A stretch of 64,000 bases of DNA from Sinomonas notoginsengisoli (GTDB lineage: Bacteria; Actinomycetota; Actinomycetes; Actinomycetales; Micrococcaceae), in assembly GCF_021554725.1 (NCBI RefSeq), contig NZ_JAIZDP010000003.1, positions 1 to 64,000 on the forward strand. Direction: 5' to 3'. The notes under the pieces are model-generated. The model made no database searches. It had not been told where the DNA came from and saw only the letters and a program-made list of their open reading frames with translations. How positions within the stretch are numbered: the stretch's first letter is position 1; each line of letters begins with the position of its first letter. A program made the translations under genes and the position numbers. Below are positions 1 through 64,000 of this stretch, one piece after another.

Positions 1-311
1 AGAGCCTCTCTTCCCGCACAAATTCCTTTATCGGAATTCGCTTCGGTTAGAGGTCGCTGCCCACCGTTTTCGTAGACGCGGCAGCGCTTCCGTTTCCGGT
101 TGGTTTGATTGGGGTTCGGCCGCCTCTGCCCTCCGCGTTTCCGCGGCGGTCCCGGCAACTCAGAAAACTTTACCGGGACGGGGTGCGCCGGGCAAATCGA
201 CTGTCACCCGGGCGTGTCGCCCGTGCCCCTTGGGCATCCTGTCCCGTCGTGGATCGGTCCCGCTGCCGCTCTTCCCGCTTGCCACTCGCCTCGCTGGGCG
301 CATGCTCTCGC
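1..311. other. Left-edge stretch without a recognisable gene
   Basis: No frame on either strand gives a recognisable protein. The open frames on the plus strand are low-complexity, Arg/Pro-rich translations and look like antisense shadows of the hydrolase that ends at 312. The first 60 bases are AT-richer than the surroundings and may be a promoter or intergenic spacer for a gene outside the window. Confidence 0.4.
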
Positions 312-959
312 TTATGTCGCCATCTCGCGGACGTGACCGTGGCCGGGGCACAGCCAGCGTGCCGCAAGTCCGCGGAGGATCTCCGCCGATCGCAGCGCGG
401 CCATGCGATCGTTCGTGAGGGCTCGCGGGAAGAGCCGGAACTGGACGCCTTCTTCCCCACCCGACGACCGAGCGGACGTGGCACGGATGGCGTCGCCAGC
501 GAAAAGTACCTCGCCCGCAAGGAAGGCCATGTGCCCGTCAGTGTGGCCGGGCGTCGGGACGGACCTCACTCCAGGAAACACTTCCTCGGTGCCGACGATC
601 CCCTCCACGACGCCGCGCAGCCGTGGTGCCGGTACCCGCGCCATGAGCCGGCGAGGCCACGTTCCGGGTGATCGCCTGCCTGCGAGCACCTCGGCGTCAG
701 CGGCTCCAATCCTGACCACGGCGCCCGTCTCATCCTGGAGGCGAGGCGCCGCACCGACATGGTCGAAATCGTGGTGGGTCACGAGGATGTGGGTGACGGA
801 CGCAAGTAGGCCTGCCGCCCGCAGTTCCTCGATGATCCGCCCGGCATTCAACGCCATGCCAGGATCAATCACGGCAGTGCTCATGCCGGCGCGCACCGCG
901 TAGGTGTTCGAGCCGAAACTGCTCTGAAGCCGGAAGACCCCCGGATACACGCTCTCCAC
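312..959 (-). CDS. MBL-fold metallo-hydrolase
   Basis: A 215-residue metallo-beta-lactamase-fold protein, probably a cytoplasmic Zn-dependent hydrolase of the glyoxalase II/lactonase type. The metal site is visible: HHDFDH at residues 62-67, a second histidine in PGHTDGH (about 137-143) and the aspartate of AGDAI near 156. A further GHGH sits near the C-terminus. Length and motif order are normal for stand-alone MBL proteins. There is no signal peptide. The substrate cannot be read from the sequence. It is transcribed towards the left edge and has no obvious operon partner inside the window. Confidence 0.85.
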   Translation of the reverse strand: MESVYPGVFRLQSSFGSNTYAVRAGMSTAVIDPGMALNAGRIIEELRAAGLLASVTHILVTHHDFDHVGAAPRLQDETGAVVRIGAADAEVLAGRRSPGTWPRRLMARVPAPRLRGVVEGIVGTEEVFPGVRSVPTPGHTDGHMAFLAGEVLFAGDAIRATSARSSGGEEGVQFRLFPRALTNDRMAALRSAEILRGLAARWLCPGHGHVREMAT

Positions 960-1023
960 GGGACTATGGCATCACGTCTTCGTGGTCGCCGCCAGCACCC
1001 AGCGCTGGGGGTTTCGACTCCGC

Positions 1024-1098
1024 TGCGCTCCGCCCAACCGCCGGATTCTGCGCTCGGCCCAACAGCCGGATTCTGCGCTCCGCCCAACCGCCGGAGAC
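1024..1098. repeat. Three tandem 25-bp direct repeats
   Basis: Units run 1024-1048, 1049-1073 and 1074-1098. The core is TGCGCTCCGCCCAACCGCCG. The middle unit differs by two substitutions and the third in its last bases. They lie in the intergenic space between the convergent/adjacent ends of the hydrolase promoter side and the rpsN terminator. Confidence 0.8.
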
Positions 1099-1099
1099 G

Positions 1100-1138
1100 C
1101 CGAAGGGGCGGCACCCATGCTGGGCGCCGCCCCTTCGG
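1100..1138 (-). terminator. GC-rich hairpin downstream of rpsN
   Basis: A perfect 13-bp stem, CCGAAGGGGCGGC (1100-1112) with GCCGCCCCTTCGG (1126-1138), around a 13-base loop. It starts 38 bases beyond the rpsN stop codon. No U-run follows, which is common for terminators in GC-rich actinobacteria. Confidence 0.65.
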
Positions 1139-1175
1139 ACGGGTTCAGTCTTCGTTCAACCAGTGTGAGCGAGCC

Positions 1176-1481
1176 TTACCAGGATGACTTGGTAACGCCC
1201 GGAAGCTCGCCCTTGTGCGCCATCTCGCGGAAGCGGACACGGGAGATGCCGAACTTCTGGAGCGTGCCGCGCGGGCGGCCGTCGATCTGGTCGCGGTTGC
1301 GCAGACGGACCGGCGAAGCGTTGCGAGGCAGCTTCTGCAGGCCGAGGCGCGCGGCCTCGCGGTCCTCGTCGGACGCGTTCTGGTCGACGAGCGTCTTCTT
1401 CAGCTCGGCGCGCTTAGCGGCGTAGTGCTCAACAACGGCCTTGCGCTGCTCGTTGCGGGCAATCTTGGACTTCTTGGCCAT
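1176..1481 (-). CDS. rpsN: 30S ribosomal protein S14, zinc-free long form
   Basis: A 101-residue S14 of the long, cysteine-free (C-) type. It begins [13 protein letters not shown] and has the C-terminal signature [21 protein letters not shown] region of S14. It is part of the head of the small subunit. There are no CXXC pairs, so it does not need the zinc of the short S14 form. It is the last gene of rpmB-rpmG-rpsN, three bases after the rpmG stop. In actinobacteria these C- paralogues are often derepressed by Zur in low zinc; I could not find a clear Zur box here. Confidence 0.97.
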
Positions 1482-1484
1482 GTC

Positions 1485-1655
1485 TTAGCGCTCCTCTCGG
1501 AAGTCGACGTGCTTGCGGACCACCGGATCGTACTTCTTCATGACGAGACGATCGGGGTCGTTGCGGCGGTTCTTCCGGGTCACGTAGGTGTAGCCCGTAC
1601 CAGCCGTGGACTTGAGCTTGATGATCGGACGAGCGTCCTTGTCCTTCTTTGCCAT
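1485..1655 (-). CDS. rpmG: 50S ribosomal protein L33, zinc-free form
   Basis: A 56-residue L33 starting [10 protein letters not shown] and containing [19 protein letters not shown] and [15 protein letters not shown], the standard L33 core. It has no cysteine, so it is the zinc-independent paralogue. Its ATG shares one base with the rpmB stop (TGATG at 1653-1657), which indicates translational coupling, and rpsN follows after three bases. Confidence 0.96.
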
Positions 1656-1891
1656 CAGAGCTTCACGCCCTTCGCAAGCAGCTCAGCGACGACCGAGTCG
1701 ATGCCGCGGACATCGATGGTCTTGATGCCACGGGCCGACACGGTCAGCGTGACGTTGCGGCGCAGCGACGGGACCCAGTAGCGCTTCTTCTGGATGTTGG
1801 GGTCGAACCGACGCTTAGTGCGGCGGTGCGAGTGGGAAATGCTGTGACCGAACGCGGGCGACGCCCCGGTCACCTGGCAATGCGCTGCCAT
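1655..1891 (-). CDS. rpmB: 50S ribosomal protein L28
   Basis: A 78-residue L28 starting [20 protein letters not shown], with the conserved [20 protein letters not shown] block and C-terminal [10 protein letters not shown]-like segment. I chose the ATG at 1891 because GGAGGAG lies seven bases upstream; an in-frame earlier ATG (1906) would add five residues without a ribosome-binding site. It is the first gene of a three-gene ribosomal operon with L33 and S14. It keeps a single cysteine (residue 5) and no complete zinc-binding set. Confidence 0.96.
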
Positions 1892-2124
1892 GTTTCGCTC
1901 CTCCAAGGTGTAGTCAAACAGTTGCAGTAAAAATGGCGGTCCGCAGATGCGTCCCCGCCACCTCGATGCACCGTTCGTTCTGCAGCTTTCCGGAGGGTGA
2001 CCAGGCGGGGTGAGAACCAGCCGAAGTTCCTCGCCGCGGGCAAGACGGTGACTTCAGTGCCGAGAAGTGGACTCCACTGCTACGACAGCCTTAAATACTA
2101 GGCGCCACGCACGGTCCCCGCAAA

Positions 2125-2589
2125 TCAGCTGGCCTGCGGCGCCACTACATGGGCGACTTCCTTGAGCCGCGGCACGATGCGCCCTGCCCAGCCACTGCCC
2201 ATGATGGTACGCGCCATCTGGTCCCCGGGGTGGTCCGCGCGGTAGCCGGCCTGGACAACCGTGAGGCGGGTGCCGCCGTCGTGCGCCTCAAGCTGGAAGC
2301 TGACGGTCGTGGCCATGTCGTTCTCCGCGGACTCGTCCGCCCAGGAGATGACGAGCAGTTCGGGCTTCCTGAGCTCAAGCACTTCGCAGGCGATGACCCC
2401 CGAGAAGTGTGCGGCGGGAATGGGCTCGGTCCGGAAGTGGAACCGGTGCCCCACCGCCGGTGCGAAGTCGTTCGGCATGAGCCACTGCGCGAGGAGCTCC
2501 GGCGTGGTGAGGGCGCGCCACACGGCTTCCGGCGGCTGCGGGAGGAAATCCTCGACGCGGACTTGGGTGAGATCTGGGGTGTCAGTCAT
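2125..2589 (-). CDS. SRPBCC (AHSA1-like) domain protein
   Basis: A 154-residue START/Bet v1-like protein. It opens with VEDFLPQPPEAVWRALTTPE and continues with the usual LLAQWL and LVISW beta-helix-grip elements. Proteins of this family bind small hydrophobic ligands; no catalytic role can be assigned. Its ATG overlaps the 3' end of the ArsR gene by eight bases, so both are almost certainly one transcript. ArsR-SRPBCC pairs are common, with the regulator repressing its own operon. Confidence 0.85.
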   Translation of the reverse strand: MTDTPDLTQVRVEDFLPQPPEAVWRALTTPELLAQWLMPNDFAPAVGHRFHFRTEPIPAAHFSGVIACEVLELRKPELLVISWADESAENDMATTVSFQLEAHDGGTRLTVVQAGYRADHPGDQMARTIMGSGWAGRIVPRLKEVAHVVAPQAS

Positions 2590-2923
2590 GGTGCTGTTCC
2601 TTCTCCAGTAGGGCTGCGAGGCGCGGGAGGCGGCCCCGCCAGAACTGCTCGTACGGCTCGAGCCACGTGCGGAGGAGCTCCAGCGGCTCGGCGGTGAGGG
2701 AGTAGTAGCGGTGTCGCCCCGCCTGCCGCTCGTCGACGAGGCCGACGCCGCGGAGCACCTTGAGATGCTCGGCGACGCTCGGGCGCGCCATCTCGTAGCG
2801 GTCCGCGAGCGCCTGGGCCGTCTCGGGGCCGTCGAGCAGCGCGGCCAGGAGGTCACGCCGCACCGGGTGCGCGAGCGCCGCGAACACGTGGTCGGTTGGC
2901 GTTTCCTTGGACTGGCGGGGCAC
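2582..2923 (-). CDS. ArsR-family winged-helix repressor
   Basis: A 113-residue metalloregulator-fold repressor. The winged helix spans roughly residues 12-85, with recognition segment EMARPSVAEHLKVLRGVGLV followed by the wing RQAGRHRYYSL. No cysteine cluster is present, so it is of the SdpR-like, non-metal class that is typically paired with an SRPBCC protein. A perfect palindrome sits 12 bases before the start codon and is the likely autoregulatory operator. It overlaps the downstream SRPBCC gene. Confidence 0.9.
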   Translation of the reverse strand: MPRQSKETPTDHVFAALAHPVRRDLLAALLDGPETAQALADRYEMARPSVAEHLKVLRGVGLVDERQAGRHRYYSLTAEPLELLRTWLEPYEQFWRGRLPRLAALLEKEQHHD

Positions 2924-2935
2924 CCTCCATTTTAA

Positions 2936-2951
2936 GTAGGAAAAATCCTAC
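2936..2951 (-). promoter_or_regulatory. Palindromic operator before the ArsR-SRPBCC operon
   Basis: GTAGGA-AAAA-TCCTAC is a perfect inverted repeat with 6-bp arms and a 4-base spacer in an AT-rich patch directly upstream of the ArsR start codon. Position and symmetry fit binding of an ArsR homodimer. Confidence 0.7.
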
Positions 2952-3068
2952 GTGTCAATCCAACTCGGGCCAGCGAGACACCCGGGGGGCTCAGGGGGAA
3001 TACTTGGGAGGGCATCACAGTTGTAGCTTCAAGTAAGGGTTCGGACAGACTTCGGAAGGCACATCACA

Positions 3069-3713
3069 ATGAGCGACATCACCATCATCGGCACCGGCAA
3101 CATGGCCCGCGGCCTCGCGTCCCGCGCCCTCGCAGCGGGCAAGAGCGTCCAGCTCCTGGCCCATGAGGACAAGGCCAAGGCCGAGGCCCTCGCCTCCAAG
3201 CTCGGCGGCAGCGCGTCGGCGGGAGTGCTCGGCGATGCGATCGAGGGTTCCATCGTGATCCCGGCCGTCTACTTCGACGCCTCCAAGGCCATCGTCACCC
3301 AGTACGGCGACACCCTGGCCGGAAAGGTCTACGTGGACATCACCAACCCGGTGGACTTCTCGACCTTCGACAGCCTCGCCGTCTCGGCCGGTTCGTCCGC
3401 CGCCGAGGAGCTCCAGAAGCTCACGCCGGCCACCGTGGTCAAGGCCTTCAACACGACGTTCGCCGGCACACTCGTCTCCGGCGAGGTCTCCGGCCAGCAG
3501 CTTGACGTGCTCATCGCGGGCGACGACGAGGCCTCCGTCAAGGCCGTCTCCGACTTCGCCTCCGCCGCCGGCCTCAACGCCATCAACGTCGGCCCGCTGC
3601 GCCGCGCCCAGCAGCTCGAGCAGACCGGCTTCCTGAACATCCTGCTCTCCGCCAATGAGGCGCTTCCCGAGTACCAGTGGAACTCGGCCCTGAAGTTCCT
3701 CCCGGCGGTCTGA
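3069..3713 (+). CDS. F420/NADP-oxidoreductase-like dinucleotide-binding protein
   Basis: A 214-residue protein with an N-terminal Rossmann fold: ITIIGTGNMARGLASRAL (residues 4-21) matches the GxGxxA nucleotide-binding loop of the NADP oxidoreductase coenzyme F420-dependent superfamily. The rest has the matching order of segments, including YVDITNPVDF and VVKAFNTTFA. It is shorter than full F420:NADP reductases of some lineages but has the usual length for this actinobacterial group. The physiological partner cannot be inferred. A strong terminator follows 25 bases after the stop, so it is a single-gene transcript. Confidence 0.8.
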   Translation: MSDITIIGTGNMARGLASRALAAGKSVQLLAHEDKAKAEALASKLGGSASAGVLGDAIEGSIVIPAVYFDASKAIVTQYGDTLAGKVYVDITNPVDFSTFDSLAVSAGSSAAEELQKLTPATVVKAFNTTFAGTLVSGEVSGQQLDVLIAGDDEASVKAVSDFASAAGLNAINVGPLRRAQQLEQTGFLNILLSANEALPEYQWNSALKFLPAV

Positions 3714-3737
3714 GCCGCACCCGCATCACCGCACCAG

Positions 3738-3776
3738 AGTCCGCGCCGCGGCCGATCATCGGCTGCGGCGCGGACT
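3738..3776 (+). terminator. Strong hairpin terminator
   Basis: AGTCCGCGCCGC (3738-3749) pairs perfectly with GCGGCGCGGACT (3765-3776). The intervening bases form a further stem GCCGAT/ATCGGC, and TTTCT follows. This is one of the clearest terminators in the window. Confidence 0.85.
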
Positions 3777-3856
3777 TTCTGTGATCTCCGGAAGATCCAT
3801 GCGGCCCGGACAGCGCTATATTTGGCGTGTCGCTTGTGCATTTCTTGGGGCCAGGT

Positions 3857-4963
3857 ATGAAATCTCCTCGGGCGTGGGGCCCATCATCATTGATCGGGGC
3901 GTCGATCGCAGGTCTTCTGCTCCTGTTGGCCTTGCTCACGCCAGCACATCTGGTCTGGGTGGCCTTCCTCTTCGCGCTCATCACGCTGACGGCCCTCTAC
4001 GCGCTGATCACGGGACGCCGTTCCTGGCTCCGATTCGCCGGTCGGAAGATCGCTGCCCTCGGCGTCGCGGCGTCGGTGGTCCTGGGCTTCGCCGCGATGG
4101 GGACCGCCGCAGCAGTCACGCCCCTTCCTCACGCGCCGCCCACCGCGGGCGGATCCTTCAGCAGTGCTCCCGCGGCGCCAACGGCCAGCAGTGCCACCGC
4201 GGCGCGAACGGCCAGCAGTGCCCCCGCCGCTACGCCCCCGTCTCCTTCGGCCAAGGCCACGCCACCTCCACCTCTCTCAGCCACGCCCTCAGCCACATCG
4301 ACGGCTACCTCCCCCCACGGAGGAACCGCACTCCCTGGGGCCCTGGCCCCAAGCGACGGCGCGGTTCTGCCCGACAGGCAAACCACTCCGGGGGCCATCA
4401 ACCCGACCGTCACGGCCACCACTATCGGCTCGACCATCTGCGTCAAAGGATGGACAACCACGGTGCGGCCGCCGGACAGCTACACCTCCGCCCTCAAGCG
4501 CGATCAGCTCCGGGCCGGGTACACCTACAACGGCGATACCAACCCGGCTGACTACGAGGAGGACCACCTCATCCCCCTCGAGCTCGGTGGCGCGCCATCC
4601 GACACAAAGAACCTCTGGCCCGAGCCGTCGACCCTGAGCGTCGGCGGGGCCAAAGCCAAGGACGACCTCGAGGGCAAACTGCACGCGCTGGTCTGCGCTG
4701 GCCGGCTTGATCTGCAGACGGCGCAACAGGCAATCGCCACGAATTGGTGGACCGCCTACAAGACGTATCTCGCGCCCTCCTCGGCACCGCCCCCAGCGCC
4801 GGCAACTGGCCAAGCTCCCGCGCCGGCACCCGCTCCCGCTCCCGCACCCGCCAGCACCCCAGCAGGAGCCACGGCAAAGTGCATGGACGGGACATACTCC
4901 TCCTCAGCCACTCACAGCGGGACCTGTTCCCACCATGGCGGCGTAGCCATCTGGTACCAGTAG
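3857..4963 (+). CDS. Membrane-anchored HNH/DUF3761 protein
   Basis: About 368 residues. Three hydrophobic segments at the N-terminus (about 10-30, 33-52, 66-84) are followed by a low-complexity Ser/Ala/Pro/Thr region (about 90-170). Then comes a compact domain with YTYNGDTNPADYEEDHLIPLELGG (about 222-245) and KNLWPEP, which is the DH...N pattern of HNH-like nucleases. The C-terminus carries CMDGTYSSS...SGTCSHHGGV, a DUF3761 signature. The protein is probably anchored in the membrane with the nuclease-like and cysteine-rich domains outside. An in-frame GTG at 3827 is an alternative start; TATATT at 3817-3822 could be its -10 box. Confidence 0.7.
   Translation: MKSPRAWGPSSLIGASIAGLLLLLALLTPAHLVWVAFLFALITLTALYALITGRRSWLRFAGRKIAALGVAASVVLGFAAMGTAAAVTPLPHAPPTAGGSFSSAPAAPTASSATAARTASSAPAATPPSPSAKATPPPPLSATPSATSTATSPHGGTALPGALAPSDGAVLPDRQTTPGAINPTVTATTIGSTICVKGWTTTVRPPDSYTSALKRDQLRAGYTYNGDTNPADYEEDHLIPLELGGAPSDTKNLWPEPSTLSVGGAKAKDDLEGKLHALVCAGRLDLQTAQQAIATNWWTAYKTYLAPSSAPPPAPATGQAPAPAPAPAPAPASTPAGATAKCMDGTYSSSATHSGTCSHHGGVAIWYQ
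4171..4224. repeat. Two tandem 27-bp repeats inside the HNH/DUF3761 gene
   Basis: Units 4171-4197 and 4198-4224 differ at two positions and encode the repeated APTASSATA / ARTASSAPA linker. The repeat is in frame (27 bases), so it changes only linker length. Confidence 0.75.
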
Positions 4964-4992
4964 CGAGGGGGACGGCGCCGTGAACCGCGGCG

Positions 4993-5451
4993 TCAGCTGC
5001 CGCCCTCAACGAGCGCCGCAAGGCGGTCCACGGATGCCTTGAGCTTGTCCGCCGTGGTGGCTCGCGCCCGCGGCAAGCGCTGCGGATCATCCAGTTGGGT
5101 CCAGTCGTACGTGTGCCGCACGAGGGTCTGCGACTTGCTCCTCGGCTCGAGCTCCCAGCGCCACAGCTGGCCAATCGGGGGCTTGCCCTCCTCGGCCGGC
5201 ATCCACGCGATGAGCCGGCCCTCCTCGAACTCGACCACATGGTTCTCGCGGACAGCGCCCTTCATCAGCGTCATGCGGAACACGTCGCCCACGGCGGTGA
5301 CCCGCTGGCCCTGCGGGGCCTCGCGCAGATTGTCGTTGCCGTCCCAGCGCGGTTGGGCGGCGGGATCCGCGATGAGCTCGAAGATGGCGTCCGACGGCGC
5401 GCGGAGCTCGGACTCATAGCTCACCACACGTGTTTCAGGAGAATCAGTCAT
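4993..5451 (-). CDS. SRPBCC-family polyketide-cyclase-like protein
   Basis: A 152-residue START-like protein beginning MTDSPETRVVSYESELRAPSD, with IFELIADPAAQPRWDG and WRWELEP, typical of the polyketide cyclase/dehydrase branch. It probably binds a hydrophobic ligand or acts in cell-envelope or small-molecule handling; nothing more specific is visible. An in-frame start seven codons upstream (5472) is possible. It is divergent from the alpha/beta hydrolase at 5559 and unrelated in sequence to the SRPBCC gene at 2125. Confidence 0.75.
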   Translation of the reverse strand: MTDSPETRVVSYESELRAPSDAIFELIADPAAQPRWDGNDNLREAPQGQRVTAVGDVFRMTLMKGAVRENHVVEFEEGRLIAWMPAEEGKPPIGQLWRWELEPRSKSQTLVRHTYDWTQLDDPQRLPRARATTADKLKASVDRLAALVEGGS

Positions 5452-5490
5452 TCTGCCAGTCAAGCATTCCAACGGTCACGGTGCGGACAT

Positions 5491-5521
5491 TGACCACTCA
5501 TTGGGATATGACCCCTCAACG
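5491..5521. promoter_or_regulatory. Repeated motif TGACCMCTCA, two copies
   Basis: TGACCACTCA (5491-5500) and TGACCCCTCAACG (5509-5521) are directly repeated 18 bases apart, 38 bases before the alpha/beta hydrolase start. The 13-mer recurs exactly twice at 19477-19510. It may be a regulator site. Confidence 0.45.
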
Positions 5522-5558
5522 TCGGGGGGCGCCAGGTCGCGTGACTTAAGGTTGGCCC

Positions 5559-6314
5559 ATGAGCACCGCGGCGGCGCCGTTCGTCCTCCTGCACGGCTGG
5601 GCCTGCCCCACCGCGACGTGGCGACCGGTCGCGGAATGCCTTGCCGCCCTGGACCACCGCGTTGAGGTTCCTCCCCTGCTGGGCTACGGCGACGGCCAGA
5701 CGATCCAGGAGGAGCGTGCGTGGACGCTTGAAGCCGCGGCGCACGACGCCGCACGCGTCCTCGAGCGGCTCGACGCACCGGCCGTCGTGGCTGGACACTC
5801 ACTCGGCGGGTCCGTGGCCGCGGCCCTCGCGGCCGTGCGACCCGACCTCGTGGCCGCGGTCGCCTTCGTCGGCATGGTCCCCGTGGCACCGAGCGAGGTC
5901 ACGGCTGGGCGCCTGAGGCGCATGTTCCTCGACGCCGACGGCCCGCCCTCGCCCGGTGACGTCGAGGCGTGCCTTGAGGCGTGGTACCGCGACCGCCCCG
6001 CGGATCCGAGGACGGTCGCCGAGCTGGAGGCGGCGTTCCGCGTTCCCCAGCCTGTGTTCCGCGGCTCCCTCCGGGCCGCGCTGACCGGGGTTCCGCGCGA
6101 GGTGACGGAGAAGATCGCCGTACCGGTCGGCGTCGTGCTCGGTGGAGGCGACCGTACCCGGCCGCCCGAGGAGGTCGAGCGGCTTCTCGCGGACCACCCA
6201 GAGTGGATGCGCACGGTCGTGGAGGAGTCGGGACACATGGTGCAGTGGGAGGCGCCAGACGAGTGCGCCGCCGCGCTCATCGCCCTCGCGGGGGCCGTGC
6301 CCGCGGGACCTTAG
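5559..6314 (+). CDS. Alpha/beta hydrolase (MhpC/BioH-like)
   Basis: A 251-residue alpha/beta-hydrolase. The oxyanion segment LLHGWACPTATW is at residues 10-21, the nucleophile elbow GHSLGGS lies near 77-83, and the C-terminal SGHMVQWEAPDE supplies the catalytic histidine. HGW plus GHS and a short lid resemble pimeloyl-ester/carboxylesterase enzymes, but the substrate is unknown. No signal peptide is present. It is divergent from the SRPBCC gene, and a pair of direct repeats precedes it. Confidence 0.85.
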   Translation: MSTAAAPFVLLHGWACPTATWRPVAECLAALDHRVEVPPLLGYGDGQTIQEERAWTLEAAAHDAARVLERLDAPAVVAGHSLGGSVAAALAAVRPDLVAAVAFVGMVPVAPSEVTAGRLRRMFLDADGPPSPGDVEACLEAWYRDRPADPRTVAELEAAFRVPQPVFRGSLRAALTGVPREVTEKIAVPVGVVLGGGDRTRPPEEVERLLADHPEWMRTVVEESGHMVQWEAPDECAAALIALAGAVPAGP

Positions 6315-6407
6315 GCCCCTACCAGCGAGTAGGTACCCGGAGTACCATGAAAAGACAGCTGAAGGGTTACCGGCCCGCGGCGGCCCTTGGACGCGAGGGG
6401 AACCGCC

Positions 6408-8417
6408 ATGAGCACCGACATCGACCCGACCGCAGTCTCGACTACACCCCCGACCTCGACACCATCCCCCTCGGCGCCGCCCGCCTCGCCCGAAGCCGGC
6501 TGGGAGAAGTCACGCGCGGTCGCTGAGGCAAGCCGGCAGACCGAGTGGGAGCGGCCGAGCTTCGCCAAGGCCCTCTTCCTCGGGGACTTCCAGTGGGACC
6601 TCATCCACCCCTTGCCGGAGACCGACCAGCACGCGGCCGAGCGCGGTGAGGCGTTCCTGATCCGGCTCCGTCAGCTGACGGAGACGATGGACGGCCAGCG
6701 CATCGAGGCCGAGGACCGGATCCCGGACGAGTACCTCCGCGCGCTCGCCGACATCGGCACGTTCGGAATGAAGATCCCTACGGAGTACGGCGGCCTCGGG
6801 CTCCCACTCGCACACTACGGCCGGGCGCTCATGCTGCTCGGCTCGGTGCACCCCTCAATCGGCGCGCTCCTCTCTGCACACCAATCGATCGGCGTCCCCG
6901 AGCCCGTGAAGATGTTTGGCTCCGCCGAGCAGAAGAAGGCCTTCCTCCCCCGCTGTGCCGCGGGCGCGATCACCGCGTTCCTCCTTACCGAGCCCGATGT
7001 CGGCTCCGATCCGGCCCGGCTCACCACCACGGCCCGGCTGTCCGAGGACGGTTCCAGCTACATCCTCGACGGGTCGAAGCTGTGGACCACGAACGGCGTC
7101 ATCGCCGAGCTCGTGGTCATCATGGCCAAGGTCCTCCCCCACGAGGCCATGGGCGAGGTGCCCGCGGGCAAGGGCGGGATCACGGCGTTCGTGGTCGAGA
7201 TGGACAGCCCAGGCATCACGGTGGAGAACCGCAACTCGTTCATGGGGCTCAAGGGCCTTGAGAACGGCGTGACCAGATTCGACGCCGTCCGTGTCCCCGC
7301 CGAGAACAGGGTCGGGCGCGAGGGCCAAGGGCTCAAGATCGCCCTCACCACGCTCAACACGGGCCGGCTCTCGATCCCGGCGCTCTGCGCGGGCGGCGGC
7401 AAGTGGTCGCTCAAGATCGCCCGCGAATGGTCCGCCGCCCGCGTCCAGTGGGGGCATCCGGTCGGCGAGCACGAGGCCGTGGCGAGCAAGATCGCGTTCA
7501 TCGCGGCGACGGCCTTCGCCCTCGAGTCCGTCTTCGAGGTGTACGCGGCTACCGCAGAGGCCGGGATGAAGGACGTGCGCATCGAGGCGGCCCTCGCCAA
7601 GCTGTGGACCTCCGAGATGGCGTACACAGTGGCGGACGAGCTCCTGCAGATCCGCGGCGGCCGCGGCTACGAGACCGCCGATTCGCTGCGGGCCCGGGGG
7701 GAGCGGGCCGTTCCCGTGGAGCAGCTCGTGCGGGACCTGCGGATCAACCGCATCTTCGAGGGGTCCACGGAGATCATGCGGCTGCTGATCGCCCGCGAGG
7801 CGGTGGACGCACACCTCGCCGCCGCCGGAGACCTGGCCCGGGCGGACGCGACGCTGGCCGAGAAGGCGCGCGCGGCGAGGGATGCCTCCGGCTTCTACGC
7901 CAAGTGGCTCCCCAGCCTCCTCGCAGGCGAGGGCAACGACCCCCGCGCGTACCGCGAGTTCGGCACCCTCGCGAAGCACCTGCGCTACATCGAGCGGACG
8001 TCCCGGCGCCTGGCGCGCCACATGTTCGGGGGCATGGGCCGCTGGCAGGCGGGGCTCGAGCGCCGGCAGATGTTCCTTGGCCGGAGCGTTGACATCGGCG
8101 CGGAGCTCTTCGCCATGGCCGCCGCCTGCTCCTGGTCCGAGCACCTCCGGAACGTCGGCGCCGACGGGGCGGACACCGCCCGCGACCTCGCCGAGGCGTT
8201 CTGCGAGCAGTCCCGCCGTCGCATCGAGGCGCTCTTCAACGCGCTCTGGGACAACACGGACGACGCCGACCGGCGCCTCGCGCGCCGCGTCCTCGACAAG
8301 GAGTTCACGTGGCTCGAGGAGGGCGTGCTCGACCCGTCCGAGGGAACGGGGCCGTGGATCGCGCCGCGCCCGGAGGGGCGGAGCACGCAACCGAACCTCC
8401 ACCGCGACCTGCGGTAG
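6408..8417 (+). CDS. Long-form acyl-CoA dehydrogenase
   Basis: About 669 residues, far longer than the usual 380-400. The ACAD core holds LLTEPDVGSDPARL (FAD/substrate signature), GSKLWTTNG, and the C-terminal RIFEGSTEIMRLLIAREAV, whose Glu aligns with the catalytic base of medium-chain enzymes. About 180 residues follow the core, as in the very-long-chain (ACADVL/ACAD9-like) branch. It oxidises an acyl-CoA to the 2-enoyl-CoA in beta-oxidation. The ATG at 6408 is preceded by GAGGGG. It is convergent with the antiporter gene. Confidence 0.9.
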   Translation: MSTDIDPTAVSTTPPTSTPSPSAPPASPEAGWEKSRAVAEASRQTEWERPSFAKALFLGDFQWDLIHPLPETDQHAAERGEAFLIRLRQLTETMDGQRIEAEDRIPDEYLRALADIGTFGMKIPTEYGGLGLPLAHYGRALMLLGSVHPSIGALLSAHQSIGVPEPVKMFGSAEQKKAFLPRCAAGAITAFLLTEPDVGSDPARLTTTARLSEDGSSYILDGSKLWTTNGVIAELVVIMAKVLPHEAMGEVPAGKGGITAFVVEMDSPGITVENRNSFMGLKGLENGVTRFDAVRVPAENRVGREGQGLKIALTTLNTGRLSIPALCAGGGKWSLKIAREWSAARVQWGHPVGEHEAVASKIAFIAATAFALESVFEVYAATAEAGMKDVRIEAALAKLWTSEMAYTVADELLQIRGGRGYETADSLRARGERAVPVEQLVRDLRINRIFEGSTEIMRLLIAREAVDAHLAAAGDLARADATLAEKARAARDASGFYAKWLPSLLAGEGNDPRAYREFGTLAKHLRYIERTSRRLARHMFGGMGRWQAGLERRQMFLGRSVDIGAELFAMAAACSWSEHLRNVGADGADTARDLAEAFCEQSRRRIEALFNALWDNTDDADRRLARRVLDKEFTWLEEGVLDPSEGTGPWIAPRPEGRSTQPNLHRDLR

Positions 8418-8447
8418 CCGTGAAAGCGCGCAGGCAGGGCGCCCGGC

Positions 8448-10019
8448 TCAGCGGTCGAGGGTGACCGTTCGCAGGTCGAGGCGGCGCAGCACGCGGTCGA
8501 CGAGCTCCGGGTCGTTGCCGGGCTCGTTGCGCGCGGCAAGCATCTCTCGGCGTGCCGCGTCCAGGGCATCACGCTGCGCGCGGTCCATCACCGCGAGCAC
8601 GGCTTGGACTCTGCGCATCTTCTCGGGGTCCTCCGCGTAGTCGGACTCGAGGATGGTGTGCAGCGAGGACATGCGGCGGGCCAGTGCCCTGCGGCGCCCT
8701 TCCGGGAGCTTCTGCGCGGCTGGCGAGGAGCGGAGGGCCTCGAGCGCCACGTGCTCGGCCCGACGCGCCAAGGCACGCTGGGCGCGTTCCTCTGCTCCAT
8801 GGTCGTCGGGCAGGTCGAGTACACGGATGAGCCATGGAAGGGTCAGACCCGGCAGCACGAGGGTGGCCACGAGGACCGACACCGCCGCCGCCACCACGAA
8901 GTTCCGCCCCGGAGTGGGCGAGCCGTCCGCGAGCGTGCTCGGAAGGGCGAGCGCCAGGGCCAGCGTGGCCAGGCCGCGCATCCCGCACCACGTCAGGACC
9001 ACGACCTCCTTGAGCGAGGCAGGGGTCTTCTCGCGGCGCTCGGTGCCGCCGATCGTGTACATGGCGTACATCCAGGCGAAGCGCACGGCGATGACCGTGG
9101 CACAGATGGCCGCGATTCCGGGGACGAACGTGAGCAGATTGGCGCCCTCGGCGTCGACCACGGAGCGCATCTCGATCCCCACCAGCCCGAACGCGACCCC
9201 CGTGGTGAGGAGCTCGAGCACCTCCCAGAAGGCCTGCCTTGTGAGGCGCTCCCCGGAATCCTGCGGACGGGCACGGCGCCCGAGCTCGACAGCGGTGACC
9301 ACCACGGCGACAACTCCCGAGCAGTGGACCACCTCGGCCAGAAGGTACACAGCGTAGGGCGCCACCAGCGTCGCCGCACTCCGAGCCACCAGGTTGGGCA
9401 CGAACTGGTTGAGCGCGCCAACCAGCCACGCCATCGCGAACCCGAGCAGCACCGCGCCTGCCGCGCCGACGAGGAAGCGCGGAGCGACGTCCCAGCCGAT
9501 CTGGCCGTGGTTGACGGTCGCCGTCACGGCCGTCTGGAAGATCACGATCGCCATGGCGTCGTTGAACAGGCCCTCGGTCTGGAGCACGGTCATGAGCCGC
9601 CGGCGCATCTTCACCTTGCCCGCGATCGCCTCTACCGCGACCGGGTCCGGCGGCGCCACCACCGCGCCCAGGGCGATCGCGAGCGGCAGCCCGATCACCG
9701 GCACAAGCCACCATGTCACTGCGGCGACGGCGGCGACTGTCGCGACGATGAGCAGGACCGCCAGGAGCACAAGGGACCGCCAGCGAAGCCGGAACACGCT
9801 CCAGCTCGAGCGCTGCGCGGCAGCGAAGAGGAGCGGCGGCAGGAAGAGCGGCAGGATGAGGTCCGGTTCGATGTGGACGGTGGGCACGAACGGCAGCGAG
9901 GCCGCGAGCCCGGAGAACACGAGCATGAGGATCGGATAGGGCAGGCGGATGCGCTCCCCGACACCCACGATGAGCACCGTCCCGAACAGCAGGCCGACCA
10001 CCAGCAGCAGAAAATCCAT
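8448..10019 (-). CDS. CPA1-type Na+/H+ antiporter
   Basis: A 523-residue membrane protein with about 11-12 hydrophobic helices over residues 1-410, then a charged cytoplasmic tail. The segments PPLLFAAA, GAVVAPPDPVAVEAI and TEGLFNDAMAIVIF match the ion-binding core (PDP, ND motifs) of the CPA1 sodium/proton exchanger family. It would extrude Na+ (or K+) against protons for pH and salt balance. It stands alone, convergent with the acyl-CoA dehydrogenase. Confidence 0.9.
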   Translation of the reverse strand: MDFLLLVVGLLFGTVLIVGVGERIRLPYPILMLVFSGLAASLPFVPTVHIEPDLILPLFLPPLLFAAAQRSSWSVFRLRWRSLVLLAVLLIVATVAAVAAVTWWLVPVIGLPLAIALGAVVAPPDPVAVEAIAGKVKMRRRLMTVLQTEGLFNDAMAIVIFQTAVTATVNHGQIGWDVAPRFLVGAAGAVLLGFAMAWLVGALNQFVPNLVARSAATLVAPYAVYLLAEVVHCSGVVAVVVTAVELGRRARPQDSGERLTRQAFWEVLELLTTGVAFGLVGIEMRSVVDAEGANLLTFVPGIAAICATVIAVRFAWMYAMYTIGGTERREKTPASLKEVVVLTWCGMRGLATLALALALPSTLADGSPTPGRNFVVAAAVSVLVATLVLPGLTLPWLIRVLDLPDDHGAEERAQRALARRAEHVALEALRSSPAAQKLPEGRRRALARRMSSLHTILESDYAEDPEKMRRVQAVLAVMDRAQRDALDAARREMLAARNEPGNDPELVDRVLRRLDLRTVTLDR

Positions 10020-10116
10020 GTGTGCACCCCTACGTCAGGAGCATTTTTTCATGGCGAGGGGCGGCAGCCCCACGCTGGCGCCGCCGCCCCCTTCCGCGCT
10101 GGGGTCCCGCCACGCC

Positions 10117-10770
10117 TCAGGTGAGCGTGGCGGACGACGGCGAGTGGCCGCCGTCGTGCGCCGAGCCCACTTCACCGCGGGGACCGTCTTCCGTCATCAC
10201 CCATTCGAAGGCACGCGCACGGGAGCGGGCCCCCTGGGCGGTACGTGAGCGGTTCGGTTCCTCGAGGTCATGCAGGAGCGACTCCGACATGCGGACGAGG
10301 TCGGCGAGGACCTCCGGCGTGAACCAGCCCGGTCGGGTGGCGAACAGAATGTCCTCGCTCGAGGTGTTCCCGCTCGCCCCGGGCGCGAACGGACACCCGC
10401 CGAGGCCACCGAGCGCACCGTCGACCATCGCCGCACCGGCCTGGATCGCGGCGAGGGTGTTGGCAACTCCGAGGCCCCACGTGTCGTGGCCGTGGAAGAC
10501 GATCTCCCGCTGGGGAGATTCCTCCCTCACCCGCGAGATCAGGCCGGACACCTGGGCGGGGATCGCCTGACCGAGGGTGTCGCAGATGACGATGCCCTGG
10601 GCACCTTCGGTGCGGGGGTCGTTCGCAATCGCCAGAACCCGTTCCTCAGGCACCGGGCCGTCGAAAGGGCACGTGAAGGACGTGGCGATGCACAACTCAA
10701 TCTGGGCGCCGGCCTGCTGCGCGAGCGCGACCGCGGCGGGCATGGCCTCGAGGCTCGCCTCCGTGGTGCA
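10117..10770 (-). pseudogene. mvaB: 5'-truncated hydroxymethylglutaryl-CoA lyase
   Basis: About 218 codons align with the C-terminal two thirds of HMG-CoA lyase. The metal/catalytic stretch HGHDTWG and the G-loop with catalytic cysteine (GGCPFAPGASGN) are intact. The family is normally about 300 residues, and roughly the first 90-100, including the N-terminal catalytic segment, are missing. Recognisable homology starts at TTEASLEAM, some 20 bases after the stop of the upstream permease pseudogene, with no spacer room for a normal 5' end. A deletion has probably joined the two genes. An ATG at 10743 could still start a short protein, but it would not be an active lyase. Confidence 0.75.
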
Positions 10771-10786
10771 AGGGTGAGAGCGACGG

Positions 10787-12230
10787 TCACGCGGGCGCGT
10801 GGCCGGCGTCGTGCGCGGGGACGACCCGGCGCGCGGCCCTCCGATTCACGAACGGGTAGACCACGAGCAGGAGCGCGAGGGCGCCGAGGCTGAGCCAGAC
10901 TTGAGGAGCGGCGTCGGGATCGAAGGCCATGAGCACGACGATGAGCGCCACCGCACCAAGGACAATGGCGTTGAGCCACGGGTGCAGCCACATCTTCAGG
11001 GTCAGCCCGGCCCGCTCGGCTGCGCTCATGCGGTTGCGGAGGCGCCACTGGGTGACCGCGACGAGCGTAGACGAACAGCGCCACGCAGCCGGCGGAGTTC
11101 ATGATGAAGTCGAAGACGTCCTTGGGCGCAACGTAGTTCGCCGCGATCGCCAGGTAGCCCACCACGGTCGAGAGCAGGATGACCTTCCACGGCACACCCG
11201 CGCGGTTGCGGTCCTCGACCCAGCGCGGGGCGTAGCCGTGCCTGGACAGGGCGAACAGCATGCGCGAGCCCGAGTAGAGCCCCGAGTTGAGCACGGAGAG
11301 GGCTGCGGTGAGCACTACGGCGTTCATGATCTGCTCGGCGCCCGGGAGCCCGAAGCGGCCGAATGCGAAAGCGAAGGGGCTGACCTTGGCCGGCAGCTCG
11401 TCCCACGGGACGACCATGAGCAGGATCGCGACCGAACCGACGTAGAAGAGGAGGATGCGCCAGACCACGGTATTCGTGGCCTTCGCGACGCCCTTGGCGG
11501 GCTGGTCCGATTCAGCAGCGGCCATCGTGACGATCTCGGTGCCGAAGTAGCTGAAGATCACGACGGCGACCCCGTTGAACACGGCGGCCCAGCCGTGGGG
11601 CATGAACCCGTGGTCGGTGATGTTGGAGATAGACCCGGTGGAGCCGGGGATGATGCCCAGGACGTAGAGGGTGCCGACGCCGAGGAACACGACGATCGTG
11701 GTGACCTTGATCGAGGCCAGCCAGAACTCCGTCTCGCCGAACGAGCGCAGACTCATGAGGTTCGTGAACGTGAACACGAGCATGCCGCCGAGCGCGAATG
11801 TCCAGTCGGGAACAGTGGGGAACCACTCGTGGAAGATCCGGCCGACCACGACGGCCTCGAAGGCGACGACGCCGACCCAGAAGTACCAGTAGAGCCACCC
11901 GATCGTGAATCCGGCCCAATTGCCGAGGCCGTCCCGGGCGTACTCCATGAAGGAACCGACCACCGGCCGGTTCGTGGACATCTCCCCCAGCATGCGCATC
12001 ACGAGGACGACGAGGGCTCCCCCGATCGCGTACGAGAGCAGCGCGGCGGGGCCCACGCTGCGGATCACCGAGCCCGAGCCCACGAACAGGCTCGCGCCGA
12101 TGATGCCGCCGAGGGCGATCATGGTCAGATGCCGAGGCCGTAGCTGTCCGCGGGGGCCGGACTCCGTTGTCCGGGCCTCGGGGACTGCGTCGTCTCGGGT
12201 GGGCGCTGCGAGGTTGTCTGGTGCCTGCAT
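10787..12230 (-). pseudogene. Amino-acid permease (AAT family) with frameshift
   Basis: From the ATG at 12230 (GGAG upstream) the product reads as a GabP-like amino acid:H+ symporter: MIALGGIIGASLFVGSG, GWLYWYFW, FSYFGTEIVTMAAAE, SGSRMLFALSRHG. After FVYA at about 11067 the frame breaks. The natural continuation VAVTQWRLRNRMSAAERAG and two final helices (to 10787) lie in another frame, and the total length is 3n+1. Either one extra base or a two-base loss in the CGAGCG stretch at 11060-11070 explains it. It may be a true pseudogene or a read error. It is followed directly by a truncated mvaB. Confidence 0.75.
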
Positions 12231-12320
12231 GCGGATCTCCGTTCCATCCGGGGCGATCGGCGTGGTGCCGATCACAAGTGCCCCGTCAGGATGCGGGATC
12301 CAGGTCACATGATGCGATGG

Positions 12321-12361
12321 ATGATCCGCACCGGAAAGCCTTCGTATCCGGTACGGATCAT
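12321..12361 (-). terminator. Hairpin between M20 hydrolase and permease pseudogene
   Basis: ATGATCCG-C-ACCGG (12321-12334) pairs with CCGGT-A-CGGATCAT (12348-12361), a 13-bp stem with one mismatch and a 13-base loop, ending eight bases before the M20 stop codon at 12369. It probably terminates the M20 transcript. Confidence 0.6.
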
Positions 12362-12368
12362 CCCTCGA

Positions 12369-13634
12369 CTACGCCTTGCCCAGCCACACCGACGCCGCCA
12401 CCACGAGGGCGGCCGTGCCGTTGGTGAGCGTCGGCTGGATCACTGGCGCAAACATCGGAGAGTGGTTCGCCGGGATCGAGCTGACCGTGCCCGCGGCCTC
12501 AGCGTCGGCGTACGTCGTGGGATCGGTGCCACCCACGCCCCAGTAGGTGTACGGCGTGCCCAACGCGGTCGGGACGTCGCTGAAGTCCTCGCTCGCGGTC
12601 TGACGGCCGTAGTCCTGGACGGCGCCGGCGGGGAAGTAGTCCTCGAAGGCAGCCGTGACCTTCGCGGTGACATCCGCGCTGTTGTCGGTGAGCGGATAGC
12701 TGTTGTACACCTCGAACTCGGGCTCCTTGGGCGAGCCCGACGCCGCCGACTCGGCCTTCGCGATCCGTTCGATCGCGGCCAGGATCTGGTCCCGGATGGC
12801 CTTACTGTAAGTGCGGATATTGAGCTCGAGGACGGCGTGGTCGTCGATGATGTTGCTCTTGGCGCCCACGGCAATCTTCCCCACCGTGAGCACGGCGAAC
12901 TCGCCGGGCTGGATCTCGCGGGCCACGACCCCCTGGAGCCGCACCACGACCATCGAGGCGAGCACTGCCGGGTCGATCGAGAGGTGCGGCATGGAGCCGT
13001 GGCTCCCGCGCCCGTACAGCGTGATGCGGATGCTGTCGGCCATGGACAGGAACGGGCCCTCGTGGGTGCCGACGGTCCCGGCGGGATGCACGAGAACGTG
13101 CTGCGCGAGCGCGACGTCAGGCTTCGGGATGACGCCGGCGAGACCGTCGCTGACCATCACTTTCGCCCCGTCGCCGAGCTCCTCGGCCGGCTGGAACAGT
13201 GCTATGAGCGTGCCGGACCATGCGTCACGCTGCTCCGCGAACAGCTTGGCCGCGCCGAGCAGGCTGCTGACATGGAAGTCATGGCCACACGCGTGCATGA
13301 CGGGCGTCTGGTTGCCTGAGGCGTCCGTCGAAACGGCGGTGCTCGCGTACTCGAGGCCGGTCGCCTCCTTCACGGGCAGCGCGTCCATGTCGGCGCGGAC
13401 CAGCACCGTGGGGCCGCTGCCGTTCGCGAGGACGCCGATGACGCCGGTGCCGCCCACCTTCGTCTGGACGTCGTATCCGAACTCCGTGAGCTGGTCCGCG
13501 ACGATGCCCGCGGTGCGCTCCTCCTGATGGCTCAGCTCTGGATGCCGGTGGAAATCCTTGTAGAGGTCTTCCTGCCATCCTCGGATGGCATCCTGGTCGG
13601 ACAGGATGCTGCGGGCCGATTCGGTGGAGGTCAT
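12369..13634 (-). CDS. M20-family amidohydrolase
   Basis: A 421-residue M20D-type metallopeptidase/amidohydrolase. Metal-binding motifs are visible: HRHPELSHQEE (29-39), the ADMDALPV segment, HACGHDFH, and the Glu pair in QPAEELGDGAK. It lacks a signal peptide. This branch hydrolyses N-acyl or indole-acetyl amino acids and similar amides. The next gene upstream, 51 bases away on the same strand, is a DHA2 transporter, so uptake or export of the same compound is plausible. The exact substrate is unknown. Confidence 0.87.
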   Translation of the reverse strand: MTSTESARSILSDQDAIRGWQEDLYKDFHRHPELSHQEERTAGIVADQLTEFGYDVQTKVGGTGVIGVLANGSGPTVLVRADMDALPVKEATGLEYASTAVSTDASGNQTPVMHACGHDFHVSSLLGAAKLFAEQRDAWSGTLIALFQPAEELGDGAKVMVSDGLAGVIPKPDVALAQHVLVHPAGTVGTHEGPFLSMADSIRITLYGRGSHGSMPHLSIDPAVLASMVVVRLQGVVAREIQPGEFAVLTVGKIAVGAKSNIIDDHAVLELNIRTYSKAIRDQILAAIERIAKAESAASGSPKEPEFEVYNSYPLTDNSADVTAKVTAAFEDYFPAGAVQDYGRQTASEDFSDVPTALGTPYTYWGVGGTDPTTYADAEAAGTVSSIPANHSPMFAPVIQPTLTNGTAALVVAASVWLGKA

Positions 13635-13685
13635 GCCGTACTCCTTCGGTGATCCATTCAGTGATCCGAGCCTAGGCGCGTGAGC

Positions 13686-15203
13686 CTACTTCGCGGTGCC
13701 TGCGCTTTCCTTGCTCTTGGGGACAGTAACCATAATCGAGATGATCGCGGTGACGACCATGAGCAGGTTGAAGACGAGCGCGACAACGGCCGCCTGCCGG
13801 AGGTCCATGTTGTCCGTGCGGCCCTGATTGGTCAGGACGTCGCCCACGAACTGGACGCCCGTGGTCCCGAGCGCCGTGAAGATGGCGAGCGAGATCGCCG
13901 CACCGATGGCGCTGCCCAGGGAGGACGCCATCTTGTAGATGCCCGACCCCGATCCGGCCTTGTCTGCGGGAAGGTTCGCCAGCGCGGCGTCGGTCGAGGG
14001 GGTCGCGTAGAACGCGAGGCCGAGCCCGAAGAGCGCATAGGCCACCACCGCCCACCACTGGTACTGGACGAGCAGGAGGTTGGTAGGCATGAGCAGGATG
14101 ACCGCAAGGCCTACGATCCCGGTGCCCCAGATCATGGGCTGGCGCGGCCCGAACCGCTGGAGCAGCTTCTCGCCGACGCGGATGAACGCGATGATGGTGA
14201 CCGCATACCCCAAGGTGAGCAGGCCGGCGTCGGACGCCTTCATGCCGCCCGCGAGCTGCAGGAGCTGCTGGGTGACCAGCAGCATGCCGATGTTGCCGTT
14301 GAGGAGGAAGTTGGAGAGTGTCGCCCCCGTGAACGTGCGGTTCTTGAAGAGGGCGAGGTCGATGAACGGGTTCGCGGTCCGCCGCTCGATCCGCAGCAGG
14401 ACTGCTATCCCGACGACAGCGATGACAAGGAGACCGATCGTGATCGGGCTGCCCCAGCCGATCTTCGACCCGAAGATGAGCACGATCATGAGGGCGAGGA
14501 TCGCGCCGACGAACACGAGGACGCCCGGGAGATCGAACTTCCGCGGCCCAGCCTGCACGACCTTGCTCTCCGGTGTGCCCCACATAAGCACGATCGAAAA
14601 CGCAGAGACGACAATCGCGGCGATGAAGATCCAGCGCCAGCCGGCGAACGTGGCGATGTAGCCGCCGAGGATCGAGGCGAACCCGGACCCGCCCCATGAG
14701 CCGATGGACCACATCGACACGGCGCGCTGCCTCCCCGGGCCGTCCCAGTAGGTCTTCACGAGCGCCATGGTTGCGGGCATGATGCATGCGGCAGACAGGC
14801 CCTGGATGGCGCGGCCGGTAAGCATGAGTGAGAGAGCAGCGGGGCCGGTGGCGAGCACGATCAGCAACGCGCCGAGGATGCCGAGCGCATTGCCGATGAT
14901 GCTGATCCGCACGCGCCCCACGCGGTCCGCGAGACCGCCCGCGATCACGATGAACATGCCGGAGAACAGTGCGGTGATCGAGACGGCCAAGTTCATCGCG
15001 TCAGCCGAGACGAGTGGGTTGGCCCACACCTTCTTGGCGGGGTCGGAGTAGGCCCCGTTGATCTCGTTGAGCACGTTCGGCGCGACGGTACCCATGGAAC
15101 CGGCGAACAGCCAGAACGTGAGGACGCCGAGCACGATGCCCAGAAGGAGCTTGTCGTTGCCTCGGAACGTTGTGGGGGCGGGGGCAGCAGCTGTACTTGC
15201 CAT
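13686..15203 (-). CDS. MFS transporter, DHA2 (14-helix) type
   Basis: About 505 residues with roughly 14 hydrophobic helices and the motif-A loop GGLADRVGRVRI, plus GRAIQGLSAACIMPA, typical of the drug:H+ antiporter-2 branch. I prefer the ATG at 15203 because TTGAGGA lies seven bases before it; the ATG at 15209 would be too close. It sits between a PucR regulator gene (upstream, same strand) and an M20 amidohydrolase. The group may be a transport-hydrolysis unit under PucR control. Confidence 0.87.
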   Translation of the reverse strand: MASTAAAPAPTTFRGNDKLLLGIVLGVLTFWLFAGSMGTVAPNVLNEINGAYSDPAKKVWANPLVSADAMNLAVSITALFSGMFIVIAGGLADRVGRVRISIIGNALGILGALLIVLATGPAALSLMLTGRAIQGLSAACIMPATMALVKTYWDGPGRQRAVSMWSIGSWGGSGFASILGGYIATFAGWRWIFIAAIVVSAFSIVLMWGTPESKVVQAGPRKFDLPGVLVFVGAILALMIVLIFGSKIGWGSPITIGLLVIAVVGIAVLLRIERRTANPFIDLALFKNRTFTGATLSNFLLNGNIGMLLVTQQLLQLAGGMKASDAGLLTLGYAVTIIAFIRVGEKLLQRFGPRQPMIWGTGIVGLAVILLMPTNLLLVQYQWWAVVAYALFGLGLAFYATPSTDAALANLPADKAGSGSGIYKMASSLGSAIGAAISLAIFTALGTTGVQFVGDVLTNQGRTDNMDLRQAAVVALVFNLLMVVTAIISIMVTVPKSKESAGTAK

Positions 15204-15329
15204 GACCATTCCTCAAAGGAGAAAACTAGCATCGGTTATGTCTATATATCTATGATGCGCCTGTCTTGCTGTCGAAACGTTCAGTTTTTGCGCCTAGTTG
15301 TGTCTACTTCGACACATTGGCTCATCCCA

Positions 15330-16775
15330 CTAGGTTCGGAGTGCGAGCCAGAGGTGCGCCGCCACGTCGGGATCGTCGAGGTCGACGCCCAAAAGTTCTG
15401 CGGACCGCGCGATGCGGTGCCGCACTGAGTTCCGGTGCACTCCGAGATCACGGGCGGTGGCCTCCCACTGGCCGCGGTTCTTGAGGTACGCGCGCACGGT
15501 GGGCAGGATTTCGCCACCGGCGTCTGCGAGCGCTGCGGCCCACTCATCGGCCGGAAGCTCAAGCCCATGCCCCACCCGGACCACCCTGCCTGATGGCGCC
15601 TGCCCTGCGGCGTCGGCCACTTGCCCCGCAATCTCGCGGACGCGGCGCAGCGGAACCGGCCCGCCCCACGCCCCGCGCACACCAGGGGCCAGCCGGGGTC
15701 TGGAGGTGTCAGCGGGCAGGAGCATGTAGACGCGGCCGCCGAGCTCGAAGCCAAGCGGTCCCTCCGCGGTGGCACCCGACGGCTGAGGGGCAGCCGCCGA
15801 TTCAACGAGGACCGCGAGGTAGACGGTCTCGGGGAGCGCCCAGCCGAGCTGTCCCGCGAGGAGGCGCGCGGCGTCGTCGTGCCCGGCGAGCACAAGGGCC
15901 ACGAGCATGCCCCCGCTCCGGGCCCGCTCCTCCTCGGCCCGGCGCAGGCCAGCTGCGCGGTTCGCGAGGAGCGTCGAGGCCGTGAGGAACAGGTGCCGCT
16001 CGGCAGGAGCCAGCTGGCCGCCGCGCCCCAGGGCGAGGTACGCGACGGGTCCGGCCCCGTCCGACACCGGGTAGAGGGCCGCAGGTCCGGACGCGAGCTG
16101 CACCGTGGCCGTCGCGCCGCGGCCACCGGCCCGCAGCGCCGCAGCCTCACCGAGCAGCTCGGCCACGAGCCCCGCGGGGACGCCCCGACCGTCTGCGGGG
16201 CCGCCTGCCGCGCCGGGTCCCGCGCACGACGGCGCGGCGCCGCCTTCCGGGAGGTATGCCACCCAGGTGCCGAGAGCGTGGGCGAGCTCGCGCACGATGG
16301 CGGGCTCAGCGTCGTCCTTCGCAGCGGCGCGGGTGAGCGCGACCTGGAGGCCGAGCAGCGCGGTCAGCTCGGCCGCTCCCCCGCGTCGCACGAGTTCCCA
16401 GTAGGCGCGGGACACGGCGAGGAACGGCGATTCGCGTGGGACGGTCAGCAGCGGAAGGCCCGCATCGACGCAGGCCGCCCGGAGCTCGTCCGGAACCATG
16501 CTGTGGCCCGAGCCGAGACCGAGTCCGAGCGCCGCGACACGTCCCTCGACGAGCCTCTGCACATAGGAGCGGGCGCCCTCCGCGCGCGTCTGGGCGTCGG
16601 TTCCCGTGAGCTGCATCCCCACCGTGAGGAGCAGTTCACCGCCGTCGAGAAACACCGTGGGGTCCTCGAGCTCGGAAACGTGCACGCCCGTGAGCTCGAC
16701 GCGCGGGAGCGGCACCGGCCAGTAGGGGACCAGGTCCCCGTGAGCGGCGTCCGCAAGCTGGGCGAGCGTGATCAC
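15330..16775 (-). CDS. PucR-family transcriptional regulator
   Basis: About 481 residues. An N-terminal PucR domain (LAQLADAAHGDL...GVHVSELEDP...GGELLLTVGM) is followed by a central GGDEF-like region and a C-terminal HTH_30 domain, with VRAYLKNRGQWEATARDLGVHRNSVRHRI. The GTG at 16775 follows a GAGCGGGGG ribosome-binding site; longer frames lack one. It is divergent from the aminotransferase operon at 16919 and upstream of the DHA2 transporter, so it probably controls one or both. Such regulators often sense the catabolised amine or purine. Confidence 0.85.
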   Translation of the reverse strand: MITLAQLADAAHGDLVPYWPVPLPRVELTGVHVSELEDPTVFLDGGELLLTVGMQLTGTDAQTRAEGARSYVQRLVEGRVAALGLGLGSGHSMVPDELRAACVDAGLPLLTVPRESPFLAVSRAYWELVRRGGAAELTALLGLQVALTRAAAKDDAEPAIVRELAHALGTWVAYLPEGGAAPSCAGPGAAGGPADGRGVPAGLVAELLGEAAALRAGGRGATATVQLASGPAALYPVSDGAGPVAYLALGRGGQLAPAERHLFLTASTLLANRAAGLRRAEEERARSGGMLVALVLAGHDDAARLLAGQLGWALPETVYLAVLVESAAAPQPSGATAEGPLGFELGGRVYMLLPADTSRPRLAPGVRGAWGGPVPLRRVREIAGQVADAAGQAPSGRVVRVGHGLELPADEWAAALADAGGEILPTVRAYLKNRGQWEATARDLGVHRNSVRHRIARSAELLGVDLDDPDVAAHLWLALRT

Positions 16776-16824
16776 GGCTGGCCCCCGCTCGGAGCGTGCA
16801 TCGGTTGTGCATTGGGTCCCATCA

Positions 16825-16893
16825 GGCCCCATTATGGGCCAGATCATCCAAGGACGGGAGAGTCCAGTGGCCCCTACTGTGGTCTCAACCACA
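16825..16893. promoter_or_regulatory. Two inverted repeats in the PucR / aminotransferase intergenic region
   Basis: GGCCC-CATTAT-GGGCC (16825-16840) and TGTGGT-CTCA-ACCACA (16878-16893) are perfect inverted repeats between the divergent PucR and gabT-like genes. The second lies 25 bases before the aminotransferase start. They are candidate PucR operators. Confidence 0.4.
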
Positions 16894-16918
16894 CAGATCC
16901 CACCGCTCTGGAGGACCC

Positions 16919-18313
16919 ATGACCGCCGCGACTGACACCGCCGTCCTCGCCCCTACCGACCCTGCCGGGGTGCCCCGACGAGCCCGGCTCCTGAGGACCG
17001 AGCTGCCCGGGCCGCGCTCGCGCGAGCTCGAGTCCGAGCGCCGGCGCCACGTCACCGACGGCTTTGGCGTGACCCTGCCGGTGTTCATCGACCGGGTCGA
17101 GGGCTCCCTGCTCGTGGACGTGGACGGCAACCGCATCATCGACTTCGCCTCCGGCATCGCCGTGACCAGCGTCGGCGCCGCGAACCCACGAGTGGCCGAG
17201 CGCGCTGCTGCCCAGCTGAGCCGGTTCACGCACACGTGCTTCATGGTCACCGAGTACTCCTCCTTCGTCGAGGTGTGCCGCTGGCTCAACGAGCACACGC
17301 CGGGGGACTTCGAGAAGCGCACTGCACTCTTCTCCACCGGCGCGGAAGCCGTCGAGAACGCGGTCAAGATTGCCCGCTCCGCAACGCGCCGGCCCAATGT
17401 CCTCGTGTTCGACGAGGCGTACCACGGCCGGACGCAGCTCACCATGGCCATGACCGCCAAGGAAAACCCCTACAGCCTCAACTTCGGCCCGCTGCCCGGC
17501 TCGGTGTTCCGGGGCCCGACGGCGCCCGCACACCTCGCGCCAGCCTCGGACACGGGGGCCTTGGTCGCCTCCGCCCTGGCAGGTGTCGAGGCGGTCCTCG
17601 CCGAGGCCGGTGCCGAGACCTTCGCGGCCATGGTCATCGAGCCGATCCAGGGCGAGGGCGGCTTCGTGGTCCACGCGCCCGGGTTCCTCGCGGGGCTGCG
17701 CGAGATCGCGACCCGCCACGGGATCGTGCTCGTGATCGACGAGATCCAGGCCGGCATGGGCCGCACGGGCACGCTGTTCGCCTCCGAGCAGGACGGCGTG
17801 GCCGGGGACATCACCCTCTCCGCCAAGGCCCTCGGCGCCGGGCTCCCGCTCTCTGCCGTCACTGGCCGCGCCGAGCTCATGAACGCCGTGCACGCGGGCG
17901 GCCTCGGCGGCACGTACGCCGGCAACCCCGTGGCCTGCGAGGCCGCGCTCGCCGTCTTCGAACTCCTCGAGGACGGCTCGCTCCTCGCCGGTGCCCGCTC
18001 GATCGAGAAGGCGGTGCGGGACCGCTTCGAGCCGCTCCTGGCGCATGACGCCGCAGGGCTGGCTTCCGCCGGCATCGTCTCCGTCCGCGGGCGCGGCGCG
18101 ATGATGGCCATCGAGTTCGGCGACGCGTCCGGGCCGCGCGGTGACGTTGCGAAGGCCGCTGCCGCCGCCGCGAACGCCGCCGGCGTCCTGACCCTCACGT
18201 GCGGCACCCACGGCAACGTGATCCGCCTCCTGCCGCCGCTCGGCATCGAGCCCGAGGTCCTCGACGAGGGGCTCGCGGTGCTTGAGGCGGCGATCAGCGG
18301 GGCCCTCGCATGA
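16919..18313 (+). CDS. gabT: 4-aminobutyrate/5-aminovalerate aminotransferase
   Basis: A 464-residue class III PLP-dependent aminotransferase. Visible features are STGAEAVENAVKIAR (139-153), AYHGRTQLTM, EPIQGEGGF (241-249), DEIQAG (274-279) and the PLP lysine K303 in LSAKALGAGLP. It transfers the omega-amino group of GABA or 5-aminovalerate to 2-oxoglutarate. The downstream glutaryl-CoA dehydrogenase and CoA-transferase favour 5-aminovalerate, giving glutarate semialdehyde. CTGGAGGA precedes the ATG. Its stop overlaps the next start by four bases (ATGA). Confidence 0.9.
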   Translation: MTAATDTAVLAPTDPAGVPRRARLLRTELPGPRSRELESERRRHVTDGFGVTLPVFIDRVEGSLLVDVDGNRIIDFASGIAVTSVGAANPRVAERAAAQLSRFTHTCFMVTEYSSFVEVCRWLNEHTPGDFEKRTALFSTGAEAVENAVKIARSATRRPNVLVFDEAYHGRTQLTMAMTAKENPYSLNFGPLPGSVFRGPTAPAHLAPASDTGALVASALAGVEAVLAEAGAETFAAMVIEPIQGEGGFVVHAPGFLAGLREIATRHGIVLVIDEIQAGMGRTGTLFASEQDGVAGDITLSAKALGAGLPLSAVTGRAELMNAVHAGGLGGTYAGNPVACEAALAVFELLEDGSLLAGARSIEKAVRDRFEPLLAHDAAGLASAGIVSVRGRGAMMAIEFGDASGPRGDVAKAAAAAANAAGVLTLTCGTHGNVIRLLPPLGIEPEVLDEGLAVLEAAISGALA

Positions 18314-19479
18314 CCACCACAGGGACCGCACCCCTCGAGGGCGTCCTGGTCGCGGACTTCTCCCGCGTGCTCGCGGGGCCGCTCGCAACCATGACTCTCG
18401 CGGACCTCGGGGCGCGGGTGGTCAAGGTCGAGCGGCCCGGCAGCGGGGACGACACCCGGCACTGGGGGCCACCGTTCTCGGCGACGGGAGCCACGTACTT
18501 CGAGGGCGTGAACCGGAACAAGGAGTCCGTGGAGCTGGACCTGACCGATCCCGAGGGCCTGGCCCTCGCGCGGGAGCTCGCCCTGCGGACCGACGTGCTC
18601 GTGGAGAACTTCAGGCCTGGCGGCCTCGAGCGGCTGGGGCTCGGCTACGACGCCCTCGCCGCGCATCATCCCGGACTCGTGTACGCATCGATCTCGGGAT
18701 TCGGCTCCGCTGGCGGGCGTGACCTGCCGGGGTACGACTTCATCGTCCAAGCCCTCGGCGGCCTCATGTCCATCACCGGCGCCCCGGACGGGGAGCCGGG
18801 TGCGGGGCCGATGAAGGCCGGTGTGGCCCTCGTGGACGTGCTCACGGCCAAGGACGCGACGATCGGGATCCTCGCCGCGCTCGCCGAACGGGCCCGTACC
18901 GGCCGCGGTCGGCGGGTCGAGGTGAACCTGCTCTCCTCGCTGCAGGGGTCGCTCGCGAACCAGGCCCAGGCGTACCTCGGCGCCGGGGTGGCGCCGAAGC
19001 GGATGGGCAACGACCACCCCTCGATCGTGCCGTACCAGCTGCTCGAGACCGCCGATGCACCCCTGGCCGTGGCCGCGGGGAACGACGGGCAGTTCGCCCG
19101 GCTCTGCGAGGCCATCGGGTCTCCCGAGCTCGCCGTGGATCCCCGGTTCGCGACGAACAAGGCCCGGGTCGCGCATCGTGGTGCGCTGGTACCGCTGCTC
19201 GAGGCGGGCCTCGCCACGGCCTCCGCCGAGGTCTGGCAGGACAAGCTCACCGCGCTGGGCATCCCGTGCGGGCGCGTGGCCGGGATCGGGGAGGGCATCG
19301 ACTACGCCGAGTCCCTCGGCCTCGAGCCCACCGTCGAGGTCCACGACCGCACCGGCGCCGTGGTGGGCCGGCAGGTCCGCCACCCCATCACCTGGACCCC
19401 GCCCCTCCCGCCCCGCGCCCAAGCCCCGCCCGCGCTGGGAGCCGACACGGCCGACGTCGTCCGCTGGCTCCGCGCCTGA
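18310..19479 (+). CDS. CaiB/BaiF-type CoA-transferase (probable glutarate CoA-transferase)
   Basis: A 389-residue family III CoA-transferase, beginning with LEGVLVADFSRVLAGPLATM, then VKVERPGSGDDTRHWGPP and NRNKESVELDL. The catalytic Asp is most likely D176 in GVALVDVLT. In this operon it is best explained as succinyl-CoA:glutarate CoA-transferase (SUGCT-like), which activates glutarate for the next enzyme. It is translationally coupled to the aminotransferase. Sequence alone does not distinguish glutarate from other dicarboxylates. Confidence 0.85.
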   Translation: MTTTGTAPLEGVLVADFSRVLAGPLATMTLADLGARVVKVERPGSGDDTRHWGPPFSATGATYFEGVNRNKESVELDLTDPEGLALARELALRTDVLVENFRPGGLERLGLGYDALAAHHPGLVYASISGFGSAGGRDLPGYDFIVQALGGLMSITGAPDGEPGAGPMKAGVALVDVLTAKDATIGILAALAERARTGRGRRVEVNLLSSLQGSLANQAQAYLGAGVAPKRMGNDHPSIVPYQLLETADAPLAVAAGNDGQFARLCEAIGSPELAVDPRFATNKARVAHRGALVPLLEAGLATASAEVWQDKLTALGIPCGRVAGIGEGIDYAESLGLEPTVEVHDRTGAVVGRQVRHPITWTPPLPPRAQAPPALGADTADVVRWLRA

Positions 19480-19510
19480 CCCCTCAACGCAGGGACATGA
19501 CCCCTCAACG
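19477..19510. repeat. Direct repeat of TGACCCCTCAACG, 21-base spacing
   Basis: Two exact copies (19477-19489 and 19498-19510) fill the gap between the CoA-transferase stop and the glutaryl-CoA dehydrogenase start. The 21-base period equals two helical turns, as expected for tandem protein-binding sites. A third exact copy lies at 5509-5521. Confidence 0.6.
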
Positions 19511-19534
19511 CCATCTTGATGAAAGGATCCGCCG

Positions 19535-20744
19535 ATGACTGCCACCGCTAGCCTTGCGGACATGGACGCCGCTGTCTCTGACCCCGCAGACTTGATCTCC
19601 TTCGACTCGCTCCTGTCCCCCGAGGAGCTTGCCCTCCGCGACCGCGTGCGCGCGTTCGTGAAGGCCGAGATCAAGCCGAACATCGCCCGCTGGTACGAAC
19701 AGGCGACCTTCCCGCTGGACATCGTCCCCGAGATGGCCAAGCTGGGCCTGCTGGGCATGCACCTGAAGGGCTACGGCTGCGCGGGCCGCTCCGCGGTCGA
19801 GTACGGGCTCGCCGGGGCCGAGCTCGAGGCCGGGCGACTCCGGCCTGCGCACCTTCGTCTCCGTCCAGGGGTCCCTCGCCATGTCCGCGATCCACAAGCA
19901 CGGCTCCGAGGAGCAGAAAACCGAGTGGCTGCCGCAGATGGCCGCGGGAGAGGCGATCGGCTGCTTCGGCCTCACCGAGCCCACCGCCGGCTCCGACCCG
20001 GGCGCCATGACCACGTACGCCCGCCGCGACGGCTCCGGGGCGACCGCGGACTGGGTGATCACGGGCACCAAGCGCTGGATCGGCCTGGCCAACGTCGCCA
20101 AGGTCGCCGTCATCTGGGCCATGACGGACGACGGCGTGCGCGGCTTCGTCGTCCCCACCGCGACCCCCGGCTACACCGCCACCCCGATCGAGCCCAAGCT
20201 ATCCATGCGCGCCTCGATCCAGTGCGAGATCGAGCTCGACGAGGTCCGCGTCCCCGCGAGCGCGGCCCTGGACGTGATCGGCCTCAAGGGCCCGTTCTCG
20301 TGCCTGAACGAGGCCCGCTACGGCATCATCTGGGGTTCCATGGGCGCCGCCCGCGACGCGTTCGAGGACGCCCTGGCCTACTCCAAGGAGCGCCTCCAGT
20401 TCGGCAGGCCGCTCGCCGGCTACCAGCTCACCCAGGCCAAGCTCGTGGACATGGCCCTCGAGATCAACAAGGGCTTCCTCCTGGCCCTGCAGCTGGGCCG
20501 CCTCAAGGACGCCGGCACCCTGGTGCACCACCAGATCTCCGTGGGCAAGCTCAACAACTGCCGCGAGGCCATCGAGATTGCCCGCGAGGCCCGCAGCATC
20601 CTCGGCGGCAACGGCATCACGCTGGACTACTCGCCCCTGCGCCACGCCAACAACCTCGAGTCCGTGCGCACCTACGAGGGCACCGACGAGGTCCACACCC
20701 TCATCCTCGGCCAGAAGCTCACCGGCGAGGCGGCGTTCCGGTGA
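19535..20744 (+). pseudogene. gcdH: Glutaryl-CoA dehydrogenase with one-base frameshift
   Basis: Two frames together give a full glutaryl-CoA dehydrogenase. The first (ATG 19535) covers the N-terminal helices up to YGLAGAELEAG. The second resumes with DSGLRTFVSVQGSLAMSAIH and runs through TEPTAGSDPG, CLNEARYGIIWG, QFGRPLAGYQL, ARSILGGNGI and the catalytic-Glu segment RTYEGTDEVH to 20744. One extra G in the GGG at 19832-19834 accounts for the break (total length 3n+1). The enzyme would oxidise and decarboxylate glutaryl-CoA to crotonyl-CoA. Because everything else is intact, a sequencing error or very recent mutation is likely. The stop overlaps the next GTG (GTGA). Confidence 0.8.
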
Positions 20745-22225
20745 CGGCGGGAACTGCGACGGCGCACGACGACGCCCCGGTCGCCCCGGGCACGGGCCGT
20801 CCCGTCCCGCTGCGCCTCCTGATCGGCGGCGAGTGGGTGGCGGGCGGCGGCGCTCCGCTTACCTCCCGCAACGCTGCCCACCCCGAGCAGGTGGTGGCGG
20901 AGGGCGCCCAAGCCGTGCCAGCCGACATCGACCGTGCCATGAGCACCGCCCGCGCCGCTCAGCGCGAGTGGGGCCGGACGCCGATCCACGAGCGCGGCGC
21001 GGTGCTCGCCCGAGCCGCGGCCGTCCTCGAGGCGCGTGCCGACCGACACGGGCTCGAGCTGGCCCGCGAGGAGGGCAAGACCCTAGGGGAAGGCCGCGGC
21101 GAGGTGCTGCGTGCGGCGCAGATCCTGCGCTACTACGGCGGCGAGGGCGACCGCGTGGCCGGGGAGCACTTCACCTCCCCGCGCCGCGGCGAGCAGATCC
21201 TCGTCACGCGCAAGCCGCTGGGCGTCGTCGGCATCGTCACGCCGTTCAACTTCCCCATCGCGATCCCGGCCTGGAAGATCGCGCCCGCGCTCGTGTACGG
21301 GAACGCGGTGGTGTGGAAGCCGGCGTCGACCGTGCCGCTGCTCGCGATGCGGTTCGCGGAGGCGCTGACAGAGGCCGGACTGCCGGCCGGGGTGCTCAAC
21401 CTCCTCATCGGGCCGGGCGCCCTCGGTACGGAACTCGTGCGGCACCCGGATCTCGACGGGCTCTCCTTCACCGGGTCGACCGGCGTGGGCCGCACTCTCG
21501 CCGGCGAGGCCGCCTCGCGCGGGGTGCCGTTCCAGGGCGAGATGGGCGGGAAGAACGCAGCCATCGTCCTCGCGGACGCCGATCTGGACCTCGCCGCCGA
21601 GCAGGTCCTGTTCGGGGCGTTCCGCTCCACGGGGCAGAAGTGCACCGCGACGTCGCGGCTCGTGGTGGCCGAGGAGGTCGCGGACGAGTTCCTCGCCAAG
21701 CTCGCCGCACGCCTCGACGGCTGGCGCGTGGGCGATCCCAGCGAGCCGGAGACGCACATGGGCCCGCTCGTGACAGAGTCGGCCGCGGCGGGGGTGCGCG
21801 ACGCCGTCGCCACTGCCGAGAACGAGGGCGCCCGCGTGCTGTACCGGGGCCAGGTCCCCGAGGGCGGGGCGTTCGTCCCGGCAACGGTCCTCGAGGTCGA
21901 CGCCGAGAGCCTCGTATGGCGCGAGGAGCTGTTCGGACCGGTGCTCGCGGTGCACCGTGCGGCCTCTATGGAGGAGGCCTTCGAGCTGGCGGAGGACTCC
22001 GAGTTCGGGCTCTCCGCGGCCCTGTTCACGCGGGACATCGCGACAGCGCTGGATGCCGTGGACGCGCTCGACGTCGGCATCCTGCACGTCAACTCGGAGT
22101 CGGCAGGAGCGGATCCGCACGTCCCGTTCGGCGGCGCGAAGAAGTCCGGCTACGGGCCCAAGGAGCAGGGCGCCGCCGCCAAGGAGTTCTTCACCCACAC
22201 CACCACCGTGTACCTGCGGGGGTGA
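20741..22225 (+). CDS. NAD(P)-dependent aldehyde dehydrogenase (glutarate/succinate semialdehyde type)
   Basis: A 494-residue ALDH starting at GTG 20741, overlapping the gcdH stop by four bases. Catalytic Glu267 lies in GEMGGKNAA, catalytic Cys301 in GQKCTATSR; the cofactor motif GSTGVG and C-terminal PFGGAKKSGYG are present. It is closest in style to the 2-oxoglutarate-semialdehyde/GabD group. In context it would oxidise glutarate semialdehyde to glutarate, between the aminotransferase and the CoA-transferase. The long continuous frame from 19535 is an artefact of the gcdH frameshift, not a fusion. Confidence 0.9.
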   Translation: MTAGTATAHDDAPVAPGTGRPVPLRLLIGGEWVAGGGAPLTSRNAAHPEQVVAEGAQAVPADIDRAMSTARAAQREWGRTPIHERGAVLARAAAVLEARADRHGLELAREEGKTLGEGRGEVLRAAQILRYYGGEGDRVAGEHFTSPRRGEQILVTRKPLGVVGIVTPFNFPIAIPAWKIAPALVYGNAVVWKPASTVPLLAMRFAEALTEAGLPAGVLNLLIGPGALGTELVRHPDLDGLSFTGSTGVGRTLAGEAASRGVPFQGEMGGKNAAIVLADADLDLAAEQVLFGAFRSTGQKCTATSRLVVAEEVADEFLAKLAARLDGWRVGDPSEPETHMGPLVTESAAAGVRDAVATAENEGARVLYRGQVPEGGAFVPATVLEVDAESLVWREELFGPVLAVHRAASMEEAFELAEDSEFGLSAALFTRDIATALDAVDALDVGILHVNSESAGADPHVPFGGAKKSGYGPKEQGAAAKEFFTHTTTVYLRG

Positions 22226-22234
22226 GCCGCGCGT

Positions 22235-22298
22235 GCGCCGTCGTCCTCCGAACTGCTTCAGGCGGCCTCTGGCCGCCGCAGCCGGAGGACGACGGCGC
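22235..22298. terminator. Long inverted repeat between convergent ALDH and permease genes
   Basis: GCGCCGTCGTCCTCCG (22235-22250) pairs perfectly with CGGAGGACGACGGCGC (22283-22298), with an inner GCGGCC/GGCCGC stem in the loop. The right arm lies within the last codons of the permease gene. It is probably a bidirectional terminator. Its core is a variant of the iterated 12-mer of this genome. Confidence 0.6.
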
Positions 22299-23544
22299 GC
22301 CCAGCCAGCCCGATCGCGAACATCACCACGCCCGCCACGACGGACTGCCAGGGGAGCGCGCCGACCAGCACGAGGCACCCGAGCGCACCGAGGACGTTGA
22401 GCGGGCGGGGCCAGCGCCTGTCTAAGGCAGGCTGTGTGAAGGCGGATGCGTTGGCCACGGCGTAGTACATGAGCACCCCGAACGACGAGAACCCGATGAC
22501 CCCGCGCAGGTCCGTGGCCAGCACGAGCACGCTCACCACGACGGCGAGCGCCAATTCCGCGTGATGCGGCACCCTGTGCACAGGATGCACGGCGGCGAGC
22601 CACCGGGGAAGGTCACGTTCACGGGCCATGGCCAGGCTTGTCCGGCCGATCCCGGCGATGAGGGCCAGCAGCGCCCCGAGGCTCGCGACGGCCGCGCCTA
22701 GACGTACTACTGGGCCTAGCCCGTCGAGCCCAACGGCACGGGCGGCGTCCGCGAGCGGAGCCTGCGATCCGGCTAGGACCGCCGGACCTGCGGCCGCGAG
22801 CGCCGTCACCCCCACCGCCGCATACACCACCACGGCGATGCCCAGGGCGAGCGGGATGGCTCGTGGGATCGTGGTGCGGGGATGGCGGACCTCCTCGCCC
22901 ATCGTCGCAATGCGTGCGTATCCCGCAAACGCGAAGAAGAGGAGCCCGGCGGCCTGCAGGACGCCGTACGCGGTGGCCGGGCCGCCCGCGGACTGATCAC
23001 CCGCGATGCTGTCGAGGCTCGCGTGCCCGCTGGCCCACAACCCCACGACGAGCACGGCGAGCGCCGCGAGCGTGATGGCCACCAGGATGCGGGTGAGCTG
23101 TGCCGTACGGGTGACGCCGCGGTAGTTGAGGGCTGCGAGGGCGAGGACGGCCGCCACGGCGACGAGCCTCTGCAGCCAGCCGGCCCCGGGCACCTCAGCG
23201 GGCACCGCATAGCTCGCGAACGTCAGAGCCATCGCCGCGCAGGAGGCGGTCTTGCCCATCACAAAGCCCCACCCGGCGGTGAACCCCCACCACGGGCCGA
23301 GCCGCTCGCGCCCGTACACGTAGGTGCCGCCGGAGACGGGGTAGACGGCGGCCAGCTGTGCGGACGCCACGGCGTTGCAGTAGGCCACTACGGCGGCCAG
23401 GGCGAGCCCGAGCAGCAGCCACCCTCCAGCGGCGCGGGCAGCGGGTCCGAACGCCGCGAACACGCCCGCGCCGACCATGGAGCCCACGCCGATCACGACG
23501 GCGTCGGCGAGCCCGAGGCGCCGGGCGAGCTGGGGATCAGTCAC
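22258..23544 (-). CDS. APC-superfamily amino-acid permease
   Basis: A 428-residue, 12-helix transporter. VVIGVGSMVGAGVFAAFGPAA at residues 16-36 is the helix-1 substrate-binding signature of the amino acid-polyamine-organocation family, and FFAFAGYARIATMGEEVRHP is the helix-6 segment. It is convergent with the lysine/5-aminovalerate operon and could bring in an operon substrate, but this is only positional inference. The specificity is unknown. Confidence 0.85.
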   Translation of the reverse strand: MTDPQLARRLGLADAVVIGVGSMVGAGVFAAFGPAARAAGGWLLLGLALAAVVAYCNAVASAQLAAVYPVSGGTYVYGRERLGPWWGFTAGWGFVMGKTASCAAMALTFASYAVPAEVPGAGWLQRLVAVAAVLALAALNYRGVTRTAQLTRILVAITLAALAVLVVGLWASGHASLDSIAGDQSAGGPATAYGVLQAAGLLFFAFAGYARIATMGEEVRHPRTTIPRAIPLALGIAVVVYAAVGVTALAAAGPAVLAGSQAPLADAARAVGLDGLGPVVRLGAAVASLGALLALIAGIGRTSLAMARERDLPRWLAAVHPVHRVPHHAELALAVVVSVLVLATDLRGVIGFSSFGVLMYYAVANASAFTQPALDRRWPRPLNVLGALGCLVLVGALPWQSVVAGVVMFAIGLAGRAVVLRLRRPEAA

Positions 23545-23739
23545 GGTGCATGTATATCAATCCGCGGTGACAGCGGTGCGCGCCTCCTCAGGCTCTCGCC
23601 GCAACGCGTCGCTCTACCGCGAGACCGGAATCACCAGTCCCCGTGACCACCGCACCCCAAGCGGCCCCGGTGGACTGATCCCCACGAATCCGCGAACCGC
23701 CCGACCCTCGGACTCCTCGTCCGGGCCCCGGGGCCGCCG

Positions 23740-24402
23740 CTAGGTGCCCCGCAGCTGTGTGAGCACGGCTGGGTCGGCACCAACCGAGGCGAGCCGCGCC
23801 TCGATCGCCTTCAGCGCACGCCCATAGGGCGCGTTCGAGTCCAGGAGCAGCGAGCGGTTGTTCGCCTCGTTGAACACCGCGTCGATCTCGAAGGCGAGCT
23901 GCGCGGCGTCGTCCAAACCGGGCAGCTCGCCAAGATCCATCGCCGTCTGGACCGCATGGGCGAGGTAGGAGTCCCAGTCCCGGAGGGCATCGGCGAGCGC
24001 GTCGCGAACCGGCCCTGGCTGTGCGTCGAACTCAACAGCGGTGGTCTGGAAGAAGCAGCCGCCAGCGAATACTCGACTCCGTGAGTAGTCGAGCCAGAGG
24101 CGCACGACGGCGCACAGTCGCCTGAGCCCGCGGGGCTCGCCATGGGCGGGGGTGAGAATGCGCTCCACGAAGATCCCGCGCGCCGCAACGACCGTTGCGA
24201 GCTGCAGCGCCTCCTTCGTCCCGAACAGGGCGCCGACGCCGCTCTTGCTAGCCCCGACGGCCGTCGCCAGCCGCCCGATCGACAGGCCCTCGAGGCCCTC
24301 GACCGAGGCTAAGTTGATCGCCTCGGCGAGGACCGCTCGGCGCGACTGCTCGCCGCGCGCCTTGCGCCCGTCCACGTGGACCGTGCCTTTAACCGTTGTC
24401 AC
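23740..24402 (-). CDS. TetR-family regulator
   Basis: About 220 residues. The N-terminal helix-turn-helix covers RRAVLAEAINLASVEGLEGLSIGRLATAVGASKSGVGALFGTK in three helices, and the rest is an all-alpha ligand-binding domain with TetR_C-like features. The GTG at 24402 has GGGGAGG seven bases upstream; an ATG at 24444 would begin inside the operator region. It is divergent from an alpha/beta hydrolase and flanked by palindromes, so it probably represses that hydrolase and itself. Confidence 0.82.
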   Translation of the reverse strand: MTTVKGTVHVDGRKARGEQSRRAVLAEAINLASVEGLEGLSIGRLATAVGASKSGVGALFGTKEALQLATVVAARGIFVERILTPAHGEPRGLRRLCAVVRLWLDYSRSRVFAGGCFFQTTAVEFDAQPGPVRDALADALRDWDSYLAHAVQTAMDLGELPGLDDAAQLAFEIDAVFNEANNRSLLLDSNAPYGRALKAIEARLASVGADPAVLTQLRGT

Positions 24403-24446
24403 CGTCAGCCTCCCCGCCCATCGCCGGATCCTGCTCTTGACCATCC

Positions 24447-24473
24447 GTACTTAAAGAGTACGATCGGCCGTAC
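24447..24473. promoter_or_regulatory. Overlapping palindromes in the TetR / hydrolase divergon
   Basis: GTACT-TAAAG-AGTAC (24447-24461) and GTACG-ATCGGC-CGTAC (24458-24473) overlap in the AT-rich region between the divergent genes. TATAGT at 24499-24504 is a possible -10 box for the hydrolase. TetR dimers commonly bind such sites. Confidence 0.6.
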
Positions 24474-24541
24474 AGAAATAAATTAGCACGACCGTCCATA
24501 TAGTTTTCGTGTCGGTGCAGTTTTCAACCCGGGAGGGTGTT

Positions 24542-25459
24542 ATGTCCGCTCAAGCCGCCGCCGGAACAGCAGCAAGCCCAGCGACCGGCCGCAGACTCCC
24601 TACGGTCCGGGAAGCAGCGCTCGGGGCGGCCTTGGGCGCGATCCGCCAACTCCCGCCGAGGGCCGCGGCCGCAGCGGCCCTGCCGTTCTTCATGAGGGTC
24701 GGCCCCCGTCGCATAGTCCAAACCGAGGAGGAGCACACCCACCTCATCTCCCAACGGTCCCGGATACGGGTGCCGGGGCTGCAGGGCAAAGGGGGGGAGG
24801 CCGTCGCGTACGCGTGGGGCTCGGGCGACCGGCCCGTGCTCCTCGTCCACGGTTGGGCCGGCCGCGCTTCGCAATTCGCGCCGCTCGTACGGGAGCTGCG
24901 CTATGCCGGGGTGGCCGCAGTCGCCTTTGACGCACCGGCTCACGGCGACGCGCCCGGTCGCGGCACGTACATCCTCGACTTCATCGGAGCCATGGCGGAG
25001 CTCGAACGGAGGCACGGCCCGTTCCGCGCCGTCGTCGCCCACTCCTTCGGTTCCCTCGCCGCCCTCGTAGCCATCTCGGAGGGGCTGGTGGCCGATCGCG
25101 CCGTCACTGTCTCCGGGATGGGCGACGCCGACCATCTGGTCGCGTCCTTCGCCACTGCCGCTGGCTTGGGGCCGACCGCGGCGGCCGCCCTCCGCGAGCG
25201 CTTCGCCCGGCGGATCTTCCCGCTCGAACCCGACGTTTACGGGCGGTTCTCCGCGGTGCGGCATCCTCTCCCCGAGTCTGTTCCGCTGCTCGTCGTGCAC
25301 GACGTCGCCGATCGCCGCGTGCCCTCCACCGAAGCCGGTCGGCTTGTCGCCGCCAACGCCGGCCACGCCTCACAGCTCTCGACCCGCGGCCTCGGCCATC
25401 AGCGGATTCTGGCCGACGAGCGCGTGCTCACGGAGATCACGCAGTTCGTCGCGGCCTAG
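24542..25459 (+). CDS. Alpha/beta hydrolase, TetR-controlled
   Basis: About 305 residues. LLVHGWAGRASQFAPLV is the oxyanion strand, AHSFGSLAAL the nucleophile elbow, HDVADRRVP the acid and GLGHQRIL the histidine. A 60-residue N-terminal extension rich in Ala precedes the core and contains one hydrophobic stretch. GGGAGGG lies before the ATG at 24542. The gene is divergent from a TetR regulator, an arrangement typical of hydrolases induced by a xenobiotic or lipid ligand. The substrate is unknown. Confidence 0.83.
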   Translation: MSAQAAAGTAASPATGRRLPTVREAALGAALGAIRQLPPRAAAAAALPFFMRVGPRRIVQTEEEHTHLISQRSRIRVPGLQGKGGEAVAYAWGSGDRPVLLVHGWAGRASQFAPLVRELRYAGVAAVAFDAPAHGDAPGRGTYILDFIGAMAELERRHGPFRAVVAHSFGSLAALVAISEGLVADRAVTVSGMGDADHLVASFATAAGLGPTAAAALRERFARRIFPLEPDVYGRFSAVRHPLPESVPLLVVHDVADRRVPSTEAGRLVAANAGHASQLSTRGLGHQRILADERVLTEITQFVAA

Positions 25460-25468
25460 TGCCCGCCG

Positions 25469-25502
25469 ATGTTGAAGCTCATCGCATGTTGAAGCTCATC
25501 GC
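25469..25502. repeat. 17-bp tandem duplication
   Basis: ATGTTGAAGCTCATCGC occurs twice without spacer (25469-25485, 25486-25502) just after the hydrolase stop codon. The perfect identity suggests a recent slippage event. Confidence 0.8.
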
Positions 25503-25537
25503 GCGCCCTCGCGCCGGGTGCTGCGGCGCTGCGCGGC

Positions 25538-26326
25538 TCACTCGCGGCAGGCAGCCACAAACGCGGCCAGGATCGCCTCGAGCTGGCCGGGCGCGGCCGC
25601 CCGGGTCTGGCCGTCCTCGGGGTGCCACTGCACCGCCAGGAGCCATGGCGTCACACCTTCGGAGCCGGTGCTATCACTCGGATCCGCCAGCTCCACTGCC
25701 TCGACGACCCCGTCCGGCGCTGTCGCGGCGACGCGCAGCCCGTCGCCGACGCGCGCTACGGCCTGGTGGTGTCCGGAAACGACCCGGGCAGTGGGCCCAA
25801 GAATCTCGGCCAGCCGCGTGCCCGGCTCCATGGAGACGTCGTGGAGGACCATGGGCCCCTTCGGATCGTCGTGGTTGAGGTGGATACCAGCTGCGCCGCT
25901 GGGCGCTGTCCGCGGGAGGTCCTCGTGCAGTGTGCCGCCCAGGGCCACGTTGATGATCTGGAGGCCCCGGCAGATTCCGAGGACTGGCATGTCCGATGCG
26001 AGGGCGTCCCGCACGAGGCGAGCTTCGGCGTCGTCGGAAGCCCGGTCCACTCCCGAAACGGTGGGGTGTGCCGCATCGCCGTCGTACACCGCCGGGTCTA
26101 CATCGCCGCCGCCCATGATCACTACGCCGTCGAACTGGGCATTCAATGACACGGCGTCCGGGAGATCGCCCGCCGCTGCGTCGAGGACCATGGGCTCGGC
26201 GCCTGCCTCTCGCAGGCCGGTCGCCGCATTGGCGGTGAGCGTGGCCAGCTCGGAGTGGAACCAGGGCTCGTGCGACGGCGCGGTGATCGCCCACGTGACG
26301 GCGATGCGCGGGGCCCCGCCGCTCAT
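25538..26326 (-). CDS. Gamma-glutamyl-gamma-aminobutyrate hydrolase-like protein (peptidase C26)
   Basis: A 262-residue class I glutamine amidotransferase-like protein. The nucleophilic Cys is in LGICRGLQIINVALGG, and a C-terminal VQWHPE supplies His and Glu of the triad. The match is to PuuD-type enzymes that release GABA or similar amines from gamma-glutamyl conjugates. Its start overlaps the upstream gene by four bases, so the two are co-translated. It lies 3 kb from the GABA/aminovalerate-type operon, which may or may not be functionally relevant. Confidence 0.85.
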   Translation of the reverse strand: MSGGAPRIAVTWAITAPSHEPWFHSELATLTANAATGLREAGAEPMVLDAAAGDLPDAVSLNAQFDGVVIMGGGDVDPAVYDGDAAHPTVSGVDRASDDAEARLVRDALASDMPVLGICRGLQIINVALGGTLHEDLPRTAPSGAAGIHLNHDDPKGPMVLHDVSMEPGTRLAEILGPTARVVSGHHQAVARVGDGLRVAATAPDGVVEAVELADPSDSTGSEGVTPWLLAVQWHPEDGQTRAAAPGQLEAILAAFVAACRE

Positions 26327-27414
26327 GCGTCTGTGGCGTGCCGTGGATACAGCGGGTTGTGACCCGCGGCAACCCGCTCACCCTCAACCGGCGGACCGGG
26401 CGGGGTGCCGTCGCCGAAGGGACGCCCGCCGAGACTCTCCCGGCCGTGCGGCGTGAGCCAGTTCGAAAGGTCCGGGCCGTCCGGGACGATCCCCGTGGGA
26501 TTGATGTCCTCGTGCACGATGTAGTAATGCTGCTTGATCTGCACGAAGTCGATCGTGTCGCCGAATCCCGGCGTCTGGAACAGGTCCCGCGCGTAGCCCC
26601 ACAGCGCGGGCATCTCTGTGAGCTTGTTCCGGTTGCACTTGAAGTGCCCGTGGTAGACGGGGTCGAAGCGCGCGAGCGTGGTGAAGAGGCGGACGTCCGC
26701 CTCGGTGATGGTGTCCCCGACGAGGTAGCGCTGACGGCTGAGGCGGTCCTCGAGCCAGTCCATGGCCTCCCACAGTCTGGCGTAGGCGCGGTCGTAGGAA
26801 TTCTGGGATCCCGCGAAGCCGCAGCGGTAGACGCCGTTGTTGACGTCCTTGAAGACGCGCTCGTTCACCTCGTCGATCTCCGCGCGGAGCGGCTCGGGGT
26901 AGAGGTCCGGGGCGCCCTCGCGGTGGAAGTCAATCCACTCGAGTTCGAAGTCGATGGTGATCTGGGGGTAGTTGTTGGTCACAACGGCGCCGCTGGCCAC
27001 CTCGACGATGGCCGGCACCGTAATGCCGCGCGGGTAGTCGGGGAAACGCTGGAAGTAGGCCTCCTGGAGGCGTTCGATGCCGAGGACCGGGTCGCGGCCG
27101 TCCGGATCGAGGTCGAAAGTCCATGACCGCACGTCGTGCGTGGGACCTGGCAGCCCGAGCGACATCGCATTCTCAAGCCCGAGCAGCCGCCGGACGATGA
27201 CCGTCCGGTTGGCCCACGGGCAGGCTCGCGCCGCGACCAGCCGATAGCGGCCGGCCTCGGCTGGCCATGCCTTCGCCCCCTCGGGCTCGGGGGTCCCGGG
27301 CGGGAACGTGCCGTCCCGCGTGATGCGGTCCTCGATGTAGTTCGTGTCCCGAGTGAACTCCTCGCCCGTGTGGACATAGGCGCCTTTGGTGCTGAATCCG
27401 CTGCTGTCAGCCAT
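26323..27414 (-). CDS. Glutathionyl-hydroquinone reductase-like protein (Xi-class GST)
   Basis: A 363-residue Xi-class glutathione-transferase homologue (YqjG/ECM4 family). ARACPWANRTVIVRRLLGL holds the catalytic CPW; NNYPQITIDF and the helical C-terminal domain with GDTITEADVRLFTTLARFD match the family. In actinobacteria, which use mycothiol, the thiol partner is probably mycothiol rather than glutathione. It reduces thiol conjugates of hydroquinones. It forms an operon with the C26 amidase, overlapping by four bases. Confidence 0.87.
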   Translation of the reverse strand: MADSSGFSTKGAYVHTGEEFTRDTNYIEDRITRDGTFPPGTPEPEGAKAWPAEAGRYRLVAARACPWANRTVIVRRLLGLENAMSLGLPGPTHDVRSWTFDLDPDGRDPVLGIERLQEAYFQRFPDYPRGITVPAIVEVASGAVVTNNYPQITIDFELEWIDFHREGAPDLYPEPLRAEIDEVNERVFKDVNNGVYRCGFAGSQNSYDRAYARLWEAMDWLEDRLSRQRYLVGDTITEADVRLFTTLARFDPVYHGHFKCNRNKLTEMPALWGYARDLFQTPGFGDTIDFVQIKQHYYIVHEDINPTGIVPDGPDLSNWLTPHGRESLGGRPFGDGTPPGPPVEGERVAAGHNPLYPRHATDA

Positions 27415-27474
27415 ACGGCCAGCCTAACCCGGGGCTCCGACACCGCGGCAGGCGGTGGCAGGCGGTGGACCCAA

Positions 27475-28332
27475 TCAGCCGATCGTGGCCGGCGTCGCCT
27501 CCCGCTCCGCGACCCGGCGGCCTGCCCGCGCGGTCCGTTGAGCAGCGCGGCCCTGGAGATAGCGGGCGAAGTGCGAGATGAGGATGTTGGTGACCACGTA
27601 CACGACGGCGATGACGAGGAAGGTCTGGATCAGGTGGCCCGTGTACGCGGTGAGGTTGTTCGACGTCTTCATCAGCTCCGGATAGCTCACGGCGTAGCCG
27701 AGCGTGGTGTCCTTCAGGAGCACCACGAGCTGGGCGACCATGGAGGGGACCACGATTCGGACGGCCTGCGGCAGCACCACGAACCGGGTGGCCTGCGAGT
27801 GCTGGAGCCCGATGCTCAGAGCCGCCTCGACCTGCCCCGCCGGAAGCGCCACGATGCCGGCCCGGAAAATCTCCGCCATCACCGCCGAGCTGCACAGCAC
27901 GATGGGGATGACGAGCTTCCAGAAGATATCGGGGTTGATGCCGTAGGTGGGCAGCCCGCTCACGAAGATGTAGACGACGAGCAGGAGCGGCACCGAACGG
28001 AAGAACTCGATGTAGGCGACGGCGGGAATGCGGAGCCACGCTCGCCGCGAGGTGCGCGCCAAGGCCATGAGGAGTGCGGTCGGGATCGCGAAGAGCGCAG
28101 ACATGGCCGCCGCGAGGGCCGTGTTGCCCAAGCCCGCGAGGAGGAACTGGATGTAGGGCCACTGGGTGAATTCCGCCCAACGCTCCGCGGCCAGCTGCCC
28201 GGCCTGGCCAAAGCGCAGGACAACGAGGATGATGACGGCGGCAATCGCGAGGATGCTCAGGGCAGTCACCATCCGGATGATGCGCCTCCCGCGGGGGCCA
28301 GCCGCGTCGAAGATGTGTTCCTGGGTGCTCAC
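27475..28332 (-). CDS. Polar amino-acid ABC transporter permease
   Basis: About 285 residues, with five to six helices and the EAA loop (SIGLQHSQATRFVVLPQAVRIV). It belongs to the HisM/GluD-type permeases. I prefer GTG 28332: GGAGGG lies eight bases before it and the start overlaps the upstream stop by four bases. The longer C-terminal tail is Arg-rich. It is the last gene of the binding protein-permease-permease operon, and no ATPase gene follows. Confidence 0.88.
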   Translation of the reverse strand: MSTQEHIFDAAGPRGRRIIRMVTALSILAIAAVIILVVLRFGQAGQLAAERWAEFTQWPYIQFLLAGLGNTALAAAMSALFAIPTALLMALARTSRRAWLRIPAVAYIEFFRSVPLLLVVYIFVSGLPTYGINPDIFWKLVIPIVLCSSAVMAEIFRAGIVALPAGQVEAALSIGLQHSQATRFVVLPQAVRIVVPSMVAQLVVLLKDTTLGYAVSYPELMKTSNNLTAYTGHLIQTFLVIAVVYVVTNILISHFARYLQGRAAQRTARAGRRVAEREATPATIG

Positions 28333-28976
28333 CGCTGGACCCTCCACCGCTTCTCGAGCCGCGCCCCTACGCCGCCGGCGAGGAGCGAGATGATGACATA
28401 GGCGAACGCGACGATGATGTACGCCGTGAGGCCGAGCGCGGCCTGGTTGTTGATCTCGGAGACCTGCAGCGTGAGGTCCTTGACGCCGATCACCCCGGCG
28501 AGCGAGGAGCTCAGGAGGATGCCGATGAACACGTTCACGAGCGGCTGCACGACGCTTCGGTAGGCCTGTGGGAACAGGACGTGCCGGAGCACCCCGAAGA
28601 AGTCAAGGCCGATGGAGCGCGCGGCCTCGATCTGCCCCACGGCGACCGCGTTGATGCCGGTGCGGATGGCCTCGCACGTGAACGCTCCCCCGAGCAGGGT
28701 CATGGACAGCGCCGCGCACGTGAAGAGGTCGAAGGTCAGGCCGATGTCCGGCAGTCCGAACGTGATGACGACCAGGAGGCTGATCAACGGGATGTTGACG
28801 AACAGCTCGACGTACAGCCGCCCGACCGCCCTCAGCGGCACGATCGGGCTGATGCGGAACGCAGCCATGAGCGTGCCCAGCACGAGCGAGCCCACGAAGC
28901 CGACTGCCGTGAGCCTGACCGTCATCCACAGGCCGTCGAGCAGTTCGGGGAGGTAGGTGGTGAACAGCTCCTCCAT
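28329..28976 (-). CDS. Polar amino-acid ABC transporter permease
   Basis: A 215-residue permease of the HisQ/GluC type, starting MEELFTTYLPELLDGLWMT. Its EAA loop is RSIGLDFFGVLRHVLFPQAYRSVV. It pairs with the permease immediately downstream to form the membrane heterodimer. Eight bases separate it from the binding-protein gene upstream. Confidence 0.9.
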   Translation of the reverse strand: MEELFTTYLPELLDGLWMTVRLTAVGFVGSLVLGTLMAAFRISPIVPLRAVGRLYVELFVNIPLISLLVVITFGLPDIGLTFDLFTCAALSMTLLGGAFTCEAIRTGINAVAVGQIEAARSIGLDFFGVLRHVLFPQAYRSVVQPLVNVFIGILLSSSLAGVIGVKDLTLQVSEINNQAALGLTAYIIVAFAYVIISLLAGGVGARLEKRWRVQR

Positions 28977-28984
28977 GGCGTGGG

Positions 28985-29971
28985 TCAGGAGGCGATGGCC
29001 GGCGGCTTGGGCGGATCTGTCTTGACGACCTGCCCCACCGTGGCCTTCCAGAGCGCCGCCCACGAGCCGTCCGCCTCGATGGACTTGAGCCACGTGTTGA
29101 CGAACGCGAGCGCGTCGCTGCCCTTGTGCAGGCCGATCCCATACGGGTCCGCGTTGCCGAAGGGGTCGCCGACGATCTTGACGTCCTTGTTCTTGGCCAC
29201 ATTCGAGAGCAGGATCGACTGGTCGATCACGTAGGCGTCCACGCGGCCCTGCTGGACGGCTGCGAGGCACTTCGGGTTGTCGTCGAAGGTCTGCACATTC
29301 GCCTTCGGCGCGTACTTCTGCAGAAGGGCAACGCCGGTGCTGGCCCCCTGTGTGGCGACGTTCTTGCCAGCGAGGTCATCGACGGAGTTGATGTTCGAGT
29401 TCGTCGACTTCACCAGGATCGCGGACTTCGACTCGTAGTACGGCCCGGCGAAATCGACCTTCTGCTGGCGCGCGGGCGTTATCGAGTAGGTCGCAATGAT
29501 GAGGTCCACGGACTGGTTCTGCAGGAGCGTCTCGCGGGTGTCCACCGTGACCTGGCTGAGGTTCTCCTTGGGCTGCCCCGTGATGTACTTCGCGAGGAGC
29601 TGAGAGATGCCGGCGTCGAAGCCCGCCACCTTCCCGGTGGCCGGGTCCCGCAGTGAGAAGAGCGACGACGTGTCCGTGCCGCCGCGGTTGATCGACCCGC
29701 GGGCCTTGATGGCCTTGGCCCACTCGTTCCCGTCCACGAGCGAGGCATCCGCGACAGCACCCTTGGACAGGACGGCGTCAAACGCCGCGAGGTCGATCGC
29801 CGAGCCTGAGCCCGAGCCGGGGCTCCCCCCGGAACTCGCCGAGCCTGAGGATGCCGGGAGCGAAGGACTGCTCGAGCACGCGGCGAGCGCTCCAGCACTG
29901 AGGGTCCCAAGGCTTAGGCCGAGGAGCCTCCTCCTGCTGAGCTGGAGCCCAGCCGTTTCGATCCGATCCAT
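28985..29971 (-). CDS. Amino-acid ABC transporter substrate-binding lipoprotein
   Basis: A 328-residue periplasmic-binding-protein type II (SBP_bac_3) lipoprotein of the glutamate/polar amino acid group. The signal peptide has twin arginines (SRRRLLGLSLG) and a lipobox LAAC with Cys32, followed by a Ser/Gly linker. The mature domain has DAGISQLLAKYI, VDLIIATYSITPARQQKVDFAGPYYES and NVATQGASTG, all standard for the fold. It is the first gene of the importer operon. The ligand could be glutamate, but this is not certain. Confidence 0.9.
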   Translation of the reverse strand: MDRIETAGLQLSRRRLLGLSLGTLSAGALAACSSSPSLPASSGSASSGGSPGSGSGSAIDLAAFDAVLSKGAVADASLVDGNEWAKAIKARGSINRGGTDTSSLFSLRDPATGKVAGFDAGISQLLAKYITGQPKENLSQVTVDTRETLLQNQSVDLIIATYSITPARQQKVDFAGPYYESKSAILVKSTNSNINSVDDLAGKNVATQGASTGVALLQKYAPKANVQTFDDNPKCLAAVQQGRVDAYVIDQSILLSNVAKNKDVKIVGDPFGNADPYGIGLHKGSDALAFVNTWLKSIEADGSWAALWKATVGQVVKTDPPKPPAIAS

Positions 29972-30202
29972 GGCAGTACCTCCATGACGTCTGGCCCGTC
30001 AATGCGGGCCACCAGTGGTGGGCCTAAACCCCTGTCGGTCTCCGGGGCGCCAGTCTAAGCACGCTTTCCGCCATGGTGTAGGCACGACGCGGAAAGGCGC
30101 GGAAAATGGAATCCGCCGCCGCGTCTGCGCCTACACGTCTGGACCCGCGACGACGGGGCACGTTCGAGAACCTGAAACCCCTGTGAATGCGAGGACCTGG
30201 AC

Positions 30203-31384
30203 GTGGAAACGACTGAACCGGCGGTCTCGGATGAGACCATGGGGTGGATTACCCGCCTGATCGAAATCGACACCACAAGCCGTGGCAGCAACCTTCCGCT
30301 CATTGACGTCGTCGCGGCCGAGGTGCGCCGCAGCGGCGTCGAACCCGTCCTCGTGCCGAACACAGACGGCAGCAAGGCCAACCTCGTTGCCACCTTCCCC
30401 GCCTCGGACGGCTCAGTGCACGGTGGCATCATCCTGTCGGGCCACACCGACGTGGTCCCCGTGGACGGGCAGGAGTGGTCGAGCGAGCCGTTCGCACCCG
30501 AGGTCCGCGACGGCCGCCTCTACGGACGCGGGGCCTGCGACATGAAGGCGTTTGTGGGAGCGGTCGTGGCCCGGATCCCCGAGATCGCCGCCCAGCCCCT
30601 GCGCGAACCGCTCCATCTGGCCTTCTCGTATGACGAGGAGATCGGCTGCCTCGGTGCGGAGGATCTCGTCAAGGACATGGTGGGCCGGGGCCTGCGGCCG
30701 CGTGCGTGCATCGTCGGGGAACCCACGAGCATGCGGGTGATCCGTGGGCACAAGTCGATCAACCTCGTGCGCCTGGACTTCCGGGGCGTCGCGGCGCATT
30801 CCTCCCGCACACCGTACGGCGTCAACGCGATCGAGTACGCCTCAGCGTTCGCCCGGTTCGTGCGCGGCATCGCCGATGAATTCAGGGAGCAGGGCCCGCA
30901 CGACGACGCCTTCGACGTCCCGTTCACAACCTGCACGGTGAACCTCATCGAGGGGGGCATCGCCGTCAACACCATCCCTGCCGAGTGCAGCCTGCAGTTC
31001 GAGTTCCGCACCATCGGTGGCGTTGACAGCCGTTCGCTGCTCGGCCGCTTCCAGTCCGAGCTGGACCGGATCGAGGCCCAGATGAAGGCGGAGAACCCCG
31101 CTGCAGGCATCGATGTCACGGTCGTCGCAGCGGCGCCCGGCCTCGACACCGGGAAGGACGCCGACGTGGTGCGGCTCGCTGCCGAGTGGGGCGGTGAGCC
31201 GAGCCCTGAGAAGGTGGCCTACGGTACCGAGGCCGGCCTCTTCGACCAGGGCGGGATCCCCACCGTGGTCTGCGGCCCGGGGGACATCGCCCAAGCTCAC
31301 TCCCCCGACGAATTCGTGGAGCTCGCGCAGATTGCCAAGTGCGAGGAGTTCCTCGACAGCGTCATCGCCCACGTCCGCGGCTGA
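30203..31384 (+). CDS. argE: Acetylornithine deacetylase
   Basis: A 393-residue M20A metallohydrolase. SGHTDVVPVDG and GRGACDMKAFVGA contain the first metal ligands and catalytic Asp, YDEEIGCLGAEDLV the general-base Glu, and VCGPGDIAQAHSPDE the last His. The pattern fits ArgE, which hydrolyses N-acetylornithine to ornithine in arginine synthesis or degrades related acyl-amino acids. The start is a GTG with only a weak ribosome-binding site. It is divergent from the amino-acid importer. Confidence 0.82.
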   Translation: METTEPAVSDETMGWITRLIEIDTTSRGSNLPLIDVVAAEVRRSGVEPVLVPNTDGSKANLVATFPASDGSVHGGIILSGHTDVVPVDGQEWSSEPFAPEVRDGRLYGRGACDMKAFVGAVVARIPEIAAQPLREPLHLAFSYDEEIGCLGAEDLVKDMVGRGLRPRACIVGEPTSMRVIRGHKSINLVRLDFRGVAAHSSRTPYGVNAIEYASAFARFVRGIADEFREQGPHDDAFDVPFTTCTVNLIEGGIAVNTIPAECSLQFEFRTIGGVDSRSLLGRFQSELDRIEAQMKAENPAAGIDVTVVAAAPGLDTGKDADVVRLAAEWGGEPSPEKVAYGTEAGLFDQGGIPTVVCGPGDIAQAHSPDEFVELAQIAKCEEFLDSVIAHVRG

Positions 31385-31387
31385 ACG

Positions 31388-31492
31388 GACAGCACCCTCG
31401 GTCTGATCCTGACGTTCGCCACGTTCGCCATTTCCTACCTGATCCGACCGCCCGGCGGCCCTCGTGGCCCAAGGGAGGGTGACGAACGTTGA
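31388..31492 (+). pseudogene. Remnant of an MHS-type MFS transporter
   Basis: Immediately after argE a short frame reads STLGLILTFATFAISYLIRP, then PGG. This resembles the helix-2/loop region (FGTFAVGFLARPLGG) of metabolite:H+ symporters such as ProP or shikimate transporters. It ends after 34 codons at TGA 31490, with no upstream start and no continuation. It is best read as a leftover of a deleted transporter gene that once followed argE. Confidence 0.45.
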
Positions 31493-31831
31493 CGACCACC
31501 GCATCGGCAGCACAATCGAGGCCCTCTCGGTCGTCGCGGCTGCCAGACCCATTTCCCCGCAACGTCCGCGTGGAACCGTACGTCCCGAGGCAGCCGTCGC
31601 GACGCTCGACGCCGATTCCTCCTATCGCTCGACCGCCGGCCGCGCGTGCGGCAGGGCGGATCCACCGAATTCGCGTCTCGACGGCTCCGGGGATGATTGC
31701 CAATGCTAGTCGCCGTCGAGTACCCTCCTGTCGCCAAGCACTGACTCCTGTGCTTCTCGAGAGGCATGCCGGAATCGACACCCCTGCTGGTACGGAAGCC
31801 CATCACGACGACGATCCGGAAAGCAGGGCGC
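31493..31831. other. Gene-poor stretch between transporter remnant and DUF998 gene
   Basis: Several overlapping open frames exist on both strands but all are Arg/Ser/Pro-rich and none resembles a protein family. No clear promoter or hairpin stands out. It probably consists of decayed sequence plus the promoter of the membrane protein gene that follows. Confidence 0.4.
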
Positions 31832-32350
31832 ATGCGGTCTCGGCGCGTCTTCAGCCTCTCCTGCTTCAGCGCCTTCGTGGTCGCCACGATGGCGCTCCCG
31901 GTGGTCCGCCCAGATCTGTCCCTGCGGCGAAATCAAATCAGTGACCTGCTGGTGGGCGACTGGTCCAAAGCCGCTATCGCTGCCTTCCTCATCCTGGCGG
32001 CCGGCGTGGCACTGCTGGGCCAGACCTGCTGGCGCCTCGGACGCCGGCCGACGTCGTCGGTGCTGTTTCTCTACGCGGTTGCGACCGCGGTCGCGGGCCT
32101 GACAACGCCAACCTCGGTTAACCACAACGTCGCGGCGCTCACCGCGTTCCTGGCCGGCCCCATCGCCGTGGCAACAGCCACCTGGCTTTCGCGGCGAGCA
32201 CGCATCGTATTGACCATCGCCTTGATCGGCTCGTTCGCCCTCTGGCCTCTGGGGATCGGCCTGGGCGAACGCGTCACGGTCTACGGCGAGATCCTCTTCT
32301 TCGCCTTCCTGTCCGCGACGGCCGAGCACATGCCCGCGCCGCCGCAGTGA
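31832..32350 (+). CDS. DUF998-type membrane protein
   Basis: About 172 residues from the ATG at 31832; an ATG at 31766 would add 22 residues. Five to six hydrophobic segments are visible (FSLSCFSAFVVATMALPV, AAIAAFLILAAGVALLG, VLFLYAVATAVAGLTTPT, ALTAFLAGPIAVATATW, IVLTIALIGSFALWPLG). The NQISDLLVGDW segment after helix 1 matches the NxIS(D/E) pattern of DUF998 proteins. Function is unknown. The opposite-strand frame is a charged shadow. Confidence 0.6.
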   Translation: MRSRRVFSLSCFSAFVVATMALPVVRPDLSLRRNQISDLLVGDWSKAAIAAFLILAAGVALLGQTCWRLGRRPTSSVLFLYAVATAVAGLTTPTSVNHNVAALTAFLAGPIAVATATWLSRRARIVLTIALIGSFALWPLGIGLGERVTVYGEILFFAFLSATAEHMPAPPQ

Positions 32351-32503
32351 CCCGCGAGGAGCCGCATGGACAGGACTGCACCGGCCCGCATCGAGCCTGA
32401 TCGACCAGAGGTGTCAGACCGCAGGGTGATACTCGGTTTCATGGAGCCCCGCTGGCCGCTAGCGTGGGACCCGGACCACACCATCAACGGCGAGGACGTG
32501 ACC

Positions 32504-33331
32504 ATGAACTCCACCATCCCCGATCTCGGCAGCTACCAGACCCTCGAACTGGACCTCGCGGACGGCGTTTTGACGCTCACCGTGAACCGGCCGGAGGCCC
32601 TCAACGCGCTCTCACAGCAGGTGGTCGCGGACCTGTGGAAGGCATTCACAGCGATCCAGGACTCGTGCACGCACGACGCCGGGTGGCCGGTTCGGGGGGT
32701 CATCGTCACCGGGGCGGGGGGCAAGGCCTTCGTGGCGGGCGCCGACATCCGGGAGATGTCCTCGATGGACCCGGAGGCCGCCTCGGGGTACGGCCGCTCG
32801 ATGCACGCCGTGACCCTGCTCATCGAGAAGCTCCCCGTGCCGGTCATCGCCGCGGTGGACGGCTTCGCGCTCGGCGGCGGCTGCGAATTCGCCCTGGCCT
32901 GCGACTTCATCTATGCCTCGGAGGCGGCCCAGTTCGGGCAGCCGGAGGTGAATCTGGGCCTCGTGCCGGGGTTCGGCGGCTCCGTACGCCTCCCGCAGCG
33001 CGTAGGACTCGGTCCCGCACGCGAGCTCATCTACACGGGCCGGCGGATCGACGCGGCGGCGGCCCTGCGCCTCGGCCTCGTGAACCGGGTCCTGCCAACC
33101 CGGGAGGCGCTCTTCGACGCGGCACGCGCCACCCTGGGTGAGATCGCCGGGAAGGCCCCGGCCGCCGTCGGACTCGCGAAGCAGTCGATCACCGGGGCGA
33201 CTGGCCGCAGCACCGCAAAAGGCCTCGAGGTCGAGGCGGAGGCCTTCCGCGAGGCCTTCACAACCGAGGACATGCGCGAGGGCACCACGGCGTTCCTCGA
33301 GAAGCGAAAGGCAGTGTTCGCGGGGAAGTAG
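32504..33331 (+). CDS. Enoyl-CoA hydratase/isomerase family protein
   Basis: A 275-residue crotonase. AFVAGADIREM and VDGFALGGGCEFALACDF form the oxyanion hole and CoA site; FGQPEVNLGLVPGFGGSVRL follows, and the position of the second catalytic Glu (PEVNLG) is kept. It hydrates 2-enoyl-CoA, for instance crotonyl-CoA from the glutarate route, to 3-hydroxyacyl-CoA. I chose the ATG at 32504, preceded by GAGGAC; a longer frame begins at 32366 but its extra residues do not resemble the family. Confidence 0.88.
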   Translation: MNSTIPDLGSYQTLELDLADGVLTLTVNRPEALNALSQQVVADLWKAFTAIQDSCTHDAGWPVRGVIVTGAGGKAFVAGADIREMSSMDPEAASGYGRSMHAVTLLIEKLPVPVIAAVDGFALGGGCEFALACDFIYASEAAQFGQPEVNLGLVPGFGGSVRLPQRVGLGPARELIYTGRRIDAAAALRLGLVNRVLPTREALFDAARATLGEIAGKAPAAVGLAKQSITGATGRSTAKGLEVEAEAFREAFTTEDMREGTTAFLEKRKAVFAGK

Positions 33332-33418
33332 GCCTAACGTTGAGGATTCAAGCGACACAAGGCTGACGGCAAGCCCGACCACAGCAAATCGACAGGCTCC
33401 CTCGGGAGAGTGGAACAC

Positions 33419-34873
33419 ATGACGGCCACTCTCCCCTCTCCGCAGCCACCCACCCCGGCGCTCCCTGCGGTGACCCCGCGAGAAGCCCTCGCCCGGGAAC
33501 TCGAGGCGCGCGGGCGGCGTCGTCTGCGCGGAGCCGACGTGCTCACGGTCGCGGCGTGGAGCTCGGCCGCCGCAGCCGCCGCGCTCTACCTTGCGGACGG
33601 TGCGGCCGGGCAGTTCGGTACCGTGCCCCAGGCGCTCACCGCGATCGGGATCGTCGCCGGGCTTATCGGCACCGACCTTGTGCTCGTGATGCTGCTGCTA
33701 GCGGCGCGCCTGCCGTGGGTCGACCGCGCGATAGGGCACGACCGCGCCATGGCCGTCCACGGCACCCTCGGCAAGCCCGCGCTGTACCTGCTCCTGGCCC
33801 ACATGGCCTTCCTCCTCCTCGGCTACGGCGCATCCGAGGGCCTCAACCCGGTCGCCGAGGGCGTGGCCCTGTGGAATCTCGTGCCGGACATGTGGCTCGC
33901 GTTCATCTCGATGGCAGTGTTCATTGCGGTCGGGGTGACCTCGCTCGTCGCCGTGCGGCGCAGGATGCCATACGAGTTCTGGCACGTGATCCACCTCCTC
34001 ACCTATGCCGCTGTACTCACCGGCCTGCCCCATCAGTTCAGCGTCGGCGGGCTGTTCGCCGAGGGCCATTGGCAGCGGCTCTACTGGGAAGCCTCCTACT
34101 GGGGTGTGGTCGTGACTCTGGCCTGGTTCCGCGTCATCACGCCGCTGGTCCGGACGTGGCGTCACCAGCTCACGGTGACCCGCGTGGTCGAGGAGGCCCC
34201 CGGCGTCGCGAGCATCGAGATGAGCGGCCTGCGCCTGGCCGAGCTCACGGGCGAGGGCGGCCGGTTCTTCATCTGGCGGTTCCTGGCCCCCGGCCTGTGG
34301 TGGCATGCCCATCCTTTCAGCCTCTCGGCGGATCCTGGTGGCAACGCCGTAAAGCACGGCCTCAGGATCACCGTCCGCGGCCTCGGCAGCGGCAGCGCCG
34401 CCCTCAGGAGGATGCGCCCGGACACGAAGGTGGCCATCGCTGGCCCGTACGGCAACTTCACCCACTCGTCCCGCACGCGTCCGGGTCTGGTGCTCGTCGG
34501 CTCGGGCATCGGCATCACCCCGATCCGCGCACTGCTCGAGCGGGCCGAATTCGCCCCCGGGGACGCGACCGTGATCCTGAGGGCCGGGGCACAGGACAGG
34601 CTGTACCTGCGCGAAGAGATCGCCGGGCTGTGCCGAGCCCGCGGAGCCGTGCTGTACGAGCTTGTGGGGCACCGGGCGCGGGCCTCCGCCTGGCTCCCCA
34701 GCCATCAGTCCGGCCTGCACCTGACCGACTACCTCCCGCCCGGGGCTCCCCCGCTCGCCGACTCCGACCTCTACGTCTGCGGCCCCCGCAACTGGTCCGA
34801 TGCGGTACTTGCCGACGCCAAGGCCGCCGGCGCCCGCGACGCCCAGCTCCATCGCGAAAGGTTCGACTGGTGA
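33419..34873 (+). CDS. Ferric-reductase-like transmembrane flavoprotein
   Basis: About 484 residues. Six helices (residues about 40-250) form a ferric-reductase-like haem domain with histidines in the helices HGTLGKPALYLLLAH and FWHVIHLLTY. The C-terminal half is a ferredoxin-NADP-reductase-like module: HPFSLSADPGG (FAD), GPYGNF, LVGSGIGITPIRALLE (NAD(P)) and YVCGPRNW. It would pass electrons from NAD(P)H across the membrane. GGGAGAG precedes the ATG at 33419. The stop overlaps the FMN-binding protein gene (GTGA), and apbE follows: a flavin-transfer operon. Confidence 0.87.
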   Translation: MTATLPSPQPPTPALPAVTPREALARELEARGRRRLRGADVLTVAAWSSAAAAAALYLADGAAGQFGTVPQALTAIGIVAGLIGTDLVLVMLLLAARLPWVDRAIGHDRAMAVHGTLGKPALYLLLAHMAFLLLGYGASEGLNPVAEGVALWNLVPDMWLAFISMAVFIAVGVTSLVAVRRRMPYEFWHVIHLLTYAAVLTGLPHQFSVGGLFAEGHWQRLYWEASYWGVVVTLAWFRVITPLVRTWRHQLTVTRVVEEAPGVASIEMSGLRLAELTGEGGRFFIWRFLAPGLWWHAHPFSLSADPGGNAVKHGLRITVRGLGSGSAALRRMRPDTKVAIAGPYGNFTHSSRTRPGLVLVGSGIGITPIRALLERAEFAPGDATVILRAGAQDRLYLREEIAGLCRARGAVLYELVGHRARASAWLPSHQSGLHLTDYLPPGAPPLADSDLYVCGPRNWSDAVLADAKAAGARDAQLHRERFDW

Positions 34874-35385
34874 GAACACGAGCAGCCATCTCCGCCTCCC
34901 TCGCCTCGCTGGGCATCCTTGCCGTCGGCTGGCAGGCGGGAGCCAACGCCCTCCAGGCCCAGGCAACCGGGGCACCCGAGAGGACCGCGGGAACCGGAGC
35001 CGCGGGAACCGGCACCGCGGGCGCTGGCACGGGAAGCACGACGCCGAGCGGCGCCTCGGGTGCGTCCGGCGCCTCGGGCCAGGCCGCCACCGGCGCACAG
35101 GCCAGGGCCCAGAGCACCTTTGCCGGTCAGTCCGTCTCGACCCGCTTCGGCACCGTCCAAGTCCAGATCACGGTCCAGAACGGCAAGATCACCGAGGTGA
35201 CCGCACTCCATCTGACCGATGCCGAGCGGCGGTCGCAGATGATCAGCGCCCAGGCGGCCCCGATCCTGCGCTCCGAAGTGCTCCAAGCGCAGTCGGCCAA
35301 CGTCCACACGGTCAGCGGCGCCACCGTTACCTCCGATGCCTATCTCACGTCCCTTCAAGCGGCCCTCGATGCTGCCCACCTCTGA
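34870..35385 (+). CDS. FMN-binding domain protein, substrate of ApbE
   Basis: A 171-residue exported protein starting at GTG 34870. An N-terminal signal/anchor (LASLGILAVGW) is followed by a Gly/Thr/Ala linker (about 35-80) and an FMN_bind domain (about 85-171). The flavinylation motif SGATVTSDAY is present, with Thr152 the likely covalent FMN site. It probably accepts electrons on the outer membrane face from the ferric-reductase-like protein. It overlaps both neighbours. Confidence 0.88.
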   Translation: MRTRAAISASLASLGILAVGWQAGANALQAQATGAPERTAGTGAAGTGTAGAGTGSTTPSGASGASGASGQAATGAQARAQSTFAGQSVSTRFGTVQVQITVQNGKITEVTALHLTDAERRSQMISAQAAPILRSEVLQAQSANVHTVSGATVTSDAYLTSLQAALDAAHL

Positions 35386-36256
35386 AACACGCGCCCCCGC
35401 CCTGCGCGCCCGGACCTTCCTCTGCATGGGCACGGTCGTGAGCCTGACGGTGCCTGTGCCGCACGGTTCCGACGAGGCCGGAACGGCTGGTCACCGGCTC
35501 GACACCGCAGTCTCCGTCGTCGAGGATCAATTCGGGGCGCTCGAGGCGCAGTTCAGCCTGTTCGTCCCTGCCTCGGAGGCGAGCCGGATCGTGCGCGGTG
35601 AGCTCTCCCTGACGCAGGCGAGCCCCCTCATGCAGGAGATGTACAACGATGCGGTCGGCTGGCGGCACCGCACTGACGGCGCATTCACCCCCGAGCGGCC
35701 CGACGGCGCGCTCGATCTCAGCGGGCTCGTCAAGGGGTACGCGATCGCCGAGGCAGGGAGGTCCCTCGCGGCCTCGGGGCTGCACGACTGGTGCCTCAAT
35801 GCCGGTGGCGACGTTCTCGTCTCCGGCTCGCCGGCGGCGTCGGGCTCCTCGGCCCCCGCATGGCTCGCAGGCATTGTGGACCCCGCAGACCGCAGGACGC
35901 TGGTGGGCGCGTATCCCCTCGGAGGCGCAGCAGCCCATCGACTGGCCCTCGCGACGTCCGGCTCGGCCGAGCGCGGCGACCACATCTGGACCGTCGGCAT
36001 GCGCGGTGGTCCCGGCCGTGCGGGCGGTGCAGCCCGGCCCGAGTTCGTCCAAGTGAGCGTGGCGGCCGAGGACATCGTCACCGCGGACGTGCTCGCCACC
36101 GCAATCGTGGCTGGCGGCCGCGCCACTCTTGATGCCGTCACCTCGCGCTGGGACGTGGAGGTGCTGGCCATGGCGCACGACGGCGCGCTGCTCGCCACGC
36201 CGGGATTCCGCGCCCCGAGCGCGGTGCAGCTTCCCTGCGCGGCGATGCGCCCCTAG
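35369..36256 (+). CDS. apbE: FAD:protein FMN transferase
   Basis: About 295 residues, ApbE family. CMGTVVSLTVP near the start, LDLSGLVKGYAIAEAGRSL, NAGGDVLVSG and DHIWTVGM with nearby Asp/Thr for Mg2+ give the usual order of motifs. It hydrolyses FAD and attaches FMN to a Thr in partner proteins, here clearly the FMN_bind protein encoded just upstream. The start is uncertain (ATG 35369 or 35336); both overlap the previous gene. Confidence 0.9.
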   Translation: MLPTSETRAPALRARTFLCMGTVVSLTVPVPHGSDEAGTAGHRLDTAVSVVEDQFGALEAQFSLFVPASEASRIVRGELSLTQASPLMQEMYNDAVGWRHRTDGAFTPERPDGALDLSGLVKGYAIAEAGRSLAASGLHDWCLNAGGDVLVSGSPAASGSSAPAWLAGIVDPADRRTLVGAYPLGGAAAHRLALATSGSAERGDHIWTVGMRGGPGRAGGAARPEFVQVSVAAEDIVTADVLATAIVAGGRATLDAVTSRWDVEVLAMAHDGALLATPGFRAPSAVQLPCAAMRP

Positions 36257-36322
36257 GCCAACACGCCCTCGGCCCTGGCCAGGAAGGAGTCCGCCTCCAC
36301 CTCGGGCGAGAGCTCCTGGGCG

Positions 36323-37162
36323 CTACGTGGGAAGGCGCCCTCCGAGCAGCCGCGTGGCCTGTTCCGCCGCCTCCACGAGGTGATCCACCCACAAGCGGCA
36401 CTTCTCCGGAGTGACGCGCAACGACGGCCCGCTCACGCTCAGCGCGCCTACGAGGTCACCCATCGAGTCGAAGACCGGGGCGGCGAGCCCAGTGGCGCCC
36501 TCGTCACGCTCGTCGGAGGTGACCGAGTAGCCCTCGCGGCGCGTCTGCTCGACATCGCCGCGCAGCCGGGCCGGATCGGTGATCGTGTGCTCCGTGAGCC
36601 GCTCGAGCCGGGACGAGAGGGCGGCCCGCTCCGCCCGCGGGTCCCAGGCCATGAGGACCCTGCCCGCCGAGCCGGCATGCAGGGGCAGGATCTTGCCGAC
36701 GTGCATCTCGCGGCGGAGCGCATGGCGGGTCTCCGCCATCGCGACGCACACCCGCACCTCTCCCTCGAGGCGGAACAGCGCCGCGGTCTCGCCGGTCTCG
36801 TCGCGGAGGTCCTCGAGCACGGGCTTGATGATCTCGAGCTCGTCGAGGCCCCGGGTGGCAGGGGCGGCCCAGTAGGCGAGCTTCACACCGACACGGACCC
36901 TGTCCCCCTCCCGGTCCAGGAACTCCTCGGCCACGAGATTGGCAACGAGCCGCTGCACGGTCGAGGTGGGGTAGCCCGTCACGGCATGGATTTCCGAGAG
37001 CGTTAGCGCCGGGCGGGACAGCGAGAAGGCGTCGAGAATTCCCCGGATCTTCCCAAGCACGAGCAGGGGCTTCACTCCAGGAGACAGGTCACGCCCTCCC
37101 TCACGGCGCCCTGGCGGAGCCTGGACCTCGCTGTCCTCCCAGTCCTGGTCTGATGCGCTCAT
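36323..37162 (-). CDS. IclR-family transcriptional regulator
   Basis: About 279 residues. The winged helix (KIRGILDAFSLSRPALTLSEIHAVTGYPTSTVQRLVANLV) is followed by the IclR effector domain with HAGSAGRVLMAW and GATGLAAPVFDSMGDLVGALSVSGP. I start at ATG 37162, where GAAGGG lies five bases upstream; upstream residues in frame look non-coding. It is convergent with apbE. There is no adjacent catabolic operon to suggest its target. Confidence 0.87.
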   Translation of the reverse strand: MSASDQDWEDSEVQAPPGRREGGRDLSPGVKPLLVLGKIRGILDAFSLSRPALTLSEIHAVTGYPTSTVQRLVANLVAEEFLDREGDRVRVGVKLAYWAAPATRGLDELEIIKPVLEDLRDETGETAALFRLEGEVRVCVAMAETRHALRREMHVGKILPLHAGSAGRVLMAWDPRAERAALSSRLERLTEHTITDPARLRGDVEQTRREGYSVTSDERDEGATGLAAPVFDSMGDLVGALSVSGPSLRVTPEKCRLWVDHLVEAAEQATRLLGGRLPT

Positions 37163-37283
37163 GGAAGCCCTTCGTGCAAAGCGTGACGGCGGATGTGGCG
37201 AGTCTATCGTCGAGGGCGAGAAGGCCTCAGGCGGCGCCTCGCGTCCCATGCCACAGAGGCCTTGAGACAGGGCGAGGCGCGGA

Positions 37284-38051
37284 TCAGAGGCGGGTGGGCT
37301 GCGGATACTTGGGGCTCAGCCCGTCGCCCGAGGAGCGGCCCGTGACGCGCCGCACCATCCACGGCCACGCGTATTCCCGCGTCCAGGCTGCATTGGCCCG
37401 GAACCGCTCGATGCGGCTCAGCTTCGGCAGCGGTACAGCCTCGGGGACCTCGGCGAGGCCCTCGTGCTCGAGCAGCTCGAGCACGCGGTTGGCCATCGTC
37501 GCATGGCCCAACGCGGACATGTGCATACGGTCCACGTCCCACATGCGCCAGTCCTGGAACTCGTGGAACCGCCAGTAGTCCACGATTGGTGTCCCGCGGC
37601 GGTCGGCGATCCAGCGGACCTGTTCGTTGTAGATGGCCGTGCGGCCCCGCATCGCGCCGAAGACCTTGGACGAGCCCGCGTCGAAGCCGGTGAAGAGCAG
37701 CACCCGGGCTCCCGAGTCAGCGAGCCGTCCCACCGCGACGTCGTATTCCTCCATGAGGGCGTCGATGTCCACCTTCGGCCGGAGAATGTCATTCGCCCCC
37801 GCGTACATCGTCACGAGGGTGGGACGCAGCGCGAGAGCGGGCTCGATCTGCTCGGCGAGGATCTGGCGGATCTTGCGCCCTCGGATCGCGAGGTTCGCGT
37901 ACCCGAGATCCGGATCGGCCCGCTGGAGCTGCTCGGCCACCCGGTCCGCCCAGCCGCGCACGCCGTTGGGGCGCGACGGGTCGGCGTCGCCCACGCCCTC
38001 GGTGAAGGAATCGCCGAGGGCCACGAAGCGGGAGGTGAAGGACTCGCTCAC
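37284..38051 (-). CDS. SGNH/GDSL hydrolase
   Basis: A 255-residue SGNH hydrolase. GDSFTEGVGD carries the nucleophilic Ser, ANLAIRG the block II Gly, YAGANDIL the block III Asn and DRMHMSALGH the Asp-His pair. There is no signal peptide. It probably removes acyl groups from sugars or lipids in the cytoplasm. Its start overlaps the MarR gene stop by four bases, so the regulator probably controls it. A paralogue lies at 51574. Confidence 0.88.
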   Translation of the reverse strand: MSESFTSRFVALGDSFTEGVGDADPSRPNGVRGWADRVAEQLQRADPDLGYANLAIRGRKIRQILAEQIEPALALRPTLVTMYAGANDILRPKVDIDALMEEYDVAVGRLADSGARVLLFTGFDAGSSKVFGAMRGRTAIYNEQVRWIADRRGTPIVDYWRFHEFQDWRMWDVDRMHMSALGHATMANRVLELLEHEGLAEVPEAVPLPKLSRIERFRANAAWTREYAWPWMVRRVTGRSSGDGLSPKYPQPTRL

Positions 38052-38578
38052 GGTGCCTCCCCGCCGTCGTGCGCTGCCGTACCCAGAAGGCGCTGGCGAG
38101 AGGGGTCGCGGAAGATCCAGCTCTCGTCCTGCAGGCGCCCCACGATCTTCTCCCCGATGGCGGAGAGCCGCGCCACATCCTCCGGACCGAGGGCATCGAA
38201 GACGAGCTGCCGCACTCGCTCCACGTGCTCCGGGGCGAGGTCCACGATCGTCTCCCAGCCGGCGTCGGTGAGATGCGCGGTGGTGACGCGGGCGTCGTCG
38301 GGCGAGGGCTGGCGGTCAATCCAGCCGCGCGCCTGGAGCTTCGTCACCACGTGCGAGAGCCGCGAGAGCGACGCCGACGTCCGGGACGCGAGCTCCTTCA
38401 TCGGCAGCATGCGGCCCTCGGCCTCCGAGAGCATCGCAAGCACGTTGTAGTCGAACAGGGACAGCTTGTTCAGCTGCGTCAGGTGCGCGTCCAGCGCGGC
38501 AGGCAGCAGGGTGTTCACGCTCAGCAGGGCAAGCCAGGCGCGGCGTTCCTGGGCACTGAGCCAGCGGGGTTCAGTCAC
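38048..38578 (-). CDS. MarR-family regulator
   Basis: About 176 residues with the MarR winged helix: LFDYNVLAMLSEAEGRMLPMKELASRTSASLSRLSHVVTKLQARGWIDR, then the wing with SPDDARVTTAHLTDAG. The start is most likely GTG 38578 (VTEPRWLSAQERRAW); no strong ribosome-binding site is visible. It forms an operon with the SGNH hydrolase. Confidence 0.85.
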   Translation of the reverse strand: MTEPRWLSAQERRAWLALLSVNTLLPAALDAHLTQLNKLSLFDYNVLAMLSEAEGRMLPMKELASRTSASLSRLSHVVTKLQARGWIDRQPSPDDARVTTAHLTDAGWETIVDLAPEHVERVRQLVFDALGPEDVARLSAIGEKIVGRLQDESWIFRDPSRQRLLGTAAHDGGEAP

Positions 38579-38772
38579 GGATACCAAGCATAGGCTGTCC
38601 GGATGCCATCGGTTCGCCGACCTGCACGGTGCCCATGGATGCAGTCGACGCCAACCGCAAGGGGCACCACCCGGCGGCACCCCGGCGTCGAGTCGCTCCT
38701 CGCCTAGCAGCCCGGATCGTCCTAGCCTGTCCCCGACGGTCTCCACGCATTCCCACCAGGTTAGGACAGGCC

Positions 38773-40104
38773 ATGGCCCCAGGACTCGCGGGCGTCGACC
38801 ACATCGTGGTCCTCATGCTCGAGAACCGCTCGTTCGACCACATGCTCGGGTACCTCTACCACTCCGCCGGGAACATCTCGCCGAGCGGATCACCGTTCGA
38901 AGGCCTCACGGGCTCGGAGAACTGCCCCGGCCCAGACGGCAAACCCGTGTCCGTCTACCCCATCACCCCGACAACGCCGAACGCCAATTTCATGCCCGGC
39001 GCGGATCCGGGCGAGGGCTTCGCCAAGGCCAACAACCAGCTCTTCGGGACCACGAACCCCAGCCCCGGTGCGGTTCCCTCAATGACCGGATTCGTGACCG
39101 ACTACGCCCAGGCCATCAAGGACAACCAGGCCAAGAAGTGGTACGTGGTCCCAGGCACGGCGCCCGGCTGGATCATGGGGTGCTTCGCCCCTGAGACGCT
39201 GCCGGTGCTCAGCGGCCTCGCTCGCGGTTTCGCGGTCTGCGACCATTGGTTCAGCTCCGTGCCCACGGAAACCATGCCAAACCGGGCCTTCACCTGCGCG
39301 GCGACGAGCCAAGGCCACATGGACGACGTGACGAAGTCCTACACTGTGCCGAGCATCTTCGGGGCCCTCGCCCAGCACGGGCTCGCATGGAAGATCTACG
39401 GTTACAGCAAGCCTCCCCTCACGCGACTCAACTTCCCGGACACACAGAAGGCGGTCGCCCCCAACATCGGCCTGTTCAAGGACTTCCAGGCGGACGCGGC
39501 TGCTGGCACGCTCCCCGCGTTCGCCTTCGTCGAGCCGAGCTGGAGTTCCGCCGGCAACAGCCAGCACCCCAACTACAGCATGGCCGCCGGAGAACAGCTC
39601 ATCCTCGACACGTACCGCGCGCTGCGCTCTGGGCCAGCGTGGGGCAAGACCCTGCTGATCGTGACCTACGACGAGCACGGCGGCTGCTACGACCACGTCC
39701 CCCCGCCCTCCGGCGCAACCCCGCCAGACCCCTCCCCGGGCGAGTTCGGCTTCGACTTCACCCGCTTTGGCCCGCGGGTCCCCGCCGTCCTCGTGAGCCC
39801 GCTCATCCCGGCCGGGACCGTGTTCCGCGTGCCCACGGGCTCGATGCCGCTTGACCACACGAGTATCCTCGCAACCGTCGAACGCCGGTTCGGGATCCCG
39901 CCCCTGACCCGTCGCGATGCCGCGGCACCCGACATCGGCGCCGCCCTCACGCTCTCGGCTCCCCGCACGGACGACCCGCTCGCCGGGGTGTCGGCGCCCC
40001 CGGCGCCGCCCATCCCCGCCGCGCTCGTGGCCACGCCGTCGCATCTGGCAGAGGTGCGGGATGAGCTTGCGGCACGGTTCGCGCCATCCGCGTCAGAAGG
40101 GTGA
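38773..40104 (+). CDS. Phospholipase C-type phosphoesterase (alkaline phosphatase family)
   Basis: About 443 residues, phosphoesterase family PF04185. IVVLMLENRSFDHMLGYL at the start is the NRSFDHM metal site, then GPDGKPV, TYDEHGGCYDHVPPP and LDHTSILATVE with further metal ligands. It hydrolyses phosphodiesters such as phosphatidylcholine. Unlike many secreted homologues it has no signal peptide from the ATG at 38773; the upstream in-frame 48 codons do not resemble one. An inverted repeat of the genome's iterated 12-mer follows the stop. Confidence 0.87.
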   Translation: MAPGLAGVDHIVVLMLENRSFDHMLGYLYHSAGNISPSGSPFEGLTGSENCPGPDGKPVSVYPITPTTPNANFMPGADPGEGFAKANNQLFGTTNPSPGAVPSMTGFVTDYAQAIKDNQAKKWYVVPGTAPGWIMGCFAPETLPVLSGLARGFAVCDHWFSSVPTETMPNRAFTCAATSQGHMDDVTKSYTVPSIFGALAQHGLAWKIYGYSKPPLTRLNFPDTQKAVAPNIGLFKDFQADAAAGTLPAFAFVEPSWSSAGNSQHPNYSMAAGEQLILDTYRALRSGPAWGKTLLIVTYDEHGGCYDHVPPPSGATPPDPSPGEFGFDFTRFGPRVPAVLVSPLIPAGTVFRVPTGSMPLDHTSILATVERRFGIPPLTRRDAAAPDIGAALTLSAPRTDDPLAGVSAPPAPPIPAALVATPSHLAEVRDELAARFAPSASEG

Positions 40105-40108
40105 GGGG

Positions 40109-40138
40109 CGCACGACGGCGCCCGCTCGCCGTCGTGCG
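40109..40138 (+). terminator. Inverted pair of the iterated 12-mer, terminator-like
   Basis: CGCACGACGGCG (40109-40120) and its exact complement CGCCGTCGTGCG (40127-40138) form a 12-bp hairpin with a 6-base loop, four bases after the phosphoesterase stop. No U-run follows. The same 12-mer recurs elsewhere in the window. Confidence 0.65.
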
Positions 40139-40170
40139 TCCGACGTTCTGGCTCCGCAGCACCCGGCCCT

Positions 40171-40268
40171 GTGCCTTCCTGCTCGGATGGGGGCGCGGCC
40201 TCGGCGTGTCATCGCTCGACTCGCCGACGGCACGCCCATCCCCCACGCCCGTCCGAGCAGGAAGGCAC
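40171..40268. repeat. 17-bp perfect inverted repeat with 64-base loop
   Basis: GTGCCTTCCTGCTCGGA (40171-40187) pairs exactly with TCCGAGCAGGAAGGCAC (40252-40268). It fills the intergenic region before the LLM oxidoreductase. The loop also holds a G-run and a complementary C-run (GATGGGGGCG / CGCCCATCCCC), which would extend the fold. Confidence 0.75.
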
Positions 40269-40304
40269 GCACGGGATGGAACGCGCGGGAATGCAGAAGC
40301 GATG

Positions 40305-40318
40305 CTTGAATGTTCAAG
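40305..40318 (+). promoter_or_regulatory. Palindromic operator before the LLM oxidoreductase gene
   Basis: CTTGAA-TG-TTCAAG is a perfect palindrome six bases before the ATG at 40324. TTGAANNTTCAA sites are typical of MarR-type repressors. Confidence 0.55.
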
Positions 40319-40323
40319 TGAGT

Positions 40324-41382
40324 ATGGACTTCGGTATCTTCACCTTCGGCGAGCTCACCCGCGATCCCTCCGGCAACACGCGCCCGGCGGCAGAACGCAT
40401 CGATGAGACGATCCGACTGGCCAAGCTCGCGGACGAGGCCGGCCTCGACATCGTGGGACTCGGCGAGCATCATCGGCACGACTTCGCGTTCTCTGCGCCC
40501 GAGATCGTCCTCGCGGCGATCGCCCGGGAGACCAAGCGCATCAGGCTCACCACAGCTGTCACCGTCCTCTCGACCCAGGACCCCGCCCGGGTCTTCGAGC
40601 AGTTCGCGACGCTGGACATCGTCTCGAGCGGCCGCGCCGAGATCATCGCCGGGCGCGGCGTGTTCCCCGAGTCGTTCCCGCTCTTCGGCTACGACCCCGC
40701 GAACTACGACGCGCTCTTCGAGGACAAGCTCGAGCTGCTGCTGCAGATGCGCGAGCAGCCGAACGTCACCTGGCCGGCCAATGGTGCGGACGGTTCCCCC
40801 GCCGCCAAGCGCGCCCACCACGCGCTACGCGATGCCGCCATCGCGCCGCGCCCTGTCCAGGAGCGCCTGCCGATCTGGCGCGGCGTGGGCGGCACGCCCT
40901 CGAGCTTTGTCCGCGCCGGCCAGGCTGGCCTCCCGCTCTTCCTCGCGCTCCTCTCGGGCCACCAGCACTTCGCCCGCCTCGTGGACCTCTACCGCACGGC
41001 CGGAGCGCAGGCCGGCCACGCGGCGTCGACCCTCAAGGTCGGAACCGGGAGCCACTTCTTCGCGGCGCCCACGTCCCAGGAAGCGCATGACACGTTCTAC
41101 CCGCACTACGCCGCGTACATTGAACAGAACATGCCGCGACCCGCAGGCAGGTTCCCACGCGAGCACTTCGAGGCGTGGGCCGGGCCGGGCGGCGGCCTGC
41201 TCGTAGGCAGCCCCGCCCAGATCACCGAACGGATCCTCGCGACGCACGAGGCGCTCGGCACGAGCCGGTTCATGGCCCAGGTGGGCCTCGGCACACTGCC
41301 GTTCGCCGAGACCGCGGCTTCCGTGGAGTTGTTGGCCACCGAGATTGTGCCCGCGGTAAAGAAGGCCCTCGGCGAGAACTGA
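40324..41382 (+). CDS. LLM-class flavin-dependent oxidoreductase
   Basis: About 352 residues, a luciferase-like TIM-barrel. MDFGIFTFGEL, LGEHHRHDFAFSAPE, RIRLTTAVTVLSTQDPARVFEQFATLD and AEIIAGRGVF are standard for FMN-dependent luciferase-like monooxygenases in the group lacking F420 signatures. The ATG at 40324 directly follows a palindromic operator; longer frames run through the repeat region and are not credible. The substrate is unknown. Confidence 0.88.
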   Translation: MDFGIFTFGELTRDPSGNTRPAAERIDETIRLAKLADEAGLDIVGLGEHHRHDFAFSAPEIVLAAIARETKRIRLTTAVTVLSTQDPARVFEQFATLDIVSSGRAEIIAGRGVFPESFPLFGYDPANYDALFEDKLELLLQMREQPNVTWPANGADGSPAAKRAHHALRDAAIAPRPVQERLPIWRGVGGTPSSFVRAGQAGLPLFLALLSGHQHFARLVDLYRTAGAQAGHAASTLKVGTGSHFFAAPTSQEAHDTFYPHYAAYIEQNMPRPAGRFPREHFEAWAGPGGGLLVGSPAQITERILATHEALGTSRFMAQVGLGTLPFAETAASVELLATEIVPAVKKALGEN

Positions 41383-41401
41383 GGCGGCTAGCGTAGACGG
41401 C

Positions 41402-42301
41402 ATGACTTCAGGCGCCGGACGCTTCGCCCCCAGCCCGTCCGGGGAGCTGCACGTGGGCAATCTCCGCACGGCGCTGCTCGCCTGGCTCTTCGCCCGCTCC
41501 ACGGGCCGCCGGTTCATCCTGCGGATCGAGGATCTGGACCGCGCCCGCGCGGGGGCCGAGGAAGTCCAACTGCGCGACCTCGCCGCCGTCGGCCTCGACT
41601 GGGACGGCGAGGTGGTCCGGCAGACCGAGCGGGGCGCGTTGTATGAGGACGCAATCGCCCGGCTCTCCGCCGCAGGCCTCACCTACGAGTGCTACTGCAC
41701 CCGACGCGAGATCCAAGAGGCCCCGAGCGCCCCGCACGCGCCGCAGGGCGCGTACCCCGGGAGATGCCGCGACCTCACCGAGGCGGAGCGCGCACGACGC
41801 CGCGCGGAACGGCCGGCGGCCCTGCGCCTACGCGCCTCGGTCACCGAGTGGACTGTGACGGATGTACTGCACGGGCAGTACTCGGGCGTGGTGGACGACT
41901 TCGTGCTGCGCCGCAACGACGGTGTGGTGGCGTACAACCTCGCGGTGGTCGTGGACGATGCCGCCCAGGGCGTCGACCAGGTAGTCCGCGGCGACGACCT
42001 CCTCTCCTCTGCTCCGCGCCAGGCCTACCTCGCCAGCCTTCTCGGCGGCTCGGTGCCCGAGTACGCGCATGTTCCCCTAGTGCTCAACCCCGCGGGCAAA
42101 CGGCTGGCCAAGCGCGACGGCGCCGTGACCCTGGCCGCCCTGACCAGCGCAGGGGTAGGTGCCGAGCGGGTGACGGCGTTGCTGCTCGAGTCCCTCGGGC
42201 TGCCACCCACGCCGCAGGGAGCGCTCCGGGCATTCCAGCCCGGAGCGCTCCCCCGCGAGCCGTGGATCCTGGACCCGCAGGAGCTGACTCCCAGGACGTG
42301 A
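41402..42301 (+). CDS. gluQRS: Glutamyl-queuosine tRNA(Asp) synthetase
   Basis: A 299-residue truncated class I synthetase without an anticodon-binding domain. FAPSPSGELHVGN holds the HIGH-type motif; RIEDLDRAR, CYCTRREI...YPGRCRDL (zinc ligands) and KRLAKRDG (KMSKS-like) follow. It attaches glutamate to the queuosine base of tRNA(Asp). It is 19 bases downstream of the LLM gene on the same strand. Confidence 0.93.
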   Translation: MTSGAGRFAPSPSGELHVGNLRTALLAWLFARSTGRRFILRIEDLDRARAGAEEVQLRDLAAVGLDWDGEVVRQTERGALYEDAIARLSAAGLTYECYCTRREIQEAPSAPHAPQGAYPGRCRDLTEAERARRRAERPAALRLRASVTEWTVTDVLHGQYSGVVDDFVLRRNDGVVAYNLAVVVDDAAQGVDQVVRGDDLLSSAPRQAYLASLLGGSVPEYAHVPLVLNPAGKRLAKRDGAVTLAALTSAGVGAERVTALLLESLGLPPTPQGALRAFQPGALPREPWILDPQELTPRT

Positions 42302-42310
42302 CCTCTGAGC

Positions 42311-43456
42311 TCAGCTCTGCATCGTGAACCGCGCTGCCGTGCGCTCGCCGAGCCACGGGACACGGTACAGCGCGCTGAACGCGGCGTTGCGGGCGGCCAT
42401 GAGCCCCGCCGGAAGCCCCCGTCCGAGGGCCATGTTGAGCCTGGCCTGGCGCGCGGCGAGCCGGGCGGCGCCCAGCCGCTCGCGCTCGGCAGCCCCCCAC
42501 AGCTCGGGCCAGGTGGAGCCCGGGCGGCCCCCAGATCCAACCCTCACCTCCGCGGCAACGAGCGGCGCGAAGGCTTCCGCGTCGAGCCAGCCGAGCGTCA
42601 TGCCCTGGCCGCCAATCGGGCTGACCTCGTGCGCGGCGTCCCCCGCGAGAAGAACGCGGCCGAGGCGCATCCGCGCGGCGAGCCGCTCCGTGACGGTGAA
42701 GGCGCTGAGCATCGTGCACGTAGCGGGGTCGAGCCGCGAGCCTGTGCGCTCCTCGACGATCCGGGCAAGGTCCCGAGCGGAGGGGTCGACGGCCGGCGCG
42801 TCGAGGTGCAGGACCCATCTTCGCACCCCCGCTGGAAGGGGGAACGACTCCACGATGCCGCCCGGCTCAAGGTGCAGCACCGCTCGCGGCCCGTCCTCTG
42901 TCGCATCGGTGAAGTCGCCCATGAGGTAAGCGTCCTTCAGGGAGGTGCCGTAGACGGGGACTCCCAGACTCGCGCGGAGCGCCGAGCGCGCGCCGTCCGC
43001 CGCGACGAGCCAACGCCCGCCGATCCGCGCCCCACCCTCGCAGCGCACGACGGCGCCGTCCTCCTTCCGCTCTGCCCGCACCGCGCGCACGCCCTGCCGC
43101 AGGGCCCCAGGAGCGAGCTCGGCGAGGCGGGCCTCGAGCGCGTCCTCAACGGCCCACTGGGGCACAGCGAGCACGGGCGGATCAAAGCACAGGCGTGCTA
43201 CTTCACGGGTCCGGCCTGAAGCGCGAGACCGCGCAACCCCCTCACGGATCCGTACGCCCTGCTCGAAGAGGGCCCCCGCGACACCGGCACGGTCAAGCAC
43301 ACGCAGCCCCGGCGGGTGGATGCCGATAGCCCGTGAGTGCCTCGTCCGTTCGGTGCGGGCCTCGAGCACGCGGACGTCGAGGCCGGCCTGGGCGAGCAGC
43401 ACGGCGAAACACAGGCCCGCGGGGCCGCCGCCCACCACGACGGCGTCATGCTCCAC
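42311..43456 (-). CDS. FAD-dependent monooxygenase of the type III PKS locus
   Basis: About 381 residues, UbiH/PHBH-like. HDAVVVGGGPAGLCFAVLLAQAGLDVRVLEAR is the FAD dinucleotide fold, LVAADGARSALR the DG motif and LGRVLLAGDAAHEVSPIGGQGMTLG the GD motif. The GTG at 43456 is the best start, 15 bases after the PKS stop. Such oxygenases hydroxylate the alkylated phenol or resorcinol made by the neighbouring type III PKS. It is convergent with gluQRS. Confidence 0.83.
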   Translation of the reverse strand: MEHDAVVVGGGPAGLCFAVLLAQAGLDVRVLEARTERTRHSRAIGIHPPGLRVLDRAGVAGALFEQGVRIREGVARSRASGRTREVARLCFDPPVLAVPQWAVEDALEARLAELAPGALRQGVRAVRAERKEDGAVVRCEGGARIGGRWLVAADGARSALRASLGVPVYGTSLKDAYLMGDFTDATEDGPRAVLHLEPGGIVESFPLPAGVRRWVLHLDAPAVDPSARDLARIVEERTGSRLDPATCTMLSAFTVTERLAARMRLGRVLLAGDAAHEVSPIGGQGMTLGWLDAEAFAPLVAAEVRVGSGGRPGSTWPELWGAAERERLGAARLAARQARLNMALGRGLPAGLMAARNAAFSALYRVPWLGERTAARFTMQS

Positions 43457-43470
43457 GACTCCTGCCCCGG

Positions 43471-44598
43471 CTAGGACAGGACCCGCGTCATGAGTGCCGT
43501 CTCCACGGTCAGGCCCGGGCCGAACGCCATCGCACACACGCGTTCGTCGCCGTTCGGCGGGAGCGCGAGGATCCTTTCGAGCACGAACATGACAGTAGCG
43601 CTGGACATATTGCCGAACTCACGCAGCGTGTCATAGGCGGGCGCGGTCTGGGAGTCGGAGAGTGCCAGGCGCGCAGCGACCTTGTCGACGATGCTGCGGC
43701 CCCCGGGGTGGATGGCCCAGTGTTCGATCTCCGCGTGCGGGCGCCCCCCAAGGGCCGCGTCCCGCGCGAGCAGCGGCTCGAGGGCGCCGGTGATGTGGTC
43801 GTCGATGATGTGCGGGACGTAGGTGCCGAGGACCATCTCGAACCCCTGGTCGCCCACGTTCCAGGCCATGGTGTCCTCGCCGACCGGCGTCAGCGTGGTC
43901 TCGAACGCGTCGAGGCTCAGCGCGGGCCGGGCGAGCGGGAGGTCACGGGCTGTGATGACCGCCGCCGCGGCGCCATCGGCGAAGAGGGACGCACCGAGGA
44001 TCGTGTCAGGATCGTTGGAACTGCGGACGTGGAGCGAGCACAGCTCGACGATGGACACGAGCACCACGGCGTTCGGGTCCGCGTCGCAGAACGCCTTGGC
44101 CATGCGCAGGGCCGGGAACGCTGCGTAGCAGCCCATGAACCCCAAGTGGAACCGCTGGACGGAGGGGCTCAGGCCAAGGTCGCGGACAATGCGGTAGTCC
44201 GGGCCGGGGTTGAAGAAGCCCGTGCAGGAGACGGTGACGACGTGGGTGACGTCCTCAGGCGCGATTCCGCTGGCGTTCTCAAGGGCGCGCCGCGCGGTGT
44301 CCGTGAACAGGGGCGTGGCCTCGCGGACAAAGAGGTCGTTGCGGGTCTTGGTGCTGGGGGTCAGGATCGTGCCTGTGGACGAGTCGAAGAAGTCCGGGTC
44401 GTGGTCGGGACGGTCCCACGAGAACTCGGCGACGGCGGAGTAGCGCGTGTCGATCGCGGCGGCGTCGAAGCACGTCTTGACCAGACGCTGCCCGAGGCGT
44501 GTCAGGCCCTCCTGCGCGGCGAACACCTCACGCGCTTCGGGCTGTTTGAGCACGGTGGACGGCACTGCGGTTTCGAGGGACCTCACCAGGACAGGCAT
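43471..44598 (-). CDS. Type III polyketide synthase (chalcone/stilbene synthase family)
   Basis: A 375-residue type III PKS. The catalytic triad is Cys157 (GFMGCYAAFPALR), His297 (AIHPGGRSIVDK) and Asn330 (FGNMSSATVMFVL), all in place. It condenses malonyl-CoA units onto an acyl starter to give pyrones, resorcinols or related phenolics. GGGGGAAG lies about ten bases before the ATG. It forms a two-gene unit with the FAD monooxygenase. The membrane methyltransferase gene found in many related actinobacterial loci is absent here. Confidence 0.9.
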   Translation of the reverse strand: MPVLVRSLETAVPSTVLKQPEAREVFAAQEGLTRLGQRLVKTCFDAAAIDTRYSAVAEFSWDRPDHDPDFFDSSTGTILTPSTKTRNDLFVREATPLFTDTARRALENASGIAPEDVTHVVTVSCTGFFNPGPDYRIVRDLGLSPSVQRFHLGFMGCYAAFPALRMAKAFCDADPNAVVLVSIVELCSLHVRSSNDPDTILGASLFADGAAAAVITARDLPLARPALSLDAFETTLTPVGEDTMAWNVGDQGFEMVLGTYVPHIIDDHITGALEPLLARDAALGGRPHAEIEHWAIHPGGRSIVDKVAARLALSDSQTAPAYDTLREFGNMSSATVMFVLERILALPPNGDERVCAMAFGPGLTVETALMTRVLS

Positions 44599-44686
44599 GG
44601 GCCATTCTTCCCCCAGATTGGGGTGGGGAAACAAGGGGTTACGCAGAAGCCTTCAGAGCGCAGCCGCATCCAGGGGCGGGCGGCGG

Positions 44687-45802
44687 CTAGAGCACCCCCG
44701 CGGCCTCGAGCTGCGCCGCGAGTCCTGCACCGTCCGGCGCCGACGTCCAGACGACGTCCGGGCGGGGGGTGGCCCCGTCGCCGTCGTGCGTGGTACCGCC
44801 CGCGAAGACCGCCTGCCCCGGGGACAGCTCCCGCACCGCGACGGCGGCGACCGATTCCGGATGCTCGGCGGCGAACTCGGCGTAGATGGACTCGTCATGC
44901 TGGCCGTTGTCCCCGATGAGGAGCCAGCGGATGTCCGGGAACTCGGCAGCGAGCCGCATGAGGTTCTCGCGCTTGTGCTCACGGCCTGAGCGGAACCAGC
45001 GGTCGGGAGTCATCCCCCAGTCCGTCAGCAGGAGCGGGCCAGCCGGGTACAGGTTGCGGCCCAGGAAGCGCTGGAGGGTCGGGGCCGCATTCCACGGCCC
45101 CGTGGAGAGGTACACCATCGGCGCCTCGGGATGTTCCGCGGCGAGCCGGTCCAGCAGCACGGCCATGCCCGGCGTCGGCGTGCGGGCCCGCTCGCTCAGC
45201 ACGAACGTGTTCCACAGTGCCAGGAACGGGCGCGGGAGGGCGGTGACCATCACTGTGTCGTCGATGTCCGAGACCATCCCGAACCGTGCGCCCGGATCGA
45301 CAATCTGGACCTGGGCGGTAGACGGCTCCGCTCCGTCGGCGCTCATGCGCACCTCGTGCCAGCCCGGCTCGAGCTCAACGTCCACAAGCGCGTCCACGAC
45401 GCCGCCCCCGTCCGCGCGCACGACGGCGCGGCTCGCCCCGATCTCGACCCTCACCTCGGCGTGCTGGATCGGCACCGACGTGAACGAGACCCAGCCGCGG
45501 AAGTTGTTGAACGCGTCCTGCGCCCCGTGTAGGCCCGGCCTCGAGTAGAGGACACGGCCGAGCACCCGCACCCGGCGCGTGGAACCATATCCGCGGTAGG
45601 CGACAACCTGCGCCACGTAGTCCCCATGCCTCGCCTGCCGCGTGCGCAGGTCATTCCACGCCTGTCCGAGGCGCCGCGCCACATGGAAGAGGGGCTTGAG
45701 CCGCGGGGTGCCCGCCCGTTCGGCCGCGGCATCGGCGTCCTCGACGTCAGAAGTCTGAGGGCCGGGGGCGTGGAGGACGCCATGGGAGTACTGCGCTGTC
45801 AT
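44687..45802 (-). CDS. App1-type phosphatase domain protein (DUF2183)
   Basis: A 371-residue protein with a C-terminal HAD-like App1 catalytic domain: VSDIDDTVMVTALP contains the DxDxT, VYLSTGPWNAAPTLQRFL and LIGDNGQHDESIYAEFA give the other motifs. The N-terminal half is a beta-rich region (YRGYGSTRRVRVLGRVL). The homologue in yeast is a phosphatidate phosphatase; the bacterial substrate is not established. GGGAGAG precedes the ATG at 45802. Confidence 0.87.
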   Translation of the reverse strand: MTAQYSHGVLHAPGPQTSDVEDADAAAERAGTPRLKPLFHVARRLGQAWNDLRTRQARHGDYVAQVVAYRGYGSTRRVRVLGRVLYSRPGLHGAQDAFNNFRGWVSFTSVPIQHAEVRVEIGASRAVVRADGGGVVDALVDVELEPGWHEVRMSADGAEPSTAQVQIVDPGARFGMVSDIDDTVMVTALPRPFLALWNTFVLSERARTPTPGMAVLLDRLAAEHPEAPMVYLSTGPWNAAPTLQRFLGRNLYPAGPLLLTDWGMTPDRWFRSGREHKRENLMRLAAEFPDIRWLLIGDNGQHDESIYAEFAAEHPESVAAVAVRELSPGQAVFAGGTTHDGDGATPRPDVVWTSAPDGAGLAAQLEAAGVL

Positions 45803-45854
45803 GGGTCCACTCTCCCACGGCGGAGGTGCGTAGATCACACTGCCCGCTCATATC

Positions 45855-47264
45855 TCACGCGCGCGCAAGTTCCTCGATGTCCTCGAGGAAGGCGGCCGCG
45901 ACGTCCTCGCTCACGGTCGTCTTCGTCTCGGCGATGGCCTCGAGGTAGTCCTCCGTGCTGGGGCCGCGCCGCACACCACTAACGAAGGCTTCCCCTGCAG
46001 CGGCGCCGGAGACGCCCTGGGCGACCAGACCGGCGTCGTCCGCGGGCTCCCGGTGCAGGGCGCCACCCGCCGCTGGCGAGCCCGCCATGCCGAGCACGGG
46101 CGCGGGCTCCGCCGCGTAGACGGCCTTCTCGAGGGCACGCTGGGACGCCGACCGCGCGGCGAACTCGATGTCCGCCGGGGAGAAGCCCTCGGTGCGGGCC
46201 ACCAGCGCCTCCACATCCACCTCCGCAAGGACCGCCTCGGGGATGAACCGCTCCCACATGGACCGGCGGGCCTCCGCATCCGGCAGGCCGATCGGGATCA
46301 CGTAGTCGAAGCGGCCGTGCCGCAGGAACGCGGAGTCGAGCGCCCGGATGAAGTTCGTCGCGCAGACCAGGAGCCGGCCCGGCTGCTCGCGGAACGCGGG
46401 GATGATTTTGAGCAGCTCATTGGTGACGCCCTGGTTGGGGCTCGGCGGGTCTCCCGCGCGGTGGGAGGCGATTTCCTCGACCTCGTCCAGGAACACCACG
46501 GCGTGCTCGAGTTCGGAGATCTCGAGGAACGTCTTCCGCAGGGCCCCCGCGAGCCCCTCGGGATCACCGGCGAGGCGTGAGGGGAACACCTCGACGAACG
46601 GCCACTCCAGCCGGGACGCAATCGCCTTCGCGAACGTCGTCTTGCCCGTCCCGGGCGGACCGAACAGCACGACGGCGCGCGGCGGCACCACCCCGAACTC
46701 GTCCGCGAGCTCCGCCTGGGCCAGGGGCAGGACGAGCCGGCGCTCGAGCAGCTGCTTCTCCCGCTTCATGCCCGCCACCCGGTCCCACAGGTCCCGCGGC
46801 AGCACGCGGCCGCCCAGCTGTGCGAGCGGCTCGAGCTCCGTGCGGGCCACCGGGATCTGCCGCTCGAAGAAGCGCAGGTTCTGCACGTCCTTGAACCCGC
46901 GGGAGAGGAACGCCTCGAGCCGCGTCTCGGTGTCCGGCATGAGGGCCGAGAGCTTGGTCAGGCCCAGCGGGGCCATGCGGTTCTCGAGCGCAGCGAGCAG
47001 CGCGGTCCCAATGCCCCGCGAGCGCCACTCAGGCAGCGTGGCCAGGAAGACGATCCAGCCCTGCTCGTGCGCGGCGCGTCCCACCGCCGCTCCGACCACG
47101 TCCTCGCCGTGCAGGGCCACGACAGCGACGTCCTTCTGGCAGGATGCGAGCACCTCCGAGAGCGAGTACACGGGCTCGATCCCCGAGGCCGTCATTGCAC
47201 TCCAGAGCAGCAGGATCCCGTCGAGGTCCGAGGGGTGGAAATCCCTGATCCGCCACGTGGTCAT
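45855..47264 (-). CDS. GNAT acetyltransferase fused to AAA+ ATPase
   Basis: A 469-residue two-domain protein. Residues 1-140 form a GNAT domain with the acetyl-CoA loop RSRGIGTA (81-88). Residues about 185-380 form an AAA+ module of the FtsH/CDC48 type: Walker A GPPGTGKT (202-209), Walker B VVFLDEVEE (256-264), sensor CATN (301-304), Arg finger in RHGRFD (315-320) and a C-terminal helical lid (FSPADIEFAARSAS). A roughly 85-residue tail follows. GGAG precedes the ATG at 47264. The combination suggests ATP-driven remodelling linked to acetylation; no substrate can be named. Confidence 0.85.
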   Translation of the reverse strand: MTTWRIRDFHPSDLDGILLLWSAMTASGIEPVYSLSEVLASCQKDVAVVALHGEDVVGAAVGRAAHEQGWIVFLATLPEWRSRGIGTALLAALENRMAPLGLTKLSALMPDTETRLEAFLSRGFKDVQNLRFFERQIPVARTELEPLAQLGGRVLPRDLWDRVAGMKREKQLLERRLVLPLAQAELADEFGVVPPRAVVLFGPPGTGKTTFAKAIASRLEWPFVEVFPSRLAGDPEGLAGALRKTFLEISELEHAVVFLDEVEEIASHRAGDPPSPNQGVTNELLKIIPAFREQPGRLLVCATNFIRALDSAFLRHGRFDYVIPIGLPDAEARRSMWERFIPEAVLAEVDVEALVARTEGFSPADIEFAARSASQRALEKAVYAAEPAPVLGMAGSPAAGGALHREPADDAGLVAQGVSGAAAGEAFVSGVRRGPSTEDYLEAIAETKTTVSEDVAAAFLEDIEELARA

Positions 47265-47367
47265 GGGGGCTCCTTCGCGCGTCATGGATGCTGAGGCGAG
47301 TCTAGCGACGGCAGGTGGCGCGGAGGTTGCGAACAGCGTCCGCTCGTTCCCGTGACGGGCATTCCGT

Positions 47368-47400
47368 CCCAGCGCGTCGTGTGCAACACGCCGCGCTGGG
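47368..47400 (-). terminator. Hairpin downstream of the NERD gene
   Basis: CCCAGCGCG (47368-47376) pairs with CGCGCTGGG (47392-47400), and inside it CGTGT/ACACG extends the stem. It lies about 50 bases beyond the NERD-protein stop codon and is the likely terminator. Confidence 0.6.
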
Positions 47401-47448
47401 CAGTGCTTCACGCGCCCAGCTGAGCAGGAACGGACGGCCGTCGCGCCG

Positions 47449-48228
47449 CTAACGTAGCCAGGCGCCAGCGGTGCCGAACAGCGCGAGCGTGCCGCCGGCC
47501 GCCCACAGGAGTCGGCGGCCGTGCGCCCGCATCACGGCGGTGTGCAGGGTGCCGAAGGACATGCGGGTCGCGGACGGGTCATCCGCGGGGGCGCTCGCGT
47601 GGCCCCACGTGGCCGGCTCCGCCGCGAGCGCTGCCAGCTGCTCGGCGTCGGCCTCCTCCAACGCCTTGGCCTGCTTGGTGAGCCAGCGGCGCAGCTGCCC
47701 GTCCGTGACCACGGCGGCGCCCTCGGCGGGACGGCGGATCGTCACCCGGCGCGGGGCCACGAGCACGACGGCGCCCCGCACCGGGACCTCCCGTCCAGCC
47801 GCATCCCCGAGGATCTTCGAGACGCGCTGCGCCTCGTGGGCCGAATTCCGCAGGTACTTCTGGTGCTGGCCGTTGACCATGAGGACGCTCCCGGCAACCC
47901 AGACGTCCTTGCCTGCGTGGTTCTTGGTATTGAGGGTGAAGACGCCGCCGGGACCGACCACGAGGTGGTCGATGTCCGCGCCGCGCGTGCCCACGGGGAT
48001 CGAGTGGAGCACGTGCCACTCGGGACCGAGCTTGGCCAGTGCCCGGGCCACGCGCATCTCCCCGACGGCGCCCGCGTACCAGCTGCGGGCCTCGGGCGCT
48101 AGCGGGTTGGCTCCGAACAGTTTCGCGAGGCCCCGGCGGCGCGGTGTGCCGGACTGGAGTCGGAGCGTCTCGACCATGACGGCCTGCCCTGCGACGCGTG
48201 CCCTGAGCGGGCCGGTCATGAAATCCAC
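47449..48228 (-). CDS. NERD-domain protein
   Basis: About 259 residues. The NERD nuclease-related domain is clear: GEMRVARALAKLGPEWHVLHSIPVGTRGADIDHLVVGPGGVFTLNTKNHAG, which has the E-D-(N/E)xK pattern. A C-terminal hydrophobic helix (LLWAAGGTLALFGTAGAW) anchors it to the membrane. GTG 48228 follows AAGGGGA with five bases of spacing; the frame is open to 48279. NERD proteins are thought to act in DNA processing, but no activity can be claimed here. Confidence 0.83.
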   Translation of the reverse strand: MDFMTGPLRARVAGQAVMVETLRLQSGTPRRRGLAKLFGANPLAPEARSWYAGAVGEMRVARALAKLGPEWHVLHSIPVGTRGADIDHLVVGPGGVFTLNTKNHAGKDVWVAGSVLMVNGQHQKYLRNSAHEAQRVSKILGDAAGREVPVRGAVVLVAPRRVTIRRPAEGAAVVTDGQLRRWLTKQAKALEEADAEQLAALAAEPATWGHASAPADDPSATRMSFGTLHTAVMRAHGRRLLWAAGGTLALFGTAGAWLR

Positions 48229-48345
48229 GGTGGTCCCCTTCGCCGTGCTGACAGCGCCCCCATGACGCCTCGCACACAAGCCTAATCGTGCTCAGGCGTC
48301 CGTCATGTTCAGGCGCCGGCCAGCCGGACCTGCGAGGATCGGGCC

Positions 48346-48714
48346 ATGAGCATCGTGAAGATCAACGCCATCACCGTCCCCGCCGATTCGGGCGACGAGC
48401 TTGCCCGCCGCTTCGCCGCGCGCGCCGGCGCAGTGGACGGTGTCCCCGGCTTCGAGGGCTTCGAGCTGCTGCAGCCCACGGACGGGCGCAACGTGTGGCT
48501 TGTGGTGACGCGCTGGGCGGACGAGGAGAGCTTCGAGGCCTGGAAGAACTCGGCCTCGTTCGGACAGGGGCACGGGCGTCCGGGCGCCGCAGAGGGTTCC
48601 GCCGCCCACGGTTCCGACGCGGCCGACGGCGCCGCCGCACCTGCCGCCGGCCAGCGTCCCGTGGGCGTCTCGGCCGAGCTGTGGAGCTTCGAGCCCGCGG
48701 ACCTCGGGAAGTAG
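48346..48714 (+). CDS. MhuD/IsdG-like haem-degrading monooxygenase
   Basis: A 122-residue ABM-fold protein close to mycobacterial MhuD: SIVKINAITVPADSGDELARRFAARA, then GFEGFELLQPTDGRNVWLVVTRWADEESFEAWKNS. The conserved Asn (KINAI) and Trp are present. The proximal haem histidine would be in GHGRPG, but a roughly 25-residue Ala/Gly insertion (AAEGSAAHGSDAADGAAAPA) follows, so the site is not certain. It would release iron from haem. It is convergent with the MarR gene. Confidence 0.8.
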   Translation: MSIVKINAITVPADSGDELARRFAARAGAVDGVPGFEGFELLQPTDGRNVWLVVTRWADEESFEAWKNSASFGQGHGRPGAAEGSAAHGSDAADGAAAPAAGQRPVGVSAELWSFEPADLGK

Positions 48715-48716
48715 GT

Positions 48717-49139
48717 TCACTCATCGGTGAGCCGCCGTAGCACCTCGAGGTCCCGGATCAGACGGTCGTAGCGGGCTGGGCCGAGCTCGCGCCGCCACTC
48801 GGCCTCGATTCGTGCGATCTCAGCGGCCGCTATGGCTGTCGCGGCCGCGCCGCGCGGTGCCACCCGGACGAGGCTCGCCCTTGCGTCCGTGGGGTCTGGG
48901 ACGCGCTCCACGTACGCACCGTCCTCGAGAGCCTGAACGAGCGCGCTCGCGGTCTGCTTGGTCACCTTGGCGCGGTCCGCCAGCTCAGTGACCCGGGAGC
49001 CGGCCTGCGAGATCCGCTGGAAGACGCGGGACTGGGCCATCGTGATGTCCGTGAAACCGGCGGCGGCCACCGCCTCGTACACGCGGTCCTCGAGGGCACG
49101 GTAGGGAATGTACAGCAGCAGGCCGATATTGAACGCCAC
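48717..49139 (-). CDS. MarR-family regulator
   Basis: A 140-residue MarR protein. GFTDITMAQSRVFQRISQAGSRVTELADRAKVTKQTASALVQALEDGAYVERVPDPTDARASLV covers the winged helix with the conserved DxRA wing. It is divergent from the DinB-fold gene at 49234, and three half-sites of a CTGAC-type motif lie between them, so it probably controls both. Confidence 0.88.
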   Translation of the reverse strand: MAFNIGLLLYIPYRALEDRVYEAVAAAGFTDITMAQSRVFQRISQAGSRVTELADRAKVTKQTASALVQALEDGAYVERVPDPTDARASLVRVAPRGAAATAIAAAEIARIEAEWRRELGPARYDRLIRDLEVLRRLTDE

Positions 49140-49151
49140 CCCTTGATTCTA

Positions 49152-49178
49152 GTCAGTCTCCCTGACCATAATCAGTCA
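49152..49178. promoter_or_regulatory. Three CTGAC/GTCAG half-sites between MarR and DinB-fold genes
   Basis: GTCAG (49152-49156), CTGAC (49162-49166) and a CAGTCAG (49172-49178) lie at ten-base intervals, giving one inverted and one further half-site on the same face of the helix. They are a likely MarR operator. Confidence 0.55.
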
Positions 49179-49233
49179 GGACTTCGTACTTCTTTTCACT
49201 CCTTCCAGAATGACGTCTTCCAGGGGGTGCCCG

Positions 49234-49857
49234 ATGGACGGCAACGAGCTCTGGGGCCACATCCACACCGAACGCGCGGCGCTCGCGAGCCTCCTATGGC
49301 GGCTCCCGCCCGAGCAGTGGAACGTCCCGAGCCTCTGCCCCGGCTGGCGGGTCCGGGATGTCGCGGCGCATATCATCTCGGCCCCGCAGACCACGCCGTG
49401 GGGCGCCGCGGCGGCCGTTATGCGCGGGCGCGCGGACTTCAACCGGATGGTCCTCATCGAGGCCCAGCGCCGCGGATCGCGGCCGGTGACCGAGATCCTC
49501 GGCGACTACCGGCGGTTGGCCACCACGCGGCGTCGTGCGCCCGGAACCGGCGGCACCACCCCTCTCCTCGACGTCCTCGTCCACACCCAGGACATCGCGA
49601 TCCCGCTCGGCCTCGAGCACCGCATGCCTGTCGACGCCGCCGCAGCCTGCGCCGACCAGGTGTGGCGGGTCGCCTTCCCGTTCAACGCACGACGGCGGCT
49701 AGCCGGCTTCGGCCTGCGGGCCACCGACGTGGACTGGCAGTCCGGGAACGGGCCTGCCGTCGAGGGGCCGATGGAGGCCCTTCTCCTGCTGCTCACCGGG
49801 CGCCGGGCGTGGCTCAGCCGCCTGGCGGGTCCGGGCTCAGCATCCCTGAAACCCTGA
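49234..49857 (+). CDS. Maleylpyruvate isomerase/DinB-like protein (TIGR03083 type)
   Basis: About 207 residues. The N-terminal four-helix DinB-like fold has WNVPSLCPGWRVRDVAAHIISAP, the typical CPGWxVRDVxAH pattern of the mycothiol-dependent maleylpyruvate isomerase N-terminal family, with metal-ligand histidines at AAH and VHTQDIAIPLG. It probably uses mycothiol as cofactor in an isomerase or transferase reaction. AGGGGG precedes the ATG at 49234. It is divergent from MarR. Confidence 0.8.
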   Translation: MDGNELWGHIHTERAALASLLWRLPPEQWNVPSLCPGWRVRDVAAHIISAPQTTPWGAAAAVMRGRADFNRMVLIEAQRRGSRPVTEILGDYRRLATTRRRAPGTGGTTPLLDVLVHTQDIAIPLGLEHRMPVDAAAACADQVWRVAFPFNARRRLAGFGLRATDVDWQSGNGPAVEGPMEALLLLLTGRRAWLSRLAGPGSASLKP

Positions 49858-49877
49858 GGCTGCCCGAGGAGGCCGCC

Positions 49878-50267
49878 ATGAACCTCATCACCCAGCTCGC
49901 CGCGGGCCTGTTCGCCCTGACGCTCATCTCCGTGGGGATCCTCGAGATCTTCTTCCACGGAGACCAGCGCTTCCGGCCGATCTTCTACGTGGACCCAGGC
50001 ACCGAGGGCGCAGTCCGCATGTGGGCGCAGAACATCGGGGCCGTCAACATCGTCACGGCCGCGGGGATCGCTGCAGGGCTCTGGATGGCCAACGCCGTAT
50101 CGGGCGCCGCGCACGCGGCGGGGATCGGGATCGTCCTGTACGCGCTCGGGGCGAACCTCCTGCTCGGGCCGTGGCTCGGCATCACCGAGCGGCGGCTGTG
50201 GGGAAGCGCGATCGGGCAGGCGGTACTTCCGCTGGTCGGGCTCGTGGCGTTCGTGGTGGCCGGCTGA
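49878..50267 (+). CDS. DUF1304-like small membrane protein
   Basis: A 129-residue protein with four hydrophobic helices. The segment VGILEIFFHGDQRFRPIFYVDPG followed by AQNIGAVNIVTAAGIAAGLW resembles DUF1304 membrane proteins. CGAGGAGG lies before the ATG. It is 20 bases downstream of the DinB-fold gene and so part of its operon, possibly under MarR control. Function is unknown. Confidence 0.72.
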   Translation: MNLITQLAAGLFALTLISVGILEIFFHGDQRFRPIFYVDPGTEGAVRMWAQNIGAVNIVTAAGIAAGLWMANAVSGAAHAAGIGIVLYALGANLLLGPWLGITERRLWGSAIGQAVLPLVGLVAFVVAG

Positions 50268-50328
50268 ACCTGCCCGTCCGCACGAGCACGTCGCGCGGTT
50301 CGTCCGGGGCCCCGCTCAGCCGTGGCGG

Positions 50329-51522
50329 TCAGCCGTGCCGGCGTCTCAGGGCCAGGGCGAGCACGGCGGCGACCGCGGCAGCGCAGGTCATGACGAGGGC
50401 CATCGGCACGGCGGTGTGCTCCCCCGCGAGGCCCGAGAGCGGTGAGACCACCGCACCGAAGACGAACTGGGCGGCGCCCAGCAGCGCCGAGCCGCTGCCG
50501 GAGACGTGCCGCACGGCATCGAGGGCGAGGGCCGAGGAGTTGCCCATGAGGAAGCCGACGCTCGTCACGGCGAACCAGATCGGGATCGCGAGGAGCCAGT
50601 GCGGCACGGGCAGGAGCGCCACGGCGAGGATGGCGACGCAGAAGACGAGGAGCGCCGGGGCTGCTAGCGCAACGATCCGCTGGGCTGGGACGCGCCGCAC
50701 GAGGCGCGACGAAATGTACCCCGCAGAGATGAGGCCCACCGCATTGAATCCGAACAGCATGCCGTACACGAGCGGAGACAGGCCCATCACCACCTGGTAC
50801 ACGAACGGCGAGGCCGGAATGTACGTCATCATCGCCGCGAACGAGGTGGCGAAGAGCCCGGCGTACCCGAGGTAGCGCGGGACGCGGAACAACTGGGCGA
50901 AGCCGCCGAGGATGCCGTGTTCGCCGCGCCGCTCGGGGGGCAGCGTCTCGCGGAACACCGTGAAGACGCTGACTGTCATGAGCAGGAACAGCGCGGCAAG
51001 GGTCCACATGATGCCGCGCCACCCGATGGGGTCCTCGAGCAGCGCGCCGATCGACGGCGCGATCGCGGGGGCAACTCCGGCCACGGTCATCATGAGGCTC
51101 ATGGTCCGGGCAGTCTCTGCGCCATGGGTGAGGTCCACGATGATGGCCCGCGCGATCACGATGCCCGCCGCGCCGAGGAACCCCTGCCCGAAACGCGCCC
51201 CGATGAGCACCTCGAGGTTCGGCGCCAGCGCCGCGACCGCAGACGAGATGATCGCCCCAACGGTACCCACGAGGAGCGGCCTCAGGCGCCCGAACTTGTC
51301 CGAGAGCGACCCGAACGCCAGCTGGCCTGCGGCCATGCCGACGAGGAACCCCGTGAGCGTGAGCTGGACTCCGGACGCGCTGGCGACGAACTCCTGCTGG
51401 ACGCGCGGGAAGCTCGGCAGGTAGAGGTCGGTGGCGAGCGGGGCGATAGTCGCGAGGAACGCCAGGACCAGAACCCACGGCGCCCTCAGTCCGCCCTGCC
51501 GGTTCAGAGCGCGGACGGGCAT
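50329..51522 (-). CDS. Bcr/CflA-family multidrug efflux MFS transporter
   Basis: A 397-residue, 12-helix transporter. ATIAPLATDLYLPSFPRVQQEF in helix 1 is the Bcr/CflA signature, and AFGSLSDKFGRLRPLLVG is motif A. It would export drugs, dipeptides or other small molecules by proton antiport. It is convergent with the DUF1304 gene and stands alone. Confidence 0.9.
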   Translation of the reverse strand: MPVRALNRQGGLRAPWVLVLAFLATIAPLATDLYLPSFPRVQQEFVASASGVQLTLTGFLVGMAAGQLAFGSLSDKFGRLRPLLVGTVGAIISSAVAALAPNLEVLIGARFGQGFLGAAGIVIARAIIVDLTHGAETARTMSLMMTVAGVAPAIAPSIGALLEDPIGWRGIMWTLAALFLLMTVSVFTVFRETLPPERRGEHGILGGFAQLFRVPRYLGYAGLFATSFAAMMTYIPASPFVYQVVMGLSPLVYGMLFGFNAVGLISAGYISSRLVRRVPAQRIVALAAPALLVFCVAILAVALLPVPHWLLAIPIWFAVTSVGFLMGNSSALALDAVRHVSGSGSALLGAAQFVFGAVVSPLSGLAGEHTAVPMALVMTCAAAVAAVLALALRRRHG

Positions 51523-51573
51523 GGCGGAACGGTTGAGACGTCAGGCATCTGCCTAGACTACGGGTTCCGCATA

Positions 51574-52425
51574 CTACCGCGCCCAGTCAGGGGTATTGGC
51601 GAGGGCGTCGGGATGCTCCTGGACGTACCGGCGGAGGCCGCCCTTGCGCGGGACCCTGACGGGCTCGGGCCAGCGGGGCAGGAGATGGTCGCCGAGCGTC
51701 ACCCCGCGGATCTTGCGTCCGATGAGAGGCACTACCCAGTCGTTGAGCCACGTGCGCTGGGCCGCGATCCACTCCCGCGGACCACGCCGGAGCGGGGGCT
51801 CCCACTGGCGAGGCTTGAATGCCTGGGTGTAGCCGAGCTGGTCGAGTACCTGCCGGGCAAGGAACTTGTGGCCCGCCTTGGACATGTGCAGCCGGTCCGA
51901 GTCCCACATGCGCCGATCGGCGTACTCGTCGAAGCACCAGTAGTCCACAAGGACCGCGTCGAATTCGCGGGCCAGAGCCCGCACATGCTCGTTGTACTGC
52001 CGGTTGCGGCGCTTCAGCGGCTCGAGCAACGGGTTGACCTTGACGTCGTATCCCGTGAACAGCACGAGCATTGCCCCCGTGTCGGCGAGGGCGCGGACGA
52101 GCTCCTCGTACTGGGTCAGGAGCGCGTCCATGTCCGTGCCGACGTCGAGGATATCGTTCCCGCCCGCATAGAGGGTGACCAGTGTGGGCTCCATGGCGAG
52201 CGCCGGGCCGAGCTGGTCCGCGACGATCTGGCGCAGCCTCTTGGAGCGGACCGCGAGGTTCGCGTACTCCCAGCCCTTCTCGGACTTGGCGAGCTTCTCG
52301 GCCACGCGGTCCGCCCAGCCGCGCACGCCGTTGGGCAGCATCGGGTTCCAGTCCCCGACGCCTTCAGTGAAGGAGTCGCCCAGGGCGACGAATCTCTTCT
52401 GGCTCCCGCGACTGCTGCCATCCAC
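51574..52425 (-). CDS. SGNH/GDSL hydrolase, paralogue
   Basis: A 283-residue SGNH hydrolase. GDSFTEGVGD, YANLAVRS, YAGGNDIL and DRLHMSKAGH provide blocks I, II, III and V. It is visibly homologous along its length to the protein encoded at 37284 (for example NGVRGWADRVAE and MWD-DR-HMS in both) but has a longer C-terminus and lacks a MarR partner. No signal peptide is present. Confidence 0.88.
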   Translation of the reverse strand: MDGSSRGSQKRFVALGDSFTEGVGDWNPMLPNGVRGWADRVAEKLAKSEKGWEYANLAVRSKRLRQIVADQLGPALAMEPTLVTLYAGGNDILDVGTDMDALLTQYEELVRALADTGAMLVLFTGYDVKVNPLLEPLKRRNRQYNEHVRALAREFDAVLVDYWCFDEYADRRMWDSDRLHMSKAGHKFLARQVLDQLGYTQAFKPRQWEPPLRRGPREWIAAQRTWLNDWVVPLIGRKIRGVTLGDHLLPRWPEPVRVPRKGGLRRYVQEHPDALANTPDWAR

Positions 52426-52485
52426 CTCGCGAGTCTACGGATGGGACGCCACTGGCAGGCCACGATCGGGTGAACACCTGTTGAC

Positions 52486-52517
52486 GATGGGGTCCCCCGG
52501 CCCAGCGGCGCCCCATC
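52486..52517 (-). terminator. Possible terminator of the LCP gene
   Basis: GATGGGG (52486-52492) pairs with CCCCATC (52511-52517), with a GC-rich loop, ten bases beyond the LCP stop codon. The stem is short, so this is only a moderate candidate. Confidence 0.4.
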
Positions 52518-52527
52518 TTGGCTCAGG

Positions 52528-53901
52528 CTACTTGACGCACGGGATGCCGCCGCCAACGAGGGCGTCGGACCAGTCACCGGCATTGAAGGTCGATGACGGA
52601 GACGGCGAGGGCGGCGCAGGAGCCGGGGCAGGCTTGGACTCGGCCTGCTGGGGCGAAGCGGCGCCGCCGGGCCCCGGGGCACGCGCGGCCTCGGACGCCT
52701 GCGGAGCGGGCGCCGCCGCCGAGGATGCCGGGGCCGAGGACGCCGGGGCCGAGGACGCCGGTGCCGGAGCTGGCTTCGGGTTCAGCAGGTCGGCGACCTG
52801 GGCCTGGATCGCCTTCTTGTCCACGATGTTCACCGACTCGCCCGTATCGCTCCACCCGAATTCGACGATCGGGAGGGTCACGAATTTCGTCTTGTTCTCG
52901 GTGAGCTGCTTGGCCTTGAGCCCCAAGTCGATGAGGTTGAGGCCCTGGTCAACTGCCATCTTGTCCTTGAGCGCATCGATGATGCCCGTGACCTTGCCCA
53001 TGTCCGTGAAGGTGCCCTTCTGCTTGAGCTGGGTCGCAAGCGAGGAGATGAACGCCTGCTGGCGCCGTGAGCGGTCGAGGTCGCTCAGCTCGACGCCGTC
53101 GCCGGACGTGTCCCGCCGCTGCCGCACGAAGGCCACGGCCTGCTGCGCGTTGAGCTGCTGTTGGCCCGCCTTGAAGTCGGCTCCCGAGTAGGAGTCCTTC
53201 GTGGCCTCCTGGAGGCACACCGTGATCGGCGCGACAGCCTTGGCGACCGAGAGGAACGCGGACATCGTGACCTCGACGAAGTGGTCGACCTTGATGTTCA
53301 GGAAGTCCTCGACTGTGGCAATCTCGGCCTTCCGGCCCTCGTCGCGCGCGGCCTGGTAGATCTGGTCCTGGCCCTTCCCGCCCGGGTTCGCACTCAGGGT
53401 GTGCAGGGCCTGGTCCATCGCATAGCCGTAGGCCTGCTTGACCTTGCCCTGCTTCATGCCGTCGGGCGCCCCGGCGAGGTCCACGTAGTCGTCACGCGGG
53501 ATGGAGATGACCGTGGCCTGGCTGCCGTCCTTGGGCACGTGCAGGACCATGAGGGCGTTGCTGTTGTAGCCGCCGTCGTCGGCCGAGCCCGAGTGCAGTG
53601 CGTCGTATTCCTCCTGGCCGAGCGGCTTGCCGTTCTCATCGAGCCGGGAGTCGAGGCCCATGAGCAGGATATTGACGTCCTGGTCGAGGCCCACCCCGCC
53701 GCTGAGCGCCTCAGAGCGGCGGATCCCGTTGTCGAAGCTGAAGTAAGTCGCCACAACCCAGATCCCCGCGCCGAGCACGAGCGCCACAGTGACGATCCCT
53801 GCCAGGACGGCCACGCGGCGTCGGCGGTAAGTCCACCGGCGGTCGTAGGCCAGTGACTTCTGGTACAGGTTGCGGTAGGGCGCGTCGTCAGAGCTGCGCA
53901 T
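52528..53901 (-). CDS. LytR-CpsA-Psr (LCP) family glycopolymer ligase
   Basis: About 457 residues. A basic N-terminus and one transmembrane helix (residues about 30-53) are followed by the LCP catalytic domain: NILLMGLDSR, TVISIPRDDYVDL with the catalytic Arg/Asp, and AVAFVRQRRDTSGDGVELSDLDRSRRQQAFI. The extracellular C-terminus is Pro/Ala/Ser-rich with PASSA repeats. LCP enzymes attach teichoic acid, arabinogalactan or capsule to peptidoglycan. GGGAGG precedes the ATG at 53901. Confidence 0.9.
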   Translation of the reverse strand: MRSSDDAPYRNLYQKSLAYDRRWTYRRRRVAVLAGIVTVALVLGAGIWVVATYFSFDNGIRRSEALSGGVGLDQDVNILLMGLDSRLDENGKPLGQEEYDALHSGSADDGGYNSNALMVLHVPKDGSQATVISIPRDDYVDLAGAPDGMKQGKVKQAYGYAMDQALHTLSANPGGKGQDQIYQAARDEGRKAEIATVEDFLNIKVDHFVEVTMSAFLSVAKAVAPITVCLQEATKDSYSGADFKAGQQQLNAQQAVAFVRQRRDTSGDGVELSDLDRSRRQQAFISSLATQLKQKGTFTDMGKVTGIIDALKDKMAVDQGLNLIDLGLKAKQLTENKTKFVTLPIVEFGWSDTGESVNIVDKKAIQAQVADLLNPKPAPAPASSAPASSAPASSAAAPAPQASEAARAPGPGGAASPQQAESKPAPAPAPPSPSPSSTFNAGDWSDALVGGGIPCVK

Positions 53902-54418
53902 GCGGCGTACCTCCCGGGTGGTTGGGGCGCCCCTGGGGACGCGCTGGCCCACCGTAGCGGGCCAAGCTCGGAACTTGCTGAAGGGCGCCTGAACACCAAC
54001 CCCCGACCGCGCGCACGGTGACGGGCAGCCCCCGTTCAGAGCGCAGGGCGCGGACGGTACCGCGCACGAGCGCGTTGCCGCGGCCCGCGGTCTCCTCGAC
54101 GACGGCCAACGCTACCCCCGCGACGGCGAACGCCAGGACCGCGACGATCCCCGCCACGAGGGCGAACAGGGTGGCCTCCGAGGCGAGAGCAGCGACAGCG
54201 CGGACGAGAAGGTCGGCCTCGCGGCCTGCGACGCCGGCGTGGGCCCTCGGACCATGCGGCGCGAATCCGGGGGCGAGCACGTGGGCGGCCGAGAGGTCCC
54301 GGACCGCGAGGGCCGCAATCACAAGCCCGAGCACGAGCAGCGCCGGCGGAGCGATGAGGATTGCAGTGCGGCGGCGTCCGACGACGGCTGCGCGCACGAG
54401 GGCAATGATGAACAGCAT
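53888..54418 (-). CDS. Small hypothetical membrane protein upstream of LCP
   Basis: A 176-residue frame from ATG 54418 with two hydrophobic stretches: ILIAPPALLVLGLVIAALAV (about 22-41) and a longer ATLFALVAGIVAVLAFAVAGVALAVV. No family is recognised. It overlaps the LCP gene start by 14 bases, consistent with one operon, and GAGG lies upstream of the start. The C-terminal third is less protein-like, so the end may be wrong. Confidence 0.5.
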   Translation of the reverse strand: MLFIIALVRAAVVGRRRTAILIAPPALLVLGLVIAALAVRDLSAAHVLAPGFAPHGPRAHAGVAGREADLLVRAVAALASEATLFALVAGIVAVLAFAVAGVALAVVEETAGRGNALVRGTVRALRSERGLPVTVRAVGGWCSGALQQVPSLARYGGPARPQGRPNHPGGTPHAQL

Positions 54419-54929
54419 GGCGAGTACCTCGGGCTCAGATCGAGTGCATCCGGCGCGAGAAGCGCGGCCGTTCGGTCCGCGGGTACCTCTCCTCGTAAGA
54501 CCTTCGGCACTTCGCGTCGTGACCCCGTACGCAGTGTTGACGACGGGGAGCCAATCGGAACCATCCCTTAATCCGGGATGGCCTGTCCTGACCCTTGGCG
54601 TCTCTCGACGTTCCGGGTCGCTGGCCTGTGTCCGCGAAGGAGCCTCAGCTAACAAGTGGCGCCTTGCGGCAACGACTTTACAGGAGGCGGAGGAGCACCA
54701 CCAAATCAGCGCAGCACGATGTCCGCCGGGTCTCGGCGGGAACCGCCGGCACCCATCCCCCGTTGAACCACCAGAGGCTGCTTGGTCCACAGGGACGGGG
54801 ATTAAGTATTGTCGGCGGCCCGCGACATAATGGCCGTGGCTGGTCTCGGGGGAACCGCTCCTGAAGGTTGTGCAGCCTACAGATTGCCGCCCGGCACCCC
54901 GGGCCCGAACCAGGAGCTCTGCGCCCTAC
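54419..54929. other. 511-base leader region ahead of the Ter genes
   Basis: No gene is supported here. A nested RNA-like fold is visible: GCCAA (54550-54554) can pair with TTGGC (54595-54599) around the hairpin CCATCCC/GGGATGG (54561-54581). A weak promoter (CATAAT at 54836-54841) may serve the TerC-like gene. TerC-family genes elsewhere often carry manganese riboswitches; I cannot confirm one by eye. Confidence 0.4.
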
Positions 54930-56039
54930 GTGTTTCTGAGAACCTTCGGCTGGTCCTTCGGCGTGAGCGCCGTGGCACTCGTCGTAGCCTTCCTCTATGG
55001 GGGGCCGCAGGCCCTCTTCCTCGCGCTCGTCCTCGGTGTCCTCGAAGTCAGCCTGAGCTTCGACAACGCCGTGGTGAACGCCCGCATTCTCGAGCGGATG
55101 ACCCCGTTCTGGCAGAAGATGTTCCTGACCGTGGGCATCGTCATCGCCGTGTTCGGCATGCGCGTGCTGTTCCCACTGCTCATCGTCGGGCTCACGGCCA
55201 AGCTCAACCCCGTCGAGGCCGTGCAGCTCGCACTCGCCAAGGGCCCCATCGACGAGCCCGGGAGCTACGCCTACATCCTCCACCACGCCCACCCGCAGAT
55301 CGCGGCGTTCGGCGGCATCTTCCTGCTCATGATCTTCCTCGACTTCTTCTTCGAGGAACGTGAGATCACCTGGCTGCGGTGGTTCGAGATGCCCCTCGCG
55401 AAGGTCGGGAGGATGAACGGCGCTTCGCTCGTGGTCGGGCTCTTCGCCCTCGCCGTCATCGGCCAGCTCTCCGGGCCCGAACTGCAGGGCAGCGTGCTCA
55501 TGGCCGGAATCTTCGGCATGGTCACGTACTTCCTCGTCCAGGGCCTCGGCGAGCTCTTCGACACGGATGCCAGCGGTGAGATCGACGCCGAGGACATCCC
55601 CACCGCGGCTGGCGGCACCCACGGCAAGGGCTCGAGCAAGGCCGTGCAGGTTGCGGGCAAGGCAGCCTTCATGCTGTTCCTCTACCTCGAGGTCATCGAC
55701 GCCTCGTTCTCCTTCGACGGCGTCATCGGCGCCTTTGCCATCACGTCGGACCCGATCATCATCGCCCTGGGCCTCGGCCTCATCGGCGCGATGTTCGTCC
55801 GCTCACTGACCGTCTACCTGGTGCGTCAAGGCACCCTCGACGAGTTCGAGTACCTCGACCACGGCGCCCACTGGGCCATCGGTGCCCTCGCCGTCATCCT
55901 CCTCATCACGATTGGGGTCGAGGTCAATGAGGTGGTCACCGGCCTCATCGGAGTGTTCTTCATCGGCGCCGCCTTCATCGGCTCGATCCGGCGGAACAGG
56001 CGCAAGGTGGCCGAACCGGAACACGCGCACACTACCTGA
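54930..56039 (+). CDS. DUF475/TerC-like integral membrane protein
   Basis: About 369 residues, eight or more helices. LRTFGWSFGVSAVALV at the start matches the usual N-terminus of DUF475 proteins, so I place the start at GTG 54930; the frame is open from 54870. SLSFDNAVVNARIL and DASFSFDGVIGAFAIT are the two acidic membrane motifs shared with TerC, thought to bind a metal ion. It is the first gene of the Ter region, about 50 bases before the first terD. Confidence 0.85.
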   Translation: MFLRTFGWSFGVSAVALVVAFLYGGPQALFLALVLGVLEVSLSFDNAVVNARILERMTPFWQKMFLTVGIVIAVFGMRVLFPLLIVGLTAKLNPVEAVQLALAKGPIDEPGSYAYILHHAHPQIAAFGGIFLLMIFLDFFFEEREITWLRWFEMPLAKVGRMNGASLVVGLFALAVIGQLSGPELQGSVLMAGIFGMVTYFLVQGLGELFDTDASGEIDAEDIPTAAGGTHGKGSSKAVQVAGKAAFMLFLYLEVIDASFSFDGVIGAFAITSDPIIIALGLGLIGAMFVRSLTVYLVRQGTLDEFEYLDHGAHWAIGALAVILLITIGVEVNEVVTGLIGVFFIGAAFIGSIRRNRRKVAEPEHAHTT

Positions 56040-56089
56040 CCGAATCGCACCAACCGCACCCCCATAGGGACAACATAAGGAGCAACACT

Positions 56090-56689
56090 GTGGGACTGAG
56101 CTTGCAGAAGGGCCAGGGCCTCTCGCTGACCAAACAGGACGGCTCGGGCATGTCCCAGGTCCGTCTGGGCCTGGGCTGGGATGCCGTGGAGCAGCCGCGC
56201 AAGGGCTTCCTCGGAAGCCTCTTCGGCGGCGGCGCCGCTGAGATCGACCTCGACGCCTCGGCCATCCTCTACAACGCCAACCGCCAGGCCCTCGACACCG
56301 TGTTCTTCAACCAGCTCGCCAGCAAGGACGGGTCCATCCGACACACGGGAGACAACCTCACCGGCGCCGGCGAGGGAGATGACGAGACGATCATGGTCAA
56401 CCTGCCCGGGGTTAACGGCGCGGTCGAGCACATCGTCTTCGTCATCACGAGCTACTCTCAGCAGACCTTCAACCAGGTTCAGAACGCCTTCTGCCGTGTG
56501 GTGGACGACTCGGTGGCGGGCAGCCCGGAGGTGGCGCGCTACACGCTCACCGAGCAGGGCCCGTACACGGGCATGATCATGGCCAAGCTGTCCCGTGAGG
56601 GTGCAGGCTGGAAGTTCACAGCCGTTGGCCAGCCGGCCAACGGCCGCACGGTCGGCGACCTCGTCGGGGCCTCGGCCGCCGTTCTGTAG
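56090..56689 (+). CDS. TerD-domain protein 1
   Basis: A 199-residue TerD-fold protein. GLGWDAVE, AEIDLDASAILY, FNQLASKDGSIRHTGDNLTG and GEGDDETIMVNL hold the acidic residues that bind Ca2+ in TerD structures. Compared with the next two it carries an inserted Gly-rich loop (GFLGSLFGGGA). AAGGAG lies seven bases before the GTG start. TerD proteins form a cytoplasmic, membrane-associated stress complex linked to tellurite and phage resistance. Confidence 0.9.
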   Translation: MGLSLQKGQGLSLTKQDGSGMSQVRLGLGWDAVEQPRKGFLGSLFGGGAAEIDLDASAILYNANRQALDTVFFNQLASKDGSIRHTGDNLTGAGEGDDETIMVNLPGVNGAVEHIVFVITSYSQQTFNQVQNAFCRVVDDSVAGSPEVARYTLTEQGPYTGMIMAKLSREGAGWKFTAVGQPANGRTVGDLVGASAAVL

Positions 56690-56713
56690 CACACGCGACG
56701 ACAAAGGAGCACC

Positions 56714-57295
56714 GTGGCAAGCCTCACCCTCAGCAAGGGCAGCAACCTCTCCCTGACCAAAGCGGACCCTGGCCTCACCCGGGCCATGATCGGCTTGGGC
56801 TGGGACCCGCGCACCACCGCGGGCGAGATGTTCGATCTCGACGCGAGCGCCCTGCTCGTCTCGGCGCGCGGCAAGGTGCGCAGCAACGACGATTTCATCT
56901 TCTACAACCAGCTCGAGGCCAAGGACGGCTCCGTCATCCATCAGGGTGACAACCGGACCGGCGAGGGCGAGGGGGACGACGAACAGATCCTCGTCGACCT
57001 CACGAAGGTCGCGGCCGATGTCGAGAAGGTCGTCATCGTCGTCTCGATTGACCAGGCGGAGGCCCGCCGCCAGAACTTCGGCATGGTCCGCGGCGCGTTC
57101 TGCCGGGTGGTCAACGAAGCGACTGATCAGGAGATCGTCCGCTACGACCTCACCGAGGATGCCGCGAGTGAGACGTGCATGGTCTTCGCCGAGATCTACC
57201 GCAACGGAAGCGAGTGGAAGTTCCGCGCCGTCGGGCAGGGCTATGCGTCGGGCCTGCATGGCGTCGCCACCGATTTCGGCATCGTCCTCGATTGA
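56714..57295 (+). CDS. terD: TerD-domain protein 2
   Basis: A 193-residue TerD protein starting at GTG after [29 protein letters not shown] and [19 protein letters not shown] give a complete Ca2+-binding set. It is strongly similar along its whole length to the next gene, so they are tandem duplicates. It lies 24 bases after terD 1 and 21 bases before terD 3. Confidence 0.93.
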   Translation: MASLTLSKGSNLSLTKADPGLTRAMIGLGWDPRTTAGEMFDLDASALLVSARGKVRSNDDFIFYNQLEAKDGSVIHQGDNRTGEGEGDDEQILVDLTKVAADVEKVVIVVSIDQAEARRQNFGMVRGAFCRVVNEATDQEIVRYDLTEDAASETCMVFAEIYRNGSEWKFRAVGQGYASGLHGVATDFGIVLD

Positions 57296-57316
57296 CCGCA
57301 GAGAAGGAGCACTGAC

Positions 57317-57898
57317 ATGGCAGGACTGACCCTCTCCAAGGGCGGCAACCTCTCCCTCACCAAGACGGACCCCGGCCTCACCAAGGCGATCGTGGGCTTG
57401 GGCTGGGATCCGCGCACGACGACGGGTGACGCCTTCGACCTCGACGCCTCGGCACTGCTCGTGGGCGCGAGCGGCAAGGTCCGCTCGGATGCCGACTTCA
57501 TCTTCTACAACCAGAAGCAGACGCCCGACGGCTCGGTCACGCACCAGGGCGACAACCGCACCGGCGAGGGTGAGGGCGACGACGAGCAGATCAAGGTCGA
57601 CCTTACGAAGGTCTCCTCGGATATCGAGCGCATTGTCATCGTGGTGAGCATCGATCAGGCGGACGCGCGCCGGCAGAACTTCGGCATGGTCCGCTCCGCG
57701 TACTGCCGCATCGTGAACGAGGGCACCGACGCCGAGGTGGTCCGCTACGACCTCTCCGAAGACGCCGCGGCCGAGACCTGCATGATCTTCGCCGAGCTGT
57801 ACCGCAACGCGGGCGAGTGGAAGTTCAAGGCCGTCGGCCAGGGTTATGCGAGCGGGCTGGCCGGCGTTGCCGCGGACTTCGGCGTGAACCTCGGCTGA
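57317..57898 (+). CDS. terD: TerD-domain protein 3
   Basis: A 193-residue TerD protein with the same architecture as the previous gene ([56 protein letters not shown]). GAAGGAG lies before the ATG. The tandem arrangement of three TerD genes followed by telA is typical of actinobacterial chemical-stress operons. Confidence 0.94.
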
Positions 57899-57966
57899 CA
57901 CAGCACCCCCGGCAGCAGCCCCACGTCCCACAGCAGCCCACCCACCCACCCTTAGGAGCTTTCGCG

Positions 57967-59172
57967 ATGTCCATCTCCCTGACCCCTCCGGACCCGACCG
58001 AGGCCGAGAATGCCCTCGTGCTCCAAGCGCCCGAGCCTGCCCCCGTGATCAAGGAGGAGCAGGCACCCGGCATGGTCCCAGTCGGCAGCGAGCGCCAAAC
58101 TGAGATCGCGAGCCAGGCCAAGGCCTTCGTAGCAGAGATCGCGGCGATGGACTCGCGCAGCCCCGAGTTCCAGCAGAAGGTCGAGGGCCTCAACCGTTTC
58201 GCCGGGCGGGAGATGATCTCGTCGTCGGACGCGTCGAACCGCATGCTCGAGCGTTCGAGCACGTCCCGCGCGGGCGCGAAGAAGGCCGGCGACAGCGCAC
58301 AGATGTACGTGGCCTCCACGCTCGGTGAGCTGCGGACCACGGTGGAGGACCTCACGCCGAACCAGGCGGACCTGAGCGTGGGGCGGAAGATCCTGGGCGT
58401 GATCCCCGGCGGCAACAAGCTCGCGCGGTACTTCCAGCGCTACGAATCTGCCCAGACCCAGCTGGACAAGATCATCAAGTCCCTCATGGCCGGCCAGGAC
58501 GAGCTCATGAAGGACAACGCGGCGCTCGCGCAGGAGAAGGCGAACCTGTGGGAGACCATGCAGCAGCTCTCGGAGTACGCTGTCTTCGCCCAGGAACTCG
58601 ACAAGGCGACCGTGGAGAAAATCGACGAGGTCCGGCGCAGGGGCCAGACCGAGCACGCGCAGCAGCTCGAGTCAGACGTCCTGTTCCCGGTGCGCCAGCG
58701 CCGTCAGGACATCCTGACCCAGCTCGCGGTGTCGGTGCAGGGCTACCTCGCGATCGACATCATCCGCAAGAACAACAGCGAGCTCATCAAGGGCGTAGAC
58801 CGCGCGCGCACGACCACGATCAGCGCCCTGCGCACGGCCGTGATCGTCGCGCAGGCGCTCGCCAACCAGAAGCTCGTGCTCGATCAGATCGACGCCATCA
58901 ACACCACGACGAACAACATGATCATGCGCACCTCGGAGATGCTCAAGGACCAGACCGGGCGCATCCACCAGCAGGCCGCCAGCTCGGGCGTGTCGGTGCA
59001 GACGCTCGAGAAGGCCTTCGCGAACATCTACCAGACGATGGACGCGATCGACACGTTCAGGTCGCAGGCGGCCAAGAACATGGAAAGTACGGTGCAAGCA
59101 CTCGAGACGGGGCTCGAGCGGTCCCGCCCGTACATCGAGCGCGTCCGCAAGCAGGAGGGCAACGCGGGCTGA
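57967..59172 (+). CDS. telA: Toxic anion resistance protein TelA
   Basis: A 401-residue mostly helical protein of the TelA family (PF05816). VEGLNRFAGREMISSSDASNRML, KIIKSLMAGQDELMKDNAALAQEKANLWETMQQL and LFPVRQRRQDILTQLAVSVQGYLAIDIIRKNN are in the conserved core. It has long coiled-coil stretches and no membrane helix. AGGAG precedes the ATG, 68 bases after terD 3. It acts with TerD proteins in the stress response; the mechanism is not known. Confidence 0.93.
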   Translation: MSISLTPPDPTEAENALVLQAPEPAPVIKEEQAPGMVPVGSERQTEIASQAKAFVAEIAAMDSRSPEFQQKVEGLNRFAGREMISSSDASNRMLERSSTSRAGAKKAGDSAQMYVASTLGELRTTVEDLTPNQADLSVGRKILGVIPGGNKLARYFQRYESAQTQLDKIIKSLMAGQDELMKDNAALAQEKANLWETMQQLSEYAVFAQELDKATVEKIDEVRRRGQTEHAQQLESDVLFPVRQRRQDILTQLAVSVQGYLAIDIIRKNNSELIKGVDRARTTTISALRTAVIVAQALANQKLVLDQIDAINTTTNNMIMRTSEMLKDQTGRIHQQAASSGVSVQTLEKAFANIYQTMDAIDTFRSQAAKNMESTVQALETGLERSRPYIERVRKQEGNAG

Positions 59173-59176
59173 GACC

Positions 59177-60373
59177 TCAGTCCTCGACGAGGTCCTCGTC
59201 CTCGACGTCCTCCTCGACGAGTTCGTCGTCATAGTCCACGACCGCGTCGTAGACGGAGTCGAGCGCGGCGACGGGGACGTTGACCATGCCGTCGCCCGTG
59301 TCGACGAGGCCAAGCGCCTCGAGTTCCCGGATCTGGGCCACGAGAGCCTCGGAGAGGCCCTTCAGCTGCAGGGACGCGTCGGCGCCAAGTTCCTCCTCCA
59401 CTCCGAGGTCCTCACCGGGTTCGGTGCGCCCCTCGCCCAGGGAGGCGACATCCGCGAGGGGGAAGGGCTCCTGGCGGACCGCAGCGGCAAGGATGGTGGT
59501 GAGGACCGCGGAGGTCTCTCCTTCAGGGGTGCCCGGCGCTCCGTCCGTGCACGCAGCCACGACGATCTCGGTCCCGAGGAACTGCGCTTCGAGGCGCCCG
59601 AGGCCGTCGCTCTTGCCCAGGTCTGCCGCCCCCTCACCGGGGCGGGCCACCCCGCCGGTCACATCGATGAGCTCCGCGTTGGCCATGGCCTCCCAGAGTC
59701 GTGCGGCACGCGCCTCGGACCCGACGCGCTCCGCGGCGGCGGCCAGCGCGTCCGGGTCGAGACCGGCGTCAGGCGTCGTCTCCCGTTCAGGACCGAGCCA
59801 GTCGAGCAGCGCCAGAGCGTGGCCCACAAATGGTGCGTTGGCAGCGAACTCGGCGGCCTCTTCCTCGCTCGGCTGGGGCAGGTCGGCGCGCGGGCCGCTG
59901 TCCACAATCCCCCCGAGGGCCTCCGCCTCCGCGTCGAGCACCTCGGCCACGGCCTCGAGCTCCTGGGCGGTCCCCTGCCAGCGCCCAGTCTCCTCGAGGA
60001 AGCTCAGCCAGTCGATCAGGGTGCCCACCACGTACCGCTGGTCGTCCACCGCGCTGGCCTCGTCCTCTGCGGCCCCGGCAACGTCGTCGAGGAACGGCGT
60101 CAGGAAGCCCGCTACGTGGTCAGGGTCGAGGCGCAGCGACGGCGCGCCCTTGCCGAGGCTGGTGACGACTGTGATGAACATCTTCACCACCAGCAGCTGC
60201 CCCGCCGCGAACGCGGAGAGGTCATCCTCGCCGCGTGAGGCCCACGCGATGTACTCCGGCGTGAGGCCGTCCACCATGAGGTCCACACTGCGACGCCGGC
60301 GCTCATAGTCCCCCAGGGACGTGGCGGAGCCCGGGCGGGTGTTCTTCGGCTTGCGCGTGCGGCTCTTCGGCAT
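59177..60373 (-). CDS. Acidic hypothetical protein in the Ter region
   Basis: A 398-residue soluble protein I cannot assign to a family. It starts with a basic segment (MPKSRTRKPKNTRPGS), then is strongly acidic with several helical stretches, ending in a run of Glu/Asp (ELVEEDVEDEDLVED). Its last codons lie four bases from the telA stop, tail to tail. Codon use is like the neighbours. Position suggests a role in the Ter system or general stress, but there is no sequence evidence for it. Confidence 0.65.
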   Translation of the reverse strand: MPKSRTRKPKNTRPGSATSLGDYERRRRSVDLMVDGLTPEYIAWASRGEDDLSAFAAGQLLVVKMFITVVTSLGKGAPSLRLDPDHVAGFLTPFLDDVAGAAEDEASAVDDQRYVVGTLIDWLSFLEETGRWQGTAQELEAVAEVLDAEAEALGGIVDSGPRADLPQPSEEEAAEFAANAPFVGHALALLDWLGPERETTPDAGLDPDALAAAAERVGSEARAARLWEAMANAELIDVTGGVARPGEGAADLGKSDGLGRLEAQFLGTEIVVAACTDGAPGTPEGETSAVLTTILAAAVRQEPFPLADVASLGEGRTEPGEDLGVEEELGADASLQLKGLSEALVAQIRELEALGLVDTGDGMVNVPVAALDSVYDAVVDYDDELVEEDVEDEDLVED

Positions 60374-60447
60374 GAGACGAGCCTACGCTTTCCGGCGCAC
60401 GACGGCGCGGCCCACCCACGTCCCGCGCTCGCTCACGCTGGGGCGGG

Positions 60448-62361
60448 CTACAGGCTGCCGGCGAGGTCCTTGAGCACGTCCCGGATGCGCGTGGGATCGG
60501 TCGCGTCGAAGTACTGCCCTCCGGAGGCAGCGGCGATCTTCCGCAGGACTTCGGTATCCGCCCGGGATCCGTAGGCGAGCGTGAAGACCTTGATCCGCTT
60601 GCCGGTCGCGGACTGCTGGGAGAGCTTCGCGACCGTGTCCTCGAGTGTGCCGGGCCGGGCCGTGTCGTTGGTTCCGTCGCTGAGCAGGATCACCGAGTTG
60701 AGCGCGTCGGAACGGTAGCCGCCGGCCACGGTGTCCACGGAGAGGCCAACGGCCTCGTACAGCGGCGTGTAGGCAACGGGGGTGAGGCCGCGGACCTTGG
60801 CTGCGATCGACTCGCGTTGGGACTTGACGCTCGCGAGCGGCTGGACGATCCCGGGTTCGAGGCCGCCGCCGTCCTTGTTGGAGAAGCCTTCGATGCCCAC
60901 CTGGTCGTCGTACCCGAAGAGCCCGAGCGCGCCCTCGACGGCGTCTTTCGCGGCCTGGATCTTGGTCACGCCGGGCTGGATCTCGTCCCGCATGGACCCG
61001 GAGACGTCCATGGCAAACAGTACGCGGGCGGGCTTGCGCACCGCCGCGAAGCCCTTCTGCAGGCCCTTGACGAGCTCGGCGGACGGGGCCTCGAGGATGG
61101 TGGACGCGGTGCCGAAGTGGCCGGCGTCGGCGACCGCGAGGTCCGCCTCGCCCCGAATGTCACGGAACCCCGAGGCACGCACGGCGGTCTGGCCCTCCGC
61201 GGTGCGCGCGAACCGCACGAAGTCCTCTCCCGCGGCGCGCTGCGCGTCCCCCACCCAGCCTGCCGAGAGGACGGCCGCCGGGGAGTCGGCCGTGTAGACC
61301 CCGTCGGACGGGTAGTACGGGGTGAGCTGGACCTTGGGCGGTGCGCCGTTGGCGAGAGTGCTCCCATCGGGGCTCGTGATGCCGCGGTTGTACTCCCACA
61401 CCGACTTCTCGTCGGTGATGAGCGCCGAGAGCGTGGCGGAGACGGCCTTGATGTCCGGCGCGTTGCGGATGGAGTCCAGGAAGTGTGCCGCGGTGGTCAT
61501 GTAGCTGCTCGTGGCGCTCTCGCCGAGCCGCACCTGGGAGGTCGCGAAGGTCGAGGTGAGATCGGCCGTGGTGAGGAGGCCGTCGTGCCCGGAGGCAGCG
61601 GAATAGGCGGTGGCAAGCGCGAAGAGGCCTGAGCTGGCCATCGACGCGTTCGCCTTGGCAATACGGAAGTATCCCCACTCGGGCTTCCCCGCGCGTTCCC
61701 AGCCGCGGGCATCCGAAGCGGCCTTGTACACGTCCGCCCACGTCGGGGCCTTGGAGTCCCACCCCAGTGCGGCAGCCATGTCCGCGGGCATGGCCAGTGC
61801 TACGGCGGTGGAGGCGATGCTCGAGCCCGAATCGGGCACGATCGTCGCGCCCTGGCCCCCAGCTGCCCGGGCGGCCGAGAGCCACATCGACGCATCCGGT
61901 ACCCAGACGGCGGGCTGCTGGTCGGCTGGGGTCGATGAGAAGCCGCGCGCGGCGTCGTCCGCAGCGAGGCCGGACTTGCGGGACGTGACCTTGACGTCCA
62001 CGCAGCGGCCGCCCGCATCGCGCTTCGCGCCCTGGTAGGCATTCGCAACGGCCTGGACCATCCCGGCGTTCTCGGGTGAGGCGAGCACGTTGAGCCGCGT
62101 GCAGGGGCCCGCACCCGGTGAACTCGGGAGGGTGTCCCGGGTCAGCGGCGCTGCTGGCTGGGTCGCGGTGAGCTTGGCCGTCGTGGCCTTCGGGATCCGG
62201 TTGACCGTCAGTGAATCGTAGAGCGAGGGCAGCCACAGGACTCCTGAGAGCGCCAGGGCTGCGACGATCCCGGAAATGATTGCGATGCGGCTCCAGGGCC
62301 GGGCTGCGCGACGGCGGCGCGCGGCTCGTCGGCGCGAGGGAGAAGTGCTTCGTCTGCCCAT
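60448..62361 (-). CDS. Solute-binding/von Willebrand factor A hybrid protein
   Basis: A 637-residue exported protein. A basic N-terminus and a transmembrane helix (about 25-47) are followed by a periplasmic-binding-like region (about 88-420: LNVLASPENAGMVQAVANAY, PAVWVPDASMWLSAAR) and a C-terminal VWA domain (about 445-637) with an intact MIDAS DVSGSM at 452-457 and SDGTNDT. Extracellular or membrane-tethered protein binding is likely. VWA proteins often accompany TerD genes. It is divergent from the second Ter group. Confidence 0.85.
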   Translation of the reverse strand: MGRRSTSPSRRRAARRRRAARPWSRIAIISGIVAALALSGVLWLPSLYDSLTVNRIPKATTAKLTATQPAAPLTRDTLPSSPGAGPCTRLNVLASPENAGMVQAVANAYQGAKRDAGGRCVDVKVTSRKSGLAADDAARGFSSTPADQQPAVWVPDASMWLSAARAAGGQGATIVPDSGSSIASTAVALAMPADMAAALGWDSKAPTWADVYKAASDARGWERAGKPEWGYFRIAKANASMASSGLFALATAYSAASGHDGLLTTADLTSTFATSQVRLGESATSSYMTTAAHFLDSIRNAPDIKAVSATLSALITDEKSVWEYNRGITSPDGSTLANGAPPKVQLTPYYPSDGVYTADSPAAVLSAGWVGDAQRAAGEDFVRFARTAEGQTAVRASGFRDIRGEADLAVADAGHFGTASTILEAPSAELVKGLQKGFAAVRKPARVLFAMDVSGSMRDEIQPGVTKIQAAKDAVEGALGLFGYDDQVGIEGFSNKDGGGLEPGIVQPLASVKSQRESIAAKVRGLTPVAYTPLYEAVGLSVDTVAGGYRSDALNSVILLSDGTNDTARPGTLEDTVAKLSQQSATGKRIKVFTLAYGSRADTEVLRKIAAASGGQYFDATDPTRIRDVLKDLAGSL

Positions 62362-62553
62362 GCCGGGGACCTTTCATCGAAGGCGCGCGCTGGCCAGCGC
62401 TCGACTGGTAGCTGGACGCTCTGGGACCGTACAGGCGTGACGGGAATGACTCCTGAACTTTTGATGAACGGAGAATGACGGCGGAAGGCGGCGGCACGTC
62501 GGCCCACGGCATTGGGCCTCGTACTGTCGCACCCAGCGATTAGGCTGGAGGGC

Positions 62554-63078
62554 ATGGTCGGGAAGTTCTTCGGGTCACTCTTCGGGGGTGCCGGGCGCGA
62601 GCCTGAGCGTGCCCTCGACGAGCAGCTGCCGCTCACACAGGCGGAAGAGCTCGAGCAGACGCGCGCCGCTCTCGGCGTCCTGCGCAGCGCTGTCCGCCGT
62701 GCGGGCGCCCTCCTGCCGACGCTCGCCTCCTCGCGAGTGCGCCAGACCGATGACATCCTCGCCAACCTCATCGACTACATCGCCGAGAACGGGGCCTCGA
62801 CCGAGCAGCGCGTCCTCCTCAATGCGATCATCACCGACTACCTGCCCACGTCCCTGCGCGTGTACCGGGCGCTCCCGCCCGAGACGCACACGGACACCAG
62901 CCCCGAGTCGGAGAAGCTGCTCGAGCAACTCGACATCCTGCACTCGACGGCCCTGGACCTCGACCACCAGGTGCGCACCGGTGCGATCGCCGAGTTGAGC
63001 GTCCACGGCCGCTTCCTGCAGGACAAGTTCGACGTCGGAGGCATCCGCCTCGCCCCCGGAGAAGGAGAGATGCACTGA
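62554..63078 (+). CDS. Hypothetical protein coupled to TerD 4
   Basis: A 174-residue helical protein, MVGKFFGSLFGGAGREPERALDEQLPL, followed by long alpha-helices (LEQTRAALGVLRSAVRRAGALLPTLASS) and no membrane segment beyond a short Gly/Phe start. I do not recognise a family. GGAGG lies just before the ATG. Its TGA overlaps the next ATG by one base (TGATG), so it is made with the TerD protein. Confidence 0.7.
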   Translation: MVGKFFGSLFGGAGREPERALDEQLPLTQAEELEQTRAALGVLRSAVRRAGALLPTLASSRVRQTDDILANLIDYIAENGASTEQRVLLNAIITDYLPTSLRVYRALPPETHTDTSPESEKLLEQLDILHSTALDLDHQVRTGAIAELSVHGRFLQDKFDVGGIRLAPGEGEMH

Positions 63079-63653
63079 TGGCCACGATGGTCGCGGGCAG
63101 CAACGCACCGCTCACCGCGGAGAACCCCGGCCTCGGCGGAGTGATGGTCGCCATGGGCTGGCAGATGGTCCCGAGCAACGGCCCCCAGTCCGAGCTGACG
63201 TCCATGGCGATCCTGTGCGGCGAGAACGGCCAGGCTCTCTCCCCCGAGCACCTCGTGTTCTTCAACCAGCTGACGACGGCGGGCGGCGGCGTCCGCTTCG
63301 ACGGTGACGCCGGCGCTGGCGCCACCGCTGCACATGACGTGGAACAAGTCGACGTCGAGTTCTCGCGTGTCCCGGCCGAGGTCTCCAAAATCGCCTTCCT
63401 GGCCTACGTGGACCCGGAGGTGCGCGGCCCTGGGACCTTCGGTGCCGTGCGCAGCGCCTACATCCGGCTCGCCCGGCCGGACGGTTCCGAGCTGCTGCGC
63501 TTCGATGTCCCCGAGGTCCAGGGCGAGCGCATCAAGGCCATGATGTTCGGCGAGCTGTACCGGCACCGCGACGACTGGAAGTTCCGCGCACTCGGACAGG
63601 GGTACGAGAACGGGCTTACCGGGGTGGCCCGCGACTTCGGGCTCGATCTCTGA
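63078..63653 (+). CDS. TerD-domain protein 4, divergent
   Basis: A 191-residue TerD-like protein: VAMGWQMVPSNG, FFNQLTTAGGGVRFDGDAG, VRSAYIRLARPDGSELLRFDVPEVQGERIKAMMFGELYRHRDDWKFRALGQGY. The fold matches, but the acidic Ca2+ sites differ: the DLDAS segment is ELTSMA, and the GEGDDE loop is replaced by ATAAHDVEQ. It probably does not bind calcium in the usual way. It is coupled by one-base overlaps to genes on both sides. Confidence 0.82.
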   Translation: MATMVAGSNAPLTAENPGLGGVMVAMGWQMVPSNGPQSELTSMAILCGENGQALSPEHLVFFNQLTTAGGGVRFDGDAGAGATAAHDVEQVDVEFSRVPAEVSKIAFLAYVDPEVRGPGTFGAVRSAYIRLARPDGSELLRFDVPEVQGERIKAMMFGELYRHRDDWKFRALGQGYENGLTGVARDFGLDL

Positions 63654-64000
63654 TGAAGGGGCTGCGCGGCTCCGACGTGCCCTTCATGACCCGGCGCGTG
63701 AGGGAACCGGCGGTCGGGCAATCCCGCGTCCAGGGCCGGCCCGGCTCCGCTCAGCCGCCGTCCGTCCAGCCGCGGTCCTCAGGCCTCGACCTGTCCCCAC
63801 GATCGGCGGTCGAGCCCAGCCAAAGCTCTGGGCCGGCGGCGACGGAACCCGCGTCTGTCGAATCGCGGCTCTACCCGGCTCCGGCGTTCGGCGGGCTCCG
63901 CCAGCTCTCGGCGAGCAGCGCCGTCGTGCGTCTGAACCCGCGGCAGTCGGGAATCGGCTCGCTGTTCGTCACGGGCGCGCGCGGCACCGCATGGGAGGGC
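63653..64000 (+). CDS. Partial gene coupled to TerD 4, cut by the window edge
   Basis: The ATG at 63653 overlaps the previous stop (TGATG), and the frame stays open to the edge (116 codons). The translation starts MKGLRGSDVPFMTRRV and continues with a Pro/Ser/Gln-rich linker and RLNPRQSGIGSLFVTG near the edge. No family can be assigned from this part. Its place in the TerD operon is the only clue. Confidence 0.6.
   Translation, partial: MKGLRGSDVPFMTRRVREPAVGQSRVQGRPGSAQPPSVQPRSSGLDLSPRSAVEPSQSSGPAATEPASVESRLYPAPAFGGLRQLSASSAVVRLNPRQSGIGSLFVTGARGTAWEG

Follow-up and report, generated by a model that had tools for sequence, protein, structure and literature searches.

A short word, CGCACGACGGCG, recurs throughout a 64,000-nucleotide stretch of Sinomonas notoginsengisoli DNA (positions 1 to 64,000 of contig NZ_JAIZDP010000003.1; this whole stretch is called the window), raising the question of what maintains it there. 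An earlier note on this DNA had listed 14 exact copies, and all 14 are present at the coordinates it gave, eight on the plus strand and six on the minus strand. One hundred dinucleotide shuffles of the window yielded a mean of 0.17 copies and two at most, and under a third-order Markov model CGCACGACGGCG is the top over-represented 12-mer of the window (14 versus 0.17). Sites with at most one mismatch number 27 (shuffle mean 4.4) and include both copies of the variant AGCACGACGGCG that had also been recorded. The note had offered three readings: an uptake sequence, a HIP1-type repeat and a segregation or architecture motif. The first fits the genomic tests best and the other two fit poorly. 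We favor, with a probability of roughly 0.6, the reading that the motif is a candidate DNA-uptake sequence of the type known from Neisseriaceae and Pasteurellaceae, independently arisen.

Genome-wide, and on both strands, the word is far above expectation. The host genome contains 333 copies (161 and 172 per strand, about 93 per Mb), and an 854-kb sample holds 81 versus 2.2–3.3 expected under Markov models of order 3 and 5; the excess thus stands in the comparison that the earlier note had named as its refutation. The reversed word, with four copies in the genome, was judged too weak as a control, and Markov, codon, permuted-word and outward-pair controls were added. The window is about 2.4-fold richer in CGCACGACGGCG than the genome mean (14 versus 5.9, Poisson p = 0.003), as is to be expected when a window is chosen for its motif. 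Counted as an 11-mer, the motif reaches about 140 per Mb in the host genome and 221 per Mb in the relative G002. The out-family genome G030 displayed no clear excess by the Markov measure (5 versus 3.9 expected). The unit is non-palindromic and, rather than the fixed 12-mer first described, is a tolerant motif with a strict core, CGACGnCG, and tolerated changes at positions 1, 3 and 10. Sinomonas species use two dialects of it, GCA and GGA, with counts of GCACGACGGCG/GGACGACGGCG across 15 genomes running from 974/300 to 151/722. The flanks of the hundreds of dispersed copies are unrelated.

By the home-made gene calls used for the window, nine of its 14 exact copies are in genes (five sense, four antisense) and five are intergenic, in agreement with the earlier placing of copies in several reading frames and in intergenic DNA (Table 1). 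The peptides at coding copies are AHDG, THDG, APSCA, AVVR and NARRR.

Table 1. Motif copies, variants and inverted pairs in the window, with the state of the site in Sinomonas sp. R1AF57.
Feature	Position	Strand	Context	R1AF57
Motif copy, coding sense (AHDG)	2274..2285	-
Inverted pair, 6-nt loop	10131..10160		Exact copy 10149-10160(-) forms the right arm; left arm CGGACGACGGCG has one mismatch; in gap between minus-strand genes 8448-10019 and 10539-12122
Motif copy, coding antisense (PSCA)	16223..16234	+		Same 11-mer
Motif copy, coding antisense (AVVR)	24101..24112	+
Motif copy, coding sense (AHDG)	36174..36185	+	ApbE-family gene	Same 11-mer
Motif copy, coding sense	38062..38073	-	Near gene 3' end	Tolerated G-to-C variant
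Exact inverted pair, 6-nt loop	40109..40138		40109+ and 40127-; 4 nt past phosphoesterase-family gene 38773-40104
Motif copy, coding antisense	43044..43055	+		Same 11-mer
Motif copy, coding sense	44779..44790	-	APP1-domain gene	Same 11-mer
Motif copy, coding antisense	45417..45428	+	Same APP1-domain gene as 44779 copy	Same 11-mer
Variant AGCACGACGGCG	46666..46677	+		Same 11-mer
Variant AGCACGACGGCG	47762..47773	+		Same 11-mer
Motif copy, coding sense (NARRR)	49686..49697	+		Tolerated G-to-C variant
Motif copy	60396..60407	+	74-bp gap separating two minus-strand genes
Motif copy, intergenic by the gene calls used	63919..63930	-	Near window end	Same 11-mer

Composition or codon use of high-GC DNA might generate such a word as an artefact, and the core does contain GAC GGC codons. 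Coding DNA holds 48 of the 81 strict copies in the host sample, in all six phases, and coding copies exceed synonymous shuffles of the host genome 6.3–8.3-fold (11-mer 6.8, 12-mer 8.3). The claim that codon use does not explain the copies therefore holds insofar as an excess is left (48 versus 6.6), but the out-family genome shares part of it: the same shuffling in G030 gave 3.5-fold for the 11-mer (25 versus 7.2) and 3.6-fold for the 12-mer (5 versus 1.4), and the raw count of the GGA word in its genes is also raised (37 versus 19.8). Part of the coding excess is generic, and the host surpasses the outgroup in it only about twofold. Because of this shared part, we lean mostly on the intergenic copies, the pairs, the conservation and the dialects. 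The motif is concentrated about threefold in intergenic DNA, with 32 intergenic copies in the host sample versus 0.13–0.44 expected from intergenic composition alone and 49 in G002 versus 0.13–0.43; in G030, one of 26 11-mers is intergenic. For intergenic copies, placement beyond composition and codon use is clear. These counts, along with the oriented pairs and the R1AF57 conservation presented below and the near-Markov count in G030, make an artefact highly improbable; it is excluded as the whole explanation of the GCA dialect and accounts for some of the copies in coding DNA and some of the GGA words.

Copies also associate in pairs of one orientation. Motif pairs at most 60 bp apart faced inward in 9 of 10 cases in the host sample and 19 of 22 in G002, and CGACGGCG had the highest inward-pair excess among 8587 (host) and 7674 (G002) 8-mers tested. 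Composition-matched 8-mers had a mild inward bias (126 inward and 67 outward in the host, 173 and 105 in G002), part of which stems from words overlapping the motif. Of 149 Micrococcaceae genomes scanned, 107 had at least 10 core pairs, and in 104 of these the inward pairs outnumbered the outward ones. A 400-kb stretch of the genome G007 had no inward excess (4 versus 7), and the whole G007 genome had 81 inward versus 40 outward pairs. One genus (g31) has many single copies, with the inward-pair excess absent. Restriction of the motif to Sinomonas was considered and rejected, the 11-mer and inward pairs being raised in many other Micrococcaceae genera. The two window pairs, 40109/40127 and 10131/10149, fold better than all 200 shuffles (z = -5.4 and -4.6). 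By pairing and predicted folding, inverted pairs can form terminator-type stem-loops.

Strong hairpins and the clustering of the motif no more than 80 bp from gene 3' ends would suit a family of terminator hairpins with stray half-copies, or a binding site for a transcription factor or nucleoid protein. Most copies are single, however: 20 of the 81 strict host-sample copies have a hairpin-side partner matching at 10 or more of 12 positions. Moreover, the coding copies in all phases are poorly accommodated, and among intergenic classes the motif is scarcest in the promoter-bearing gaps that separate divergent genes. We regard this explanation as rather unlikely. A protein site acting on the scale of the chromosome (Chi, KOPS or one that organises the nucleoid, for example) might likewise be a non-palindromic word at the observed density, spread as it is over the stretches examined. 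The defining feature of Chi or KOPS is strand polarity from origin to terminus. G002, a single contig beginning at dnaA, was examined for polarity over about 800 kb of this one complete genome; its first 600 kb has 49 plus-strand and 45 minus-strand copies, and 2.6–2.8 Mb has 10 and 11 per strand. The strand-skew check proposed in the earlier note thus revealed no replichore polarity in these parts of G002, which fits its segregation or architecture reading poorly. Nor do copies strongly favor one strand of the genes they lie in (27 sense and 21 antisense in the host sample, 38 and 28 in G002); a chromosome-scale site seems quite improbable.

Conservation at orthologous positions exceeds that of permuted words in one close relative, Sinomonas sp. 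R1AF57. Of 10 alignable 11-mer sites of the window, eight are identical and two carry a tolerated variant, versus 8 of 50 permuted 11-mers identical (Fisher p = 1.7e-4), in flanks that are 61–89% identical. G007 is more distant, and there exact conservation of host sites (3 of 31) did not surpass the permuted-word rate (8 of 116; Fisher p = 0.70). Sites were aligned 59 times in all to nine named loci and to two relatives; 16 of these alignments were identical and 17 had gaps. Single-mismatch sites between host and G007 were C-to-G at the dialect base in five of seven cases, and in the other direction five of eight were the reverse; dialects are swapped at orthologous sites. As read from these alignments, motif turnover between close relatives is by point substitution. 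In Arthrobacter-group loci ACGACGGCG was raised (251 versus 36–94 expected), but these loci represent one orthologous region in 50 copies, and once similar contexts were removed they showed no clear dialect.

Clade-specific spelling, turnover by substitution and hundreds of copies scattered among unrelated flanks could also arise if the word were spread, with no uptake role, as the target of an enzyme that modifies or repairs DNA, or by a mutational bias specific to this sequence. HIP1 of cyanobacteria is a highly iterated palindromic octamer. The Sinomonas motif resembles it as a highly iterated short word and differs in being non-palindromic and in forming oriented pairs, so that the HIP1-type reading of the earlier note is a poor fit. 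Mutational bias does not obviously explain inward pairs, gene 3'-end concentration or the R1AF57-identical sites amid diverged flanks. We consider an origin of this kind unlikely.

A candidate uptake sequence predicts a means of uptake, and the host has competence machinery, known here from genes alone: a nine-gene Flp/Tad run, ComEC and ComEA. ComEC and Flp pilins were each found in 15 of 15 Sinomonas genomes; ComEC is nearly universal (37 of 38 genomes), and Flp occurs in 5 of 23 other relatives. The ComEC match of one genome (G011) is fragmented across two contigs. Another (G021) has a strong motif excess and no Flp match. As a discriminating competence marker T2SSF was uninformative, being present in 148 of 149 genomes, and genus-level pair excess correlated weakly with T2SSF copies (rho = 0.36, p = 0.04). 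Micrococcus luteus, of the same family as Sinomonas, has comEA, comEC and tad genes, and its transformation needs ComEC and Flp pili (PMC4322843, PMC6370729). The term "uptake sequence" is absent from the main text of PMC4322843, and no report of an uptake tag was found there.

Uptake sequences have been described for Pasteurellaceae and Neisseriaceae (PMC7811141). Like the DUS of Neisseriaceae, the Sinomonas motif is a non-palindromic word of 10–12 bp and the commonest repeat, with fixed-core dialects (PMC3630211). DUS dialects follow phylogeny; for the Sinomonas motif, agreement with phylogeny was judged from protein identities alone. One DUS-bearing genome, that of S. muelleri, has two dialects in similar numbers, and inverted DUS pairs are linked to terminators (PMC3630211). 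Among the Sinomonas genomes S. mesophila likewise has near-equal dialects (606/575), and the inverted pairs are putative terminators. Unlike DUS, the motif has an unrelated sequence, is carried by Actinobacteria with Flp/Tad genes, and is less dense than the approximately 1900 DUS in 2.2–2.3 Mb of N. meningitidis (PMC3630211). GCCGTC of the DUS GCCGTCTGAA also lies within CGCCGTCGTGCG, which we take for chance. The USS of Pasteurellaceae is similarly over-represented and scattered, comes in two dialects and keeps its inner core conserved (PMC12616744); it is unrelated in sequence and host group, and a type IV minor pilin is its predicted receptor. Our search of titles and abstract openings turned up no paper that describes the motif or any uptake sequence in the Sinomonas group, and papers containing the motif words, among the matches listed, concern unrelated subjects by title.

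As a candidate uptake sequence, the motif would let cells recognise DNA of their own kind in natural transformation; it would be maintained at hundreds of sites while its spelling drifts into dialects particular to each clade. Either ComEA or some surface component of the Flp/Tad pilus may prefer motif-bearing DNA; tagged DNA of the same kind would be taken up and recombined more often, and the motif could thereby accumulate in permissive places, at gene ends and synonymous sites. More tentatively, at somewhat less than even odds, much of the Micrococcaceae, the family of the classically transformable Micrococcus luteus, may share a single ancient uptake-sequence system whose core is CGACGGCG and whose dialects differ by genus. 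It would be read by an Flp/Tad and not by a type IVa pilus, would have been lost in some genera and would be, as far as we know, the first outside the two Gram-negative families. If true, uptake tags would be a novelty in this branch of bacteria, and an independent case in high-GC Gram-positives using a different pilus would show that self-tagging of DNA evolves repeatedly. The two natural dialects would be usable for finding the receptor, why tags accumulate would become testable in a new group, and transformation of environmental Actinobacteria could gain a practical tag.

An uptake sequence would be expected to be scarce in foreign DNA; the motif-poor stretches seen here are of mixed kinds. 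G002 has none at 20–60 kb (13.5 expected), and the scanned part, 20–40 kb, encodes IS481, TIR and RyR domains. Host positions 200–220 kb also have none, and there GC and coding density are normal. At 800–840 kb the host has one copy versus 8.7 expected, and the scanned 800–820 kb consists of low-GC surface-polysaccharide genes.

All 14 exact copies of the 12-mer that the earlier note counted in the window were recovered at their positions (shuffles give 0.17 each), and 27 window sites match it with at most one mismatch. The Sinomonas notoginsengisoli genome (3.59 Mb, 32 contigs) holds 161 forward and 172 reverse copies, versus 3 and 1 of the reversed word. In an 854-kb sample of this genome (the window and a further 790 kb), the word tops the over-represented 12-mers, and its excess persists against Markov models of order 3 (81 versus 2.2 expected) and order 5 (3.3 expected). 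The out-family control genome, G030, showed no enrichment of the 12-mer (5 versus 3.9). Tolerance at each position was read from counts of all single substitutions in S. notoginsengisoli and the relatives G002, G007 and G011. CGACG (positions 5–9) and CG (11–12) are nearly strict in all four; S. notoginsengisoli and G002 tolerate C, then A, at position 10, G at position 3 and A at position 1, and G007 and G011 tolerate mainly A at position 10.

Codon use had been dismissed as an explanation, a view that held for part of the copies. By home-made gene calls, 48 of the 81 S. notoginsengisoli copies are genic and 33 fall between genes, where intergenic DNA makes up 13.8% of the sample; of 115 copies in G002, 66 are genic and 49 intergenic (intergenic DNA 13.3%). 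An intergenic-trained model predicted 0.13–0.44 copies versus 32 and 49 observed, respectively, and in both genomes all six coding phases hold copies, two being most frequent. Synonymous-codon shuffles per gene gave 6.6 coding copies versus 48 in S. notoginsengisoli and 11.7 versus 66 in G002. Over such shuffles, the coding excess was 6.8-, 6.6- and 3.5-fold for the 11-mer and 8.3-, 6.3- and 3.6-fold for the 12-mer in S. notoginsengisoli, G002 and G030, respectively. Because the control also shows an excess, the coding signal is partly generic. The intergenic excess is not, since only 1 of 26 11-mers is intergenic in G030.

Placement is also structured. Neighbouring copies within 60 bp form inward inverted repeats in 9 of 10 pairs (S. 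notoginsengisoli) and 19 of 22 (G002), several with perfectly extended stems; the folding energies of two window pairs are -32.6 and -29.0 kcal/mol. Of all the 8-mers tested, CGACGGCG has the top inward-pair excess in S. notoginsengisoli (20 versus 4.2; outward 2) and G002 (32 versus 8.4; outward 12), and ranks 24th when G007 and G011 are pooled and 44th in G030. Strict-word density is highest in convergent and lowest in divergent gaps, and intergenic 11-mers lie <80 bp from the adjacent 3' end in 36 of 43 distances (S. notoginsengisoli) and 49 of 59 (G002), versus 38% and 36% of random intergenic points. Strand skew relative to the origin, a test the earlier note proposed, was absent from the first 600 kb of G002, a single contig opening with dnaA, dnaN, gyrB and gyrA: 49 plus and 45 minus copies indicate no replication polarity in that stretch.

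Sinomonas spells the motif in two dialects. In G007 and G011 the 12-mer is scarce and GGACGACGGCGG is in excess. Counts of GCACGACGGCG/GGACGACGGCG in 15 Sinomonas genomes were mainly GCA in S. notoginsengisoli (502/224), G002 (974/300), G003 (754/301), R1AF57 (804/290) and ASV486 (759/287), and mainly GGA in S. albida (151/722), ASV322 (256/694), G010 (242/552), G011 (173/482), S. humi (217/499) and G007 (181/448). Two S. atrocyanea genomes (438/321, 425/331) and G013 (464/317) were intermediate. Genome handles were assigned to named records where their counts agreed exactly. S. mesophila (G012, locus L014) carries both (606/575), resembling Simonsiella muelleri (Neisseriaceae), described as one genome with two near-equal dialects; its 234 inward pairs are the highest count among 149 Micrococcaceae genomes. 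Raw GGA counts are inflated by a codon baseline, as seen in G030 (37 in genes versus 19.8 expected; G007, 43 versus 12.0; G011, 28 versus 7.8). With the APP1-domain protein of the window as query, the nine best matches all fell in Sinomonas (77–84% identity in six, 65–66% in three), in line with a Sinomonas host, and the three GGA-type named records were the most distant of the Sinomonas matches.

In a 187-kb alignment of S. notoginsengisoli with G007 (78% identical), 31 S. notoginsengisoli GCA sites comprised 3 identical, 5 with only the dialect base changed from C to G, 2 with other single changes, 13 with at least two changes and 8 gapped. Conversely, 27 G007 GGA sites comprised 3 identical, 5 with the reverse dialect change, 3 with other single changes, 9 with at least two and 7 gapped. 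The dialect base thus accounts for 5 of the 7 single changes in one direction and 5 of the 8 in the other, far above chance for one given base, and changed in none of 11 S. notoginsengisoli GGA or 7 G007 GCA sites. Exact identity in G007 (3 of 31) did not exceed that of permuted words (8 of 116).

Conservation at orthologous positions emerged in the closer comparison with R1AF57 (80 kb). Ten of 16 window 11-mer sites were alignable, 8 identical and 2 with a tolerated G-to-C change (flanks 61–89% identical), versus 8 of 50 permuted 11-mers identical (Fisher p 1.7e-4). In the other direction, 15 R1AF57 sites gave 8 identical, 2 with the tolerated change, 3 with another single substitution (flanks 88–96% identical), 2 with more changes and none gapped. 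Sites are thus gained or lost by substitution, and either direction of change would fit these data. Aligning sites to nine named loci and two relatives gave 59 site alignments, 16 identical and 17 gapped.

Collectively, these features suggest, with a probability of roughly 0.6, that the motif works like an uptake sequence, because their combination is the profile described for the Neisseriaceae DNA uptake sequence (DUS) in PMC3630211: a tolerant, non-palindromic word present on both strands and in every phase; pairs of one orientation and clustering at gene ends; turnover by substitution, with conservation in a closely related genome; reciprocal dialects; and a host with competence genes. We call it a candidate rather than a proven member since uptake preference is the defining property. 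Every one of the 15 Sinomonas genomes has ComEC (in pieces in G011), as do 37 of the 38 genomes searched overall; Flp pilins occur in all 15 Sinomonas versus 5 of 23 other genomes. In S. notoginsengisoli, ComEA (SLBB and helix-hairpin-helix domains) adjoins ComEC, and eight genes scanned in a nine-gene run encode Flp, TadE, Tad, RcpC, a ParA-type ATPase, T2SSE and two T2SSF; the pilin survey found a second Flp there. According to PMC4322843 and PMC6370729, transformation of Micrococcus luteus, also of the Micrococcaceae, requires ComEC and Flp pili.

Oriented pairs extend beyond the genus. Of 149 evenly drawn Micrococcaceae genomes, 107 with at least 10 core pairs were kept and 42 with fewer dropped; inward pairs outnumbered outward in 104 (2 opposite, 1 tie), or 97 of 100 excluding Sinomonas (2 opposite, 1 tie). 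The inward excess passes the Bonferroni threshold in 18 of 32 genera, and core pairs are almost absent from g25, g35, g36 and g37. Composition-matched words in Sinomonas also show a mild inward bias, so weak cases call for caution. The 11-mer itself is much commoner than the reversed word in several genera, of which g8, g10, g31, g34 and g38 are the clearest cases. One g8 genome (G021, 2.9 Mb) has 183 11-mers versus 4 reversed words and 39 inward versus 3 outward pairs; a Flp pilin search there gave no match despite the motif excess, making it a useful test case for the Flp link. Genus g31 (G052, G080, G104) has raised 11-mer counts (95–379) and, unlike other motif-rich genera, no inward-pair excess (55 versus 50). 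Motif-poor stretches, other repeats and neighbouring loci are tabulated.

Coordinates of the competence-related run and of additional loci
Feature	Location	Observation	Reading
Nine-gene run	S. notoginsengisoli C1:1064307-1071642		
Motif-free stretch	G002 C1 20-60 kb	0 motifs of the G/C-variant set versus 13.5 expected	Possibly a defence or mobile island
L170	G002:C1:20001-40000	IS481-type transposase, TIR and RyR-domain genes	
L109	G000 (S. notoginsengisoli):C1:800001-820000	Low GC (0.62), motif-free; three DUF6541, GlfT2-like galactofuranosyltransferase, ABC-2 transporter, GH25/LGFP protein	Probably a surface-polysaccharide locus
L129-L148	G007:C1:1-400000	Different repeat, AGCCGTACCCGAAA, occurring 9 times in the 400 kb (0.0 expected)	
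50 Arthrobacter-group loci	L018-L088	34 occurrences of the palindrome TAAGTATACTTA (68 when both strands are summed), 0.1 expected; about 25 distinct contexts	Possibly the operator of a regulator in that region
Type III polyketide synthase adjoining a FAD-dependent monooxygenase-like gene	Window 42311-44598		Perhaps a small biosynthetic cluster
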